Assembly (NCBI GenBank): GCA_028829895.1
Contig: CM054182.1
Coordinates: forward strand, 19,023,001 to 19,087,000
Origin: Sinotaia quadrata
Lineage: Eukaryota; Mollusca; Gastropoda; Architaenioglossa; Viviparidae
Direction: 5' to 3'
DNA: 64,000 nucleotides
In this document: positions 1 to 64,000 of the stretch, one piece after another
Layout of the letters: every line of letters starts with the position of its first letter
How positions within the stretch are numbered: the first letter of the stretch is position 1
The notes under the pieces: model-generated
The model's input: the letters and a program-made list of their open reading frames with translations, nothing else
What the model was told of the DNA's origin: nothing
Database searches by the model: none
Translations under genes and position numbers: made by a program

Positions 1-1560
1 GAAATGAAGAGAACTCAACGTAGCATGCAAAACAAAACCTCGACTATTTGTAAATCAGCGATTATAATGGAAGGTGCTTGAACTCCTAAGGGGGAGAGAA
101 TGCGATGTTCCAATCGCAAGGTGACTAAGGTTAGGAAGTAAAGGCGCTGGCCAACCAGGTCAGGGTAAGATAAAATGATGGTCATTATAGAATTATACAC
201 AAGTGACGGCTCTCGCCACCGTGTTCGCGTTTGGCCGAAATTTAAAACCGCGAGACTGCTGGATACAAGGATTCTTCAGCCTAAGCACTTTGCTGGCTGT
301 CACGCAAAGTACGCTGGGACATGGCGGGTGGATCTGGCAACCCAAGCTCTCCTGCTAAGGAGAATGTGAGTGCGCGCAGTCTGTTGTGACTTACGTGACA
401 GATGAACTTTAACCCGCAATAAATAGCAATCAGGTAAATTGGTGAGGCCTGTGAGTCCCTTGGTACAGGTTAGAATAAAAAAAATAGTGTATACTGAAGT
501 TAGAAAAGAAATGCGTAAATTTTATTAAAGATTTCAGCAATGTGTCAATTGAGCATTTAAAAACAAATCTCGAGAAGACATGAAATTCTTCATTCTTAAT
601 AACTGAGTAGTTTCGGGCATTTCATGACAAATAATTATGCTTACAAGCAAACTGAAATGGGGAGGATATCAAACAAAGCCAACTGATTTTTATGATTACC
701 AGGATCAAATGAAAGTTTGCTGGCTGAAGACAGTTGTTGAAAAGGCAACTAACTTTTATATTCTGTTTTTCTGTAAAGAAAGCAAGTGTGTGTACGTTTT
801 CGGCAATTAAATAGCCTGAAAGTCGTTTCAAGACAAAAAAAAATAAAAAATAACAATACACTCATTTACAAAGGGTATAGCTAGTCCATTGCGAACGGGT
901 TGACAGTGGTGAAGAATACCATGCACAGAATCAAAGTTAAAATAAAACCATGAAGCCCTGTTCGTCATTCTTCATATATCAAACGTATAAATATCTATTC
1001 TTATTGTTTCAGAATCTATTATCCAAATAAGTATATTCTCTAGACGTAGAACGGAGCATTCCCCTTTTATCCATAGTCTCTGACTGCATGACTTTGACCT
1101 AATTACCTCACTCTGTTCTCTAAAATATAACCTTGATCTAATTAATTTGACATACTCTCTAGAAACAGAATCTTCACTTACCCATATTACTCTTCTGCCC
1201 GAGTGATACATTTTAAAAGTAAACTCATTCTTCATGGTTGTTTATTTAGCTACTGTTGTAAATGTTAATGATACGTCATTGCAGATATTAGTATTTGCAT
1301 TTTGTATTCTAGGAAAAAAAGGGTACGTGCAACAAAACATAATCCCCAAATATCTACTGTATCCCGGATATGCACGTGGAATATGTTTTCATTGCTAATG
1401 GTTACTATATCTATAGTTCTATACTATACAAAGTGTCATTATTGATTCATATCAGCGTATCGAAGTTCATTCATGGTGCTGCAGTACGTCACAGTTTCTT
1501 GAAAAAGTTATCCCTTAAAACTGTTTGGGGTAATTTTATGTGTAATTACATTATACAGAT
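1..1560. other. No gene seen, left edge of window
   Basis: This stretch lies downstream (minus-strand sense) of the BMP-like coding exon and should be part of that gene's first coding intron. I see no exon with a matching phase and no repeat array. A moderately GC-rich, non-repetitive patch lies at about 180-400; its 64-codon open frame has no recognisable domain and is probably chance. The remainder is AT-rich unique sequence. Confidence 0.5.
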
Positions 1561-1570
1561 ATCTGGAGAA

Positions 1571-1572
<2 letters not shown>

Positions 1573-1659
<87 letters not shown>

Positions 1660-1660
1660 C
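1573..1660. repeat. (GA)n / (GACA)n compound microsatellite
   Basis: About 44 bp of GA dinucleotides run directly into about 44 bp of ACAG tetranucleotides. It lies in the presumed first intron of the BMP-like gene. Open frames across it on both strands are artefacts of the repeat. Confidence 0.95.
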
Positions 1661-1852
1661 AGAGATAGAGATCCTAATACGAAAAATATGCCATATATTT
1701 GTGCAGATTTTGTTGTAAGACAGTATTATCCTTTGCAAAAAGTCTTAAATCTGTTCTGGATCCTTAGATACACTGAGATATGCAGCACCATCTGACGTTT
1801 GATCTAAGACTGTAATCTGTGAATTGTTGAAGCTAAAGTATTTCTTACTCAC

Positions 1853-2297
1853 CGATCTCGGCATGGATGCTGCGCACGGTGTTGCCCAAATCAGGTCCAT
1901 TGCGCATGTCCCCGGAGCGATACTTCTCGTACAAATCCAACACGTATCTGGGCATGGGAAGTGGCTTATGAGGATCTGGTAAAAGTTGGCGTTTCTTATG
2001 CGGCTCGGAGCCAGAGGACGATGGAAGACGCAGGATTTTCCGAACCGCTTCGTGAAGCAGGACATTCTTCACAATGCCATCATCAGGTGCCAGCCCACTC
2101 TCACTTCTGTCAACGGTTTCTTCAGAAGGAATAGCAGTTCCTTCCATGCTAGGCTTTTCGCCTACTAATTCCCCCTTCCAACTCTTGTCGGCAGAGTTCT
2201 GTGTTGCCGAGGACAACGCCAAAAGCCCAATGCTGATAGTAACTGCGGTCCAACTCCACCACAGGATTGTGGTCCGCTGAAGTCGCATCATCATCAT
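1853..2297 (-). CDS. BMP/TGF-beta-family precursor, first coding exon (partial gene)
   Basis: The exon encodes residues 1-148 plus one base of a secreted growth-factor precursor. It opens with four consecutive Met codons (start ambiguous; the first is taken), then a hydrophobic signal peptide at about residues 11-32. A low-complexity acidic stretch follows, and then a propeptide segment: LHEAVRKILRLP near residue 81, a KKRQ dibasic stretch at 101-104, PRYVLDLYEKY at 117-127 and GNTVRSI at 138-144. The pairing of a P-x-Y-x-LDLY motif with NTVRS shortly after is typical of BMP2/4, BMP3 and ADMP-type propeptides. The frame ends at a strong donor (G|GTGAGTAAG at 1852). Mature cysteine-knot exons are not in the window, so the subfamily cannot be fixed. 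In this family the ligand is secreted, cleaved by furin-like proteases and signals through serine/threonine kinase receptors. Confidence 0.85.
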
Positions 2298-2900
2298 GAC
2301 TCATTGGATCTTAACCTGTGACGCACTGCCACGCGTAACCAAAGACACAAGACGGCACGGTCATTCCAAGCAAGAACTATCTTAGAGAGAGAGGATTATT
2401 AACTCTAGTTTGTTGGTTTCGCTTTGTTTAATCCACAATTTTCAAGCGGAAATGTACCGAGTTACGTCGATTTTTGGTAGATTTGCATTTAGGCTTTGTT
2501 AGGAGAAAAATCATTTGCATGACACAACATTAGCACGCATAATCGTCGACAGAAATGTGCATATATCCACCTGAATAAAACCAAACACCAAACAATTTTC
2601 TTTACTGACAACGATACACCACATTCACTTTCTGGTTCAACGTAATCACTTCTCAGGAAAACGTAATTCACATTCAAGGACGACGTAAATCATTCTATAA
2701 GACGATATAATCATCACAATTCTACATTGACTCTCAGGTATTTAAAAAATAGAGTCAATGATCATGCTGTGAAAACACTTTTGTGTTGGTTTTTTTTTTT
2801 TTTTTTGATTGACGACAGTTTGAGCAAATTAAGAAATTATTATCGCAAATCACACATCAGAACAAACAATGTTGAGGGCGATTAAAAAGAAAACCACTCT
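2298..2900 (-). other. Upstream/5' UTR region of the BMP-like gene
   Basis: This is unique sequence immediately upstream of the four ATG codons. It includes a poly-T run at about 2790-2806. I see no open coding exon. Whether it is continuous 5' UTR or contains a UTR intron cannot be told from the sequence alone. Confidence 0.4.
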
Positions 2901-3190
2901 CACAAAACTGAACTTGTGAACCGGTCCCAGACACCAAAACTCGTAGAACTGTAAAAGCCGCGCGCTGTAGGGCTTCGGGAACTAATACGCCACGCCGCGT
3001 GCGGGGACTAACTTATCAGTCGAAGATGTTGCAGGTTGCGGAAAGTACAGTATAGTGAAGTAGTCGGTCGGTCGGCGTGCGCAGTCAGTGGATAGATTCG
3101 AATAGTCCGTCCCGCTCGAGCCTGATCGGCGCTCCGACTACAGGGGCGAGACAGCGAGGCGGCGTCGGCGAGGGTTGAAGATGTTCTATC
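2900..3190 (-). promoter_or_regulatory. CpG-rich candidate promoter of the BMP-like gene
   Basis: This is a compact GC- and CpG-rich block in otherwise AT-rich DNA, 0.6-0.9 kb upstream of the start codon. It contains CCGCGCGC, CACGCCGCGTGCGGGG and a short CGGT tandem (about 3062-3074). The position and composition fit a TATA-less CpG promoter or a GC-rich first untranslated exon. No TATA box or initiator can be assigned with confidence, so this is an inference from context. Confidence 0.35.
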
Positions 3191-3300
3191 TTGCAGTGTT
3201 TACTGACATGGTTCGACTCTTCACGTTCCCACTATTCGCTCGTTGACGCAGAAACTTACTTCTGCAAGTTTTTTGCGCCGCGCGTTTACTTTGATTTTCT

Positions 3301-3315
3301 TTGCTGCTGCTGCTG

Positions 3316-3351
<36 letters not shown>
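3301..3351. repeat. (TGC)n followed by (GT)n microsatellite
   Basis: Five TGC triplets are followed by about 16 GT dinucleotides. Several open frames cross it in both directions; all are explained by the repeat. Confidence 0.9.
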
Positions 3352-4000
3352 ACACAAGAGCGCTTATCTTTTTGCTGTTCGCACCTTCTGCTTGTTTTTT
3401 TCTCGTCACCAATGACGATATTTGCAAGATTATCGTCACCAAATCGTTCACTAGTCAGCGATCCCGTTGATAACAGTTGTGTCGGGACGGACAAGGGGAC
3501 GTTTTGCCGATTGTATCTCTGGGCTGGAAAACAACCTGTTATCGTAAACAACTCAGCGAGTGATACGCTTCTCCTTGAACCGCCACAAGATGTCGTTAAT
3601 GGGAAGACAACTCTGCGCCCTCTTTGAAAGCCCGAGTAAATTCCGTCCGCATGGCGCCAGTCGCACCTGCCATCCAGCTCTCAAGACCCCGCCTTTTCTG
3701 AGGAGAACCAATGAGGTTTAAGGACAACCGTGAACACCGCCCATCGCCATTCACAACTTAGAAACTCCCTGGCGGCGTGACTGTCTGTCACGGAATGCTT
3801 TGGGCGCATTGGAGCCAGTGGCGCCGGGACTCCTTTCCATCTTAGGCAACTTTACGTTACGCACGTGCTAGAATTATGCCGCCAAGTTCAATGCAGTTGT
3901 CTCCTCTTGGCCGGAATTGTGTCAGTGAGCCGCTGTATACTGGTTTGGACTTGGACTGTGCGTCTTTACTTGTATTACATTCAAGTTTAAATAAGCATGT
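3352..4000. other. Unique, moderately GC-rich upstream sequence
   Basis: No gene is recognised. The part from about 3480 to 3880 is relatively CpG-rich (for example GGCGCCAG, GGCGGCGTGA, GTGGCGCCGGG) and repeat-free. It may belong to the regulatory upstream region of the BMP-like gene, but no specific site is identifiable. Confidence 0.35.
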
Positions 4001-4004
4001 GTGG

Positions 4005-4012
4005 TGTGATGT

Positions 4013-4048
<36 letters not shown>

Positions 4049-4072
4049 CGTGTGTGTGCGTGCGTATGTGTG
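4005..4072. repeat. (TG)n / (TGCG)n microsatellite
   Basis: Imperfect TG dinucleotides are interrupted by CG steps. The open frames through it are repeat artefacts. Confidence 0.9.
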
Positions 4073-4344
4073 TGAATGGTCATTCCCCCCATCTCCAACT
4101 TATGAGCAGTTTTGTGTTGCTTATTTTGTTTTGTTTTTTGGCAGAATATGATTAGGCCTATATCAAACAAACAAAACCCATACGCATCCACACCCATAAT
4201 TTATGTGTGTGTCTGAGTGTGAGTGAATTCTGCGGTCTGACAGGTAGGAACGCCATTCTTGTCAGTTTTATGGAAGTTTCTCTCCGTCGTTCTGATTTAT
4301 AATTTCTCGCTTCATACTTCGCTTACTGCTGATGAAGTTGTAAG

Positions 4345-4710
4345 TAATGCAAACAACATATTTCTGTGTTTGTGTGGATATATATGTCTGTGTTTATGGT
4401 TTTATATGCGTATTTTATGCATGTATTAGTATGCATGATACACAAGAGATATGCTGTATGTATATATTTGTATGTTTGTTATTGTGTGCGTTTTTCATTT
4501 ATACATAGGTTTATGTGGGTATGTGTATTTTATGTGTATGTTGTATGCGTGTGTTGGTATGTCTATATATATATGTATTTCTTTGTATGTATGTGTTTGA
4601 ATGTTGGTAATTGTGCTTCATATATGTATGTACGTGTACGTATGTTTATAATGTTTATATCTGTGAATTTGTATGTGCATGCAAACATGATGTTATATGT
4701 ATGTCAAATC
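4345..4710. repeat. TATG/TGTG-rich low-complexity tract
   Basis: About 360 bp are built of degenerate TRTG words (TATGTATG, TGTGTTTGTG). A 120-codon open frame across it has only Tyr/Val/Cys/Met-rich low-complexity content and is not a gene. Confidence 0.8.
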
Positions 4711-5200
4711 AAGTCATTTTCATCCTGAATGGCCACACGGCTCATACACTTAATATACCAGCTGAAAGCCCGGTACAGTCAGTTTCTAATGGTCAATTTC
4801 TAATGGTCAGTTTCCAATGATCAATTTTTCTCATTATAAATCTAACACGAAACATGAACTGACTCACCCAATGAAGTTTATGTTGGTGATTGTAACTCTA
4901 GATGTTGGTTTTGTGTGCTACATTCACTCCACTCTCACCTGCAGCGGAAAGCAAATAGATAATCACAACACGATTTGATTGGCTACTCATAAGATAGATT
5001 GATATTGGCTCGCCCCCAGTCATGCTCAATCACGCGGAGACAGGTGTTGGCATTTGATTAAAATAAACAGAAGAGTCAGGCAAATGACCTCAGTGACATT
5101 TAAACTGTAAATAAATGTAGATTGAACCACTGTCTACTTACATATTTAAGAAGCAAAGCTACTTTGATACAATAGACTGCAAAGTGTGCAAAAACCATTG
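4711..5200. other. Unique sequence, nothing recognised
   Basis: AT-rich unique DNA without coding potential or a clear array. A 14-bp block, AATGGTCARTTTCY, occurs twice in tandem near 4790-4815. Confidence 0.4.
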
Positions 5201-5760
5201 TAGCATAAAAACTCACTCATTAAGTTAACACTCCAAATAAACGTGTAATTTTATCTCCAAGACTCACTGTCCTCAATAGGCACTTAGCGTTACAAGACTA
5301 ACTAGAATTGTGAATTGTTTAAATGTGCGTTTAGCATGCTATAGAGAATGTCCATGAACTGCTGATCTCTTGAGACTAATCTGGGCACTCCTTTGCAGAA
5401 TTAGTTCCTCTCAAGCAGAAAAACAATGTAGCAATTTCTAGTAACTTCCTTAAACCGGAAATTCTCTGATGTAGTCGAGCATTCCTTGCCGTCATACATT
5501 AACAGAGTGCAGTGTATCCTTACACTGGGGTAGAAATTTCTCAAATCTACCATGGTTGTAGCAGTTTATAAATCAAGAAACCAGGAAATGCTAGGAATTC
5601 CAGAGATTCTAGAATAGAAGGCTGCTTCTTCCCTATAAAATATGATCAGGGAACAAACGCTAAGTTCTCCAGTTTATTCATCTCTAACTCCATTCTTTCT
5701 TACATTCAACTCTCAACTAACTGTTTCCTGCAACAGTATTTATTAGCCCATTGATGTATG
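5200..5760 (-). repeat. Dispersed repeat family, copy 1 (minus orientation)
   Basis: Read on the minus strand, this segment matches the 5' part of the repeats at 58.5 and 62.3 kb. Shared landmarks in order are GCTAATAAATACTGTTGCAG, GAAAGAATGGAGTTAGAGAT, GGGAAGAAGCAGCC, ACTGCACTCTGTT and ATTAGTCTC. The similarity fades towards 5.2 kb and the 3' half found at 59.0-59.6 kb is absent. There is no coding capacity. The class is unknown. Confidence 0.75.
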
Positions 5761-6361
5761 AATGAAATGTGGTTACATATAATTTCCAGTAAATGAACGT
5801 TTAAAATAGGGAAGTATAAAATGTTCATGTTTTAAAATGAACACAGCATATTCACATTATACGACCTTAAACTTTCAAAAAAGTCATTAATGAAGTCATA
5901 AAGCTTAAACAATTTAGTTTTGTGTACATGATCATATAATTATCAATGACTAGTTTATCATTTAAGCATTAAATTCGCCGATCACATGACAGTGCTGCGA
6001 GAACAATAGAACGATTAAAAGAAACAACTTTGGACCCTGCAGTTTAATTTTTTTTAAAACCGGGTTGCACTCGAAAATCAACCCACTTGAATAAAAAGTT
6101 AAGCTCTGCGGCATTCGCTTACTTAAGTATGAAGATTTACAATAATTAATCGACCCGTTTTGCATAGCATACGCACCACCACAAACACACATATTTTATA
6201 TAAACAGTTTTGTGGCTTTTTTCTCCCAGTGTTTTTATTTATTTTTTAAAAATCCAGTGTTTATTGTTTTGTTTTTCCTGCACTTATTTCAAATAGCCTC
6301 TTAAGTATACGAAAACTATAGCAGCCATTTCAGTTTCTTTCCTCTTTGTTTTCTGTGTCTT
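5761..6361. other. AT-rich unique sequence
   Basis: No gene, array or known element is recognised. Short open frames here lack composition or motifs that suggest coding. Confidence 0.4.
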
Positions 6362-6362
6362 T

Positions 6363-6500
6363 CCTTTGAAATTTCACCTGGAGACTTACACAGTACAAAG
6401 ATGCCACACTTTTCGCCTTTTCTGGGTCTATCCTTTGAAATTTCACCTGGCGTCTTACGCAGTACAAGAATGCCACAATTGACGCCTTTTTGGGGGTGCG
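6363..6500. repeat. 69-bp unit duplicated in tandem
   Basis: Two adjacent copies begin CCTTTGAAATTTCACCTGG at 6363 and 6432. Each carries CAGTACAA and ATGCCACA in the same order. The minus-strand open frame over it is simply this duplication. Confidence 0.85.
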
Positions 6501-6649
6501 GCCAAACTAGTCGACGCAGCAAAATTGAAACAGTTGTGACATGCGTAACTGCCGATAAGAACTGTGGGATAACACTAGCAGGTAAATAGGTCTAGTCACG
6601 TGACAATAATACCTGTCGGCTGTCATTAAAAGACGCTTAACATGCGCAG

Positions 6650-6975
6650 CACGGGGGTGCCGCCATTATGGTTCTTAAAACTGCTGGATTGTCTTTCCAA
6701 GCATTGCCACTGTATTGGTGTTAATAGCATGGTGCCGCCATTATGATTCTCAAAACGGCACGGTTGTCTTTCTGACGATACCACTGTATTGCTACCAGCA
6801 AACAGTGCCGCCATTACACTGCCACTAAAGCCTTGTTGTTATTATTTGCCACCATTATGTTCTCACAACGGCCATGTTGTCTGTCTAGCTCTGTGTTGTT
6901 ATTGTTATCTGCAACACTTTGTCACCATTATGTTTTCACAATGTCCATGTTGTCTGCTACATTATTGCTTGTAGC
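6650..6975. repeat. Diverged tandem repeat, ~75-80 bp
   Basis: Four or five diverged copies share GCCGCCATTATG (or CACCATTATG), CTCAAAACGG and a GTTGTCTTTC/GTTGTCTG word. Divergence indicates an old array. Confidence 0.65.
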
Positions 6976-7359
6976 GAGGAAAAAAACCCAGAAATAAAAC
7001 AACAAAACTTTATATCTATTTCCCGATCTCTGGTGTTTGCCATGATATGACAGTAGTTTCTTAAGCAGCTGCAACAACAACAGGAAAAAATAATTGCACT
7101 GTGCTGCAATCCTGCTTATATTAAGAGACAGCTCCCCCCCCCACCTCCATTACACAAACAAGCACCCAAACAAACCGTACATATCGAAAAACCACAGCAT
7201 CTGGAAGTACAAGATCTAGATGGTAATAGAAGTCACCTCTCACTGGCACCAAATCATCGGAGCGGTGAGCCGGCAAAATTGTATTATCAAACATCGACTG
7301 TCAACAAGAAGTTGTCACGAAGATGAGATTTGTCAGTAATTAACACATCAGAAGTGTTA

Positions 7360-7690
7360 TGCAGCTAATCATGTACACAAGTAAGCTTTTTAATGTCTTA
7401 AGAACATTTATGTCGTCAGCAACACAGCACAACGGTAATAAATGTGACGTGTATATCAGATAATCATATACATACAACATCAGCTTTATAATGCCCGGAC
7501 AAGTGAGAAGATTTCTGTCGTCATCAACACAGCACAACGGTAATAAGAGTGACGTGTATATCAGATAATCATGTACATACAACGTCAGTTTTATAATGCC
7601 CGGACAAGTGAGAAGATTTCTGTCGTCATCAATATAGCACAACTGTACTAATAGTGACGTGTATAACAGATAATCATGGGAATCCTGACG
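7360..7690. repeat. 105-bp tandem repeat, ~3 copies
   Basis: The word GTGACGTGTATA recurs at 7444, 7549 and 7654, in each case followed by CAGATAATCATG. In between are AATGCCCGGACAAGTGAGAA and TCTGTCGTCATCAA. The 100-codon minus-strand frame is the repeat read through. Confidence 0.9.
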
Positions 7691-7777
7691 TGTATAACAG
7701 TAAGGTGTGCTTTATGTCTGGTGGTCTCGATGCCAAACATATTTGAAAGTTGCTGATGATTTTAAATAATATAACTT

Positions 7778-8140
7778 CCTTCCATACCCCCTATACTTCT
7801 TTCTATACCTCCCCTATACTTCCTTCCATACCCCCTATACTTCTATCTACGCCTCCCCTATCCTTCCATACCCCCTATACTTTTATCTACGCCTCCCCTA
7901 TACTTCCTTCCATACCCCTCATACTTCTATCTACGCCTCCCCTATACTTCCTTCCATACCCCCTATACTTCTATCTACGCCTCCCCTATACTTCCTTCCA
8001 TACCCCCTATACTTCTATCTACGCCTCCCCTATACTTCCTTCCATACCCCCTATACTTCTATCTACACCTCCCCTTTACTTCCTTCCATACCTCCCCCAA
8101 TACTTCATTCTATACATCCGCCTATACTTCATTCTAGACC
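7778..8140. repeat. 44-bp pyrimidine-rich minisatellite, ~8 copies
   Basis: The unit is built from CTTCCTTCCATACCCCC, TATACTTCTATCTACGCC and TCCCC. Almost all purines are A on this strand. The 158-codon frame over it is an artefact. Confidence 0.95.
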
Positions 8141-8595
8141 CCACCCCCTCTCATGAACCACTATATCAAACAAACAATTACAATGGTATGCTAATGCGTC
8201 ATTCTGGACATACACATATCTCTTGATCCACTTCTTCAAGCAAACATCAAACGAACACGCCCTACTTTAGGAAAATGGATCCTCATATTTACATGTGTTT
8301 GGGAATTGCAGTCTTGTCAGCTACTTGTTTGTCAAACTAGGCGTCAGTCATCATTCGTTTCATAAACTTTATCTCACTTCACTGCGAAATCGGTGCAAAC
8401 CAAAAACACTCACTACTAAATTCGTTTTAATCCTGTTCATTTTAACCCTGCTATCTATCGGAGTGAAAATCACACATTTTTTTGTTTGTTGCATCCTACT
8501 TCTTTTCTACTGCAGTGTGCTGTTCACTATGTCGTGTATATGACGCTTATGGCGGCAATAGGCAATAATGATTGGCGCTTTCCCGATTATTAATA
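8141..8595. other. Unique sequence between two arrays
   Basis: No gene is recognised. An 82-codon frame at 8295-8543 is hydrophobic, with no motif, start context or splice sites that support coding. Confidence 0.35.
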
Positions 8596-8599
8596 AATT

Positions 8600-8985
8600 G
8601 GATTTGTATTAATGGTTAGAGTTATGATTAAGATTAGACTTAATCATTAATACAGCGTTCAGAATTAGTTATGATTAAGGTTAGGTCTAAACACGAATAC
8701 AGCGGTACAGAATTAGAGTTATGATTATGAATACAGCGGTACAGAATTAGAGTTATGATTATGAATACAGCGGTACAGAATTAGAGTTATGATTATGAAT
8801 ATAGCGAATCAGAATTAGAGTTATGATTATGAATACAGCGATACAGAATTAGAGTTATGATTATGAATACAGCGAATCAGAATTAGAGTTATGATTATGA
8901 ATACAGCGGTACAGAATTAGAGTTATGATTATGAATACAGCGATACAGAATTAGAGTTATGATTAGGGTTAGGTCTGAACGCGGT
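8600..8985. repeat. 34-bp minisatellite A, ~9-10 copies
   Basis: The unit includes ACAGAATTAGAGTTATGATT and ATGAATACAGCG. Outer copies (8600-8690) are diverged and inner ones nearly identical, alternating between CGGTACAG, CGATACAG and CGAATCAG variants. Confidence 0.93.
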
Positions 8986-9217
8986 TACAGTTACCAATGA
9001 GTGCATTGTGCGACTACACGATTCTAAAGGTCAACGGTCATTTCAAATCTGTAATCCAAATGCAGGTCAGTATCAATATTCTTACTGTTCCACACTTAAT
9101 TTATGTCCTAATAATATCATCTAATTTATTAATTATTCTTGATTCATATACAGTTGATTAATTAATCAGTAACTCAAGATAATCACACAACACAGAGGCC
9201 TGCAAACATTCCAGATT

Positions 9218-9938
9218 GCTGTACCATTTCAGAGAACGGCAATAACAAGATATAGCCATTTCAGAGAACGGCAATAACAAGATTTATAGCCAGTTCAGAG
9301 AACGGCAATAAGATTTATAGCCATTTCAGAGAACGGCAATAACAAGATTTATAGCCATTTCAGAGAACGGCAATAAGATTTATAGCCATTTCAGAGAACG
9401 GCAATAACAAGATTTATAGCCAGTTCAGAGAACGGCAATAAGATTTATAGCCATTTCAGAGAACGGCAATAACAAGATTTATAGCCATTTCAGAGAACGG
9501 CAATAACAAGATTTATAGCCATTTCAGAGAACGGCAATAACAAGATTTATAGCCATTTCAGAGAACGGCAATAACAAGATTTATAGCCATTTCAGAGAAC
9601 GGCAATAACAAGATTTATAGCCATTTCAGAGAACGGCAATAACAAGATTTATAGCCATTTCAGAGAACGGCAATAACAAGATTTATAGCCATTTCAGAGA
9701 ACGGCAATAACAAGATTTATAGCCATTTCAGAGAACGGCAATAACAAGATTTATAGCCATTTCAGAGAACGGCAATAACAAGATTTATAGCCATTTCAGA
9801 GAACGGCAATAACAAGATTTATAGCCATTTCAGAGAACGGCAATAACAAGATTTATAGCCATTTCAGAGAACGGCAATAACAAGATTTATAGCCATTTCA
9901 GAGAACGGCAATAACAAGATTTATAGCCATTTCAGAGA
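9218..9938. repeat. 34-bp minisatellite B, ~21 copies
   Basis: The unit contains CATTTCAGAGAACGGCAATA and ACAAGATTTATAGC. Copies before about 9470 include a shorter variant lacking three bases (AATAAGATT). Copies after that are almost uniform. It is unrelated in sequence to the 34-bp array 230 bp to its left. Confidence 0.97.
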
Positions 9939-10650
9939 TCGACACAAAAGAACGGATCACTTTTAGAGTGCGAAGTCTGCATAACGTCATTGTTCCTGTG
10001 TTGGCATGGCTTGAGAGCCACTATAAAAAGAATGAAGAGTACAACACAAGTTTTAACAATATATATGAAAATGGTGCAAAGCGCGAATGGTACACTACAT
10101 TAGTAAGACTGTTAGACAATTCCTCCAAATGTCAAATGTTCTTATACAAAAGTGATGTCCACGTTATTGCTGCAAATATCAAAGTGACGATGTACAAGAT
10201 ACTGCTGCAAGTGTCAAATGTTCTTTTATGTATAAGTGACGATATACATATCACTACAAATGTCAAATCTTCTTTATATACAAGTGAGGAATGCTCACAG
10301 GCAACGTTCTCTCTATTATTTTTCATCTGTGCGTGGAACTTTTTCCAGTGTAGGCGTACCTGGCGGTTGTTTGACCTTGCTAGTTTTATTGCGCGGAATT
10401 TTGAAACTGCTGCGCGGCATTTTCTAATGAGCTGTGCGGCTGCGCCATTATTATTATTTTTTTTTTTTTGCTCACAGATTGTGCAACAGTGCCGGCAAAT
10501 TATTTTGTTACCTCTGCAACTCCCACATGATCTCTATCAAAATCTGTGATATTTATGTGAATCACGTTTGTTTACTGCTGCAAAAGACCAATATCCTTCT
10601 GTCAAGACTTATGCTATTTATATGACAGATAGTATTGTGTGAAACTGCTG
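9939..10650. other. Unique sequence with weak internal repeats, probably non-coding
   Basis: A 193-codon plus-strand frame (9968-10549) spans this stretch. Its first half contains degenerate ~60-bp repeats (TGTCAAATGTTCTT followed by AAGTGA). The frame encodes poly-Phe from a T-run and has no recognised domain. I read it as chance rather than a gene. Confidence 0.5.
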
Positions 10651-10654
10651 CAAA

Positions 10655-11062
10655 CATTCGCAAGTTGTGATATTAATGATGACGTAACTGAAGTAATGAC
10701 CAATATTTATAGTGTTTACAAATTGTGATATTAATGATGACGTAACTGAAGTAACGACCTATAGTTAAAGTGTTGACAAATTGTGATATTAATGATGACG
10801 TAACTGAAGTAACGACCTATAGTTAAAGTGTTGACAAATTGTGATATTAATGATGACGTAACTGAAGTAACGACCTATAGTTAAAGTGTTGACAAATTGT
10901 GATATTAATGATGACGTAACTGAAGTAACGAACTATAGTTAAAGTGTTGACAAATTGTGATATTAATGATGACGTAACTGAAGTAACGAACTATAGTTAA
11001 AGTGTTGAAAAATTGTGATATTAATGATGACGTAACTGAAGTAACGACCTATAGTTAAAGAT
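10655..11062. repeat. 58-bp minisatellite, ~7 copies (source block)
   Basis: The unit contains TTGTGATATTAATGATGACG, TAACTGAAGTAACGA and CTATAGTTAAAGTGTTGAC. The same unit reappears at 13.99-14.19 kb together with the flank that follows here (11063-11240). Confidence 0.97.
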
Positions 11063-11240
11063 ATTAATGCCAATGTAACTGGAAAAAAACGACCTATACT
11101 ACAGTTTGCTAAGAATGGCGGCATTCAGTGAGTGCATACAGCTGAAGAATTGAACATTTTTTTCACCCACTTGTTTATGAGTGGCAACCCACAGACCAAT
11201 AAATTAAATAAACTAGCAATAAATCCAATCTATACATCTC
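11063..11240. repeat. Flank copied to 14.2 kb
   Basis: This 3' flank of the 58-bp array (from GGAAAAAAACGACCTAT to AATAAATCCAATCT) is duplicated almost perfectly at 14205-14355. Confidence 0.9.
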
Positions 11241-11800
11241 AACAACCTTCACTTGAGTACGGAACGCTTGATTTAGTGCGGCCCTCCCCCCCTCCACTCC
11301 CGTCTCTTTCTCTGGGCAAACAGTCTGCTTGCAAAAACTTCTTGGTATAAACAAGGAAAATCCTTGAAATTCCCCTTGAGCTTTTCCAAAGCATTATTAT
11401 GCAACAAATAAGCAAGATGGCGATAATAGCACTGTCTTCATGGAGGCCTGCGCTCCCTAAGCAGACGCCAGAGACAATCAAATGCCAAACTAACTTCGAC
11501 AGCAATCACCATCACAACATAGAAGAGCACTCGAGGAACCCGCCAGATCGTTTTTATAACCACCATCAGCAGATAACAGCACAAGAAACGCAAGAATCAA
11601 CTAAAATGTAAGAAAAGACCACGCCTATCTGGCATTTCAACAATGAACCACGTCGGTTACAGGAATGATAAAATAACAAAAAACAAGAAGAAAGTAAAGT
11701 GATTAAAAAAAGGAACTCTGGCCACACACAAAATATTTGAGTAAATCAAAATGGACGCTGGAACAAGTGTGCACAATGTTCAGGGACTAAATAGGAGAAG
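11241..11800. other. Unique sequence, nothing recognised
   Basis: No gene is identified. Open frames on both strands lack motifs. An A-rich stretch lies at about 11660-11715. Confidence 0.35.
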
Positions 11801-11804
11801 CTAT

Positions 11805-11880
<76 letters not shown>
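11805..11880. repeat. (TG)n microsatellite, ~37 units
   Basis: An uninterrupted TG run, among the longest in the window. It is pure and therefore probably length-polymorphic. Confidence 0.97.
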
Positions 11881-11883
<3 letters not shown>

Positions 11884-12119
11884 CAATATAGTACCAAGTC
11901 TATTGCTATACACTCTTATTGATTTTCTATAACTTGATATCTTTCCACATCTTTCATATTTACTATTAATATACAGAATGCTCACTCAGTTCTCCTAGAG
12001 CGCTCCTAAAATAATCACTATCAATCAACATGGATAATGTATAGAACAATATTATGACGTCATGAGAAAAATAGAGAAAGACATGATTTTTCTTTATAAG
12101 AAAAGCGTGACCTGCACCA

Positions 12120-12700
12120 CTGCACTCCATCTGTCCTGCCTTCTCGCCTAAGGGGGGAGGATGGGGGTAGGTGAGTCAAAAACAGAGTATTATATACTCA
12201 TGGGCTCACTCACTCATCACGCAAGGTGGAAAAGGTAGCAGCGGTAGCCGCACGGCAACAGTTTTGCGTCACTTAGTTTAGGTGGATGCACATGAGCGAC
12301 TCAATTTGCACCTTGTTTCTTGTGAATGTCGGGCCGACGTATCCGGCTGATTCTCACTCCCGTAGGCTGTGACGTCTCATTCTCACGTCCCGTGGGTTGT
12401 GACCTTAAATGTTAATGAGACAAGACCCAGGACCGTGTTTGTCATTTATCAAGGCAAAGTCCATTGCGCGCGCACAGCTTCGGAGTGAAAGTGTCAGGGT
12501 GTTTGATAGGCGCCACCTATCACCTCACGCTTCGATCAACTTTTGTCGTGAAGATCTGGAGTCACGCTCATGGCGGCTATCCAGTGTCCCTTCTGGACAC
12601 CTTTGCTAATAGTAGACCGTTTTTCTTAGTCACAAGATTTGTCAGTGCTGCCTCCTGCAACCGCTGTCTATAGCAGCACAGTTACGCTATGGTAATCTCG
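12120..12700. promoter_or_regulatory. CpG-rich repeat-free island
   Basis: A compact block is richer in CpG than its surroundings (GTAGCCGCACGGCAAC, GTCGGGCCGACGTATCCGG, TTGCGCGCGCACAGC, GATAGGCGCCACCTATC). It contains two partly similar modules (CTCACTCCCGTAGGCTGTGA and CTCACGTCCCGTGGGTTGTGA). No coding frame is supported. It is a candidate regulatory element of the BMP-like gene's upstream region by position and composition only. Confidence 0.35.
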
Positions 12701-12741
12701 CGAAAAGTTGGAGGGTATTAGAAACAAGAAATGTCGAGCAG

Positions 12742-12885
12742 ACAATGACGCCACACTGGCACAGACAATGATGCCACACTGACACAATGATGCTACACTG
12801 ACACACACAATGACGGCACAGTGACACAGACAATGACCTCACACTGATACAGAAAATGATGCCACACTGACACAGAAAATGATGT
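12742..12885. repeat. ~20-23 bp minisatellite, ~7 copies
   Basis: The unit is built on CACACTGACACAGACAATGA with variable GC/CC spacers. The Cys/Val-rich minus-strand frame over it is an artefact. Confidence 0.88.
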
Positions 12886-13230
12886 AGGAAGGTAATATAA
12901 AGTTCACAATGTTTAATAAGACATAATGTCAAGGACAAATGTTAAAATGCCATACTCGTTGAAGGAACACAATAGAAAATACGAAATAAAATATCTTCCA
13001 ATGCATTTCACTAAAATGTTAACTAGATTAATAGTGTCTCGAGACTATGACACATAAAAGAACGAAATGAAAAACAGACCAAATCCAACTAGCCCAAGAA
13101 GTTCATTGGAAATAATCAAGCGGTGAACAAAATCATGCATACAAGGCAAATTCCCACCAAGATAATTAAATAAATCTAAAAATTAGTCGATAAATGATAT
13201 TGTACACGCAACAGTAATTTTAGTACGACA
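12886..13230. other. AT-rich unique sequence
   Basis: No gene or recognisable element is seen between two minisatellites. Confidence 0.4.
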
Positions 13231-13231
13231 T

Positions 13232-13525
13232 GCAGTGTTCAAAGGTCATTGATGTCTGGATACAAATGTTCAAAGGTCATTGATGTCTGGATACAAGTGT
13301 TCAACGGTCATTGATGTCTGGATACAAATGTTCAATGATCATTGATGTCTAAAGATACAAATGTTCAATAGTCATTGATGTCTAGATACAAATGTTCAAT
13401 GGTCATTGATGTCTGGATACAAATGTTCAAAGGTCATTGATATCTGGGTACAAATGTTCAAAGGTCATTGATGTCTGGATACAAATGTTCAAAGGTCATT
13501 GATATCTGAATACAAATGTTCGCTC
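13232..13525. repeat. 31-bp minisatellite, ~9 copies
   Basis: The unit contains ACAAATGTTCAAAGGTCATT and GATGTCTGGAT, with single-base variants (AATGGTC, AATGATC, GATATCTG). Confidence 0.95.
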
Positions 13526-13880
13526 TTAAACTTTGTTGATCCGTTATAATTATCTTAAACAATTAGTAATCTCTGTTAGTTACAAATATACAGCAAACCT
13601 GTGAATTAAAAATAAAAATTAACACACGAAGGTTGCATTCATATACAATCAAGCACTATTCCAATACTATCAGGAGTTCAGTACAAGAGCAGGATGTCAT
13701 GCGCTTCTTAAAAAAAATCTGTGGCTGCATTATTTTACTACTTCACATGTCCAGATGAAGCCTATTAGTAACCTAACTTATTCTTCTATTAGCTATTTGT
13801 ATTACATATAACAAATAGCGAATAAACTATGTAGTGACAGACGAGCATATCCTGCAAGAGGCAATGGACCTTCTTATATT
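13526..13880. other. AT-rich unique sequence
   Basis: No gene is recognised. An 11-bp word (AGCTATTTGTA) is followed by its partial inverse (ACAAATAGCGA), giving a short imperfect palindrome at about 13790-13820. Confidence 0.4.
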
Positions 13881-13882
13881 CA

Positions 13883-13990
13883 TGTGACTGATGACATTGA
13901 CCTTATCTCACTACATGAATGTTATCGTCACAGAGACTGATGACGTCTACGTTATCTCACTACATGAATGTTATCATCACTGATGATTGT
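13883..13990. repeat. 49-bp array, left part (interrupted)
   Basis: About two copies of a unit contain CTCACTACATGAATGTTATC and GACGTCTACGTTAT. The array breaks at about 13990 and resumes at 14355 with the same unit. The interruption is the block copied from 10.7-11.2 kb. Confidence 0.88.
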
Positions 13991-14356
13991 CTTAACTGAA
14001 GTAACGACCTATAGTTAAAGTGTTGACAGATTGTGATATTAATGATGACGTAACTGAAGTAACGACCTATAGTTAAAGTGTTGACAAATTGTGATATTAA
14101 TGATGACGTAACTGAAGTAACGACCTATAGTTAAAGTGTTGACAAATTGTGATATTAATGACGACGTAAATGAAGTAACGACCTATAGTTAAAGATATTA
14201 ATGCCGGAAAAAAACGACCTATAGTACAGTTTGCTAAGAATTGCGGCATTCAGTGAGTGCATACAGCTGAAGAATTGAACATTTTTTTCACCCACTTGTT
14301 TATGAGTGGCAACCCACAGACCAATAAATTAAATAAACTAGCAATAAATCCAATCT
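13991..14356. repeat. Copied block: 58-bp repeats plus flank
   Basis: Three to four copies of the 58-bp unit known from 10.66-11.06 kb are followed by the same downstream flank up to CCAATCT. Compared with the source there is a ~10-bp deletion (ATGCCGGAAAA against ATGCCAATGTAACTGGAAAA) and few substitutions, so the copy is relatively young. Confidence 0.92.
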
Positions 14357-14480
14357 CACTACATGAATGTTATCGTCACTGAGACTGATGACGTCTACGT
14401 TATCTCACTACATGGATGTTATCGTCACTGAGATTGATGACGTCTACGTTATCTCACTATATGAATGTTATTCTTCGTTC
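14352..14480. repeat. 49-bp array, right part
   Basis: About two and a half further copies of the unit seen at 13883-13990, with GAGACTGATGACGTCTACG in each. Its left edge fuses directly to the copied block with a short overlap (ATCT). Confidence 0.88.
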
Positions 14481-15150
14481 AGTGTTACCTTAGTGTAACT
14501 TGAACCTAAACCTCTCAGGAAGTTAATTCGCTACCTTGGAAAATTACAGGAGGTAGGCAGTGATATCTTTACATGTAGCACAGGAAACTCGGGTTGATCT
14601 ATCCTAAATGACAGTTTTGAATTTCTGTTTCTCAGTCAGAGAAATTACACCGACTTGACAAATGTTGCCACCAAAATCTCATGACATTCACTCACAGACA
14701 GAAAAATGGTATAAAACGTCCAACAAGAATTTGGATTAGCTGTTTCCGTGTTGCATGCTGGTCTGGCACTCTGGCTGTAATGATTGTGGACTGGACTGGG
14801 TCAAGCGTATATCCACAAATAGCTCTGTTTTGGATAAAACAGTCTGTCACACCGAAATCATTGAAGGCGGCTGATAATTTACAACTTAATCTAGGGATGA
14901 CAACCAATTTCCAGGAGTTGTCTTAAGACCATCATGTCTACTCACACTAAAAAAAGGTAAAATCGATGTTAATGAGTTCTGGATCAGGTGAGAAGAATGT
15001 GGTTAACAGGTAGTTACTTGACTGACCAAACTGTTTTTTTTTTTGGAAATGCGATGATTATTTAGGTGGTGCGTTTCTGGCCACCAGTCGGCTTAGGCAC
15101 TTCTGATCAAGCAGACAGGTCTACATGTTAACTACATCGGAAAGCTTAAA
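14481..15150. other. Unique sequence, nothing recognised
   Basis: An 81-codon plus frame (14681-14926) overlaps a 71-codon minus frame. Neither has a recognisable domain. Composition is slightly less AT-rich than average. Confidence 0.35.
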
Positions 15151-15152
15151 AG

Positions 15153-15153
<1 letters not shown>

Positions 15154-15217
<64 letters not shown>

Positions 15218-15245
15218 GCACGCACGCACGCACGCACGCACACAC
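15154..15245. repeat. (CT)n-(CA)n-(CGCA)n compound microsatellite
   Basis: Three simple repeats adjoin: about 15 CT units, about 14 CA units and about 8 CGCA-type units. Confidence 0.95.
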
Positions 15246-15421
15246 TCACGCGAGTTCACATGCAGACGTCTATAACTAATACGTTAGTATATTAAGCAAA
15301 TATACAAATTCAGATACAACTACACATGAGAAGAAATTATCTCAATGAATGTATCAAAAATACATACGGAGTGTGACGCCAACGTCATCTTGTTAATAGT
15401 TATGATTATTATTATTATTAT

Positions 15422-15685
15422 TAATGAGTGTTGAAATGAAATATTGATTGCGCGTACGTTTCAATCCTGAGGATGGTGAAATGAAATATTGATTGCGCGT
15501 ACGTTTCAATGTTGAGGATGGTGAAATGAAATATTGATTGCGGGTACGTTTCAATGTTGAGGATGGTGAAATGAAATATTGATTGCGCGTACGTTTCAAT
15601 GTTGAGGATGGTGAAATGAAATATTGATTGCGGGTACGTTTCAATGTTGAGTGCTGAAATCAAATTTATAGTGCCTGTACGTTTC
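15422..15685. repeat. 45-bp minisatellite, ~5.5 copies
   Basis: The unit contains GTGAAATGAAATATTGATTG, CGCGTACGTTTCAATGTTGA and GGATG; CGCG and CGGG variants alternate. The unit is a multiple of three, so both minus-strand frames stay open; this is not evidence of a protein. Confidence 0.95.
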
Positions 15686-15689
15686 AATG

Positions 15690-16200
15690 AACAGAGAGCT
15701 TAAACTTTCATCAGCATTATGTGAGTTGACCACAGGGAGTCGCCATGAATGTTCTTATTCACTTCAGTATCGATTGCGGTCATATCTGCTCGCCATAAAC
15801 CATTAACTACTATAGGGACGAAGGAATTCGCCTGTGATTAAGGCACGAAAACAGAAAAACATGGAGATTTATGGCCGTCTATGAGCGTCATGATAGTTTT
15901 TTTTTATTGCGCTCCAGACAAATTTGGCATGAAGGAAGGCGGATGGCTCTCTGAGACCCAGGCTGTAATCGAATTAATTACTGTGTAGCGCCGCTAAACA
16001 CGAGATGAATCCCAGCGCGAGAGCATCGAACATGCCATAAACTATGTCCTCCAGATTCATCGAGGTCTGGACGTGGTCTAGAAGCAGCCATTTTGAAAGC
16101 CGATTCCCATTACGATAAGCCCTTTTCGCAAAAAATCTTCATTTCTGCAACACTTCATGCAGTGAACATGGAAACGTTAATGTGCGTTGATCGAAATTTG
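15690..16200. promoter_or_regulatory. Repeat-free island with homeobox-like words
   Basis: This unique block (about 15.75-16.1 kb) is richer in CpG than its flanks. It contains CCATAAACCATTAACTAC, TTTATGGCCG, CGAATTAATTACTGTGTAGCGCC and CATGCCATAAACTATG, that is, ATAAA/TAATTA-type homeodomain-like cores, one repeated in inverse orientation. There is no coding frame. Regulatory function is an inference from its position upstream of the BMP-like gene. Confidence 0.35.
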
Positions 16201-16589
16201 TTGCTATTCCCCCCCACACACACACACCCATTACCCCTAGGACCAAAACATAGCGTTGTAAAACAGTAGCTAACCAAGCTATACAGAAGACTCCTTTGTG
16301 GAAAGAAAAAGACTGTCTGTGGATGGACTGATGACTATTGAAGTGATGGCACGTTTAACATGATATCTTTTTCTCTGCTTATTTACGGCTTCCCGAAAAT
16401 CTATCATACGCTTGGAACTTGTGAAAGAGGCCAGACTCCAGAGAAAGAGAAAAAGAAAGAGTTTATTTTAATGATGTTCTCAGAAAAGGACTCGATAGTC
16501 GGGGTAAAAATGAAGTGTCTGTCAAGGTCACAAAGTTGACGTACAGACGAGGAAAGGTAGAACATTACTTCATCACCGTTGATCATACA

Positions 16590-17115
16590 TTTCTTGGAGT
16601 AATGAGCACTCTCTGCTTGTAATGATGAACGCATCTTTCGTGTAATAATGAGCATACATTGATTGCAATAATGAGCACACTTTGCTCGTAATAACGAGCA
16701 CAAATCGCTTGTAATGATGAGCACTTAATAGTCTTAATAATGAGCAAATCTTGCTTGTAATAAAGAGCACACATTGCTTGTAATGATGAGCACACCTTAT
16801 TTGTAATAATGAGCACATATTGCTTGTAATAACGAGCACACCGTACTGATAACGATGAACACAGTTTGTAATAATGTGCACACATTAAGTGTAAAGGTGG
16901 GCACACGTAGCTTATAATAATGATCACACATTGCTTGTAATAATGTGCACAACGTACCGGTAATGATGTGCACACTTTATTTGTAATAATAATCACACAT
17001 TGCTTGTATTAATGTGCACACCTTACTTATAACAATGTGCACACATTGCTTGTAATAATGTGCACACCTTACAGGTAATTATGAACACAAATTACTTGTA
17101 ATAATGTTCTCACCT
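16590..17115. repeat. ~22-23 bp minisatellite, ~23 copies
   Basis: A degenerate unit, TTGCTTGTAATAATGAGCAC plus ACA, with GAGCAC changing to GTGCAC across the array (left half mostly GAGCAC, right half mostly GTGCAC). Three long minus-strand frames across it are artefacts. Confidence 0.95.
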
Positions 17116-18000
17116 GCGCGTAACAAGGACACCGCGCCTAAATATACCTAAGATATGTTTATCAGACAGGCCGCTCATATTCCGCGAATCAAGGATAATA
17201 AACCCGTTAACATTCAGACAAGGTAACACATCAATTTCTTAATATTATTAACTGTATTTTATTAAGAACATTGCCGTGTGATTTTGCATATTTATTTGTG
17301 ATTGAATTGAATTGTTGCTATTTTTCCTGATGTTTGGCCAGAGAATAGAGTGACCAAACTAGCATGTATTTGTAACCTAAATAATTAGTGAAATGTGTAA
17401 AAATATTGTGGAATGCTATCTTACCTTCTCTAAGGAGATGACTAAATTGACAATTGTAATATTGCAACAGGGTCATTAAATAAGACCCCTGCACGTGACA
17501 GTCACTCACCTCCGAATAGCACCCCGAGTTCCTCTTTAATTTCGTCGATGATGTAGGTTCCATGTTGTTTATGTATAACGGGCTGCCTCGTAAATAAAAT
17601 ATCACCTGTTCATTGGAGCTTGTTAATTGACAAGATGTGTCAGTTGTCTTGTGGTCAAGCTGTAGAGCTGTTTACTCTTGTCCTTATAAGGCGATCATGC
17701 CACCAATGGGCAGCATTAGAAGCTGCACGGTTCAGAAACGTCTGCTGTAACGATAGCCAATTCTTCCCTTTCGGTTTGACTGTTCTTTTGCCAGGGATGT
17801 TACCACGGGTTCACGCTTGGCTGCATTAATGATTGATCTGAGCTTGTAAACTGGCCATCTGTGTCACTTGCGAAGTGTGCTATCTGTAGAATTATCATCT
17901 CCTGCAGCTGGGATGTGATTTGGCCATCAGTCGTCTGTCTAAAAAGAGAACTTTCTCATTTTCCCCCTTGACGAACACACAAATCAGTCTTCTGATCAGA
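17116..18000. other. Unique sequence, possible conserved island
   Basis: No gene is recognised. The part from about 17610 to 17960 is repeat-free, less AT-rich, and contains GGCGATCATGCCACCAATGG and TTACCACGGGTTCACGC. It could be regulatory or unique non-coding DNA. Confidence 0.35.
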
Positions 18001-18001
18001 G

Positions 18002-18122
18002 ACCATTAAACGTGGCACGGCTCCTGGTATTGATGACTTTATATGTGAAATATTGAAAGGGCTGGAATCAAAAGCCATAAAATGCATTACCGAATACTTT
18101 AACCCTAATACTATAACCTAAT
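18002..18122 (+). pseudogene. LINE reverse-transcriptase fragment (relic)
   Basis: A 40-codon stretch reads T-I-K-R-G-T-A-P-G-I-D-D followed by ICEILKGLE and an ALTK-like tail. The K-x-G-x-A-P-G-x-D signature followed by an E-[IL]-[IL]-K helix is the conserved N-terminal block of non-LTR retrotransposon reverse transcriptases. Nothing on either side continues the domain, so only a short relic remains. Confidence 0.75.
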
Positions 18123-18476
18123 CCATCGCATATAATTACAGATATCTATTGTTTGTAAACGGTATACATCTATTGTAAATAATATATATATCATGAATTG
18201 ATGCAAATAACAATTTTCAATACACGCAAGCAAATGTTGGAAACATTACTATGTGTTCACAGTTTAGATGGAATTCTGTAGAGGAAAAATAGAAAAATAA
18301 ATATAAAAAAATAAAAAATAAAAAGACATAGGATTAGTGGCAAATCGTGTGCCATATGCAAGTGTGAGAAAAACATTACATTCGGTGGATCGCGGGGCAA
18401 TGCCTGCATTTCTAGGAAAAATTGATTTAAACTGGAGATTTCTACAAGCAGTATTTACATTATCAAAAGGTATTGT

Positions 18477-18480
<4 letters not shown>

Positions 18481-18558
<78 letters not shown>
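18481..18558. repeat. (TG)n microsatellite, ~38 units
   Basis: A pure TG run ending TATGTG. The 171-codon plus frame (18337-18852) depends on reading through it; I see no domain or splice signals in the flanks. Confidence 0.97.
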
Positions 18559-18563
<5 letters not shown>

Positions 18564-18882
18564 TGAACCAAAAATTAAATGTCAAGAGGGTAAAGGCAAC
18601 AGTTGTATTGTTTCGTTATTTCTAAAAGGTGAGGCAGGCAAGAGACGTAAAAATGTAAGCAAGAGTACATTTCTATTCTGGATTATTGGAAGTACTTATT
18701 TTGTTGTCTGCAGACAACAGTGGTACTTGCCTCTTTATTTACCAGGGGCCTGCAGTTTCGGTTATGCCAGGTGGGAAAAGATTGTAGTGCGTTTCATTTT
18801 AAAAATAAGTAACTTTGTAAAAAGTAATTTGTTCAGGAAAGTTTTTTTTTAAAGTATGAGAAATGGTTTTTAAATGTCATCT

Positions 18883-18942
18883 ACCTAGAAGTAGTTAGAA
18901 AACGTATTTACCTAGAAGTAGTTAGAAAACGTATTTACCTAG
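18883..18942. repeat. 27-bp unit, two tandem copies
   Basis: ACCTAGAAGTAGTTAGAAAA followed by CGTATTT occurs twice back to back, directly before the next array. Confidence 0.9.
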
Positions 18943-18964
18943 GAATTCCTTTAACGACAAGAAG

Positions 18965-19295
18965 CAGGTTTGGTACTGGTATAGACTGGGAATAGTGGTA
19001 CAGGTGTCGAATGAAAATAGCTTTGGTACAGAAATAGACTGGAAATAGTTTTGGTACAGGTGTAGGCTGGAAACAGCTTTGGTACTGGTAGAGACTGGAA
19101 ACAGTTTTGGTACTGGTGTAGACTGGAAACAGTTTTGGTACTGGTATAGACTGGAAACAGTTTTGGTACTGATGTAGACTGGAAACAGTTTTGGTACTGG
19201 TAGAGACTGGATAGAGACTGGAAACAGTTTTGGTACTGGTGTAGACTGGAAACAGTTTTGGTACTATTGTAGACTGGAAACAGTTTAAAACAAGA
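18965..19295. repeat. 28-bp minisatellite, ~12 copies
   Basis: The unit contains GGTACTGGTGTAGACTGG and AAACAGTTTT. Some copies carry GTATAG or GTAGAG, and one is expanded by a partial duplication near 19203-19215. The 133-codon minus frame is an artefact. Confidence 0.95.
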
Positions 19296-19329
19296 TGAAG
19301 ACTCTCTTGCTTCTTAAGGAAAAGTGGCA

Positions 19330-20220
19330 GCAGCACAGTCTAGTAAAATCGTTGACATTTGAAAGGAATGACCTCTGAAACATTTTTTAAATTTACGCAC
19401 AGGGAAGGCCCACCCTATCATATCCATCTGAAGTGCGGTAAGATGAATATTATGACATAAGTTTAAAAATACACATGTCTGAATGCAAACGATGTTTAAA
19501 TGTGCCCATCAAGACCTAGACAGGCTAATTTATTGCGAAACAACTCGTTATCCCCTTGATATTAAACCTACAGTGGGCTGGTTTCAATGCTGGTTATAAC
19601 TACTGCAATGTAAAAGTACATAATCTCGAAGCAGGTTTATATTAGATTTGTAGGTAGGAGTATTGCTGGGAAATATTAGTCTGCCAAGATATATTCCGTA
19701 GACTTGAATTTGATTATGTCTTGCCTAATCAAATTGCCAGAAGCATAATGTTTGTTTTAAGTGCAGTTAAGGCTGTCAGACGATTCGACGCAGTTTTGAC
19801 AACCCTCACTCACAAGTGAAAGGACTCATGAAATTTATAAAAAAATTTAAGCATTACTTTGAACCAGAAAAGTATTTATCAATCATGTTCATAGAAGAAG
19901 ATGTTTTAGGGATGCAATCTTAAAATAACACTTGTATTTCATTTACAAATGGCAGCATAAAATCTAAATTATAGGAAAAATTAAGCAACTCTGCCTTGTT
20001 AAACTGATACAGTAGAGGATGTATATAATTTTATTTTTTTAACGTAAGTATTAAAAAGACAATAAAGATACGTAAATATCAGATTACATTCAAGAGATTT
20101 ATTCTTTTAATTAATGTTCTGGTTGTAGCTAGGAAATTTGGTGCATTCCTATGTCATGCAAAAGCAAGATATCAATTTCTCTTCTTGATATGAGCTCATG
20201 GCATAATCAATAAAAATAAT
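19330..20220. other. AT-rich unique sequence
   Basis: No gene, array or element is recognised. Frames are short and broken. Confidence 0.4.
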
Positions 20221-20259
20221 CTGTCTGTCTGTCTCTCTCACTGTCTTTCCCGTTTCCTT

Positions 20260-20352
<93 letters not shown>

Positions 20353-20388
20353 TTGCACCTTCCTTCCTTCCTTCCTACCTACCTACAG
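20221..20388. repeat. (CTGT)n, (CA)n ~45 units, (TTCC)n, (TACC)n
   Basis: A compound microsatellite whose central CA tract (about 20263-20351) is the longest in the window. It is flanked by short CTGT and TTCC/TACC tetranucleotide runs. Confidence 0.97.
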
Positions 20389-21430
20389 TCAGTTAATAAG
20401 GAGTTTAATATAATAAGAAAAGCTTTATAACTGCTGCACACGCCCGAAATAGAGTAACATTTCTTGGACAAGTCATTCGGAATAGTTTTCGCTGTTGTGA
20501 CTAGTTGATTCCAGTCAGTCTTCCAATGAACAAGCCAATGACCGTGCTCTGCATTAAATTTTAGAAAATGTATTTTAAAATTGTTTAAATGTTTTATGGT
20601 GTAAAAAGCAGAGATTTAATAGCTCCAATATTAATTATGTCAGTTTCATGTTTTACATCTTTCACTTTAAACCGGTAAAGAAAGAAGTCATCTGTTTGGC
20701 GTCAAAATCTCAACTGATATTCACTCCATGCTGTACAAAACAACGAGCGTGCTTTAAATAATAATATTAATTATAATTTAAAAAAATTAATAAAGCACGT
20801 AATCCTGTACAAGCTTGGCGCTTTACAGTAATTACTCATTAACTGAGCAAGAAAATTATTTAAACGCACCATAAAACGTATGATAAAAAACAAAAGAATA
20901 CTCATTTACAATGACGGCATATATAAAAAATAACCGTATTTACAAAAGAGAAACAAAAATGTAATCAATTTACAAATGAACAGTTTGTGTAAGCGATGAA
21001 GAAATAGCACTACTCTTGCAGATAAAATGACGTATTGAAAGCCTTCTTAAATATATTAAAGGTCTCTGCGTCTTAGCTCAAAAGGCAGCACCCAAATCCA
21101 GGCAGATGGATCCTAATTAGATACCCGCACAATCCTACCCACCCCAGCCATACACATGATATATCTATGTTTGACTACATATTGCGACTTTTCCCTGTGA
21201 CTATTTTCTGATAACTTTATATTCTTTTGCTTTTTTCCTCTGACTTTTTTCTTGTGCAAAGTTTTTTTTTTCTTTGTTTAAGGTCTTGCGGAGTATATTC
21301 CTGGAGGACAGCTTCAGAACTCGTACATCTTCAAAAAGAAAAAAAAAAAAAAGGTCAATAATGTTTCGCTATAAGATGGCATGTTTAGTAAAGTACAGGT
21401 CGTAAATATATTTACACAGTAAACTATCAG
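20389..21430. other. AT-rich unique sequence
   Basis: No coding region is recognised. Poly-A/poly-T runs occur near 21265 and 21338-21352. Confidence 0.4.
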
Positions 21431-21439
21431 AGGATGACA

Positions 21440-21815
21440 TGTTTAGTATAGAATTTTGCGTTTTTTCACAATGGCCAATTGCTCTTCATAGGGCCCAATG
21501 GCTTGTCTAATTCTGTTTCCCATTTCCTCATTCGTGACATGATCTCTATATGAAATGCCAAGCAACCTTTGAAAGCATCTCATTTCAGTAGCTTGTATTC
21601 CCATGTCGAGATCCACTGTGAGGGTCCATGACTCACGGGCATATAAAAACACAGATACAACCATGGAGTGTATCAGTCTGATCTTTGAGCTGACTGAGAT
21701 GTTTCTGTCTTTCCAAATTGTCTTCAGCCTTGCCATTGCTGTTATTGTCATCGCAATCCTGGACAATATTTCAGATTTCGATCCGTCGTCTGTCACGATG
21801 GCTCCTAAGTACTAA
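21440..21815 (-). pseudogene. Non-LTR retrotransposon RT C-terminal fragment
   Basis: The minus strand encodes about 120 residues typical of the region after the RT active site in RTE/Jockey-like LINEs. There is a YLGA start (21800-21815), then SKIRLIHSMVVSVFLYA, SWTL-like residues, a Q-A-x-E-M-R-C-F-x-R-L-L-G-I-S-Y block and R-D-H-V-T-N-E-E. An in-frame stop precedes YLGA and no catalytic YADD box is present. It abuts the right-hand element at about 21815, so the LTR element may have landed in or next to an older LINE. Confidence 0.85.
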
Positions 21816-22125
21816 GTAAATTCAAGTTATTAGACAACAGAATTCTCTACAGCTTGTAAACTTTTGATCTCATCCCATTGGCTGGTCTCGTTCTCATAAA
21901 GCTTGACCATTGGGTAATCAGTCTACTCGTCCTGTTGGAACTAGTTTGGATTGCATCAGTAATTTCTAGCATATTCTAAACTCGAATTGTTTACTCCAAC
22001 TCTGACACTTGCAAAAATACCATCCGTAAGGAGTTCCCAAGATCGGGTCACTTCACCAATTAAAAAAATTATATAATAATTAAGTCTAGAAATAGGGATA
22101 GGCAAACTTATTCCGCAATATGCCA
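21816..22125 (-). repeat. LTR-like direct repeat (3' LTR of the gypsy relic)
   Basis: About 300 bp similar to 24648-24952 in the same orientation (shared blocks include GAATTCTCTACAGCTTGTAA, GCTGGTCTCGTTCT, TCGAATTGTTTACTCCAA and TAATTAAGTCTAGAAATAG). On the minus strand it begins TGGCA and is immediately preceded by a purine run AAAAGGAGGG (22126-22135), as expected of a polypurine tract before a 3' LTR. Confidence 0.75.
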
Positions 22126-22716
22126 CCCTCCTTTTGAGATGTTAACCATCCGATTAACATCTACTCTATCAGGAGTAAATTTCAAACATTACAGGTGAAG
22201 CTTCCACAGAACGAATAACTATTCACAAGACCAAAATTATTTGTCAGTTTTAAGACATGCGCATAAATATTCATAAGACCAAAAGAAATCTAAGTCGGTT
22301 TTAAGACATAAACATAATTAATTCAACATGTTTAGAAACAAGATAATATAATTGTACATGCATCAATAATCACTGAGCATTAAAATATCAAATATATAAG
22401 GTGGGACATGCCCCGTTATGTCTCCACACTTAAAGAGATATAAGGGCAATTAGTCACGAAAAATCACCATAATTTTTCTTGTTATAAGATAGAGACGTGA
22501 CCTGTTATGCCCATGCACTTAAGGAATACAAACGAAAATCAGATGCAAAAATCATCATCATTATTTCTTTTCTCCTTGTGATACGAAAATACAGCATACA
22601 CAATCATATTTTAGCATTATATAAATGAACTCTGGGTAAGATTATCCCTTTCTCCCTACCATAGAGAAGATAGAAAATATTTATGTAAAGACTTCCGCAG
22701 CATTTACTGTGACTTA

Positions 22717-22848
22717 TATACTGGATCCTTACATTTCCATTTCTACTGGATCCTTACATTTCCATTTCTACTGGATCCTTACATTTCCATTTCTACTGGA
22801 TCCTTACACTTCCATTTCTACTGGATCCTTACACTTCCATTTCTATAG
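22717..22848. repeat. 25-bp minisatellite, 5 copies, inside the gypsy relic
   Basis: TACTGGATCCTTACATTTCC plus ATTTC is repeated, with a C/T variant in the last two copies. It lies in the region where integrase coding would be expected. Confidence 0.93.
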
Positions 22849-22924
22849 TCGGCCCCTACATTGTCGATGTCTTTGATGACTTCCACGATATATCTATACT
22901 ATTGTAGTAGTAATGACCACCTAG

Positions 22925-23401
22925 TCAAATTCCCGTTTGTCTTTGTCGAGTAAGTAGATGAGAGGTTGATGATCTGTCTGAATAACAAATGCTTATAATA
23001 TAGGTAGGCATGGAATTTCTGGACTGCTCAGGCGATTCCGAGTCATTCTTTTTCTGAAGTAGAATATTTCTGTTCAGCCGAAAGGAAGCTACTGGATACA
23101 GAATATCACTGTGTTTCTGCATCAGTTCAGCACCTAGCCCTGCATTGCTAGCATCTGTTTTGAGTATGAATTCTTCATTAAAATCAGGCAAATGGAGGAC
23201 AGGAGTTCGTGACAGGCAGTCTTTCAAACTAACAAAGCTGGCTTCACACTCCTCGCTCCAAATCACTATATCAGGTTTGCCTTTCCTCGTCAAATCAATG
23301 AGTGGTTTGGCAATGGCACTGAACTTGCGAATGAATTTTTGATAGTAACCGTCCAACCTCCAAAAGAATTTAAAATTTGATTTAAAGACCGGTCTCTCCA
23401 T
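22925..23401 (-). pseudogene. Gypsy RT-RNase H fragment
   Basis: This is the longest intact piece of the retroelement (158 codons). It carries the RT thumb/connection (GYYQKFIRKFSAIAKPL, then a W-x-E-E-C-E-x-S-F-x-x-L-K block) and the RNase H beginning (ILKTDASNAGLGAEL). It lacks the later RNase H catalytic residues. Confidence 0.88.
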
Positions 23402-23486
23402 CTCTTTAAGTTTTCTTACTTTTGATGCCTCTGGTCACAGGAGACCTTGTCCCACTGTGTGTTCCAAATATTCAAGTTTGAAATGT

Positions 23487-23916
23487 CTAAAGAAACATTT
23501 GGTTGGGCGTGAAGTAAGATTGCATTCCTTCAAACACTGGAATAACTTTCATAACACTAGGCTGTGCTATTTCAGTCTGGGTCACCACCAGTATGTCATT
23601 CATGAAATTGGAGATAGATTCCTCTTTCATGGGTTCGATAAGCAATCGCCTCATTTTAGTGAAAACAGGTGGTGCTGTGAGGAAGCCAAATGGCATTACC
23701 TGCCATTGATATTGGCCATCAGTTGTACTGAATGCTTAATTTCGGCCAGTCTGCCTCAAAGGCTGGAATTCGCCAAAAACCTTTGGTCAAATTTAATTTA
23801 GAAAAATAATTTGCTCCACTAAGCCATGCGAAAAGATGTTCTGGTTCAGGTGAAAAACATTCAGGTGAAAAACATTGTTCAGCTCTCTGCAGTCCACACA
23901 AATTCGGTGAGTGCAT
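23487..23916 (-). pseudogene. Gypsy RT palm/fingers fragments, frameshifted
   Basis: Two overlapping minus frames carry the substrate-binding part (YFSKLNLTKGFWRIP) and then the PFGFLTAPPVF and FMND parts. In a working element these would be one frame. An in-place duplication CAGGTGAAAAACATT is visible at about 23849-23878. Confidence 0.85.
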
Positions 23917-24647
23917 CCTTCCTTTTAACTAGAACAATAGGAGTGCTATGCGGAGACTCCGCCTTCTCAATCACACCTAAGGCTAGCATAGAGCTGATTT
24001 CCTTTGTAGCATCTTGTTTAGCATAGGACAAAACACAGTTTTACGTGAATTGGATTATGATCCGATAGTGTGACCTTAAATCCACACGGTCTCTTTTCTC
24101 CGGGTTTATCGGTAAAAACGTTGTGAGTTTCATTTATCACGCTCTATAATTGTTGAGTGTCAGGGTCTGAGAGTTCCGGATTTAAAATAACGGCATTAAC
24201 AGTTTCAACATCTGTTAAACAAGGGTATGTTATGGATTCGGTATCGGGTACAGAGGAAGCATTGTCCTCTATTACAATAGTACCAACCATGTTATCCGGG
24301 TGTTCTTTACATGTCAGATTAGTATGAAAACGTTTCACTTTAGATCCAATCTGAATTGGAAAATAGCACACACTCAATTTCTCAATTGCTTCATAGGGTC
24401 CTTGCCATGATACATCTAGTTTATTTCAGTGCAGAGGTAACAACAACAACACCCACATACCGACTTCACTGTTTCATGCTTTCGTTTTGCGGTTGTACAG
24501 ATGTGCTTGTCTAGCTTTGATTTAGTGTACATTCTCGGCCTCTATCTGACATCAATGCACGAAATATTTCTAAGTCCATTCCATCTCAATCAGTCAGTTA
24601 ACTCACCATTAAGCTAATGGCTGCCTTTCAAGCCCAGACTTCTTACC

Positions 24648-24952
24648 ACTCCAAATTCAAGTTATTGGACAATAGAATTCTCTACAGCTTGTAAACTTTA
24701 GATCTCAGTCCTCTGGCTGGTCTCGTTCTTGTAATTCTTGACCATTAGATAATAAATCTACTCATCCAGTTGGAACTAGTTGGGATTGCATCAGTATTTT
24801 CTGGAAACTTCTCAACTCGAATTGTTTACTCCAAATCCTACACTTGCAATTGTACCAACCTAAGGAGTGCGCATGGTCAGGTCACTTCGACAATTTTATA
24901 ATTTATATAATAATTAAGTCTAGAAATAGATATAGGCAAATTTACTCTGCCA
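24648..24952 (-). repeat. LTR-like direct repeat (5' LTR of the gypsy relic)
   Basis: The partner of 21816-22125. On the minus strand it also begins TGGCA (plus-strand TGCCA at 24948-24952). The internal side ends at about CTTGAATT, followed by TGGAGTGGTAAG, which could be a primer-binding site but was not matched to a tRNA. Divergence between the two copies is plainly visible, indicating an old insertion. Confidence 0.72.
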
Positions 24953-25370
24953 GACCCTGTTCACAAAACTCACCTATTATGCTGAATAAAATAGTTTCTG
25001 ATGAAATGAATGCTTAAAATTTAGGCTTTCATTGACACACTTCTAATTAATTTTTCATTATGTCAATTTTTTTGTGTGTCATTCCATTTCTTAAAATTGT
25101 ATTCTTCCATGTAAACTTAGTAATGTGCCTGTCAATCATAGGTGTGAACGACTTAAACAGCTTGTGAACTATTTTCTCTTCATATATTCATGCGACACAA
25201 ACACACATACATAATGGTGAATGAGTCAAAGGAGGTTCACTTCTCCATATAAAGGTTAAGAATGCTCATCACTTTCTAGACTAAGCAAGCCTGTAGGATT
25301 AAACAATATTTATATTAAAAAAAAACCTATTGCATGCGCTCATACATAAAAAAAATTAATCAACGTCTTT
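24953..25370. other. AT-rich unique sequence
   Basis: No gene or element is recognised. Confidence 0.4.
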
Positions 25371-25375
25371 TTTTC

Positions 25376-25590
25376 TTAGCAAATTTTGTTACTTTTTCTG
25401 ATAGCAAATTTTGTTACTTTTTCTGATAGCAAATTTTGTTACTTTTTCTGATAGCAAATTTTGTTACTTTTTCTGATAGCAAATTTTGTTACTTTTTCTG
25501 ATAGCAAATTTTGTTACTTTTTCTGATAGCAAATTTTGTTACTTTTTCTGATGACAAATTTTGTTACTTTTTCTGATGACAAATTTCTGC
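25376..25590. repeat. 25-bp minisatellite, 8-9 copies
   Basis: AGCAAATTTTGTTACTTTTT plus CTGAT is repeated almost perfectly; the last two copies change GATAGC to GATGAC. Confidence 0.96.
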
Positions 25591-25609
25591 CTCACCACCT
25601 TCTATCTTC

Positions 25610-25955
25610 ATCTCTTATCACACAGCATAGAGCGGGCGGATCTGCACTTAGTGACTGGCATTAGTCTTAACGGGTCTCGGGTCAACGTTCTCAGTTGGCA
25701 ATCAAAGGAAGATGACGAAATGTGACTCGCGAAGACATTACCTGTGCGGGGGAAATGATGGAACTTGGCTGGCGCATAATTGGTGTGCACGCCGACAGCT
25801 TGCTGCCGTACCCAAGCGCGCAGCACTATCGCCTGGTCCACGGAGTCTTACGGCAATGTTTAATGGTCAGTGTCGTTTTCGGTCATCTCCATCAACGTCA
25901 CGCCTTCCTGCACGTGGCGGAAAGTGGCGATGTTATCGTTGCCGGAATTAATTAA
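25610..25955. promoter_or_regulatory. CpG-rich unique island, possibly conserved
   Basis: An abrupt switch from AT-rich repeats to about 350 bp of CpG-containing unique DNA (AGAGCGGGCGGATC, GCGTACC-type words, GGTGTGCACGCCGAC, AATTAATTAATG at the right edge). Frames of 77-79 codons are open on both strands, which CpG-rich DNA often allows; none has a known domain or splice context. A regulatory element or an unrecognised exon are both possible. Confidence 0.35.
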
Positions 25956-25999
25956 TGTGGATTTTTTTTTAAAAAAAAAAAGCCCCATGATAATCGAAC

Positions 26000-26510
26000 T
26001 TCATTTCCTTTGTTCTTGTGCATCTGGTTCACCCAGTGCGTTGGTTTGACGCAGTCCAAGACCAGACGAAAGGGAGTAGTGATGGGACAACCAATTGAAT
26101 AAAGAGTAATCACTATCGTTTGTATGCTTGCTTGTATATATAATAGTTCGCGCGTTTGTTTGTTTGCTAATCTGGTTAATTTAATTAAATAATTCATCGT
26201 TTTGAATTATCTCAGCTAGGCAGATCACTTGCCTTTGTTAAATGGATTATGAATCATTTTAGTAACTTGTATATACTAAAGAATAACATACTCATTGAAT
26301 TATCATCTGTAGTCCTTGACTGTCTGTGGATTGAATAACTGGGTCAAGAGAGTTTTAAAAAAAATAATTTCAACGAATTTATAGCATTGAAATTTATAGC
26401 GCAAATGCTAAGAAAGAATATTTAAAGATGAGGACAGTAAGATGTCTAGACTGAATGATTAGGCTTGCAAAATCTATTAGATCCAATTTGAAAGATATTG
26501 GCCCCATGTA
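26000..26510. other. AT-rich unique sequence
   Basis: No feature is recognised between two CpG-rich islands. Confidence 0.4.
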
Positions 26511-26519
26511 GGACTAGAA

Positions 26520-27010
26520 GCAGCTGAGGTCTAATTCAACTTTGCGCATTTGTGGGCCTTGTAGTGAGACGCGGTACGTCAGTGTGCCGCCATTTAGCCC
26601 CAGCATACACTCACAGCATACACTCACAGCTTATGTTCAGGCTCCATTTTATCCAAGCTCACTCGATTCTTTCCCGCGCTCTCGCCGCTACGTCTGCTCG
26701 CCTTTCCAGCCACCTCCAACAGACGGGTCGGCGACACCAGCTGCCGAGTGGATCCACTAAGCTTCAGATGAAAGCAGAGGGTGGAGATACCACTTCGGGA
26801 AAATCGCAATACCTCACAGACTCATCGTCAACCACAGCTGTTCCGCCACATCTAGCACACCACTCAGCGTCATTTTTTTTTAAAATTGAAAAAGAAACCA
26901 AGTCTACGGCCGGCCGTCAATGAATAGAGTCACGGCGAGCTCCTTGTGCACAGTCAACCATAGCGAACTCACTGCGGTATCCAGGGAAACTGGCCTATCC
27001 AACCATGGAG
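26520..27010. promoter_or_regulatory. CpG-rich island with open frames, uncertain
   Basis: This block contains GTGAGACGCGGTACGTC, TTCCCGCGCTCTCGCCGC, GACGGGTCGGCGACACC and TACGGCCGGCCGTC. A 123-codon plus frame (26552-26923) crosses it, but its composition (Ser/His/Thr/Arg-rich, then a Phe run) and the lack of splice sites or domains do not support a protein. It could be an alternative upstream promoter or enhancer. A short tandem (CAGCATACACTCA, twice) sits at about 26601-26628. Confidence 0.35.
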
Positions 27011-27134
27011 CAGATACTGAAACAAAATAAAAATAAAAAATAACAGAACTGCCAGAGAACAGTTACAAGCAATCAGAGAACCAGTCCACAAAAATCAGTC
27101 AAACAAAATCAAACAAAAAACCGTATCAAAAGCA

Positions 27135-27192
27135 GGAATGAATGAATGAATGAATGAATGAATGAATGAATCAATCAATCAATCAATCAAGA
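27135..27192. repeat. (AATG)n-(AATC)n tetranucleotide repeat
   Basis: About eight GAATG-type units turn into about five AATC units. Confidence 0.95.
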
Positions 27193-27610
27193 CACTGAAG
27201 TTGAACGTTAAGAGAAAAAAAGGAAAACAAAGCAATTAATCCATGCAATCTACTACAGGTACAACCAAGTATAGAAAGAAGCCAAATAATATATAAAAGT
27301 AAACTGATGGGTGACGGGTACAACTACTACGACGACAACGGACAAAGTTACAGCAAGATGATGAACCCCCCACACACACACAACAAGAAGCAACACAAAA
27401 GTAGATATCAAAGACCACCATGTCTACATTTTCATGGCTTTTTATCTATTTGTATATACGAGAGCAGTTTCTATCAGGGGTATTTTTAATTTTAAATTAT
27501 CTCCCTTTGTCTCGAACCAAACGTCATTTTTCCATGTTGTTCCGCTAACAGTGCTGACGGAAGTCTACTTTTGGATCTGAGTAATCTGAAACTAGAAGGG
27601 TGCCAAAGCT
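27193..27610. other. Unique sequence, nothing recognised
   Basis: Short open frames on both strands have no recognisable content. Confidence 0.4.
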
Positions 27611-27835
27611 GATCGGCGAAATTTTACAGTTTTGAAAGTTTAGTGTTCTATTGCTTTTGTATTCATTGTTGTGATCGGCGAATTTTTAGTTTTTTAAGGT
27701 TAGTGTTCTATTGCTTTTGTATTCATTGTTGTGATTGGCGAATTTTTACAGTTTTGAAAGTTTGGTGTTCTATTGCTTTTGTGGTCATGTGTTGTGATCG
27801 GCGAATTTTTACAGTTTTGAAAGTTTTAATGTTAG
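27611..27835. repeat. ~61-bp minisatellite, ~3.5 copies
   Basis: The unit contains TGTGATCGGCGAATTTTTA, CAGTTTTGAAAGTTTAGTG and TTCTATTGCTTTTGTATTCA. Open frames over it are artefacts. Confidence 0.93.
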
Positions 27836-27984
27836 CTAGAAAATACAGTTGTCTTGAAATTTATGGTTTTCAAACATTATGATTTCAATGCTAAGAGCTG
27901 ATCTGTTCTATTGTTTAACCTTAATGATTTTATGGTTTCGTTTCGTTTGATTTCGTACAGTGCAATCTTCTCCCACATACGGAT

Positions 27985-28372
27985 ATTTTATATTATATAT
28001 AGACTAATTGTGACATCCATGTTTATATTATATGTAGACTAATTGCGGCACCCATATTAATACAATATATAGACTAATTGTGACATCCATGTTTATATTA
28101 TACGTAGACTAATTGTGACATCCATGTTTATATTATATGTAGACTAATTGTGACATCCATGTTTATATTATATACAGACTAATTGTGACATCCATGTTTA
28201 TATTATATGTAGACTAATTGTGACATCCATGTTTATATTATATACAGACTAATTGTGACATCCATGTTTATATTATATGTAGACTAATTGCGACACCCAT
28301 ATTAATACAATACATAGACTAATTGTCACACCCATGCTAATATTACATATAGACTAATTGCCATACCAGAGT
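27985..28372. repeat. 35-bp minisatellite, ~11 copies
   Basis: The unit contains TAGACTAATTGTGACATCC and ATGTTTATATTATATG. Outer copies differ (CGACACCCATATTAATACAA), inner ones are nearly uniform. Confidence 0.95.
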
Positions 28373-28464
28373 TTTCAGTGTATTAAATTTCAATCTATTT
28401 TATAATTAATTTTAATCTATACTTGATGTATTTTTAAATAACTAATTGTGTTCACTTACTTATT

Positions 28465-28469
<5 letters not shown>

Positions 28470-28534
<65 letters not shown>
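28470..28534. repeat. (GT)n microsatellite, ~31 units
   Basis: A pure GT run. Confidence 0.97.
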
Positions 28535-28535
<1 letters not shown>

Positions 28536-29172
28536 CACTTAACTTTGGTAATTGTAAAAGTTTTCACTCTTCCTTTTTCGTTATACAGATTACAACGCGC
28601 TGACTTAGCATGATAACACGCGGTCTCTACGCTCTTTCATTCAAAGCAGGGTTTGCTAGGGTTACTCCGAGAGATCATGATTGAGAAAAAATAAAGCATG
28701 TTGACATAGTAATTTTCATCCAGGGTTTCCCCGAGACCTGAAAATTATTTCAAGGTCTCTCCAGGGTAAAAAAAAAGGATGAGAAAGGCTGGTGTATAAA
28801 GCATGAAAGAAATTACACAATAATTTATATTGGTCTACAGCACAATGTTGATTAATGAAGTCTGTTCTTGTGTGACAAATTCGTGACCACCGTATAATAT
28901 CGGTGGTGTGCGTCATTAGTTTTAGTGAAACGTGAAAGGAAGTTGTGATTGTTTTTGTTTCACACGGATCTGAAGATTTGTGTGGAATACATACATAATA
29001 CTGAGGAACAGTTATTGGAATTTCTGCAACAATTACAAATGGGCTTAGTGTGTTTTCCTGCACGTACATTTTCTCAGTATAACCAGATTTGTTCAGTGGA
29101 CATGTCAAAAGGACAAGTCATGAAGCATTCAGATAGATGTTTCAATCAATTGTATTCTTTGCATTTATTTTG
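28535..29172. other. Unique sequence, nothing recognised
   Basis: A 130-codon minus frame (28716-29108) overlaps a 92-codon plus frame (28949-29227). Neither shows a domain, signal peptide or plausible exon context, and both are probably chance. Confidence 0.4.
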
Positions 29173-29340
29173 CTCTTTGTCTTGTACCATGTACTTATAT
29201 CATTCTAACCACTGTGCAACATTATAATAATTGATTATATTACTCGTGCAGGCTCTTTGTCTTGTATCATGTACTGATCCCATTCTAACCACTATGCAAC
29301 ATTATAATAATTGATTATATTACTCGTGCAGGCTCTCTGC
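29173..29340. repeat. 80-bp tandem duplication
   Basis: CTCTTTGTCTTGTA recurs at 29173 and 29253, and CTCTCTG begins a third remnant at 29333. TTGATTATATTACTCGTGCA ends each copy. Confidence 0.93.
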
Positions 29341-29435
29341 GGAGTGATTGAACCTATTTATCAGAAGCTGCCTACCACAGATAATATAACCTGTAATCAG
29401 AATAAATGACCTAGCAGTTGATCGAGAAATAGACG

Positions 29436-29560
29436 CAGACCTGTACAGGATGCATGTTTTATTCTCGTAGTCACTCGGTGTCTTAATCGCTGACCTCTAC
29501 GGGATGCATGTTTTATTCTCGTAGTCACTCGGTGTCTTAATTGCTGACCTGTACGGGATG
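29436..29560. repeat. 54-bp tandem repeat, ~2.5 copies
   Basis: GACCTGTACAGGATGCATG recurs at 29438, 29492 and 29546 with TCTCGTAGTCACTCGGTGTC between. Confidence 0.92.
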
Positions 29561-29635
29561 CGTGTTACAATCTTGGACGTGTGACGTTCCGAATGAAAAT
29601 CTGCATTATCCAAGTAATATGTCATTCCTGTGCGC

Positions 29636-29777
29636 AGTGAATAATTACACGAGTTAACGGTCGATATTCAGTTATTATATAGTCATTCGCAATACTAAAT
29701 TAAACATGAATAATTACATGAGTTAACGTCGATATTCAGTTATTATATAGTCATTCGCAATACTAAATTAAACATGG
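29636..29777. repeat. ~69-bp tandem duplication
   Basis: Two copies run from GAATAATTACA through GATATTCAGTTATTATATAG to TACTAAATTAAACATG. Confidence 0.93.
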
Positions 29778-30040
29778 CCATCAGCATAGTGTACTAGCCG
29801 TAGATAGTTTATTTTGCAAATAAATAACATTTCCATCATCAAGTCTGAAGTTACCTTAAAGTTGTTTTCGCAGTTGACTGTCTTAAACAAATATTATAAA
29901 TGAGATATTTATGATTGCGACATTCAATCTAAATGGGACGCAACTTTATGATTGATGTATTTCAGATTCTGCACAGAATAATGTAGCATATGTGATATAG
30001 CACCGATTGCAGTATAAACATTATGAATTTATATCTTAAG
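29778..30040. other. Unique sequence
   Basis: AT-rich; nothing recognised. Confidence 0.4.
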
Positions 30041-30043
30041 ATT

Positions 30044-30420
30044 CTGAGCAGAATAATGTGGTCGGCCCATTTGATAATTATAGGGCCGATTACAGTACAA
30101 ACACGAACAGACAGAATAATGTGGCCCATTTGATAATTATAGGGCCGATTACAGTACAAACACGAACAGACAGAATAATGTGGCCGGCCCATTTGATAAT
30201 TATAGGGCCGATTACAGTACAAACACGAACAGACAGAATAATGTGGCCGGCCCATTTGATAATTATAAGGCCGATTACAGTACAAACACGAACAGACAGA
30301 ATAATGTGGCCCATTTGATAATTATAGGGCCGATTACAGTACAAACACGAACAGACAGAATAATGTGGCCCATTTGATAATTATAGGGCCGATTACAGTA
30401 CAAACACGAACAGACAGATA
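30044..30420. repeat. 58-62 bp minisatellite, 6 copies
   Basis: The unit contains CAGAATAATGTGG(CCGG)CCC, TTTGATAATTATAGGGCCG and ATTACAGTACAAACACGAAC. Copies differ by presence of an extra CCGG, giving two length classes. Open frames on both strands are artefacts. Confidence 0.96.
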
Positions 30421-30585
30421 CTAGCAAATGAAACTAGGAACACATGTAAACTGTGATTTTGGTGAATTTATTCACAGTACGGAATATGTTTTCGTACATA
30501 TTTAACAAGAATGTATTGATTAACATAGCTGATAAAAAAGGAATTTAAAAAATTCCTTTTGCTAGAGATATCAAACTTACACACA

Positions 30586-30696
30586 CAATCAGAAACATCT
30601 AACACACGTATTATTTTAGCACTGCTACCACAATCAGAAAGGTCTAACACACGTATTATTTTAGCATTGCTACCTCAATCAGATATGCAGTACACC
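30586..30696. repeat. 45-bp tandem repeat, ~2.5 copies
   Basis: ACAATCAGAAA...CTAACACACG and TATTATTTTAGCA...CTACC recur with small changes. Confidence 0.88.
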
Positions 30697-32005
30697 TAAT
30701 AGGAGGATTAAGATAATGAGATATTTCGAGAGCAAAACAAAAATAATACTATAACATAAGTAAAATGAGTCTTTATGCAACGACAGCCCGCTGCTACAAG
30801 GCAATCGCGAGGAATGCATTTCTGAAATGACACTGAAATAAAATCATCAAATACAAGTAGAACAAATATACCTGTCACATATTTCCTTTACAGGCATGTA
30901 AAAGCACTGGCAAAAAAAAAAAAAAAGATTATTTTGCAGGCACTAACATCTGGGCAAGAATGACAGCAATGCAAAATTTTGTAACACTACAAATACATTT
31001 ATATATTTAAAAGTGTCAATAAAGATATGGACACACATACAAACATACTTTTTGTATCCAGAAGAAAACAACTACTTGTTTTTTGCGTAAACACCGCCCA
31101 CCCCCCTCCCCCCAAAATAAAACAATAAAAACGGTATGATTTAAATGCTCAATAACAGCAATATAAAAGGTTTACGTATAATTTTATTAAAGATTTTTAA
31201 GATATGTTTCTGATCAATACATGTACTTACTAAATTAAAACTGACAGTTGTGGAGATGATCTGCCACAGTCCACAAAAGCAAGTACTCCAGACAATATTT
31301 AAAGTGAAAAGTGTTTAATGACTATATTTGGAATGAAAAGCGTTTAGAGACAATATTTTATGGGTGAAGCATGTTTATTAAAGATAAACATTTTACGAAA
31401 GAAGTGTTTAAAGACGAACATGATGGCTCGTAAATGTAGGAAAGGTAAACATTTCTGATGGTGTTGGAAGACCAAAATTTCAGTGGGTTGAAAGATCCAC
31501 AATTTGGGAAGAAAGTTGTTTATAGATAAATAATTAATTAAAATGAAGATGTAGGCGATGAATCTGTTACAATGAACACAAGAGATAAAAAGTATTTGAA
31601 GACAAACTTTAAGTTGAGGAATGCTTACAAACAAAGATTCAGGCGAAAAGTAGAGAAAGGAATGGTTTTCCAGTTAGTTAGGAGGAATGTAAAGCTTATA
31701 AGTCTTTAAAGATAATCAGGTGGAATGTAAAGCTAAGGATTATTTAAAGACAGGAGAAATCAGGAAGAAAGTGAAACCAATGATTGTTTAAAGACATTTA
31801 GGAGGAAAGAAAATCCAAAGATTATCAAGACAATCAGGAGGAAAGCAAAGATAAAAATTGTTTAAAAACAGCCAGGAGTGAAGTAATGATAATAATGATT
31901 GCTTAATGACAAAGTGTTAGGATGATTAAAACATAAATAAGATTCTTCACCACACATCAACTGAGGACCTACAAGCTTATCGCAATACACTCAAGTCAAT
32001 AATGA
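30697..32005. other. AT-rich sequence with weak GTTTAAAGAC-type repeats
   Basis: No gene is recognised. From about 31270 to 31900 a degenerate ~28-35 bp motif (GTTTAAAGACA, AGGAGGAAAG) recurs, the remains of an old array. Open frames here are not convincing. Confidence 0.45.
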
Positions 32006-32007
32006 AG

Positions 32008-32164
32008 TGCACACACACACAAACATACACGTACACACACACAAACATACATGTACACACACACAAACATACACGTACACACACAAACATACACGTACAC
32101 ACACACACAAACATACACGTACACACACGCACAAACATACACGTACACACACACACACACACAA
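32008..32164. repeat. CA-rich higher-order repeat, ~22-26 bp unit
   Basis: Units of ACACACACAAACATACACGT plus TAC recur about six times, with a variable number of CA steps. Five overlapping open frames are artefacts. Confidence 0.93.
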
Positions 32165-33700
32165 GCGAAGAAGAAAATAGTGCCATTCTCCATCTGCAAT
32201 AAATATAACACATTCACAATTCTCTACTACTATGTATATCTTCGCTTCCTTAAAAAAAAAAAAACAAGAAAAAGAAAACTAAACCTGGCTTCATTTTAGC
32301 ATACTCAGTATACTGATAGTATTGTAACATTTTTTTCTCTTCATAAAACTCAGTTCACTAAGGTTTTCCCCAAGAACATCATGGGCACTTAGGAAGTTAT
32401 ATTGACTTTATGTCTTTAACAATATACTAGAAACCCAGACTTGTGCTGGCATGGCGTACAGCAATAAAACGTGGTCTGGAATTCAAGCACACTGTCTTGT
32501 CAATAATTCACGTGGATGAAAGAGGTAAAAATCAAATCAAATCAACACGAAAAGAAGGCAAGCGATTAAATGTCACATTCAAAAGTGACAAGATGTCACA
32601 CAGCGCAACCGCGTTCGTTAATGATAACGAAATTATACGGGTTTCAATAAAACAAATTAAAAAAAAATAATAATGGCAACGGGTGCAGACCCAACGAAAT
32701 GTGTAAAGGCAATACAATAAACCTAACTTCATTAAAAAATGTGAACAGGGACGCCACAATAAACAATACCAGCAACAACAGAAAATAATAACTACCCCCC
32801 TTCCGACCCCTCTCTGCAAAGAAAGCAAAGTTATGCGAATACTATTAAAAGTGTACAAATAATATGAAAGACTGTTAAAACAGATGAATAAATGTACACT
32901 AGGGACTGTTGAGACCAAGACTGACATAACTGAAATTTACAATTTCACAAACGGAAGTGGTATAGAGTGTATGGCGTGCGCTAAATAAACGAGAGGAAAA
33001 TGATAATAAAATTAAAAATAATATTACAACTCTCGAAATAAATTCTTTGTTAGAATATATGCTTGACACTAACTTAGGTTAACGGCTTCACTTGCAGACA
33101 GAAAGCGCTGATTAAAGCAGCAAAAATCAAATGTTAAATTTAATAAAAAGAGGTTATATTTGCCGTTATCACACTGTTCAAAACCACAACAGATTTCGTA
33201 TGCTAATTATCACTTGAATTCGACAGAGTGTGTGCTTTGTTTTACTGACCCTACCGTCCGTGAAATACTTAACCGCCAAGTTGAATAAAGTCGAAAGCGA
33301 TGTTTAATAGAAATCTTTGGATGAATATCTAAATAGTTCATACTTCTTATTTGTTTAAATAATATAATAGAAAATCAATGCTGTTACACATAAAACTTCA
33401 CTCATTAATGAAAAAAAAAGTAATAACAAATACAAATTTAAACATTAGGCTAACATTAGGCACTGCGCCTAAATGTAGAGTTCTTTCTCCCTCGAAAACA
33501 TTATAGTTCCTTGGAAACAACAGTCCTTGAAAACATTCCCCCCCACCCACCCCGAAAGAAACAATGCAGCCACGAGGCAGTAGTTCTACGGGGAGAAACA
33601 CGATCCACATCGTACACGCCTACAGATGCGTGCGCATTAGTAATAACTTCCGGTGAAGGGTAACTGCGATGACACTGAAAAGTACACTGCATATTCTGCA
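32165..33700. other. AT-rich unique sequence
   Basis: No coding region is recognised. A 131-codon minus frame (32532-32927) has Tyr/Phe/Leu-rich low-complexity content without a domain. A C-run (33539-33551) and A-runs are present. Confidence 0.4.
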
Positions 33701-33705
33701 TTTAC

Positions 33706-33800
33706 ATGCACAGCCAAACACGCTGTATACAAAGTTCTCAAAAACACACTGCATACAAAGTTCTCAAAAACACACTGTATATAAAGTTCTCAAAAACACG
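33706..33800. repeat. ~26-bp tandem repeat, 3-4 copies
   Basis: ATACAAAGTTCTCAAAAACA plus CACTGC recurs with one diverged final copy. Confidence 0.9.
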
Positions 33801-34019
33801 CATAAATGTACTCAGTCTCGGGCACCGGCTTCAAACAACGAGACTTCGAGGTAAAAGGTCTGTCTGGAATTACGTGCTAAAAATAAATGAATCATTACAC
33901 TGTACAACCTTACAGCACGAGAAGCTCAAATAAATGATATCACAGTATACAGCGGAATGCACGTCAAAACCACTAGAAAGATCAACACGTTAAATCATAA
34001 TGAAATCTATTGAACATTA

Positions 34020-34345
34020 CATCAAATCGTATTGCTGTCTATCACAGTGGACAGTTTGTCAAAACATGATGAAATCTGCCAGCAAACACAGCATCAAATT
34101 AAAATGTTGCCTATCACAATGCAACTTGTGAAAACGTCAAGAAATCTGTCAACAATCACCGTATTCAATCACAATGCTATCCATCAACAATGGACAGTAT
34201 GTCAAAACGTCAAGAAATCTGTCATCAATCACTGTATCCAATCACAATGCTCTCCATCAACAATGTCAAAACGTCAAGAACTCTGTCAACAAACAAGACA
34301 TCAAAACATAGCAAAATCCATCACGATAAAGAGCATATCAATTCA
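34020..34345. repeat. Degenerate ~65-75 bp tandem repeat
   Basis: The words GTCAAAACGTCAAGAAATCT, CAATCACAATGCT and CATCAACAATGGACAGT recur four or five times with considerable divergence. Confidence 0.75.
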
Positions 34346-34915
34346 TCATGAAATCTAACAAATTGTACATGTATATTCAACCACAGTGAGATCTATCAAA
34401 TGGATTGTGTTTATAATTATAATGAAATATTATGTCTCACTTATGTCTGACAGTAACGAAAAGCAGTAATTTTCTCTCCTAGTGAGATATACAATAACAT
34501 ACTAATTATGGCATATAATTATTGCATAATGAGATATACAGTAATACACTAACCAAGATACTTGCAACATAATAACTACACATCAATACAATAATGATGA
34601 TGTAAACAGTAACACACACATGCATAATGACGTCTTCTTTAATGCTCAGTAGATGTATAACAACATTTACAACTACTCAAATGATTGATAAATAATGCTT
34701 ACCAAGCACATTTAAAGTATGTGTACATTCCCCCCCCCAAAAAAAATCAATCTAATACTAGTACTACATCTAATAGTCATCATTCCATACAGAGACAAAA
34801 CAAAACTTACAAAGAAATGAAACAAAAACAGTAAACGAGACAAGATTTGGTAGGGGCGAGGGGGTGGGGGAGGAGAGAGAAATGAAACATGCTTCATCTA
34901 ATGCCGATGACGTTG
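34346..34915. other. 3' flank of the coiled-coil gene
   Basis: This lies downstream of the stop codon in the minus-strand sense, so it should include the 3' UTR. I could not place a clear minus-strand AATAAA close to the stop. AT-rich with C- and G-runs at 34728-34738 and 34859-34876. Confidence 0.4.
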
Positions 34916-35068
34916 TCAATATATTTCCTGAGTCAAGTCGGAGCGCGCGCCAATGCGAAGAAGTCTGGTGTGCTCGCGCTCATGTTCGTCCAGCAAGTGT
35001 TTGTCTTCTTTCATCACGTGACGATGAGCCTGTAGCTTGAGGTAATTCTCCTCTCTCTGCGCGTGGAG
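34916..35068 (-). CDS. Coiled-coil gene, last exon
   Basis: Encodes residues 395-444 of the visible protein, from LHAQREENYLKL to the terminal TQEIY and a TGA at 34916-34918. The acceptor TTTTCCCTTGTGCAG|CTC is strong. The phase-0 start matches the phase-0 end of the exon at 40439-40666. The helix ends about 12 residues before the C-terminus. Confidence 0.88.
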   Translation of the reverse strand, partial: LHAQREENYLKLQAHRHVMKEDKHLLDEHEREHTRLLRIGARSDLTQEIY

Positions 35069-38000
35069 CTGCACAAGGGAAAAAAGAAAAACCTAAGACA
35101 CCGAGTAGTACAACTTGTAATAATATTGTCTTCTTTAAAATGCTAGGAAGATTTTTAAAAAAATAAGCAAACAGCGGTCAAAAATTCCAACAAGTTCTGA
35201 GGAATGAATTAAAAAATAAATGAAGAAAGAGTATTCAAGAAGCAAGCCCTGAACTATTAAATAAACTGGGCATTTACTATCTTCGGCTTGATTATAATTA
35301 GAACTATAACGAGGTCAGGGCCTTGAACTGCTGGACGTGAAGACGTAATAAATGTCATCATGATCTTTTGTATGAAACGTGATGAGAATCAAGGTGAGCA
35401 GAAATTGCGATTGCTCATGAGATCAGTGAGTATTATTCACCAGACACTGGAAGCACTGGGAGAATGATAACAACTGGTATGCTTAGTGCTGTTTACAAGA
35501 AAACAAAACGCATCAAATGAAATAGATTTTTAGAGGTGTTTAATAAAACTAAATATACAGTAATGCAAACCGAATCAACACTTCGTCACTATTGGAGTCT
35601 TGCCCAAATGCCTTTGTAACAAGTACACTGTTGGCCTTGTCTTATCATATTGCATTATAATCTTTCATTAACGTGTTTGGATTAGCTGTTTCTCTATTGA
35701 AAAAAAAAATTCTCGAAAGTTTGGTTATTTTCAGCAATCACTAATTACTGCTCTCATGTACTGAATGCGCTTTGAAAATCTCAAATGAACTGAACCACAC
35801 TCTCTGCTCTCTTTTATGATATTTACACAGAGACACTGTGTTCTGTGAATTGGCTATGAAATACTGAGCAATTACCAAATAGGTCTGTGACTTGGCTATG
35901 AAACACTGAGCAATTACCAAATAGGTCTGTGACTTGGTATGAAACACTGAGCAATTACCAAATAGGTCTGTGACTTGGTATGAAATACTGAGCAATTACC
36001 AAATAGGTCTGTGACTTGGCTATGAAACACTGAGCAATTACCAAATAGGTCTGTGACTTGGCTATGAAACACTGAGCAATTACCAAATAGGTCTGTGACT
36101 TGGCTATGAAACACTGAGCAATTACCAAATAGGTCTGTGACTTGGCTATGAAACACTGAGCAATTACCAAATAGGTCTGTGACTTGGCTATGAAACATTG
36201 AGCAATTACCAAATAGGTCTGTGACTTGGCTATGAAACACTGAGCAATTACCAAATAGCTTTGTGACTTTGTTATGATGTAATACAGATTGCCAATTAGT
36301 TCTGTGACTGTAATAGACATAAATTATACTGTCAAATAGCTCTTTTAATATATTGGTTCTTTCACGCCACCATTGCTTTTTCCTATAAAGTTATTTTATT
36401 TCATCCCTAAGCTCACGATTATTCATTTCCCTGTTAACCGTTATCGTATTTTAGTCAGGTCGGGACTGGAGGTCTCATTGTAGCCGTTTTGTAATTGTAA
36501 TTTCTTTCCGTTAACTTCTTTTCCCCACAGGAATTGCGTGACAACTTTTCATCTACATGATGTTCTCAGTTTTTGTAGGGTTCCTGCTGTAATTGTAATG
36601 TTTATTTTAAAACGTTAAAACGTTAAGCACCTGACACCACTGAAGTGTGAATGGACGTGTGGTTGGCCACGTTAGGACTTTAAGTATTTTTATAATATCT
36701 TTTAACCCCCTCCACGCCACAGCTATGACATGATAGGGATTGCCAAATAATTATGTGATCTTGTTACTATATAATACAGACTACTAAATAAACTTCTGTG
36801 ACTTTGTTACGACATTATACAGACCGTCAAATAACTCTGTGACACACTGAAGACTGCAAAAACAGCTCTACCAAAACACGCAGGACCAGCAATGGTCACT
36901 GAAGTTGGACTGCTGACAAGGGAGAGCATTAGTAGGACTTCAGAGACCACCAAAGTCCCCAATCTGCTTGTCTGGGGGACGCGGCGTCAAAGGGAGAACC
37001 CCTAGCGTTCTGAAGTTGGCAGTGAATACAGGGGATCAGCTAAACACATAGGCGCCTAACGCGGGTCAATGGATCTCGCCAATAACTTAAGTTCTGAACA
37101 GAAGGCTTGGATAAAGGGCGGCGTTCCACCCCTAGATAGGTTTGATAAGTATCTCAGGCATTTGATAACTGATTCCATTCACACATGTAACAGTTTACGT
37201 AATATCTCTTTAGCAAGAGAAAGTTATTTCGTAAGTACAAGACCACTCTTCGTAAAAGAAAAAAAATCGTAGAAAGTAAAATAATCAAGGTAGAATAGAA
37301 TTCAACAATGAGAATGTGTTTGTATCATTAAAACAAAAGTGACAGAACACTATATAACAAGGAAAATTTGTTTATATAAACTAAAACAGACAGGACAGAA
37401 CACGATCTAACAATACAACGTTTTTGTATAAATCAAAACAGATAGGGCAAAACACGATCTAACAAAGAGCAGGTGTCTGTATAAACACAAAAAGCAGACA
37501 AGGCAACACACGATCTAACAACGAAAACATGTTTTATAAACTAAAACAGACAGGACAAAACAGTATCTAACAACGAAAACGTGTTTTATAAACTAAAACA
37601 GACAGGGCAGAATAAACTCTAACAAAGAAAAAGTCTCTTTCAAACAAAATCAGACAAGTAGAACATAATCTAACAATGAAAATGTTTCTGAAAGCAAAAA
37701 CAGACACAGAAGAACACATTCTAACAAAGAAAACGTTCTTGAAACAAAAACAGACAAGCAGAACACAATCTAGCAAAGAAAACATTTCTGAAAGCAAAAA
37801 ACCAAACACAATAGAACACATTCTAATAATGAAAACGTTTCTGAAAACAAAAACAGGGTAGAACACCAATCAAACAATAAAACCGTTTCTGAAAACAAAA
37901 ACAGAATAGAACACTACCCACAATGAAACGTATTTGTGCAAGCTAGTTGTCTCGACTGAACATACAAGACGAGTGCACGGAAATCCGGTGATAGTGTATC

Positions 38001-41000
38001 ACGTGTAGCTTGCAAACTTTCATGGCTACATCATGTTTATGTTTTGTTACTGGCGCTGAAATTAACAGTGCACGGAAGTCCGGTGATAGTGTATCAAGGG
38101 TAGCTTGCAAACTTTCATGGCTACATCGTGTTTATGTTTGTTACTGGCGCTGAAATTAATAGTGCACGAAAGGTGGTATCACACATTACACAAATATGTC
38201 TCCACTCGGTTACGTAGAAACCGAAGTCTAAATTCTGCCAACAAGCACGGTGATTGAATTGCTGGTTAAAGTAAAGATAGTTTTATTTTCACTGGCTTAT
38301 TTTCTCTGATTCCCTCAGAAGGATCACGAACTAGGGTGGACTAAGAGAAGAACACTGATGTATTGAAATTATACAAATGCCTGACTTCCAAACGAAGCAA
38401 GGTCATCTGACACATTTCATTAAATGAAAATTGACATAACTACAAGGAATATATCTGACGTGTTCCATTAAAACTACAAGGAATATATCTGACGTATTTC
38501 ATTTAATGAAAACTGACATACCTACAAGGCATATTTCTGACGTATTTCATTCAATGAAAACTGACATACCTACAAGGCATATTTCTGACGTATTTCATTC
38601 AATGAAAACTGACATACCTACAAGGCATATTTCTGACGTATTTCATTCAATGAAAACTGACATAATTGCAGTTCTCAACTATCTGGGATACGTGAAATAA
38701 ATGTGATGTATTCTATCAAAAGAAACTAATTTGCTTAAATACACCTATTTATAAGCGATCAAACGAAAACTGGAATAAATGGAACAGATCTAAACGTAAA
38801 ACATTTCTTAATTAAAAACAACAAATATAACTAAAACATAAGCAGGAGTAACCCGACACACAAAAAAACCGAGACATTGTAACTTTGTGAAAGCCGACAC
38901 ATTTCCACGCATGAAATCCAGAAACTAACTTTCTGTAGACCAACACATCCCTACACCTAAAAACTGAGACACTGTAATCTGATACATTTCCACACCTGAA
39001 AAATTAATCTAACTTTCTGTAACCAGATATATTCTAACCTGAAAACCAAGACACATTCCCACACTGAAAACCGAAACACTACCTTTTTGTAACCCGTTAC
39101 ATTCCCACACCTGAACACGGAACACATTCTCAAATCTGAAAACCAAAAGACTGTAACCCGACACATTCTCATACCTAACAACCGAAACACTGTAACCGGA
39201 TACATTCTTATACCTAACAACCGAAACACTGTAACCCGACAAATTCCCGCACCTGACAACCGAAACCCGACACATTCTTACATCTGAAAACAGGAAACCC
39301 TCTCACCTGACACATTCCCACACCTGAAAACTGAAACACTGTAACGCGACAGTCTAATCCAATAGATATACATTCCGACATGAAAACTGAAGTTGACAGA
39401 ATTAGCATTAAGCGAAATAGCTTTCGGCGACAGCACTGATTACAGAAAACGCTCTCCCAGCATAAACAGCGCCGACACGAGAGACCACACAGCTATTAAA
39501 TGTACGTGACAAAATCAAGTTATTGTTTTATGCCGACTCTAGTGGGGCGTTTCGGACGGGTATGGGCTTAACAAAAAATATGAAGCAAGTCAAGTCTGCA
39601 GCACTCCCCTACTCTTGCATATGCTCACCATCGAGCAAGGACTACTCAAAAGATCATTAGACGCTCTCCTATCTAAATGACGATTAAAAAGAATGCAGGA
39701 CTTGGCACTATAAGACCTTATGATTTAAGGGGCCGGCTGACAACTTTAAAGGTCACGTGACTTAGATTTACAGCATATACCTTTGGGTCTCGTTAGCGAG
39801 TGTGTAAATGTCACCCAGACCTATCTGCTGACTACTGGGGCCAAGTGCGTGTGGTCTCTGGGAATGAGAGGCAAACCAAAGACACAGCAATAGTCATCTT
39901 GGATCAAAGAGAAGCCAGAGGCACAAGCAAAGCCACTGTTACAAAGACAACACAACCTGGCATGAAAAGAATAACAATATCTGCATGAGCGATAACTGTT
40001 CACCTCGCAATCAAGAGTTTAAAAGATGAGGACGTGTACAATTTTCGCTTGTTCACTCCACTTGACCCATTTAGCGAGTTATTTACTTTCAATAAGTGAA
40101 CGAACTGCGTATTATTTGGCTTATGTAAACTTCCTTTCAAGCGGTAATCAACCACTACTCAATCAATGATGATAATGGACAGAATGAGGAAATTGACGGG
40201 TAAATTTTTCTTTGAATTTTGCTAAAAATAAAGCCCTTTTTAAAAAATACTTTTTCACTCGCTTGTTTCTCACACACACATACACACACATAGAGGGAGA
40301 GAAAAGGAGAGGGAGAGAGAGAGGGGTAGAGAAAGTGAGAAATAGAGAGAGGGGTGGAGAAAGTGAGAGATAGAGGGGTGCCAAAGGAGAAGAGAAAAAA
40401 AAAACCATGGATGAACTAAATAGCTAAAGGAATCGAACCTTTTCCAATTTTGCCTTTTCCTTGATAAGCAAGAACTCCAGCTCTGCCTCCGTCTGATTGC
40501 AATGAGCAGCCTCATTTTTGAGCTTTTTGGCGTGTTGGGTTCGAATCCCTAGTAGAGTTTGTTGGAGTCTGCGCACTTCGGCATCCTGCTGTTGTCGGGC
40601 ATATTCGGCCTCACGTACGTTCTTGTATAGCGCCTGCTCCTTCTCCTCGTCTTTCGTCACCATTTTCTGCGTACACACAACAAAACACTGTGTACATCTG
40701 TCCCTTTTTCGTCTTTCGTCACCATTTTCTGCGTACACACAACAAAATACTGTGTACATCTGTCCCTTTTTCGTCTTTCGTCACCATTTTCTGCGTACAC
40801 ACAACAAAACACTGTGTACATCTGTCCCTTTTTCGTCTTTCGTCACCATTTTCTGCGTACATCTGTCCCTTTCTCGTCTTTCGTCACCATTTTCTGCGTA
40901 CATACAACAAAACACTGTGTACATCTGTCCATTTCTCGTCGCCATTTTCTGGGTATAGGCAAAAAAATTATGTACACATGAAACAAATTCTGTGCATATC

Positions 41001-44000
41001 TGTATTTCCATTATTCATCAGCAATACTTTCTGGGTACAAAACTAAACTCCCAAATTTGGGTACATCTTCTCTTAACCTTACCTCCCCACGTCCCATCTT
41101 TAGTCAGTATTTATCGAAGTCGAGTAGAGTAAACCATGTAGAAATGATTTTAGCTATTCTCAGTATGTTGGGTGCAAAAAACACAGTCACTGAAAAGATT
41201 ACCGTGTACAATATCTTCTCTTCATCTTCTATTAGCATTTTCAGGGCAGAGAAAAATTGAAAGGCTGAGAAAAACTGCTTTGAGTATCACGCACCATACA
41301 TTGACTGAAATCAATACAACACTAATCACTGATTATTTTACCCTGAGTACCACAGTGTACCCGTCAATGACTAATAATTTTACTTGAATACCATATTGTA
41401 TTTGTCAATAACTGATTTTATTTGAATACCGTATTGTATTTGTCAATAACTAATTTTACTAGAATACCATATTGTACTTGTCAATGACTGATTTTACTTG
41501 ACTATCACCACTGCACTATTCATTGACTGATGTTACCTGAATACGCATTATTTACTGATTGGTTTTACTTGAACATCACGATTCACCAAACGACGATTGT
41601 TATTACTCGAATAACATACAATATATATTGACTGCTTTTACCTTAAATCAAGACAACACTAATATTTGCCTGTTATCACTCGAATAACATACAATATATA
41701 TTGACTGCTTTTACCTTAAATCAAGACAACACTAACATTTGCCTGTTATCACTCGAATAACATACAATATATATTGACTGCTTTTACCTTAAATCAAGAC
41801 AACACTAACATTTGCCTGTTATCACTCGAATAACATACAATATATATTGACTGCTTTTACCTTAAATCAAGACAACATTAATATTTGCCTGTTATCACTC
41901 GAATAACATACAATATATATTGACTGCTTTTACCTTAAATCAAGACAACACTAATATTTGCCTGTTATCACTCGAATAACATACAATATATATTGACTGC
42001 TTTTACCTTAAATCAAGACAACACTAATATTTGCCTGTTATCACTCGAATAACATACAATATATATTGACTGCTTTTACCTTAAATCAAGGCAACACTAA
42101 TATTTGCCTGTTATCACTCGAATAACATACAATATATATTGACTGCTTTTACCTTAAATCAAGGCAACACTAATATTTGCCTGTTATCACTCGAATAACA
42201 TACAATATATATTGACTGCTTTTACCTTACATCAATGCAACACTAATATTTGCCTGTTATCACTCGAATAACATACAATATATATTGACTGCTTTTACCT
42301 TACATCAATGCAACACTAATATTTGCCTGTTATCACTCGAATAACATATTACACCATCACTGACTCCGCATTTCCTGAAAATTACATAACGTCACATCAG
42401 GTGACACCCCTCTGGGCACTCTTTACTCGTTATGATTATTATTTATTAATTAATAATACATAACTAATTACAAGTGATCAAGAATCTTAATTTATAGTTA
42501 TTAATAATTCTCCCATATGACCAATATGCCTCTCACTTGATGGATTATAAGGGTGTGGTAAAACTCTACTCTTCACACAAAAATAGGACAGACGTTTTAC
42601 TGTTGCATAATGTTCTGCAGGTGGAAAACATCTTAACAGGAGAAGTTAAATCCATCCCTTAAACCAGGGGTGCACAAACTCCGGCCCGCGGGCCAGATCC
42701 GGCCCGTGAAGAGTCGCCGAGTGGCCCGCCATGTCAAACGAAAAAGTCAAATGTTATACACTGAGTGATTTGAAAAAAGCAGCACCTCCTGACCTATTTT
42801 TCCAGGCGCTCCGTGCAGATGATGTCTGCCCGCTGACATAACACTCACAGAGGCAAGAGGAAAAAGCTATACTAAGATAGGCAGCAAACCCCACACATAC
42901 ATGCTTGCCCCTTCCTGTGATAGGGTTGGTCAGTAGCTGTTAAGCCTTAGTGTCCGATCTACCACATTCTGTTGTTTATTTTGATTATATTTTTATGACA
43001 AAATGGCAGCTAATCGTAAAAGAAAAGTTGACAAGGAAAACTGGCAGTTTAATGATGACTGGATAATGCACTTGTCCACACCAGCATACTTGGCAGCACA
43101 TACTGCTGCAAACAGGCTTTCTCACAGATGAAACTGAACAAAAGCAACACCTGCAGTCAGCTGACTGATGATAATCTTGAAGCAATTTTGCATCTTTCAA
43201 CGTCAAACATCAAGCCTGACATTCTGAAGCTTGCAGATGACATGCAGCACTATCCATCACACTGACTTTGTGAAAGTTGATGTATCATAACATTTTTAGA
43301 ATGAGTCTTAGTATACAACTTCTTTGTCATAATTATAGTCTTAATCGTCATTTGTGTGTTCTTAGATGTAATGTCCATCTTGTATGGGACGATTTTGATC
43401 TTCACTTTTTTGTGGCCCCCGACGGTTTCGACAAGTCAGATTTTGGCCCACGACTCAAAAAGTTTGTGCACCACTGCCTTAAACTGTATTTAGTAAGCCC
43501 CCAATCCATCCGCTATCTCACCAACAAATGGTTATCAATGTGTAAGGTCAATAAATTTAACAATAAATTTATTAAATCAACAATCAAATATACAACATAG
43601 ATATAATTCATCATAGAGATGAGAGTGGAGTTTCAGAGATAATTATAGTCAATGTACATAAAAACCTTTTCAAAGATGGCCACTGTCAACAGCACGTGGT
43701 TTGCAGCAAGTCTCTTTCTTACTTGACGAAGGCCCAACATATCCATTCTAGGCACTTACACAACTGTTCCAGAAACTTCGATACGCTCACAAATCTCACA
43801 GTAGGGAACTGTCCATACCGTCAGGCATATCAAGAGAAATGTTCCTGAATTTTCGTGTGCACTACTCAGCATATCAAGAGAAATGTTCCTGAATTTTCGT
43901 GTGCCCTACTCAGCACACCATGAGAAATGTTGTAGAAACTTTCATTAATTCTCAGGAACAAATTCAAACCTCAATTCTTGCTGTATTGGCTCTCAAACAG

Positions 44001-47000
44001 AATTCACAGGAACCAACTTACTGTTCAACGACAATGTTGGATTCACACACCATCGTGATTTGGTAGAGTACAGTAGCCACTACAGTAAGGCAGCACTAAA
44101 TTTCAGGCTTATTTCATCTATAAACTCTTTTCTCTCTCACACACATTTTCAACTTACAAATCAGCAACAATATTCATTAGCCCGATACACACGCAGTATA
44201 AGAAATATAGCAATGATCAAAATCCACAAGTATAATGTACAACGTAATCAAATTAGTGAACACAGAAATAATAGTTCAATTACATGAGGCATTCTCCAAT
44301 TCAAATCAAAGATCAATAGCAAGCATGTACAAAATATTTCTAAGTCCATTCTTTCTTTATCAGTCAGTTAACTTATCATAAGCCTAAAAATCGCCTTTTT
44401 GACCGGACTCGAGTTTTGTCAAAATCAAAGTGATTAGAATATAGGACTTCTTCAACATAGTAACTTTCAATCCACCCCATTGGATGAATAAATGTGAACA
44501 TTTCTACACAAGACATTTAATAATTTGTAACCATTTCTACACACAAGACATTTATTGATTTAATAATCTGTAAACATTTCTACACTCAAGACATTTAATA
44601 ACCTGTAAACATTTCTACACACAAGATATTTAATAATCTGTAAACATTTCTACACACAAGACATTTAATAATCTGTAAACATTTATACACACATGACACT
44701 TAATAATCTGTAAACATTTCTACACACAAGACATTTAATAATCTGTACACATTTCTACACTCTGCAGGATTACACTGGCAAGCACAGCCACTACAGTAAC
44801 TAGCTTCTTTTACTTTGACGCCATAGCCAACGTTTTAAGGAGCAAACAGGTTAACTAGTTCATCATTGACTAATGCAAACAGCTATGTAACTAAACTAGT
44901 TCATCATTGATTAATGCAAATAGCTATGTAACTAAACTAGTTCATCAATGACTAATGCAAACAGCTATGTAACTAAACTAGTTCATCATTGATTAATGCA
45001 AATAGCTATGTAACTAAACTAGTTCATCATTGATTAATGCAAATAGCTATGTAACTAAACTAGTTCATCATTGACTAATGCAAATAGCTATGTAACTAAA
45101 CTGTTGAGCTCGGAGTGAAATTACCTACTCAGTCGATGCATCTGTCGTGCAATACAAATTGTCGCTTATATAAAACTAATACTGAAATTCATCAGACATG
45201 TGCGCATGTGTATATATATAGGCGTATGTTTGTGTGCATATGTACATGAGTATTGTGCTTGTGAGTGTGTACGTATGTGATTATGTGTATGTGTGCATAT
45301 GATTGCTTGTGTGTACGTGTGTGCATATCTGCAAACCTGGAAGAATTTCAAATGGTCTTCGTGTTTCCTACGTTCAGCTTCCAGAGCCCGAACTCTGAAA
45401 CGAGCCTCCCATACTGCCTGCTGCGTCGCCTCCTTGTCCTGTTTGGTCTGTGTCCGGGTCTGCAGCCGACTCAAACGCTTCATGTTGTGTGCCTGCACAG
45501 ATGGATTAGCCTGGGGTCAACGTTTGCTGCCAACTTTAGTTGGATACCTGCTAATCTTTTGAACGTGTCGGACAGCCAGCAAAATTAGTTTTCATACCCA
45601 CACTCTGACAGTAAGTTTTAAGGTCACCAACTCTTGCATTAAAGCTCGCACTTACAAGAATTAACCTTTTGTTTACGTCTTTTTCTGCAAATAGATGTCT
45701 TCAATGGAAGCTAGTCTTACTCGTAACTTGCCCATTTATTAATATTTCAAGTGTGACCGAGTATGTCAAGTGTGACCGAGTATTTCAAGTGTGCCTGAGT
45801 ATGTCAAGTGTGACCGAGTATTTCAAGTGTGCCTGAACACTGTATTGACAGATTTAAAGTGTGACTGTTTACTGTATTTACAAGTTTGCCTGTGTATTAA
45901 GAGCGTGCCCTGTATAATGCAGTGAAAGTATGCCTGTGCCTGTATTTAAAGTATGCCTGAGTATTAAAAGTATGCCTATGTATTGTGCACGCATATTTAA
46001 AGTATGTCTATATATTGAAATATGCCTGTGTGTTGAAAGTATGCCTGCGAGTTTAAAGTATGCCTGTGTATTGAAAGTATGCCTGCGTATTTAAAGCATT
46101 CCTGTATATTTAAAGTGAATTGGGAGACTGTTCATACTATAGACATTATGCAGAACTATAGAAAAGAGTTGTATACATTGTAACAATAGATACTGGAAAA
46201 TATAAAAGAATTATAAACTGTCGAAACAATGGATACTGGAAAAACAGAAAAGACTTGTATACTTTTCAGCAATGGATGTTGGAAACAAAAAAAAAAAAGA
46301 GCTATATATATATTTTGTAAAACTGGATAAAGGTAACATAGAAACAAGTTATATACTTTCTAACAATGGATACTGGAAACAAATAAAAGATTTATACATT
46401 TTGCAACACTGGATATTGGAAACTTAGAAAAGAGTTATATACTTTCTAGCAATGGATACTGTAAACAAAGAAAAGAGTTATATACTTTCTAACAATGATA
46501 CTGGAAACAGAGAAAAGCTGTACAGTTTGTAACCAAGGATAAAGGAAATAAAGAAGAACAGAATTACACATTTGCAATAATGGACACTGAAAATAAAGAA
46601 GAGAGTTATATACTTTGATACATGTAATAAAATTGATCTCTCAGTATCTCTTGTGTCAATGTGCAAATGAAAGACATGGTGAGGAGTCGAAGAAAACTAT
46701 CCCCAAAAACTTTCACTACTACTAAGTACTAGAGCAAATCAGTGACTCAAACTTCGAAGGCCGGGATGTTTCCATCACAAGCTCCGACAATCAACTGGAG
46801 TCTTTGGAGAACAAGACAGCGACGGTGGGTCCTTACACTGCTTCATGAAGGCCGAGCTGTCTCCATCACAGATCTTCAACAATCAGATGGATTCTTTGGA
46901 GAACAAATCGGCGATTGTGGGCCTTTACACTGCTCCATGAAAGCCGAGCTGTCTCTATCACAGAGCTCCAACAATCAGTTGTGGGTTCTCACCCTGCTCC

Positions 47001-50000
47001 ACGAAAGCCGAGCTGTATCTATCATAGAGCTCCAACAATCAGTTGTGGGTTCTCACACTGCTCCACGAAAGCCGAGCTGTATCTATCATAGAGCTCCAAC
47101 AATCAGTTGTGGGTTCTCACACTGCTCCACGAAAGCCGAGCTGTATCTATCATAGAGCTCCAACAATCAGTTGTGGGTTCTCACACTGCTCCACGAAAGC
47201 CGAGCTGTATCTATCATAGAGCTCCAACAATCAGTTGTGGGTTCTCACACTGCTCCACGAAAGCCGAGCTGTATCTATCATAGAGCTCCAACAATCAGTT
47301 GTGGGCCATCACACTGCTCGACGAAGGCCGGGTTGTCTCCGTCAAGCGCTCGAAGACAGATCACTTTTAGCGGGGCCATGGCCAATGCAAGCTCACTATA
47401 AAGATGTATAATGTTACACCATGGCCAATGCAAGCTCACTATAAAGATGTATAATGTTACACCATGGCCAATGCAAGCTCACTATAAAGATGTATAATGT
47501 TACACCATGGCCAATGCAAGCTCACTATAAAGATGTATAATGTTACACCATGGCCAATGCAAGCTCACTATAAAGATGTATAATGTTACACCATGGCCAA
47601 TGCAAGCTCACTATAAAGATGTATAATGTTACACCATGGCCAATGCAAGCTCACTATAAAGATGTATAATGTTACACCATGGCCAATGCAAGCTCACTAT
47701 AAAGATGTATAATGTTACACCATTTGTCAAAACGATCTCGGCCGACTACACCTCTTCATTATGGAATCGCTTTAGCGCTGACAAAGTACATGGAGAGTGT
47801 ACTTTAACCGCGCCAGTCTGTTTGACTTCTATATCACCATTTAATTTTACATCATACGTGTCGAAATTGTGGCACTTAAGGACTGGTGGACCGCCTCTAG
47901 TCATTATTTAATGCACCCACGAATGGCGCCTTAGAGGCAGTACGGCTTCGTTAAAATTCTAAATTATAAAAACTTTCAAGCCAGCCTTGCAAGGTGTGTC
48001 GCACGTTAAAGTGGATAACCATCCAATTAAAAAAATAAACGTCGCACTTCTAATTATACGTCTCTAGCGTGACAAGACCCAACAAATTTCAATATATTAT
48101 TACCCCAAGTCACGCGTCTAGACTGTCTTATAATGACATAACATGCACATACTTTGTGACTACATGCATTCTTGCAACAAACACGATACAGACGTCCGAA
48201 CTGGAGTTATTTCTCTCTCTTTTCTTACTGATAATACATCTACGTTCACTGGATTAAGGATGAAACATTTTTCATAAGGCATCATCTTGATAATAAATTA
48301 GCAATGTAGTAAAGCCAGCGTTCAGAGATCTGCCTGCTTGGGGAAACTTTCACTCATAGTGAGAGGAAAGTTGACGACAAGCATATGAAGCAGCCATCTT
48401 TGATTTTGATTTGAGTTTTGATCAATTATGATCTGTCAAGTCTCAGAGGAACCATTCACAAATCACATATGATAATATCATATAGTGTTTAAAGAATAGG
48501 TTGACTTAATAAAGAATATTATCGAGTAGTTTGACTTGGTAAAGAATATCATTTTGAAAGATTTGCTTTGATAAAAAGTATCACTATGAGTTGTTTGACT
48601 TGATAAAGAATATCACTAAGAGTGGTCTGACTTGATAAAAGATATCACCGAGTGGTTTGATTGATAAAGAATATCACTACGAAGGGTATGACTTGATAAA
48701 GAATATCACCATGAGTGGTTTGACTTGGTAAAGAATATCACTTTGAGTGGCTTGACTTGATAAAGAGTATCATTTTGGGTGGTTTGACATGATACAAATA
48801 TCACTTTGAGTGCTATTACATGATAAGGAATAGCACTGTGAATGGTTTGACTTCATAAGGAATATCATTTTGAGCAGTCTGACATGATAAGAATATCACT
48901 TTGAGTGGTGTGACATGATAAAGAACATCACTATGAGTGGTGACTTGATAAGAAATATTACAAGCATTATAACCAACCATTTAATCTCACATGTTTGAAT
49001 TGATATGGAACACAAGTATTACATTAACAAACAAAATCCCTTTCTAAATTATATGTGAATATAAGCAGCTGACTTTTGTCACTAATGTCTGTACTTCCAT
49101 CCAAAGTCAAAGTATTCACAATGCCTCATTATATCTTTCAATTTAACAGGAACATGCTTATTTAGTTCATCTACTCTTTTTGCAATGGCTTGATGAGAAA
49201 TGGGATACACTTTCAAATTTTCTGGCAGATTTATCTTCCCTAACACTTTACAGTGCATTTCTTTATGAACACTCCCTTTCTAAATGGACTTGGTTCTTTT
49301 TTCAACAAGGGTAAGACAATTTCATATGATGCAGAAAGGCTTGAAGGCTTCATAAATGTAAATAGTGCAACGTTTTGTTTTTAAAGTTTGTCTTTTCAAC
49401 ACCATCAAAATGTATATTATATTTCTTTGCTGCTTAAGATAATGAAACTTCTTTGCCACTGAAAGTCTGTGTTCTGATTATCATGTGTTATTGCTGCTTA
49501 AGATAATGAAACTCATTTGCCACTGAAAGTCTGTGTTCTGATTATCATGTGTTATTGCTGCTTAAGATAATGAAACTCCTTTGCCACTGAAAGTCTGTGT
49601 TCTGATTATCATGTGTTATTGCTGCTTAAAATAATGAAACTCCTTTGCCACTGAAAGTCTGTGTTCTGATTACCAAGTGCTATTGCTGGTTAAGATAATG
49701 AAACTCCTTTGCCACTGAAAGTCTGTGTTCTGATTACCAAGTGCTATTGCTGGTTAAGATAATGAAACTCCTTTGCCACTGAAAGTCTGTGTTCTGTATA
49801 CCAAGTGCTATTGCTGGTTAAGATAATGAAACTCCTTTGCCACTGAAAGTCTGTGTTCTGTATACCAAGTGCTATTGCTGCTTAAGATAATGAAACTCCT
49901 TTGCCACTGAAAGTCTGTGTTCTGATTATCATGTGTTATTGCTGCTTAAGATAATGAAACTCCTTTGCCACTGTAAGTCTGTGTTCTGATTATCATGTGT

Positions 50001-53000
50001 TATTGCTGCTTAAGATAATGAAACTCCTTTGCCACTGAAAGTCTGTGTTCTGATTATCATGTGTTATTGCTGCTTAAGATAATGAAACTCCTTTGCCACT
50101 GAAAGTCTGTGTTCTGTATACCAAGTGCTATTGCTGGTTAAGATAATGAAACTCCTTTGCCACTGAAAGTCTGTGTTCTGTATACCAAGTGCTATTGCTG
50201 GTTAAGATAATGAAACTCCTTTGCCACTGAAAGTCTGTGTTCTGTATACCAAGTGCTATTGCTGGTTAAGATAATGAAACTCTTTGCCACTTCAATGGTT
50301 TGCAGCAAACAAGACTGGTTTTGCAGACATAAAAACAGTAGTTCTGTATTCACACAAGACACTGGATTTGTAGACGCACAAGGCAGTGGTTTTCCATTAT
50401 TTTAAAAAAAATGGGAATTCTTCATCCCTTTCAAGAATCCTTATACTACTTTAGTAACCAGATATATATGTTATATTAGGGTCTTAATTCAAATCAGCTG
50501 TTTCACCATTCATACGATCACAATTACCAGATATAACAAAATATGTGGTTTGAATGATAACTTAATCAACACTAATGTATGCCTCATCAATGGTAAAAAG
50601 AAAGACCTATTATTGTGAAAGCCAAGGAATAACTGGTATTTCATGAGATTCCATTCCACTGAAACTAAGGATGCAACCTCAAACTGAATTGTTTTGGGTG
50701 TTGAATGCAGGCAGTAAAATAACTGCTTTTTTGCCAGGTACTTTTGGTCACAGGGATTAATAACAAAACTAATTTCGTATGAACCACGAAAGGAAAAGGT
50801 TCTTGTAGTTGGACTACCCTAGTACATCATAAAGTCTCTAATGTTGTGAGTGTACTTTTGGTCAAAGGGATTAATAACAAAACTAATTTTCTATGTACCA
50901 CGAAAGAAAAAGTTCTTGAACTACCCTAGTACATCATAAAGTCTCTAATGTAGTGAGTGTGGCAGATATAGCCTGTGGAAAACTATAAGCCCTTTGAGTC
51001 ACTATAAGTTGGCATGGTACCTGTGATGGATTTATGGCATTATAATGAAATCCATAGCCTGAGACTGACTGCTGTGTATTAAGTATTAGCATCGTGTTCA
51101 CAAGAAAAATGTATCTGGTTGTCATCTTTAGTCTTGTTCTTAAACTGTTTTTAATTACTCTGAAAAATATGTATTATTTTAATTTTTACATTTTACTTAT
51201 TATAATAATTTCATTAACTACACATGATCCCTATTACTGCCGTCTCAGGCAAAGTAAGACTGAGGTTCACATGTAAGTTTCAAGAAATTTAAATTACTAG
51301 CTTGATATAAGCTACAAATAAATGCTAGTTACTATTGCTATAATGTTTGTTAAACCACCAAGTTGTCATCTTGTTGAAATCTGAAACAGAGAAGTAAGTC
51401 CATTCTACTTAATCGGAAGAATAATGGAGCGGCTAGAAAATGTGACTTCTACTACCTTTAGCCGCTTCAAAGTCAAAACAGTCATTCGGTCTAATGCTGG
51501 CTTTCAATATGCAAACTCCCAATAACAGGAATCATCTTGCCTACAATATCTTCTCAAGGTATTCATTCAACATCAAAGCATTTAAAAAAGAGAGAGTGAG
51601 AGAGTGAAATGCGATCTGCACAATGGCTGATTTCGATCATGGTTACACAGGGTACTGTTCCCCACTTTGTGGCTGAAGTTTGTAATTTCACAAGATGAAG
51701 TGTGGTGATAAAATCAAATGTTTGTATATGTAATGAATATTCAAGCTTGTGAGTGTGCTTTCAGGGGAGAGTATGTGTGCACTGGTAAAGATATGGGAAA
51801 AATTGTGCAAATGTGTTTGTGTACGCAAGGTCTGGGTGATCAACAGAGTGTGTTGGAAGGCAAAAGGCATTCTGTTCATGTGAGTGTGCACGTGAAATTA
51901 GATTTTAATGAATGTGTTTATGTATGTAAAAGAGAGTGAATATATTAAAGAACTGACTTTTCTCAGCAAAAATAAAAAAATCAATTCATACAAAATATTT
52001 TAATTTTGTATGTATGTGTGAGTGCATGCATGTGTGTGTGTGTGTGTGCATGTGCATTACTGTGATATATGTATGCATGTTTTGGACACAAATAGGACAT
52101 TTATTATGTATACAGGCACACAACTATATACTTACACACATATCAGAGTATTAGTACATTTGTGAATGCATGACATGAAAATATATATCTATATATAGTT
52201 GAAAAGTGAAATAAGTACAAATAAAAAGGAATCATGGATCTAAATTAATCTAATAGTAATTTATTTCTTAACTTGGTTAGTTAGAGAGCTATTGCAAAAT
52301 AAGTGAAAATAAAGTTTGTAAATGGTTCAAGTTATGGATTGTATTAATGTGTTGATGGAAGTGGACTGAGGTCTAAACTATGGAGGGGTGTTACCTCAAG
52401 CGTTTGGTCAATCTGCTTTGCCTTCAAGTCCATTTCTGCACAGCGAGCTGTCTCATTCAACTGGCGCTGGACAGCAGTATTATCCTCTAGTCGCATCTGT
52501 GTGTCTATTAAATGTCTCTGTTCTGTTAACCACAGCATAGACACAAAATCAATTTGCTTTAATTTACTGGTTATCTAAAAAAAAAAATCACAAAATAATG
52601 GGGAAAAACTGCCTATTAAAATATTTCAATAAAAAATATATATAATTGATATATATTTATATATACATGTATGTATATATGCATGTATGTGCATGCATGC
52701 ATATTTGTGTGCATGCATATATATGTGTTTGAGAGTTTGCATATTTATGTTAAACTTGAAGACATATAATAATTGCAATTATTAATATAGATTAATAAAA
52801 ATTTGTTGGTATGTGTAATGCATGCTTATGTATTGTAGTTGAAAAACTACAGCCTGATAAACTATAAATCTTTCTGCTGTTTAATCATGATAAATACTCA
52901 TGACAAAATGAAGATGAACATGCTTGTGATAAACATAATCATGACAAACATAATAAAACAAAAATACATTTGAAAACATATCCTTACCTGTAACATCATG

Positions 53001-53540
53001 ACAACATTCCCATTATAGAATGCTTGTGACATACATATTCAAGACAAACATAACAATAATCATAATATCAATGAATATAATCATAACAGAAATACTAATG
53101 CAAATTTTTTCTACCGTCTCGCTTCTTGATATCAAGATGAGCTTTTGTTAATGAAAGATCTGCACTGAGCTTTCGTTTGGTCATTTCAGCATCTTTGATG
53201 TCGTAGTCACTCTTCCTGAAAATCATGTTGAAAAACTATCAGGGATACATCTAAAATGTCCCAGTTTTGGTACGATGTATCTCTCTCTCTTTTCTTATGC
53301 TATAACTTAGAAAGTAAATTAATTTTCAATAGTTTCATATAATTGAGTACATCCTTAAAACATTTGTTAGAATTTTAAATGTTAACTAAATACAAATAAA
53401 TAATAATATATTCACAAGATAAGACTTTTAGAATATCTGTCTCTCTGTCTGTCTGTCTGTCCGTCTATCTATCTACATAAATATATACATACATATATAT
53501 ATATTCTTTTCGTCCATTCATTCACGTACCTATATGAAAT

Positions 53541-53613
<73 letters not shown>

Positions 53614-56600
53614 GTGGGGAGAGATTGATCCATTTAATGTATTCTGTTTTCAATGTTTTGTTAACTTAAAACAAAATTTTGTTAAGTATAATTTATTATA
53701 ATACTAAATTTAATTTCACTAAAGATAAGATATTTACACATAGTTTGTAAACATTTAAATATATTTTGACAGACTCACTTCATTTTGTTTTCAACATTTT
53801 TATTACTTTCTATATCATTTTGTATTCGCTGTGTTGTTTCACTTTTCTGGGACCTGAATAAGCAAAGAATACAAAAGCATGAGAGAACAAATGAAATTGA
53901 CAAAAACACAAGGTGTAATAAAAATATCAAAAGTTCACTGTCTATTAAAGTTTACATCAACACAAACTTATTTTACAACACACCTGAACTATTGCCAACA
54001 TTTTCTTGACTTCACTGATTTTTCAGCTCAACCAGCCATCCTTGAATGAAACAACCTTTCATTCTTCTCTTTTATATCTTTATTTCTAAATCTGTCCAAC
54101 CATAGGCTTTATGAAATGAATTACATATAATCATTAATTTTTTCTCTTTTATATCTTCTTTTCTAAATTTGTCCAACCATAGGTTTTATGAATGAATTAG
54201 ATATAATCATTAATTTTTCTCTTTTATAAGTTCTTTCCTCAATCTGTCTAACCGTAGGCTTTATGAATGAATAAAGTGCTCATGAATCATTAGATAATTA
54301 TAATCATATACCTAATAAATACAAAATATATTATGGTGTAATATTTTAAATATGGACACATATACTAATGAAATCTTTAAAAGTAGATGTGCACAAATAA
54401 AAAAAAGTGTCTCTATTTGCATATGTGAATTTCTTGAAACAATAAAAAGTTTGTAAAGGTCATTACAACAGTTATGAAAAAGTATATACCATGAACAGTA
54501 AAATCTTGATCACAGTTTTAAAAAATACATATAAAATACAATGGCTTCTATAATATCAAAACTATAGAAACTACTGATATTACAAAAAAATAAAATATTA
54601 TTAAACTTTTCTTTTGTAATGAAAAAAAAAAATTACCTGCTCTGTTCAAAGCGTTGTACTCTTCCCTTCTGTGCTGCCATGTTAAGAGTGATGGCTAGCT
54701 CAGCTAATTCTTGCTTTAGTCGGTTTTGCTCTTCCTGCATTAAAACAAATGACTCCCTACATTACAACAATGACTCCCTGCATTAAAATAAATGGCTTCC
54801 TGCATTTAAACAAATGACTCCCTACATTTTCAATATATGACTTCCTTTGCATTAAAACAAATGACTCCCTACATTACAATAAATGACTCCTGCACTGAAA
54901 GAATGGCTTCTTGTATTATAACAAATGACTTCCTGCATTGAAAAATGGCTTCCTGCTTTACAACAAATGACTTCCTGCATTACACCAAATGACTCCCTGC
55001 ATTACACCAAATGACTTCCTACATTACAACAAATGACTTCCTGCATTACACCAAATGACTCCATTACACCAAATGACTTCCTGCATTACAACAAATGACT
55101 TCCTGCAATGCAACAATGACTTCCTATATTACAACAAATGACTTCCTACTTTACAACAAATGACTCCCTTCATTTCTACAAAGTCTTCCTACATTGTAAC
55201 AGATAACTTCTTATTGCAAGTGACCACTTACAATAAAATTAAATGACTTCTTACATTATAACAACTTTTTACTTTATAGGAAATAATTACAAATGACTTC
55301 TTATATAAAACATGTAACTTCTTTACATTATAAAAATGGCTTCTTATATAAAACATGTAACTTCTTTACATTATAAAAATGGCTTCTTAAATTACATGAA
55401 ATAACTTCTTGAATTATAACAAAAGACTTATTATACAGGAATAAAATTCCATTTGCATCACTGAAGTCCTTGTAGCAAATGCTGGAGTCAATGACTATGA
55501 CAATTACACTTCTCATTTACATTTCCCAACAAATTGTGCAAAAATAACAATTATTTAATATCTTAGAAGATTACTTACTTAAAAAAATCTAAAACAAAAA
55601 TGTTTATTCTTTTATTTAGCCAATTTCAATATATTTCAAAAACCTCAGGAAAGCAAGTGTGATGAAATCAAGCAGTGTTTTCAAATGAAGAGAATAACTA
55701 TTGATATTAATATTTTCATGATACTTATTATGTTTAATGAAATATACTTCACAGAAAAAGAAATCATAACAACAATTTAGTAGTACCTCTTTAGAACGCA
55801 ATTTTGATTCAAAGTCATTGTTGAGACGCTTGACTTCTGTCCTCTTAAGTTCCAAAGCTGCTATTTTCTCTTTATACTTCAGCGCCAGGTCAGTACTGAG
55901 ACACAAAAGGAAAATCAGACTTAAACAAATTTAAATCTTTAGTAAAAGCTTTTATATAATAAAGTATGTGATCCAAAAATAATTTTTATCAATAAAAGGA
56001 CAGCATTTAGACACAAATGTAAAGTCAGATTAAAAAGATTTTAAATCTTTAGGATGAATGTTTATACAATAAAGTATATTATTATAAAGAAAATGATTTG
56101 AAGCAATGGTGCATTAATATATCTTCCCCCCCACCCCACCCCCAAAAAAGAGTAGAATTATTATGAAAACAACCAATATAATTTCTTTCAACTTAGATAT
56201 ATATTACTGAAATGTGACAAATAACTGATAAGTTCTGTAAATAGTCAATGAAATTTATTTTATAAAGATTTTTCTGCTGCAATGTTTATTTCTAGGTTTA
56301 ACAAGATTTCTGTTCTTGTCATGTAGTATATGTAAAGCTGAACACACATTTTCTGTTATTCATATACTCAAAGATTTCCACAATTTTTTGTCATTCTGTA
56401 TATTCAAAGATTTTCACAATTTTTTGGTTTTCTGTGTACTCAAAGATTTCCACAAAACTAATTGCTAAGATTTACATCAACATTGCTGAATGTACACTCA
56501 GGTCACACAAAACACTACTTTGGTAAGACTTACACCAACACAATTAAATGTCACTCAGATTACAACACTACTTAATTAAACCTTAAACCAACTCCTGTGA

Positions 56601-59600
56601 AAGTGCACTCAGATCACAATAAAATTTTGTGCAAACAACAAGATTTTTCTGTTGTACTGTGCAACAGATCTTAAACGATATTTTTGTTATGTTGGACACT
56701 TAACAGATTTAATGAGATTATTTGTCATATTTTCATATTTACATATTTATACAAATATTTTGTAACACTATGCATTTAGATTATAAAAGTTTCTTTTTGT
56801 TTTGTTACAGACTTAAATATTTAACAAGATTCTATCATGTGTATTCAGAGTCTAAAAGTTTTTCTGTCATATATATGTAAATGTTTAATACAATTTTTCT
56901 ATTATGCTGTATATTAATAGATTTTAAAAGATTTTTCTATTATGTTGTGCATATATATGTTTAACAAAATTTTTGTTGAAATGTTTATATTAATAGATTT
57001 TAAAAGATTTTGGTCTCAAATTGTGAATTTACATGTTTAAAAGATTTTTCTTTTGTGTTGTATATTTACAGGTTTTAAGATTTTAAATATTTACATATTT
57101 AAGATTTTCTCTCATGTTATGTACTAACAGATTTTAAAAGATTTTCCCATCATATTGTGTATTGAGATTTATTAAGATTTTTCAGTCATGTTGTGTATAT
57201 ACTGATTTAACTAGATATTTCTCTAATGTTGCAAATTTACAGATAATAAAAGATTTTTTTCTATCATGCTAATTTAACAAGGTTTTCAAGTTGTGTTGTG
57301 TAGAAATGTAACCAGAGTTTTATGTATTTAGAAATCTTAATAAGATTTTCTCTCATGTGTGCATACAGCATACAGATTTAGCCAGATTTTTCTGTTGTGA
57401 TGTGTACTTACAGATTTAACAAGACTTTTCTGTCATATTGCTTTTGTTCATGTAATGTCATTGTATTCTGTTCACTTCTCATCCTGGAAATCTGTACAAA
57501 CATTGAAAAAAAGTCCAAATTAAACAAATGTTTGTACCCTAAACAAATATTAAATTGTTCAGTCTGAGACACATCAACTGTGTATCTCAGAACACCAATC
57601 CATTCTTATTCTGGTCAAATCTTTTTACTGCACATAAAATCATTAAACTATTTGCACATAAAATCATTAAACTATTTGCACATAAAATCATTAAACTATT
57701 TGCACATAAAATCATTAAACTATTTGCACATAAAATCATTAAACTATTTGCACATAAAATCATTAAACTATTTGCACATAAAATCATTAAACTATTTGCA
57801 CATAAAATCATTAAACTATTTGCACATGAAATCATTAAACTATTTGCACATAAAATCATTAAACTATTTGCACATACAGATCACAACACAACTTTGTACA
57901 CTCAGGCCACATCACTACTTTGCTAATAGGTAAATCAACACCACTAAATGCACAATTAGGTCACAACATATCTTTGTATATGCTCAAATCTGAACAGTCA
58001 TGTGCACACAAACCACCATACCACAATTCCACGACTTACTCTAGTACTGACCGCTAAATGTACAATATAACTTTTATAAGTCCATTTGTATGCAAACTAA
58101 GATCACACACACATTTTGCAGACTATGATCACACACAACACAACTTTTTGCAGACTAAGATCACACACAACACAACTTTATGCCCACTAAGATCATATCA
58201 AACTTTATGCACATTAAGATCACACACAACAACTTTATATACACTAAGATCACATACAATTACAACTTTATGCAAACTAAGCTCACTCATAATTACAACT
58301 TTATGGAAACAAATATCACATACAACATAACTTTATGCAAACTAAGATTACACACAACACAACTTTATGCAAGCTGAGATCAAACACAATACGTTAAATG
58401 TCAAAGTTACCTGAACTTGGGTATTGCTACTGATATATTATACTTGCGTTTATGTAGAGATGTATTATATGCATAGACTATTATTTCTACAAATTGTGAA
58501 CTATGATGCTTGTATGTAGTATGCTAAACACTTGACGTTGTTTCTAGTGAACCCATTCATAAAATTATGCTGTATGTGTATATTAGGCTAATAAATACTG
58601 TTGCAGAAAACTGTAAGTTGAGACTTGAATGTAAGAAAGAATGGAGTTAGAGATGAATAAACTGGAAACTTAGCATTTGTTCCCTGATTATATTTTACAG
58701 GGAAGAAGCAGCCTTTTTGTTTTATCAGACTCTATGGTTTACTGATTTATAAACCGCTATGACAGCACTAGGTAGATTCGAGAAGTTTCTGCCCACAGTG
58801 AGTGTAAGTGTAAGGATTCACTGCACTCTGTTGATATATGATGGCAAAGTATTTTCGACTATATCTTGGAATTTCTGGTACAAGGAAGTTACTTGAAATT
58901 GCTAAATTGTTGTTCTGCTCGAGGGTACTAATATAGTGAAGGAGCACCCAGATTAGTCTCGAGAGAATAGCAGCTCATCAGCATGCAAGAGAAACACATG
59001 AGGAATTGACAATTCTATTGTGAACAATAAAATTATGGCTTTGCTAATAATGAAAGATTATTGTGGCATCGCCTAGACAAGGTTATGTACAAATTATTTT
59101 TGCTATAATCCATGTTTGTTCTCTGATAAGAAATTACCCTATGATTTACACTGATACTTATCTGTTGAATTATGTGTTAGGCTATAAGACTGTATAAACA
59201 TTGAAACTATTTGAACATGGTTCGTGAAAATATTGGTGCCAAATAATCTTTTCATTATTTGCTATATGTATATTTTATTGTTGATTTAATAAATTTATTG
59301 ACTTTCTTACACATATTGATAATCATAAGTTGGAGAGATAGTGGGTGAATGGGTGAATGGGAGCTCATTAAATATAAAGATGGATTTATCTTCTCCTTTG
59401 GTAAGAAGTTTTTCTCCTAAGGAAATATTGTGTGACTGAATGTTTGTCTTTAATGTCGTGGAAGAGATAAAACATTTACAGCACCAACATATCTGCCAAC
59501 TGGTGTCTTCTGGAGAATTATTAATAGCATAAATTAAGATTCTCATCACTTGTAATTAGTTACAGATGATTATTAATAATAATAATTAAATCATAACCAA

Positions 59601-61349
59601 TAGCTAGGGTGGCATTGTGTCACACACACAATGCAACTTTATGCAAACTAAGATCACACACAGGACAGTTTTATGCAAACTAAGATCACACACAGGACGA
59701 TTTTATACACATTAAGATCACCTGCAACTTTATAAAACTAAGATCACACACATTACAATTTTATGCAAACTAAGATCACACAACACAATTTTATTCACAC
59801 TAAGACCCCATACAGCACAACTTTATGCACAAAAAGATCACAACATAACTTTGTGCATACTCAGATCAAATCACAACTTTATGCACACTAAAATCATACA
59901 ACTTTGTGTATACTCAGATCACAACACAGTTTTGTGAACACTCAGTTCACAAGTGTGTGAACACTAAGTCCACAAACTAACTTTATGAAAAACCAAATCA
60001 CAAAATAACTGTTTGAAAATTCAGATCATAAGACTTCTTTGTGAGCACTCAGTTCACAACATAACTTTGTAATTCAAATCACAGCACTACTTTGCTAAGA
60101 CTAACACCAACACCACCAAATATATACTCAGTTCACAAATTTGCACATGCCTGGATCATAATACAACTTTGTACACTTGAATCACAACAAAACTTTAAGG
60201 ACATTCACTCAATGACATAACTTATGAGCACACTCATTTCACAACACTATTGTGCTAAGACTCACAACACGACTATATAAACAGTCAGATCACAATCCAA
60301 TCTGTGCACACTGAGACAACACAATCAAACTTTTTGCAGACTGAGATAACAGGAGAACTTTATGACCATTAAAACAACAACAGTGCTTTGCTAAGATTTA
60401 CATCATCACTGCTAAATGTGCAGGCAGTATACAACACAATTTTGTGCACACTCTGTATACACCAGAACTCCATGTATGCTCAGATCACAATACAATTTTG
60501 TGCACAAGCAGTATACACCCAAACTCAACATATACCAACATTCCATGTATGCTCAATCACAACTCTATGCACATTCTGATCACATAAACCACTTTATTTA
60601 TATTCATATATGCACATTCACACAAAAATACCAGTCACTGTATATTCAGATCAAAATGCCACTTTATTTTTATTAACAATATCATTTTGTGCACATTGGT
60701 ATTAAAAATATCAATTTGTGCATATTTGGATCACAAACCTATTCTAAATTATTCTCACTGCAATGTTGCTTTGTACAAAATCAGATCACAATACAAGTTT
60801 GGGCCAAAGAGGCTCCTTAATTATTACAATATTAGTCAACACATAATCAAAACCATGTACAAGAATTGAAAATATGAAATTTATACAGCAATATTTTCAA
60901 TTAGATACCAGAATGTGAATTTTACACAAACACCTGCATGCATATATGAACATGTAAATATAAGCACACTCACACCAAACATTTAGACATTTACTTAAGT
61001 TTAGCATTTTGGGGCACTCAGTATTGACTGAAATCTTAAATTAAAATTAAAAAATGTAAGAAGCCTTCTGCTAATAAGATACAAAAGTAAAACATTCTTA
61101 CTTCACGTGTTTTGTGGATGTGCTCCCTCTGCATGCCTGCAAATCGCTCCAGAGATTGGTTCAGCTTTTTGTCTTCTGCTGTACGTTTCTTATTGACAAC
61201 TGAAATATGAAAGTCATATAACTGAATGTTAGAAGACTGCACACATGCACACACACCCACACCCACACCCACACCCACACACACCCACACCCACCCACAC
61301 CCACACCCACATACATGAAGTCAAGCTTTCAAACATCAGGATATGACAA

Positions 61350-61387
<38 letters not shown>

Positions 61388-63941
61388 TGGATTTGGCATT
61401 TGCTTCATGTTACATGCTAAATATTGCAAGACACTGCTTACCTCTAAACACTTATATGCAGTTGGAAGGAGAGAAACAGAAAGTCATGAATGAGAAAGAA
61501 ATGTAACAAAAGAGAGGCTAAACAAAAAAAAGTAAGACTGAAGAAGACTTCAAAAGATAGAAATGTAAAAGAAAAAACCCAGACAAATCAATGTAGATTA
61601 ATGAAACAGTAATGAAATAATAAACTATATGTTAAAAAATGACATAAAATACATTACTTAATATTCTGCAACAAAATATCTACTCAATAAACTGATATAT
61701 AATTTATGCTAATATTTTGAATACAAGTCTAATTTAATTTAAATTAAGTATGAAAGAATTTTGTGAGACACAAAACTGGCATATCTACTGTTGTAAAATG
61801 TTTTCTTAAAAAACAAACCATGATGGATGAGATGAAAAGGATTGTAGCCTTAGAAATTCCTTAAAGGTGAAGAGCACTAAATATAGGGCAAGCCACTAGT
61901 TTCAGTCATATCAAGTGACATGACAAATGTCAAAACACTACCTTCTCCCATCATGAAATATAAAATGCAATTATGGCTGACATCATGAAAGAGAACCTGT
62001 AATTAAGGCTGACATTATGAAATATAAACCTGTAATTAAGGCGGACATCATGAAATTAAAACTGATGTCATGAAATATAAACCTGTAATTAAGGCTGACA
62101 TTATGAAATATAAACCTGTAATTAAGACTGATATCATGAAATATAAATCTGTAATTAAGGCTGTTGTCATGAAATATAAACCTGTAATTAAACTGATGTC
62201 ATGAAATATAAACCTGCCATTAATTAAAGATGCCATGAAATGTAAACATGTAATTAAGACCGATGTCATGAAATATAAACATGTAATTAAGATTGATGTC
62301 ATGAAATATAAACATGTAATTAAAGAAGGGAAAAATCAGCCTTTCATTATTATATCAGAATTGCCTGGTTCACTGATTAAAGACTGCTATGACCAGGAAA
62401 GATGCAAGGTGTCTGCTGAAGTGTGTAAGTGTAAAGAATACACTGCACTCTGTTGATGAATGGTGGCAAGGTATGCTGACTACATCAGGCAATTTTTGGT
62501 ACAAGGATGTTACTCAAAATTGATATAGTTGTTGTTTTGCTTGAGGGACCTATTACAGCAGAGTGTCAAATTAGCCCCAAGAGAATAGTAGTGAATCAGT
62601 GTTCTACAATGTGAGGAGGGAAACATGTGGAATTGACATGAATAATAACTTGTGACTTTTTTACAAAAGCATGTGAAAGACTACTGGGACAGCACCTAGA
62701 CCAGGTTACATAGAAACTGTTATTGCTTATCTCTAATAACTCCATTTCTGTTCTCTGATAAGAACTATCCTGTGATTTGTATTAACACTAATCTATTGAA
62801 ATGCTGTTTTAGGATATAAGACTGTACAGATATTAAAATTGTTCAAATGTGGTTTCGTGGAAATATTGATGTCAAATAATCTTTTTCATTGTATTTGTTA
62901 TATGTATATATAATTGTTGATTTAATAAATTTATTGACCTTACACATATTGATAACCTTATGTTGGAGAAGAAAGTGGGTGGATGGGGGCTTGCTAAATA
63001 TAGATTAAAGATGAATTTGTCTGATTCTTTAGTAAGAAGTTTTCTACCTACGGAAATACTGTGTGATAGTAAATGTTTGTCTTTAATGCTGTGGAAGAGA
63101 GAAAACATTCATAGTGCCCACATATCCACCAAGTGAGAGAAATGAGAATGTCTGCTGGAGAATTAACATAAATTAGGATTCTCATCACTTGCAATTAGTT
63201 ATGGATGATTAATTAATTAATAATAATCATAACCATTAACGTCACAAATATACTTTTATTATTATAGTATTTTCATATTCACATTGTTTAAATACGACAG
63301 CATTTACTACATTAATATAATTTTAATATTATAACACCTGCATATTAATATTTAAATATTATATCATTATATTTACATCATTTACATTTGTGTTTTTAAA
63401 TGTATCTTAAAAGTAATATTTTGTTATTTTATTAAGTGCTTTTATATTTATTTTCTCAATAAACTTTAAAAAAAAAAGACAAAAAAAAAAAAAAGACAAA
63501 ATCCTCAAGGGTCAATTAAGGGGAAATAATCAAACTATAAACTGTTGTATTGGATATCTTTAATGCCCCTGTGGCATGTGTGTGTATGAGTGTGTGTGCG
63601 TGAAAAATATTTATAGTTTTGCTTTGCTTGTCTTTCTAAACAATATAAGAGTGTGATACACTTTTCACTGATTATAATATTATACTCAGAAAATCACTAA
63701 GCTCAATATATTTTCATGTGTTGCATGTTGTGCCATTTCTAAATGTCTAATGTCAGTACACATTGCCCACTGATTATAATAATGACTTAGAAAATTGCCA
63801 TGAATATGTTTTCCAAGTATTAATAAGCTTACCATTTCCAAAGTCTCTAAGTGTGTGACGTACTGCACGCTGATTCTTGATGATATCTCCTTCGATTCTC
63901 TTCAGTTCACGTTCTTCCTGTTTGTGTTGCCACATGTGATC
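34916..63941 (-). CDS. Coiled-coil protein gene, 3' part (11 exons, 444 residues), family unassigned
   Basis: Eleven exons join in this order: 63833-63941, 61102-61199, 57412-57491, 55787-55895, 54637-54734, 53779-53853, 53115-53215, 52395-52522, 45337-45492, 40439-40666, 34916-35068. All junctions are GT-AG and the phases agree, so the total (1335 bp) gives one uninterrupted frame of 444 residues and a TGA. The product is rich in Lys, Arg, Glu and Gln with heptad-like spacing from end to end, almost no Pro or Gly, and no membrane segment or signal peptide, so it is a cytoplasmic/cytoskeletal rod protein. The 5' exons are beyond the right edge. I do not recognise the family; axonemal or centrosomal coiled-coil proteins have this architecture, but that is only an analogy. 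Introns total about 27.7 kb and are loaded with minisatellites, one hAT element and dispersed repeats. Confidence 0.9.
35069..35840. other. Intron, unique AT-rich part
   Basis: Start (3' end) of the 5.4-kb last intron; no extra exon with compatible phase is seen. Confidence 0.45.
35843..36275. repeat. 42-bp minisatellite, ~10-11 copies
   Basis: The unit contains GGCTATGAAACACTGAGCAA and TTACCAAATAGGTCTGTGAC. Two copies lack GCT (39-40 bp) and the outer ones are diverged. The unit is divisible by three, hence long open minus frames, which are artefacts. Confidence 0.97.
36276..37290. other. Intron, unique sequence
   Basis: No exon is recognised. From about 36700 to 36850 diverged remnants of a motif related to the preceding array occur (CTGTGACTTTGTTA, ATACAGAC). 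The 36850-37080 part is unique and less AT-rich (GGGGGACGCGGCGTC, AACGCGGGTCAATGG). A 67-codon frame there is unsupported. Confidence 0.4.
37295..37920. repeat. ~55-bp degenerate minisatellite, ~11 copies
   Basis: The unit carries AAACAGACAGGGCAGAACAC, ATCTAACAA and GAAAACGTTTCT, with variable spacing. The Phe/Val-rich minus frame across it is an artefact. Confidence 0.9.
37966..38165. repeat. ~95-bp tandem duplication
   Basis: Two nearly identical copies, each with AGTGCACGGAA, TCCGGTGATAGTGTATCA, GTAGCTTGCAAACTTTCATG and GTTACTGGCGCTGAAATTAA. Confidence 0.95.
38166..38420. other. Intron, unique sequence
   Basis: Nothing recognised. Confidence 0.4.
38422..38680. repeat. 48-bp minisatellite, ~5 copies
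   Basis: The unit contains TTCATTCAATGAAAACTGAC, ATACCTACAAGGCATATTTC and TGACGTA. The outer copies carry ATAACTACAAGGAATATATC. The open plus frame is an artefact of the unit being divisible by three. Confidence 0.95.
38930..39370. repeat. ~37-38 bp minisatellite, ~11 copies
   Basis: A degenerate unit with CCGACACATTCCCACACCTG, AAAACCGAAACACTGTAAC. Three overlapping minus frames rich in Val/Phe/Arg are artefacts. Confidence 0.92.
39371..40438. other. Intron, unique sequence with a purine-rich tract
   Basis: No exon fits the phase. A patch at 39420-39980 is unique and comparatively CpG-rich (GGGGCGTTTCGGACGGG). A GA-rich tract (AGAGAGGGGTAGAGAAAG repeated) lies at about 40290-40400, close to the donor of the exon at 40439. 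Confidence 0.4.
40439..40666 (-). CDS. Coiled-coil gene, penultimate exon
   Basis: Residues 319-394, starting KMVTKDEEKEQALYK and ending LLIKEKAKLEK. It is the longest visible exon (76 codons, phase 0 both sides). The donor is AAG|GTTCGA. The acceptor TTGTGTACGCAG|AAA is the first unit of a tandem array that repeats the acceptor and the first ~20 exon bases further upstream. The word GGGTTCGAATCCCTA inside the exon resembles a tRNA B box by chance. Confidence 0.92.
40645..41040 (-). repeat. 62-bp array of duplicated splice acceptors
   Basis: On the minus strand each unit carries TTGTGTACGCAG, AAAATGGTGACGAAAGACGA and a short purine spacer. The acceptor CAG ends at 40667 (real exon boundary), 40729, 40791 and 40853 (62-bp steps), then at 40894 (unit shortened to 41 bp), 40949 and about 41031 (diverged). 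Thus five or six extra look-alike 3' splice sites lie upstream of the exon. A 62-bp step changes the reading frame. Confidence 0.93.
41341..41580. repeat. Degenerate ~37-40 bp tandem repeat
   Basis: GTCAATAACTGATTTTACTT, GAATACCATATTGTA recur five or six times with divergence, merging into the next array. Confidence 0.8.
41583..42350. repeat. 73-bp minisatellite, ~10.5 copies
   Basis: The unit has CACTCGAATAACATACAATA, TATATTGACTGCTTTTACCT, TAAATCAAGACAACACTAAT and ATTTGCCTGTTAT. Variants (AACATT, AAGGCAA, TACATCAATGCAA) are grouped in neighbouring copies. Confidence 0.97.
42420..42535 (-). repeat. Dispersed repeat family, copy 4 (3' end only)
   Basis: Read on the minus strand, this ~110-bp piece matches the 3' ends of the copies at 59.5 and 63.2 kb: GGAGAATTATTAATA, AAATTAAGATTCT, ATCACTTGTAATTAGTTA, then ATTAATTAATAA..AATCATAAC. 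The identity of the terminal words suggests a defined 3' end. Confidence 0.8.
42657..42664. repeat. hAT target-site duplication, left copy
   Basis: CCTTAAAC directly before the left terminal repeat; identical to 43477-43484. Eight bases is the hAT hallmark. Confidence 0.93.
42665..43476 (+). mobile_element. Internally deleted hAT transposon with TIRs and 8-bp TSD
   Basis: The element begins CAGGGGTGCACAAACT and ends AGTTTGTGCACCACTG, 16-bp terminal inverted repeats with one mismatch. A perfect 8-bp target duplication, CCTTAAAC, flanks it (42657-42664 and 43477-43484). The subterminal CCGGCCCGCGGGCC palindromic block is typical of Ac/hAT relatives. Inside, on the plus strand, a transposase start (ATG at 43003, MAANRKRKVDKENWQFNDDW) lies close to a C-terminal hAT dimerisation segment in another frame, so most of the transposase is deleted. 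It lies in the intron between exons 40439-40666 and 45337-45492. Confidence 0.95.
43003..43262 (+). pseudogene. hAT transposase remnant (N-terminus joined to hATC domain)
   Basis: Residues of a transposase N-terminus (ATG at 43003) run into a region whose other frame encodes CKQAFSQMKLNKS, then TDDNLEAILHLS and a DILKLADD tail ending in a stop. The C-F-S-x-M-K-x-x-K-S pattern followed by L-T-D-E-N-L is the hATC dimerisation domain. The zinc finger and catalytic residues are missing and there is a frameshift between the two parts; it cannot encode an active enzyme. Confidence 0.88.
43485..43825. other. Intron, unique AT-rich sequence
   Basis: Nothing recognised beyond short AATAAATTTA-type words near 43550-43580. 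Confidence 0.4.
43826..43925. repeat. 44-bp tandem duplication
   Basis: Two copies with CATATCAAGAGAAATGTTCC and TGAATTTTCGTGTGC..CTACTCAG, plus a diverged third start. Confidence 0.9.
43926..44495. other. Intron; includes a short match to the gypsy leader
   Basis: The segment 44333-44395 (ATATTTCTAAGTCCATTC, CAGTCAGTTAACT) matches 24565-24625 next to the 5' LTR of the gypsy relic. It may be a fragment or solo remnant of a related element, in the same orientation. The rest is unique. Confidence 0.5.
44498..44765. repeat. 35-bp minisatellite, ~7 copies
   Basis: The unit contains ATCTGTAAACATTTCTACAC and ACAAGACATTTAATA with single-base variants. Confidence 0.95.
44840..45105. repeat. 41-bp minisatellite, ~6 copies
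   Basis: The unit contains ACTAAACTAGTTCATCATTG and ACTAATGCAAATAGCTATGT, with CAAACAG/CAAATAG and GACTAA/GATTAA variants. Confidence 0.96.
45337..45492 (-). CDS. Coiled-coil gene exon (52 codons)
   Basis: Residues 267-318, starting AHNMKRLSRLQTRTQ and ending HLKFFQ, phase 0 at both ends. The acceptor is CTGTGCAG|GCA and the donor CAG|GTTTGC. The donor-side intron is a TG/TATG-rich tract (45190-45330). Confidence 0.93.
45500..45745. other. Intron, unique sequence
   Basis: Nothing recognised. Confidence 0.4.
45748..46118. repeat. ~20-bp degenerate minisatellite, ~16 copies
   Basis: The motif shifts along the array from AGTGTGACCGAGTATTTCA to GTATGCCTGTGTATTGAAA, showing gradual drift between neighbours. 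Confidence 0.88.
46140..46635. repeat. ~43-bp minisatellite, ~11 copies
   Basis: The unit has GGATACTGGAAACAAAGAAA, AGAGTTATATACTTTCTAAC and AAT, with strong variation and poly-A expansion in one copy. Confidence 0.92.
46750..47350. repeat. 64-bp minisatellite, ~9 copies
   Basis: The unit has GCTCCACGAAAGCCGAGCTG, TATCTATCATAGAGCTCCAA, CAATCAGTTGTGGGTTCTCA. It is GC-richer than its surroundings. Left copies are diverged, central ones nearly identical. Open frames of 137 and 76 codons only follow the repeat. Confidence 0.96.
47378..47722. repeat. 43-bp minisatellite, 8 copies
   Basis: Almost perfect copies of ATGGCCAATGCAAGCTCACT, ATAAAGATGTATAATGTTAC, ACC. The high identity implies recent expansion. 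Adjoins the 64-bp array. Confidence 0.98.
47723..48475. other. Intron, unique sequence
   Basis: Nothing coding is recognised. The segment 47725-47960 is unique and contains several CpG words (CGATCTCGGCCGACTAC, GAATGGCGCC); it could be a conserved intronic element. Confidence 0.35.
48480..48965. repeat. ~32-bp degenerate minisatellite, ~15 copies
   Basis: The unit has GGTTTGACTTGATAAAGAAT and ATCACTATGAGT, with many substitutions and indels. Confidence 0.93.
48966..49420. other. Intron, unique AT-rich sequence
   Basis: No exon is recognised. Confidence 0.4.
49425..50295. repeat. 62-64 bp minisatellite, 13-14 copies with variant blocks
   Basis: The core AAGATAATGAAACTCCTTTG, CCACTGAAAGTCTGTGTTCT is constant. 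The last part alternates between three forms: GATTATCATGTGTTATTGCT, GATTACCAAGTGCTATTGCT and GTATACCAAGTGCTATTGCT (two bases shorter). The variants are grouped in runs rather than scattered. Confidence 0.97.
50738..50960. repeat. ~112-bp tandem duplication
   Basis: Two copies from TACTTTTGGTCA through GGGATTAATAACAAAACTAA and CTACCCTAGTACATCATAAA to GTGAGTG; the second has a ~9-bp deletion. Confidence 0.92.
50961..52394. other. Intron, unique and TG-rich sequence
   Basis: No exon is recognised. TG/CATG-rich low-complexity DNA lies at about 51720-51930 and 52005-52065, and the open frames over it are artefacts. A GA-rich run occurs near 51590-51605. Confidence 0.4.
52395..52522 (-). CDS. Coiled-coil gene exon (128 bp)
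   Basis: Completes the split Glu at residue 224 and encodes 225-266 (QRHLIDTQMRLEDN to QIDQTLE). The acceptor is GGTTAACAG|AA and the donor GAG|GTAACA. It starts in phase 1 and ends in phase 0, matching both neighbours. Confidence 0.93.
52523..53114. other. Intron, TA/TG-rich
   Basis: The 52630-52740 part is TATG/CATG low-complexity. The 52870-53100 part has degenerate CATGACAAACATAAT-type repeats. A strong unused donor look-alike (ACAG|GTAAGG on the minus strand) lies at about 52982-52991, without a phase-compatible exon in front of it. Confidence 0.5.
53115..53215 (-). CDS. Coiled-coil gene exon (101 bp)
   Basis: Completes Lys190 and encodes 191-223 (KSDYDIKDAEMTKRK to HLDIKKRD) plus one base. 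The acceptor is GATTTTCAG|GAA and the donor ACG|GTAGAA. Confidence 0.92.
53440..53640. repeat. (CTGT)n and (GA)n microsatellites
   Basis: A short CTGT/CTAT tract lies at about 53440-53474, then a pure GA run of about 34 units at 53544-53611. Confidence 0.95.
53779..53853 (-). CDS. Coiled-coil gene exon (75 bp)
   Basis: Completes Arg165 and encodes 166-189 (SQKSETTQRIQND to ENKM) plus two bases. The acceptor is CTTATTCAG|GTCC and the donor GAA|GTGAGT. Too short to show as a long open frame, but both junctions and phases fit. Confidence 0.9.
54040..54290. repeat. ~72-bp degenerate tandem repeat, ~3 copies
   Basis: The unit has CTCTTTTATATCTT, TCTGTCCAACCATAGGCTTT and ATGAATGAATTAGATATAAT. Confidence 0.88.
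54637..54734 (-). CDS. Coiled-coil gene exon (98 bp)
   Basis: Encodes residues 133-164 (EEQNRLKQELAELAI to QRFEQS) plus two bases. The acceptor TTTTAATGCAG|GAAGAG and donor CAG|GTAATT are clear. The upstream intron is a long array of copies of this acceptor. Confidence 0.92.
54724..55440 (-). repeat. ~22-bp array derived from the exon's splice acceptor
   Basis: On the minus strand the unit is TTGTTGTAATGCAG followed by GAAGTCAT, against the true junction TTGTTTTAATGCAG|GAAGAG. About 30 copies follow, best preserved between 54735 and 55170 and more degenerate to 55440. Many keep TGCAG|GAAG, so the genuine 3' splice site is preceded by a ladder of look-alikes. Confidence 0.93.
55441..55786. 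other. Intron, AT-rich
   Basis: Nothing recognised. Short minus-strand frames here are unsupported. Confidence 0.4.
55787..55895 (-). CDS. Coiled-coil gene exon (109 bp)
   Basis: Completes Leu96 and encodes 97-132 (TDLALKYKEKIAALE to SKLRSKE). The acceptor is TGTGTCTCAG|TACTG and the donor GAG|GTACTA. One decayed copy of the acceptor region lies about 100 bp upstream. Confidence 0.93.
55880..56095 (-). repeat. ~105-bp duplication spanning a splice acceptor
   Basis: The intron sequence next to the exon (CAGTACTGAGACACAAAAGG, TTTAAATCTTTAG, ATAATAAAGTATGT) recurs once, diverged, from about 55998 (CAGCATTTAGACACAAATGT, TTTAAATCTTTAGG, ACAATAAAGTATAT). The copy includes the equivalent of the first exon bases and a mutated acceptor. 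Confidence 0.8.
56100..56630. other. Intron, AT-rich with weak repeats
   Basis: No exon is recognised. A C-run lies at about 56127-56143, and degenerate ACTCAAAGATTTCCACAA and CACTCAGATCACAA motifs at 56350-56620. Confidence 0.45.
56635..57435 (-). repeat. ~37-40 bp array derived from an exon's donor end
   Basis: On the minus strand the motif CATGACAGAAAAATCTTTTA, AATCTGTAAATACACAA is repeated about 20 times with strong decay. It matches the last ~30 bases of the exon at 57412-57491 plus its donor (GACAGAAAAGTCTTGTTAAA, TCT|GTAAGTACAC). The true exon end is the rightmost member of the array, so the copies look like false 5' splice sites downstream of the real one. Confidence 0.88.
57412..57491 (-). 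CDS. Coiled-coil gene exon (80 bp)
   Basis: Encodes residues 70-95 (ISRMRSEQNTMTLHE to RKVLLN) plus two bases. The acceptor is TTTGTACAG|ATT and the donor AATCT|GTAAGTAC. Both neighbouring exons fit the phase. Its 3' end is the template of the array to its left. Confidence 0.88.
57635..57885. repeat. 24-bp minisatellite, ~10 copies
   Basis: CACATAAAATCATTAAACTA plus TTTG, nearly perfect with one ATGAAA variant. The unit is divisible by three, so several frames stay open on both strands (Asn-Tyr-Leu-His or Ile-Ile-Lys-Leu type repeats); not a gene. Confidence 0.97.
58070..58395. repeat. ~32-bp degenerate array, left part
   Basis: The motif AACTTTATGCAAACTAAGAT plus CACACACAACAC is repeated about nine times. 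The array is interrupted by dispersed-repeat copy 2 and resumes at 59.6 kb. Confidence 0.9.
58500..59605 (+). mobile_element. Dispersed repeat family, copy 2 (most complete)
   Basis: An interruption inside a 32-bp minisatellite. It carries the 5' words shared with the 5.2-kb copy (GCTAATAAATACTGTTGCAG, GGGAAGAAGCAGCC) and the 3' words shared with the 62.3- and 42.4-kb copies (GTTGATTTAATAAATTTATT, TTCTCATCACTTG..AATTAGTTA, AATCATAACC). No open frame, terminal inverted repeat or poly-A tail was found, so the class is undetermined. Confidence 0.8.
59610..60800. repeat. ~32-bp degenerate array, right part
   Basis: Continuation of the motif seen at 58.07-58.39 kb (ATGCAAACTAAGATCACACA, then CACTCAGATCACAACA variants), decaying steadily rightwards. 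Open frames at 60388-60676 follow the repeat. Confidence 0.85.
60801..61101. other. Intron, AT-rich
   Basis: Nothing recognised. Confidence 0.4.
61102..61199 (-). CDS. Coiled-coil gene exon (98 bp)
   Basis: Completes Val37 and encodes 38-69 (VNKKRTAEDKKLNQS to HIHKTRE). The acceptor is CATATTTCAG|TTG and the donor GAA|GTAAGA. Confidence 0.93.
61238..61390. repeat. (CCCACA)n and (GT)n microsatellites
   Basis: A CACACCCACACC hexamer-type run at 61244-61312 and a GT run at about 61352-61384. Frames across them are artefacts. Confidence 0.94.
61391..61960. other. Intron, AT-rich
   Basis: No exon or array is recognised. Confidence 0.4.
61965..62325. repeat. ~32-33 bp minisatellite, ~11 copies
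   Basis: The unit has GACATCATGAAATATAAACC and TGTAATTAAGGCT, with GATGTC/GACATT variants. Copy 3 of the dispersed repeat follows immediately. Confidence 0.95.
62326..63242 (+). mobile_element. Dispersed repeat family, copy 3
   Basis: Collinear with 58.69-59.60 kb over its whole length: AAATCAGCCTTTCATTAT, ACTGCACTCTGTTGATG, GGTACAAGGATGTTACTC, TGTTCTCTGATAAGAA, GTTGATTTAATAAATTTATT and the 3' end AATCATAACC. The 5' ~150 bp seen in copy 2 is missing. It starts exactly where the minisatellite at 61965-62325 ends. Confidence 0.82.
63243..63660. other. Intron, very AT-rich
   Basis: TTTAAATATTA-type sequence and two A-runs (63468-63495). Nothing coding. Confidence 0.45.
63667..63880 (-). repeat. 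~110-115 bp duplication spanning a splice donor
   Basis: The second half of the exon at 63833-63941 with its donor and about 60 bp of intron (CACTGATTATAATAATGACT through ACCATTTCCAAAGTCTCTAA to GCTGATTC) has one decayed copy to its left (CACTGATTATAATATTATAC, GCCATTTCTAAATGTCTAAT). In the copy the donor GT reads GC. Confidence 0.75.
63833..63941 (-). CDS. Coiled-coil gene, first visible exon
   Basis: Encodes residues 1-36 of the visible part (DHMWQHKQEERELKR to RHTLRDFGN) plus one base, phase 0 start. The acceptor is AATTATCAG|GAT and the donor ATG|GTAAGC. More exons must lie to the right of the window because there is no start codon context here and the protein begins mid-helix. Confidence 0.92.
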
Positions 63942-64000
63942 CTGATAATTACAAAAAAAATATATATACCTATAAATTAATGGCAACAAAAATTGTATCA

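Follow-up and report, generated by a model that had tools for sequence, protein, structure and literature searches.

In a gene on the minus strand of the window analysed here, a 64,000-nucleotide stretch of the Sinotaia quadrata genome, tandem copies of the splice junction were found in the adjoining intron at 5/20 splice junctions, counted over the ten introns of this one gene. Two donors (exons 1 and 3) and three acceptors (exons 4, 5 and 10) are affected. Repeats of this kind are called mirages in amphioxus, and the snail gene is apparently the first mollusc case. We consider it probable that these mirage-type minisatellites are ordinary tandem duplications, which are frequent in the introns of the gene, and that the founding segment happened to straddle a junction by chance.

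The gene consists of 11 exons which join into one open frame of 444 codons plus a stop, and all ten introns start with GT and end with AG; its 5' part extends past base 64,000 of the window. The product is coiled-coil-like and conserved. In the protein search, 7995 candidates were scored and 80 relatives were obtained at E <= 0.001, the best of which came from caenogastropod snails (Batillaria 72%, Babylonia 70% and Littorina 67% identity). The named relatives were from animals, several of them labelled trichohyalin-like, and the product had neither a Pfam family match nor a solved-structure relative. Exon recovery was also assessed by tblastn with seven homologs, counting matches > 28 bits, independently of the frame-based model. 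The results showed that nine exons were recovered with 7/7 homologs, exon 6 with 5/7, and exon 3 with 1/7 only (28.5 bits). The protein alignment of the seven homologs was continuous across the junctions, except for 22 extra residues near the exon 3 end in the Nucella homolog (P0006). These residues resemble Littorina exon 3 and perhaps represent a duplicated or alternative exon in the relatives; a second exon 3 was not found in the window at the tblastn cut-off used. The five exon coordinates proposed in an earlier note on this DNA agree with the reading frame. No further multi-exon gene was found in the window among the 36 listed stop-to-stop ORFs of at least 110 aa, 3 of which were submitted to Pfam. 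The minus-strand ORF at 1845-2300, which we take to resemble a TGF-beta/BMP-type propeptide, gave no Pfam match, while two other minus-strand ORFs are retroelement pieces, one at 22925-23434 with an RT_RNaseH_2 (PF17919) match (E 3.9e-16) and one at 21443-21811 with a DUF6451 match below cut-off only.

For the 20 junctions, 40 bases on each side were aligned with the adjoining intron, and the five junctions with copies were controlled by 1000 dinucleotide shuffles and 1000 pieces of other introns. The exon 1 acceptor was left out, as only 59 bases of its intron lie within the window. The exon 10 acceptor (score 125), the exon 5 acceptor (75) and the exon 3 donor (72) each had scores reached by 0/1000 shuffles and 0/1000 other-intron pieces. 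The same was true of the exon 4 acceptor, both at its score of 52 (0/1000 and 0/1000) and with a longer flank (100; 0 and 0). The exon 1 donor scored 42, which was reached by 3/1000 shuffles and 0/1000 pieces, and 51 with a longer exon side (1 and 0). Under strict scoring 4/20 junctions passed, namely the exon 3 donor and the exon 4, 5 and 10 acceptors, and permissive scoring added the exon 1 donor to give 5/20; under strict scoring the best alignment of the exon 1 donor did not span the junction (p 0.085, 200 shuffles).

When the exon part was taken alone, exon 10 was still matched by 0/1000 shuffles and 0/1000 other-intron pieces, and exon 1 (about 51 bases) by 1/1000 and 0/1000. Exon 3 was reached by 0/1000 other-intron pieces but by 38/1000 shuffles. 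The exon parts of exon 4 (455/1000 shuffles; 649/1000 pieces) and exon 5 (647/1000; 837/1000) were not significant because the copies have only some 9 and 4 bases, respectively, in common with the exon, and at these two exons the evidence for copying sits on the intron side. Taken with both controls, these results confirmed the earlier observation that five junctions are duplicated into introns, exon 1 being the weak case: the donor end is copied at exons 63833-63941 and 57412-57491, and the acceptor end at 55787-55895, 54637-54734 and 40439-40666. The possibility that the alignments at 55.9, 57.0 and 63.7 kb (exons 4, 3 and 1) are random matches was thereby checked as well, with the control counts given above. 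The copy number, put at one decayed duplicate to about 30 units by the earlier note, ranges from one duplicate (exon 4) to 34.6 units (exon 3), and at each of the five junctions the array contains the splice boundary with the true site as its edge unit, as had been described.

Table 1. Exons and junction arrays of the snail gene, in window positions.
Feature	Position	Strand	Basis and remarks
Exon 10	40439..40666	-	First 20 bases repeated in array; reading frame, tblastn 7/7, junction copies
Array at the exon 10 acceptor; units of 62 bp, with one variant of 41 bp	40647..40948	-	TRF, pattern AGAAAATGG, identities
Exon 5	54637..54734	-	First 4 bases, GAAG, common to unit; reading frame, tblastn
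Array at the exon 5 acceptor; about 33 units of 22 bp	54731..55450	-	TRF 54731-55210, wrap-around alignment
Exon 4 acceptor; unit at the junction (55887-55993), with a single decayed copy upstream of it (55997-56107)	55887..56107	-	74% identity
Exon 3	57412..57491	-	Last 29 bases inside array alignment; reading frame; tblastn weak, 1/7
Array at the exon 3 donor; about 34.6 decayed units of about 38 bp	56171..57440	-	Wrap-around alignment, control
Exon 1 donor, decayed tandem duplication, period about 100 bp, about 2 copies	63628..63883	-	Two separate same-offset alignments

Tandem arrays are dense in this window, whose G+C content is 29-42% by 4-kb step. Arrays of period >= 9 cover 9652/27691 intron bases of the gene (34.9%), 24/1335 exon bases, 26.3% of the window, and 20.6% of bases 1-34900. 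A null was built from 2268 overlapping positions, taken every 10 bases and lying >= 240 bases from the intron ends; positions rich in masked microsatellite were dropped (29/2290 in the array-cover analysis). A spanning copy on a given side was present at 26-33% of these intronic positions under strict scoring and at 32-46% under permissive scoring (n=2268), and the 4 or 5/20 junctions were no more than intronic positions at large would give (P 0.89-0.98, from binomial tests that treat overlapping positions as independent). When a copy was required on one side only, the proportions fell to 5-7% (strict) and 5-10% (permissive). This null is the fairer one because selection forbids arrays in exons, and against such array-edge positions the junctions showed a weak, post hoc excess, with P 0.023-0.081 over seven settings. 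With TRF arrays alone, 2 junctions were touched, where the summed unit lengths predict 1.05.

These figures bear on the view that splice junctions preferentially seed arrays, for example through short junction repeats or transcription-linked breaks at exon borders, which we regard as unlikely. It draws on the 4 to 5/20 junctions at array edges as compared with 5-10% of intronic positions (P 0.02-0.08), an excess which leaves some room for preferential seeding and counts weakly against chance founding. However, the excess is at most a hint because the gene was picked for showing the pattern; moreover, exons that truncate arrays by selection would inflate the number of junctions at array edges, and both the comparison with intronic positions in general and the TRF arrays taken alone speak against seeding. 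The suggestion of the earlier note that the minisatellites are seeded by splice junctions was thus unsupported, with 26-33% of intronic positions set against 4/20 junctions. A special role of the junction is unneeded, and a weak one may perhaps exist.

The five arrays range from near-identical units to strongly decayed ones. The exon 10 array holds 5 extra junctions, at 40728, 40790, 40852, 40893 and 40948. The first 20 exon bases are copied exactly, with similarity reaching base 43, and over -40..+20 (60 bases) no base distinguishes the copy at -124 from the true acceptor. Over the same span the copies at -62 and -227 depart from it at 1 and 2 bases, and those at -186 and -282 at 24 and 22. 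AG was present in 5/5 extra copies, but the search pattern demanded AG. The copied bases encode KMVTKD and part of the next codon, the exon starting with KMVTKDE, and the relatives read KMVTKDEE (Littorina and Nucella), KMATKDEE (Batillaria) and KMVTKNEE (Babylonia) at the exon 10 start. The copied bases are therefore old conserved coding sequence, and copying ran from the exon edge into the intron. Homologous proteins of other species have no array-derived residues at exon 10.

For the exon 5 array, fuzzy patterns caught 6 units, and wrap-around alignment was used for the unit counts instead, giving 33.2 units with 32 numbered copies beside the exon's own. AG stands at the junction column in 19/32 copies, that is in 19/21 of the nearest and 0/11 of the farthest. 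This uneven loss, which counts against our preferred explanation, suggests either that the units arose in two generations or that the array supplied the acceptor. In the latter case the exon 5 array would predate its acceptor, an intronic array having reached the exon and an AG-bearing unit having taken over as acceptor. We hold this to be rather improbable: in its favour, the unit has just 4 bases in common with the exon and the farthest 11 copies have no AG, but the distal copies could merely have lost AG. The exon itself was not made by the array, since KEEEQ at the exon 5 junction is conserved in relatives.

The exon 3 array has 33 numbered copies, of which the distal ones match poorly, and GT was found at the junction column in 13/33. 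At exon 1, a separate stretch (+37..+105) recurs at +138..+205 (0/1000 shuffles; 0/1000 pieces) with an offset of about 100 bases. Such a second, non-overlapping stretch with equal offset indicates that exon 1 carries a decayed tandem duplication and not a chance match.

Other repeats were noticed in the window. A 73-bp array in intron 9 (41598-42348; 10.3 copies, 98% matches) has a unit containing AAGGTAAAAGCAG, which is donor- and acceptor-like, with no exon adjoining. By eye, an element spanning about 812 bp (42665-43476) was identified at 42657-43484; its termini CAGTGGTGCACAAACT / AGTTTGTGCACCCCTG are inverted, and it is flanked on both sides by the 8-bp direct repeat GTTTAAGG; presumably it is hAT-like. 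A dispersed repeat of about 0.9 kb has several copies (58699-59599, 62327-63235 and 5354-5748) which are 74-80% alike, and the one near 59 kb has a stretch of a similar 32-bp array on each side (58.1-58.4 and 59.6-60.1 kb). Two arrays separated by about 3 kb are built of the same 58-bp tandem unit (10661-11060 and 13993-14194; 93-97% alike), so array sequence also moves between places.

The ladders of decoy AG and GT sites foreseen by the earlier note are present, in the 19/32 copies at exon 5 and the 13/33 at exon 3, as scored at the aligned junction column. Among the 35 rows of the exon 3 array, the junction G was kept in 18 (other G columns 13, 18, 22 and 17) and the junction T in 27 (other T columns 26-33). 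The 35 rows of the exon 5 array kept the junction A in 32 and the G in 21, the other G columns standing at 32, 33, 23, 16 and 24. Splice bases in the copies of these two arrays were thus kept no better than others, the junction columns decaying like comparable columns by eye. We next read each extension in frame, treating copies with or without a splice dinucleotide alike, and an in-frame stop codon was reached from 32/32 exon 5, 5/5 exon 10 and 33/33 exon 3 copies; at exon 3 the stop comes right after the donor-straddling codon. The expectation that the arrays may provide new exon ends was therefore not borne out for coding ends, which are unlikely given that every tested copy at the three arrays leads to a stop codon. 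Computed U1 pairing ranged from -8.1 to -4.1 kcal/mol over the ten true donors, with -4.9 for the exon 3 donor, and the strongest pairing among the GT copies of its array was -2.3 kcal/mol. Judged by sequence, the exon 3 donor copies are predicted to be weak, and the exon 10 acceptor copies are predicted not to be.

Could the ladders nevertheless be functional, for instance as a source of regulated unproductive transcripts that tune gene output? A human precedent is said to exist in the work of Turri in 1995, where a minisatellite of the interferon-induced gene 6-16 (IFI6) reportedly supplies splice donors and three mRNA species arise. The likeness is that its repeat units hold donor sites beside an exon; the difference is that its downstream units were reported to be used, whereas the donor copies at snail exon 3 are predicted to be weak and are preceded by a stop codon. 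At exon 10, acceptor copies with 0, 1 and 2 differences over 60 bases make some mis-splicing plausible, and every product would hold a stop codon. Against this, splice bases are kept no better than others, the exon 3 GT copies pair poorly with U1 (best -2.3 vs -4.9 kcal/mol), and amphioxus mirages are reported to leave splicing undisturbed (PMC3087553). We therefore find functional decoys very unlikely.

It is hardly credible that chance AT-rich matches or an assembly artefact explain the pattern, since, even though the exon 1 copy is weak and missed under stricter scoring and the exon parts of exons 4 and 5 do not reach significance by themselves, the shuffle and other-intron controls at five junctions largely refute chance, and decayed, unequal copies are unlike a stitching error, although the number of copies in the near-perfect array at exon 10 could still be wrong.

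Under the preferred explanation of ordinary tandem duplication, the founding events of an array would be slippage or repair within susceptible introns. Once a junction had been duplicated, the protein would stay unchanged only if the exon-adjacent copy remained a splice site, and selection would therefore keep the array to the intron side, its edge unit being the true site. The remaining copies would decay without constraint. Decoys would be at most a splicing liability, as a transcript using one would meet an early stop and presumably undergo nonsense-mediated decay.

Beside the human minisatellite discussed above, a named family of such repeats, of which the earlier note knew none, does exist. 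They are the mirages of amphioxus (PMC3087553, PMC3902484), defined as tandem repeats spanning exon-intron boundaries of genes, in which duplication can affect 5' as well as 3' boundaries (PMC3087553). According to this report, the units measure 10 to 160 bp, AG or GT occurs in many but not all copies, and RT-PCR together with earlier Adh3 data suggest regular splicing; length variation between alleles and somatic instability are also described for amphioxus mirages. The genes concerned include Adh3 and the globins BflGb6 and BflGb9 (PMC3087553, which cites Canestro 2002), and troponin C and PGBD5 are further cases (PMC3902484). The snail gene resembles them in that a unit crosses the exon-intron boundary at five junctions (judged on its exon part only, the match is significant at exons 1 and 10, partly so at exon 3, and not at exons 4 and 5), that donors (2) and acceptors (3) are both copied, and that AG or GT is kept in some copies (19/32 at exon 5, 13/33 at exon 3). 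It differs in having five affected junctions in one gene, up to about 34 units and strongly decayed examples, and is known here from one sequence. No report of mirages in molluscs was found in a search of one open-access collection that covers few subscription journals, so that this may be wrong.

Intragenic tandem duplication that multiplies or activates splice signals is also reported in the intron gain by tandem genomic duplication in potato RdRp (PMC4974935) and in repeat-driven gene changes in human paralogs (PMC2812944). These cases gave new introns or changed exons, whereas in the snail existing junctions are copied into existing introns. A new intron inside a former exon is not indicated: the homolog alignment has no missing or split coding sequence at the junctions, and the array cover falls within introns.

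Mirages are now found in a snail as well as in amphioxus, which suggests that they stem from array-rich introns and are not a cephalochordate peculiarity. It is doubtful, though conceivable, that in animals of different phyla (molluscs and cephalochordates) whose genomes are rich in arrays, junctions are tandem-duplication hot spots; mirages would then recur, and their decoy ladders would form a natural test of spliceosome choice among identical acceptors. In practice, mirage arrays can lead gene predictors and short reads to wrong exon ends. At exon 10 the spliceosome faces an upstream acceptor which is identical over 60 bases and lies 124 bases away, with a stop codon penalizing the wrong choice, and this case bears on whether position, and not local site strength, decides the acceptor.
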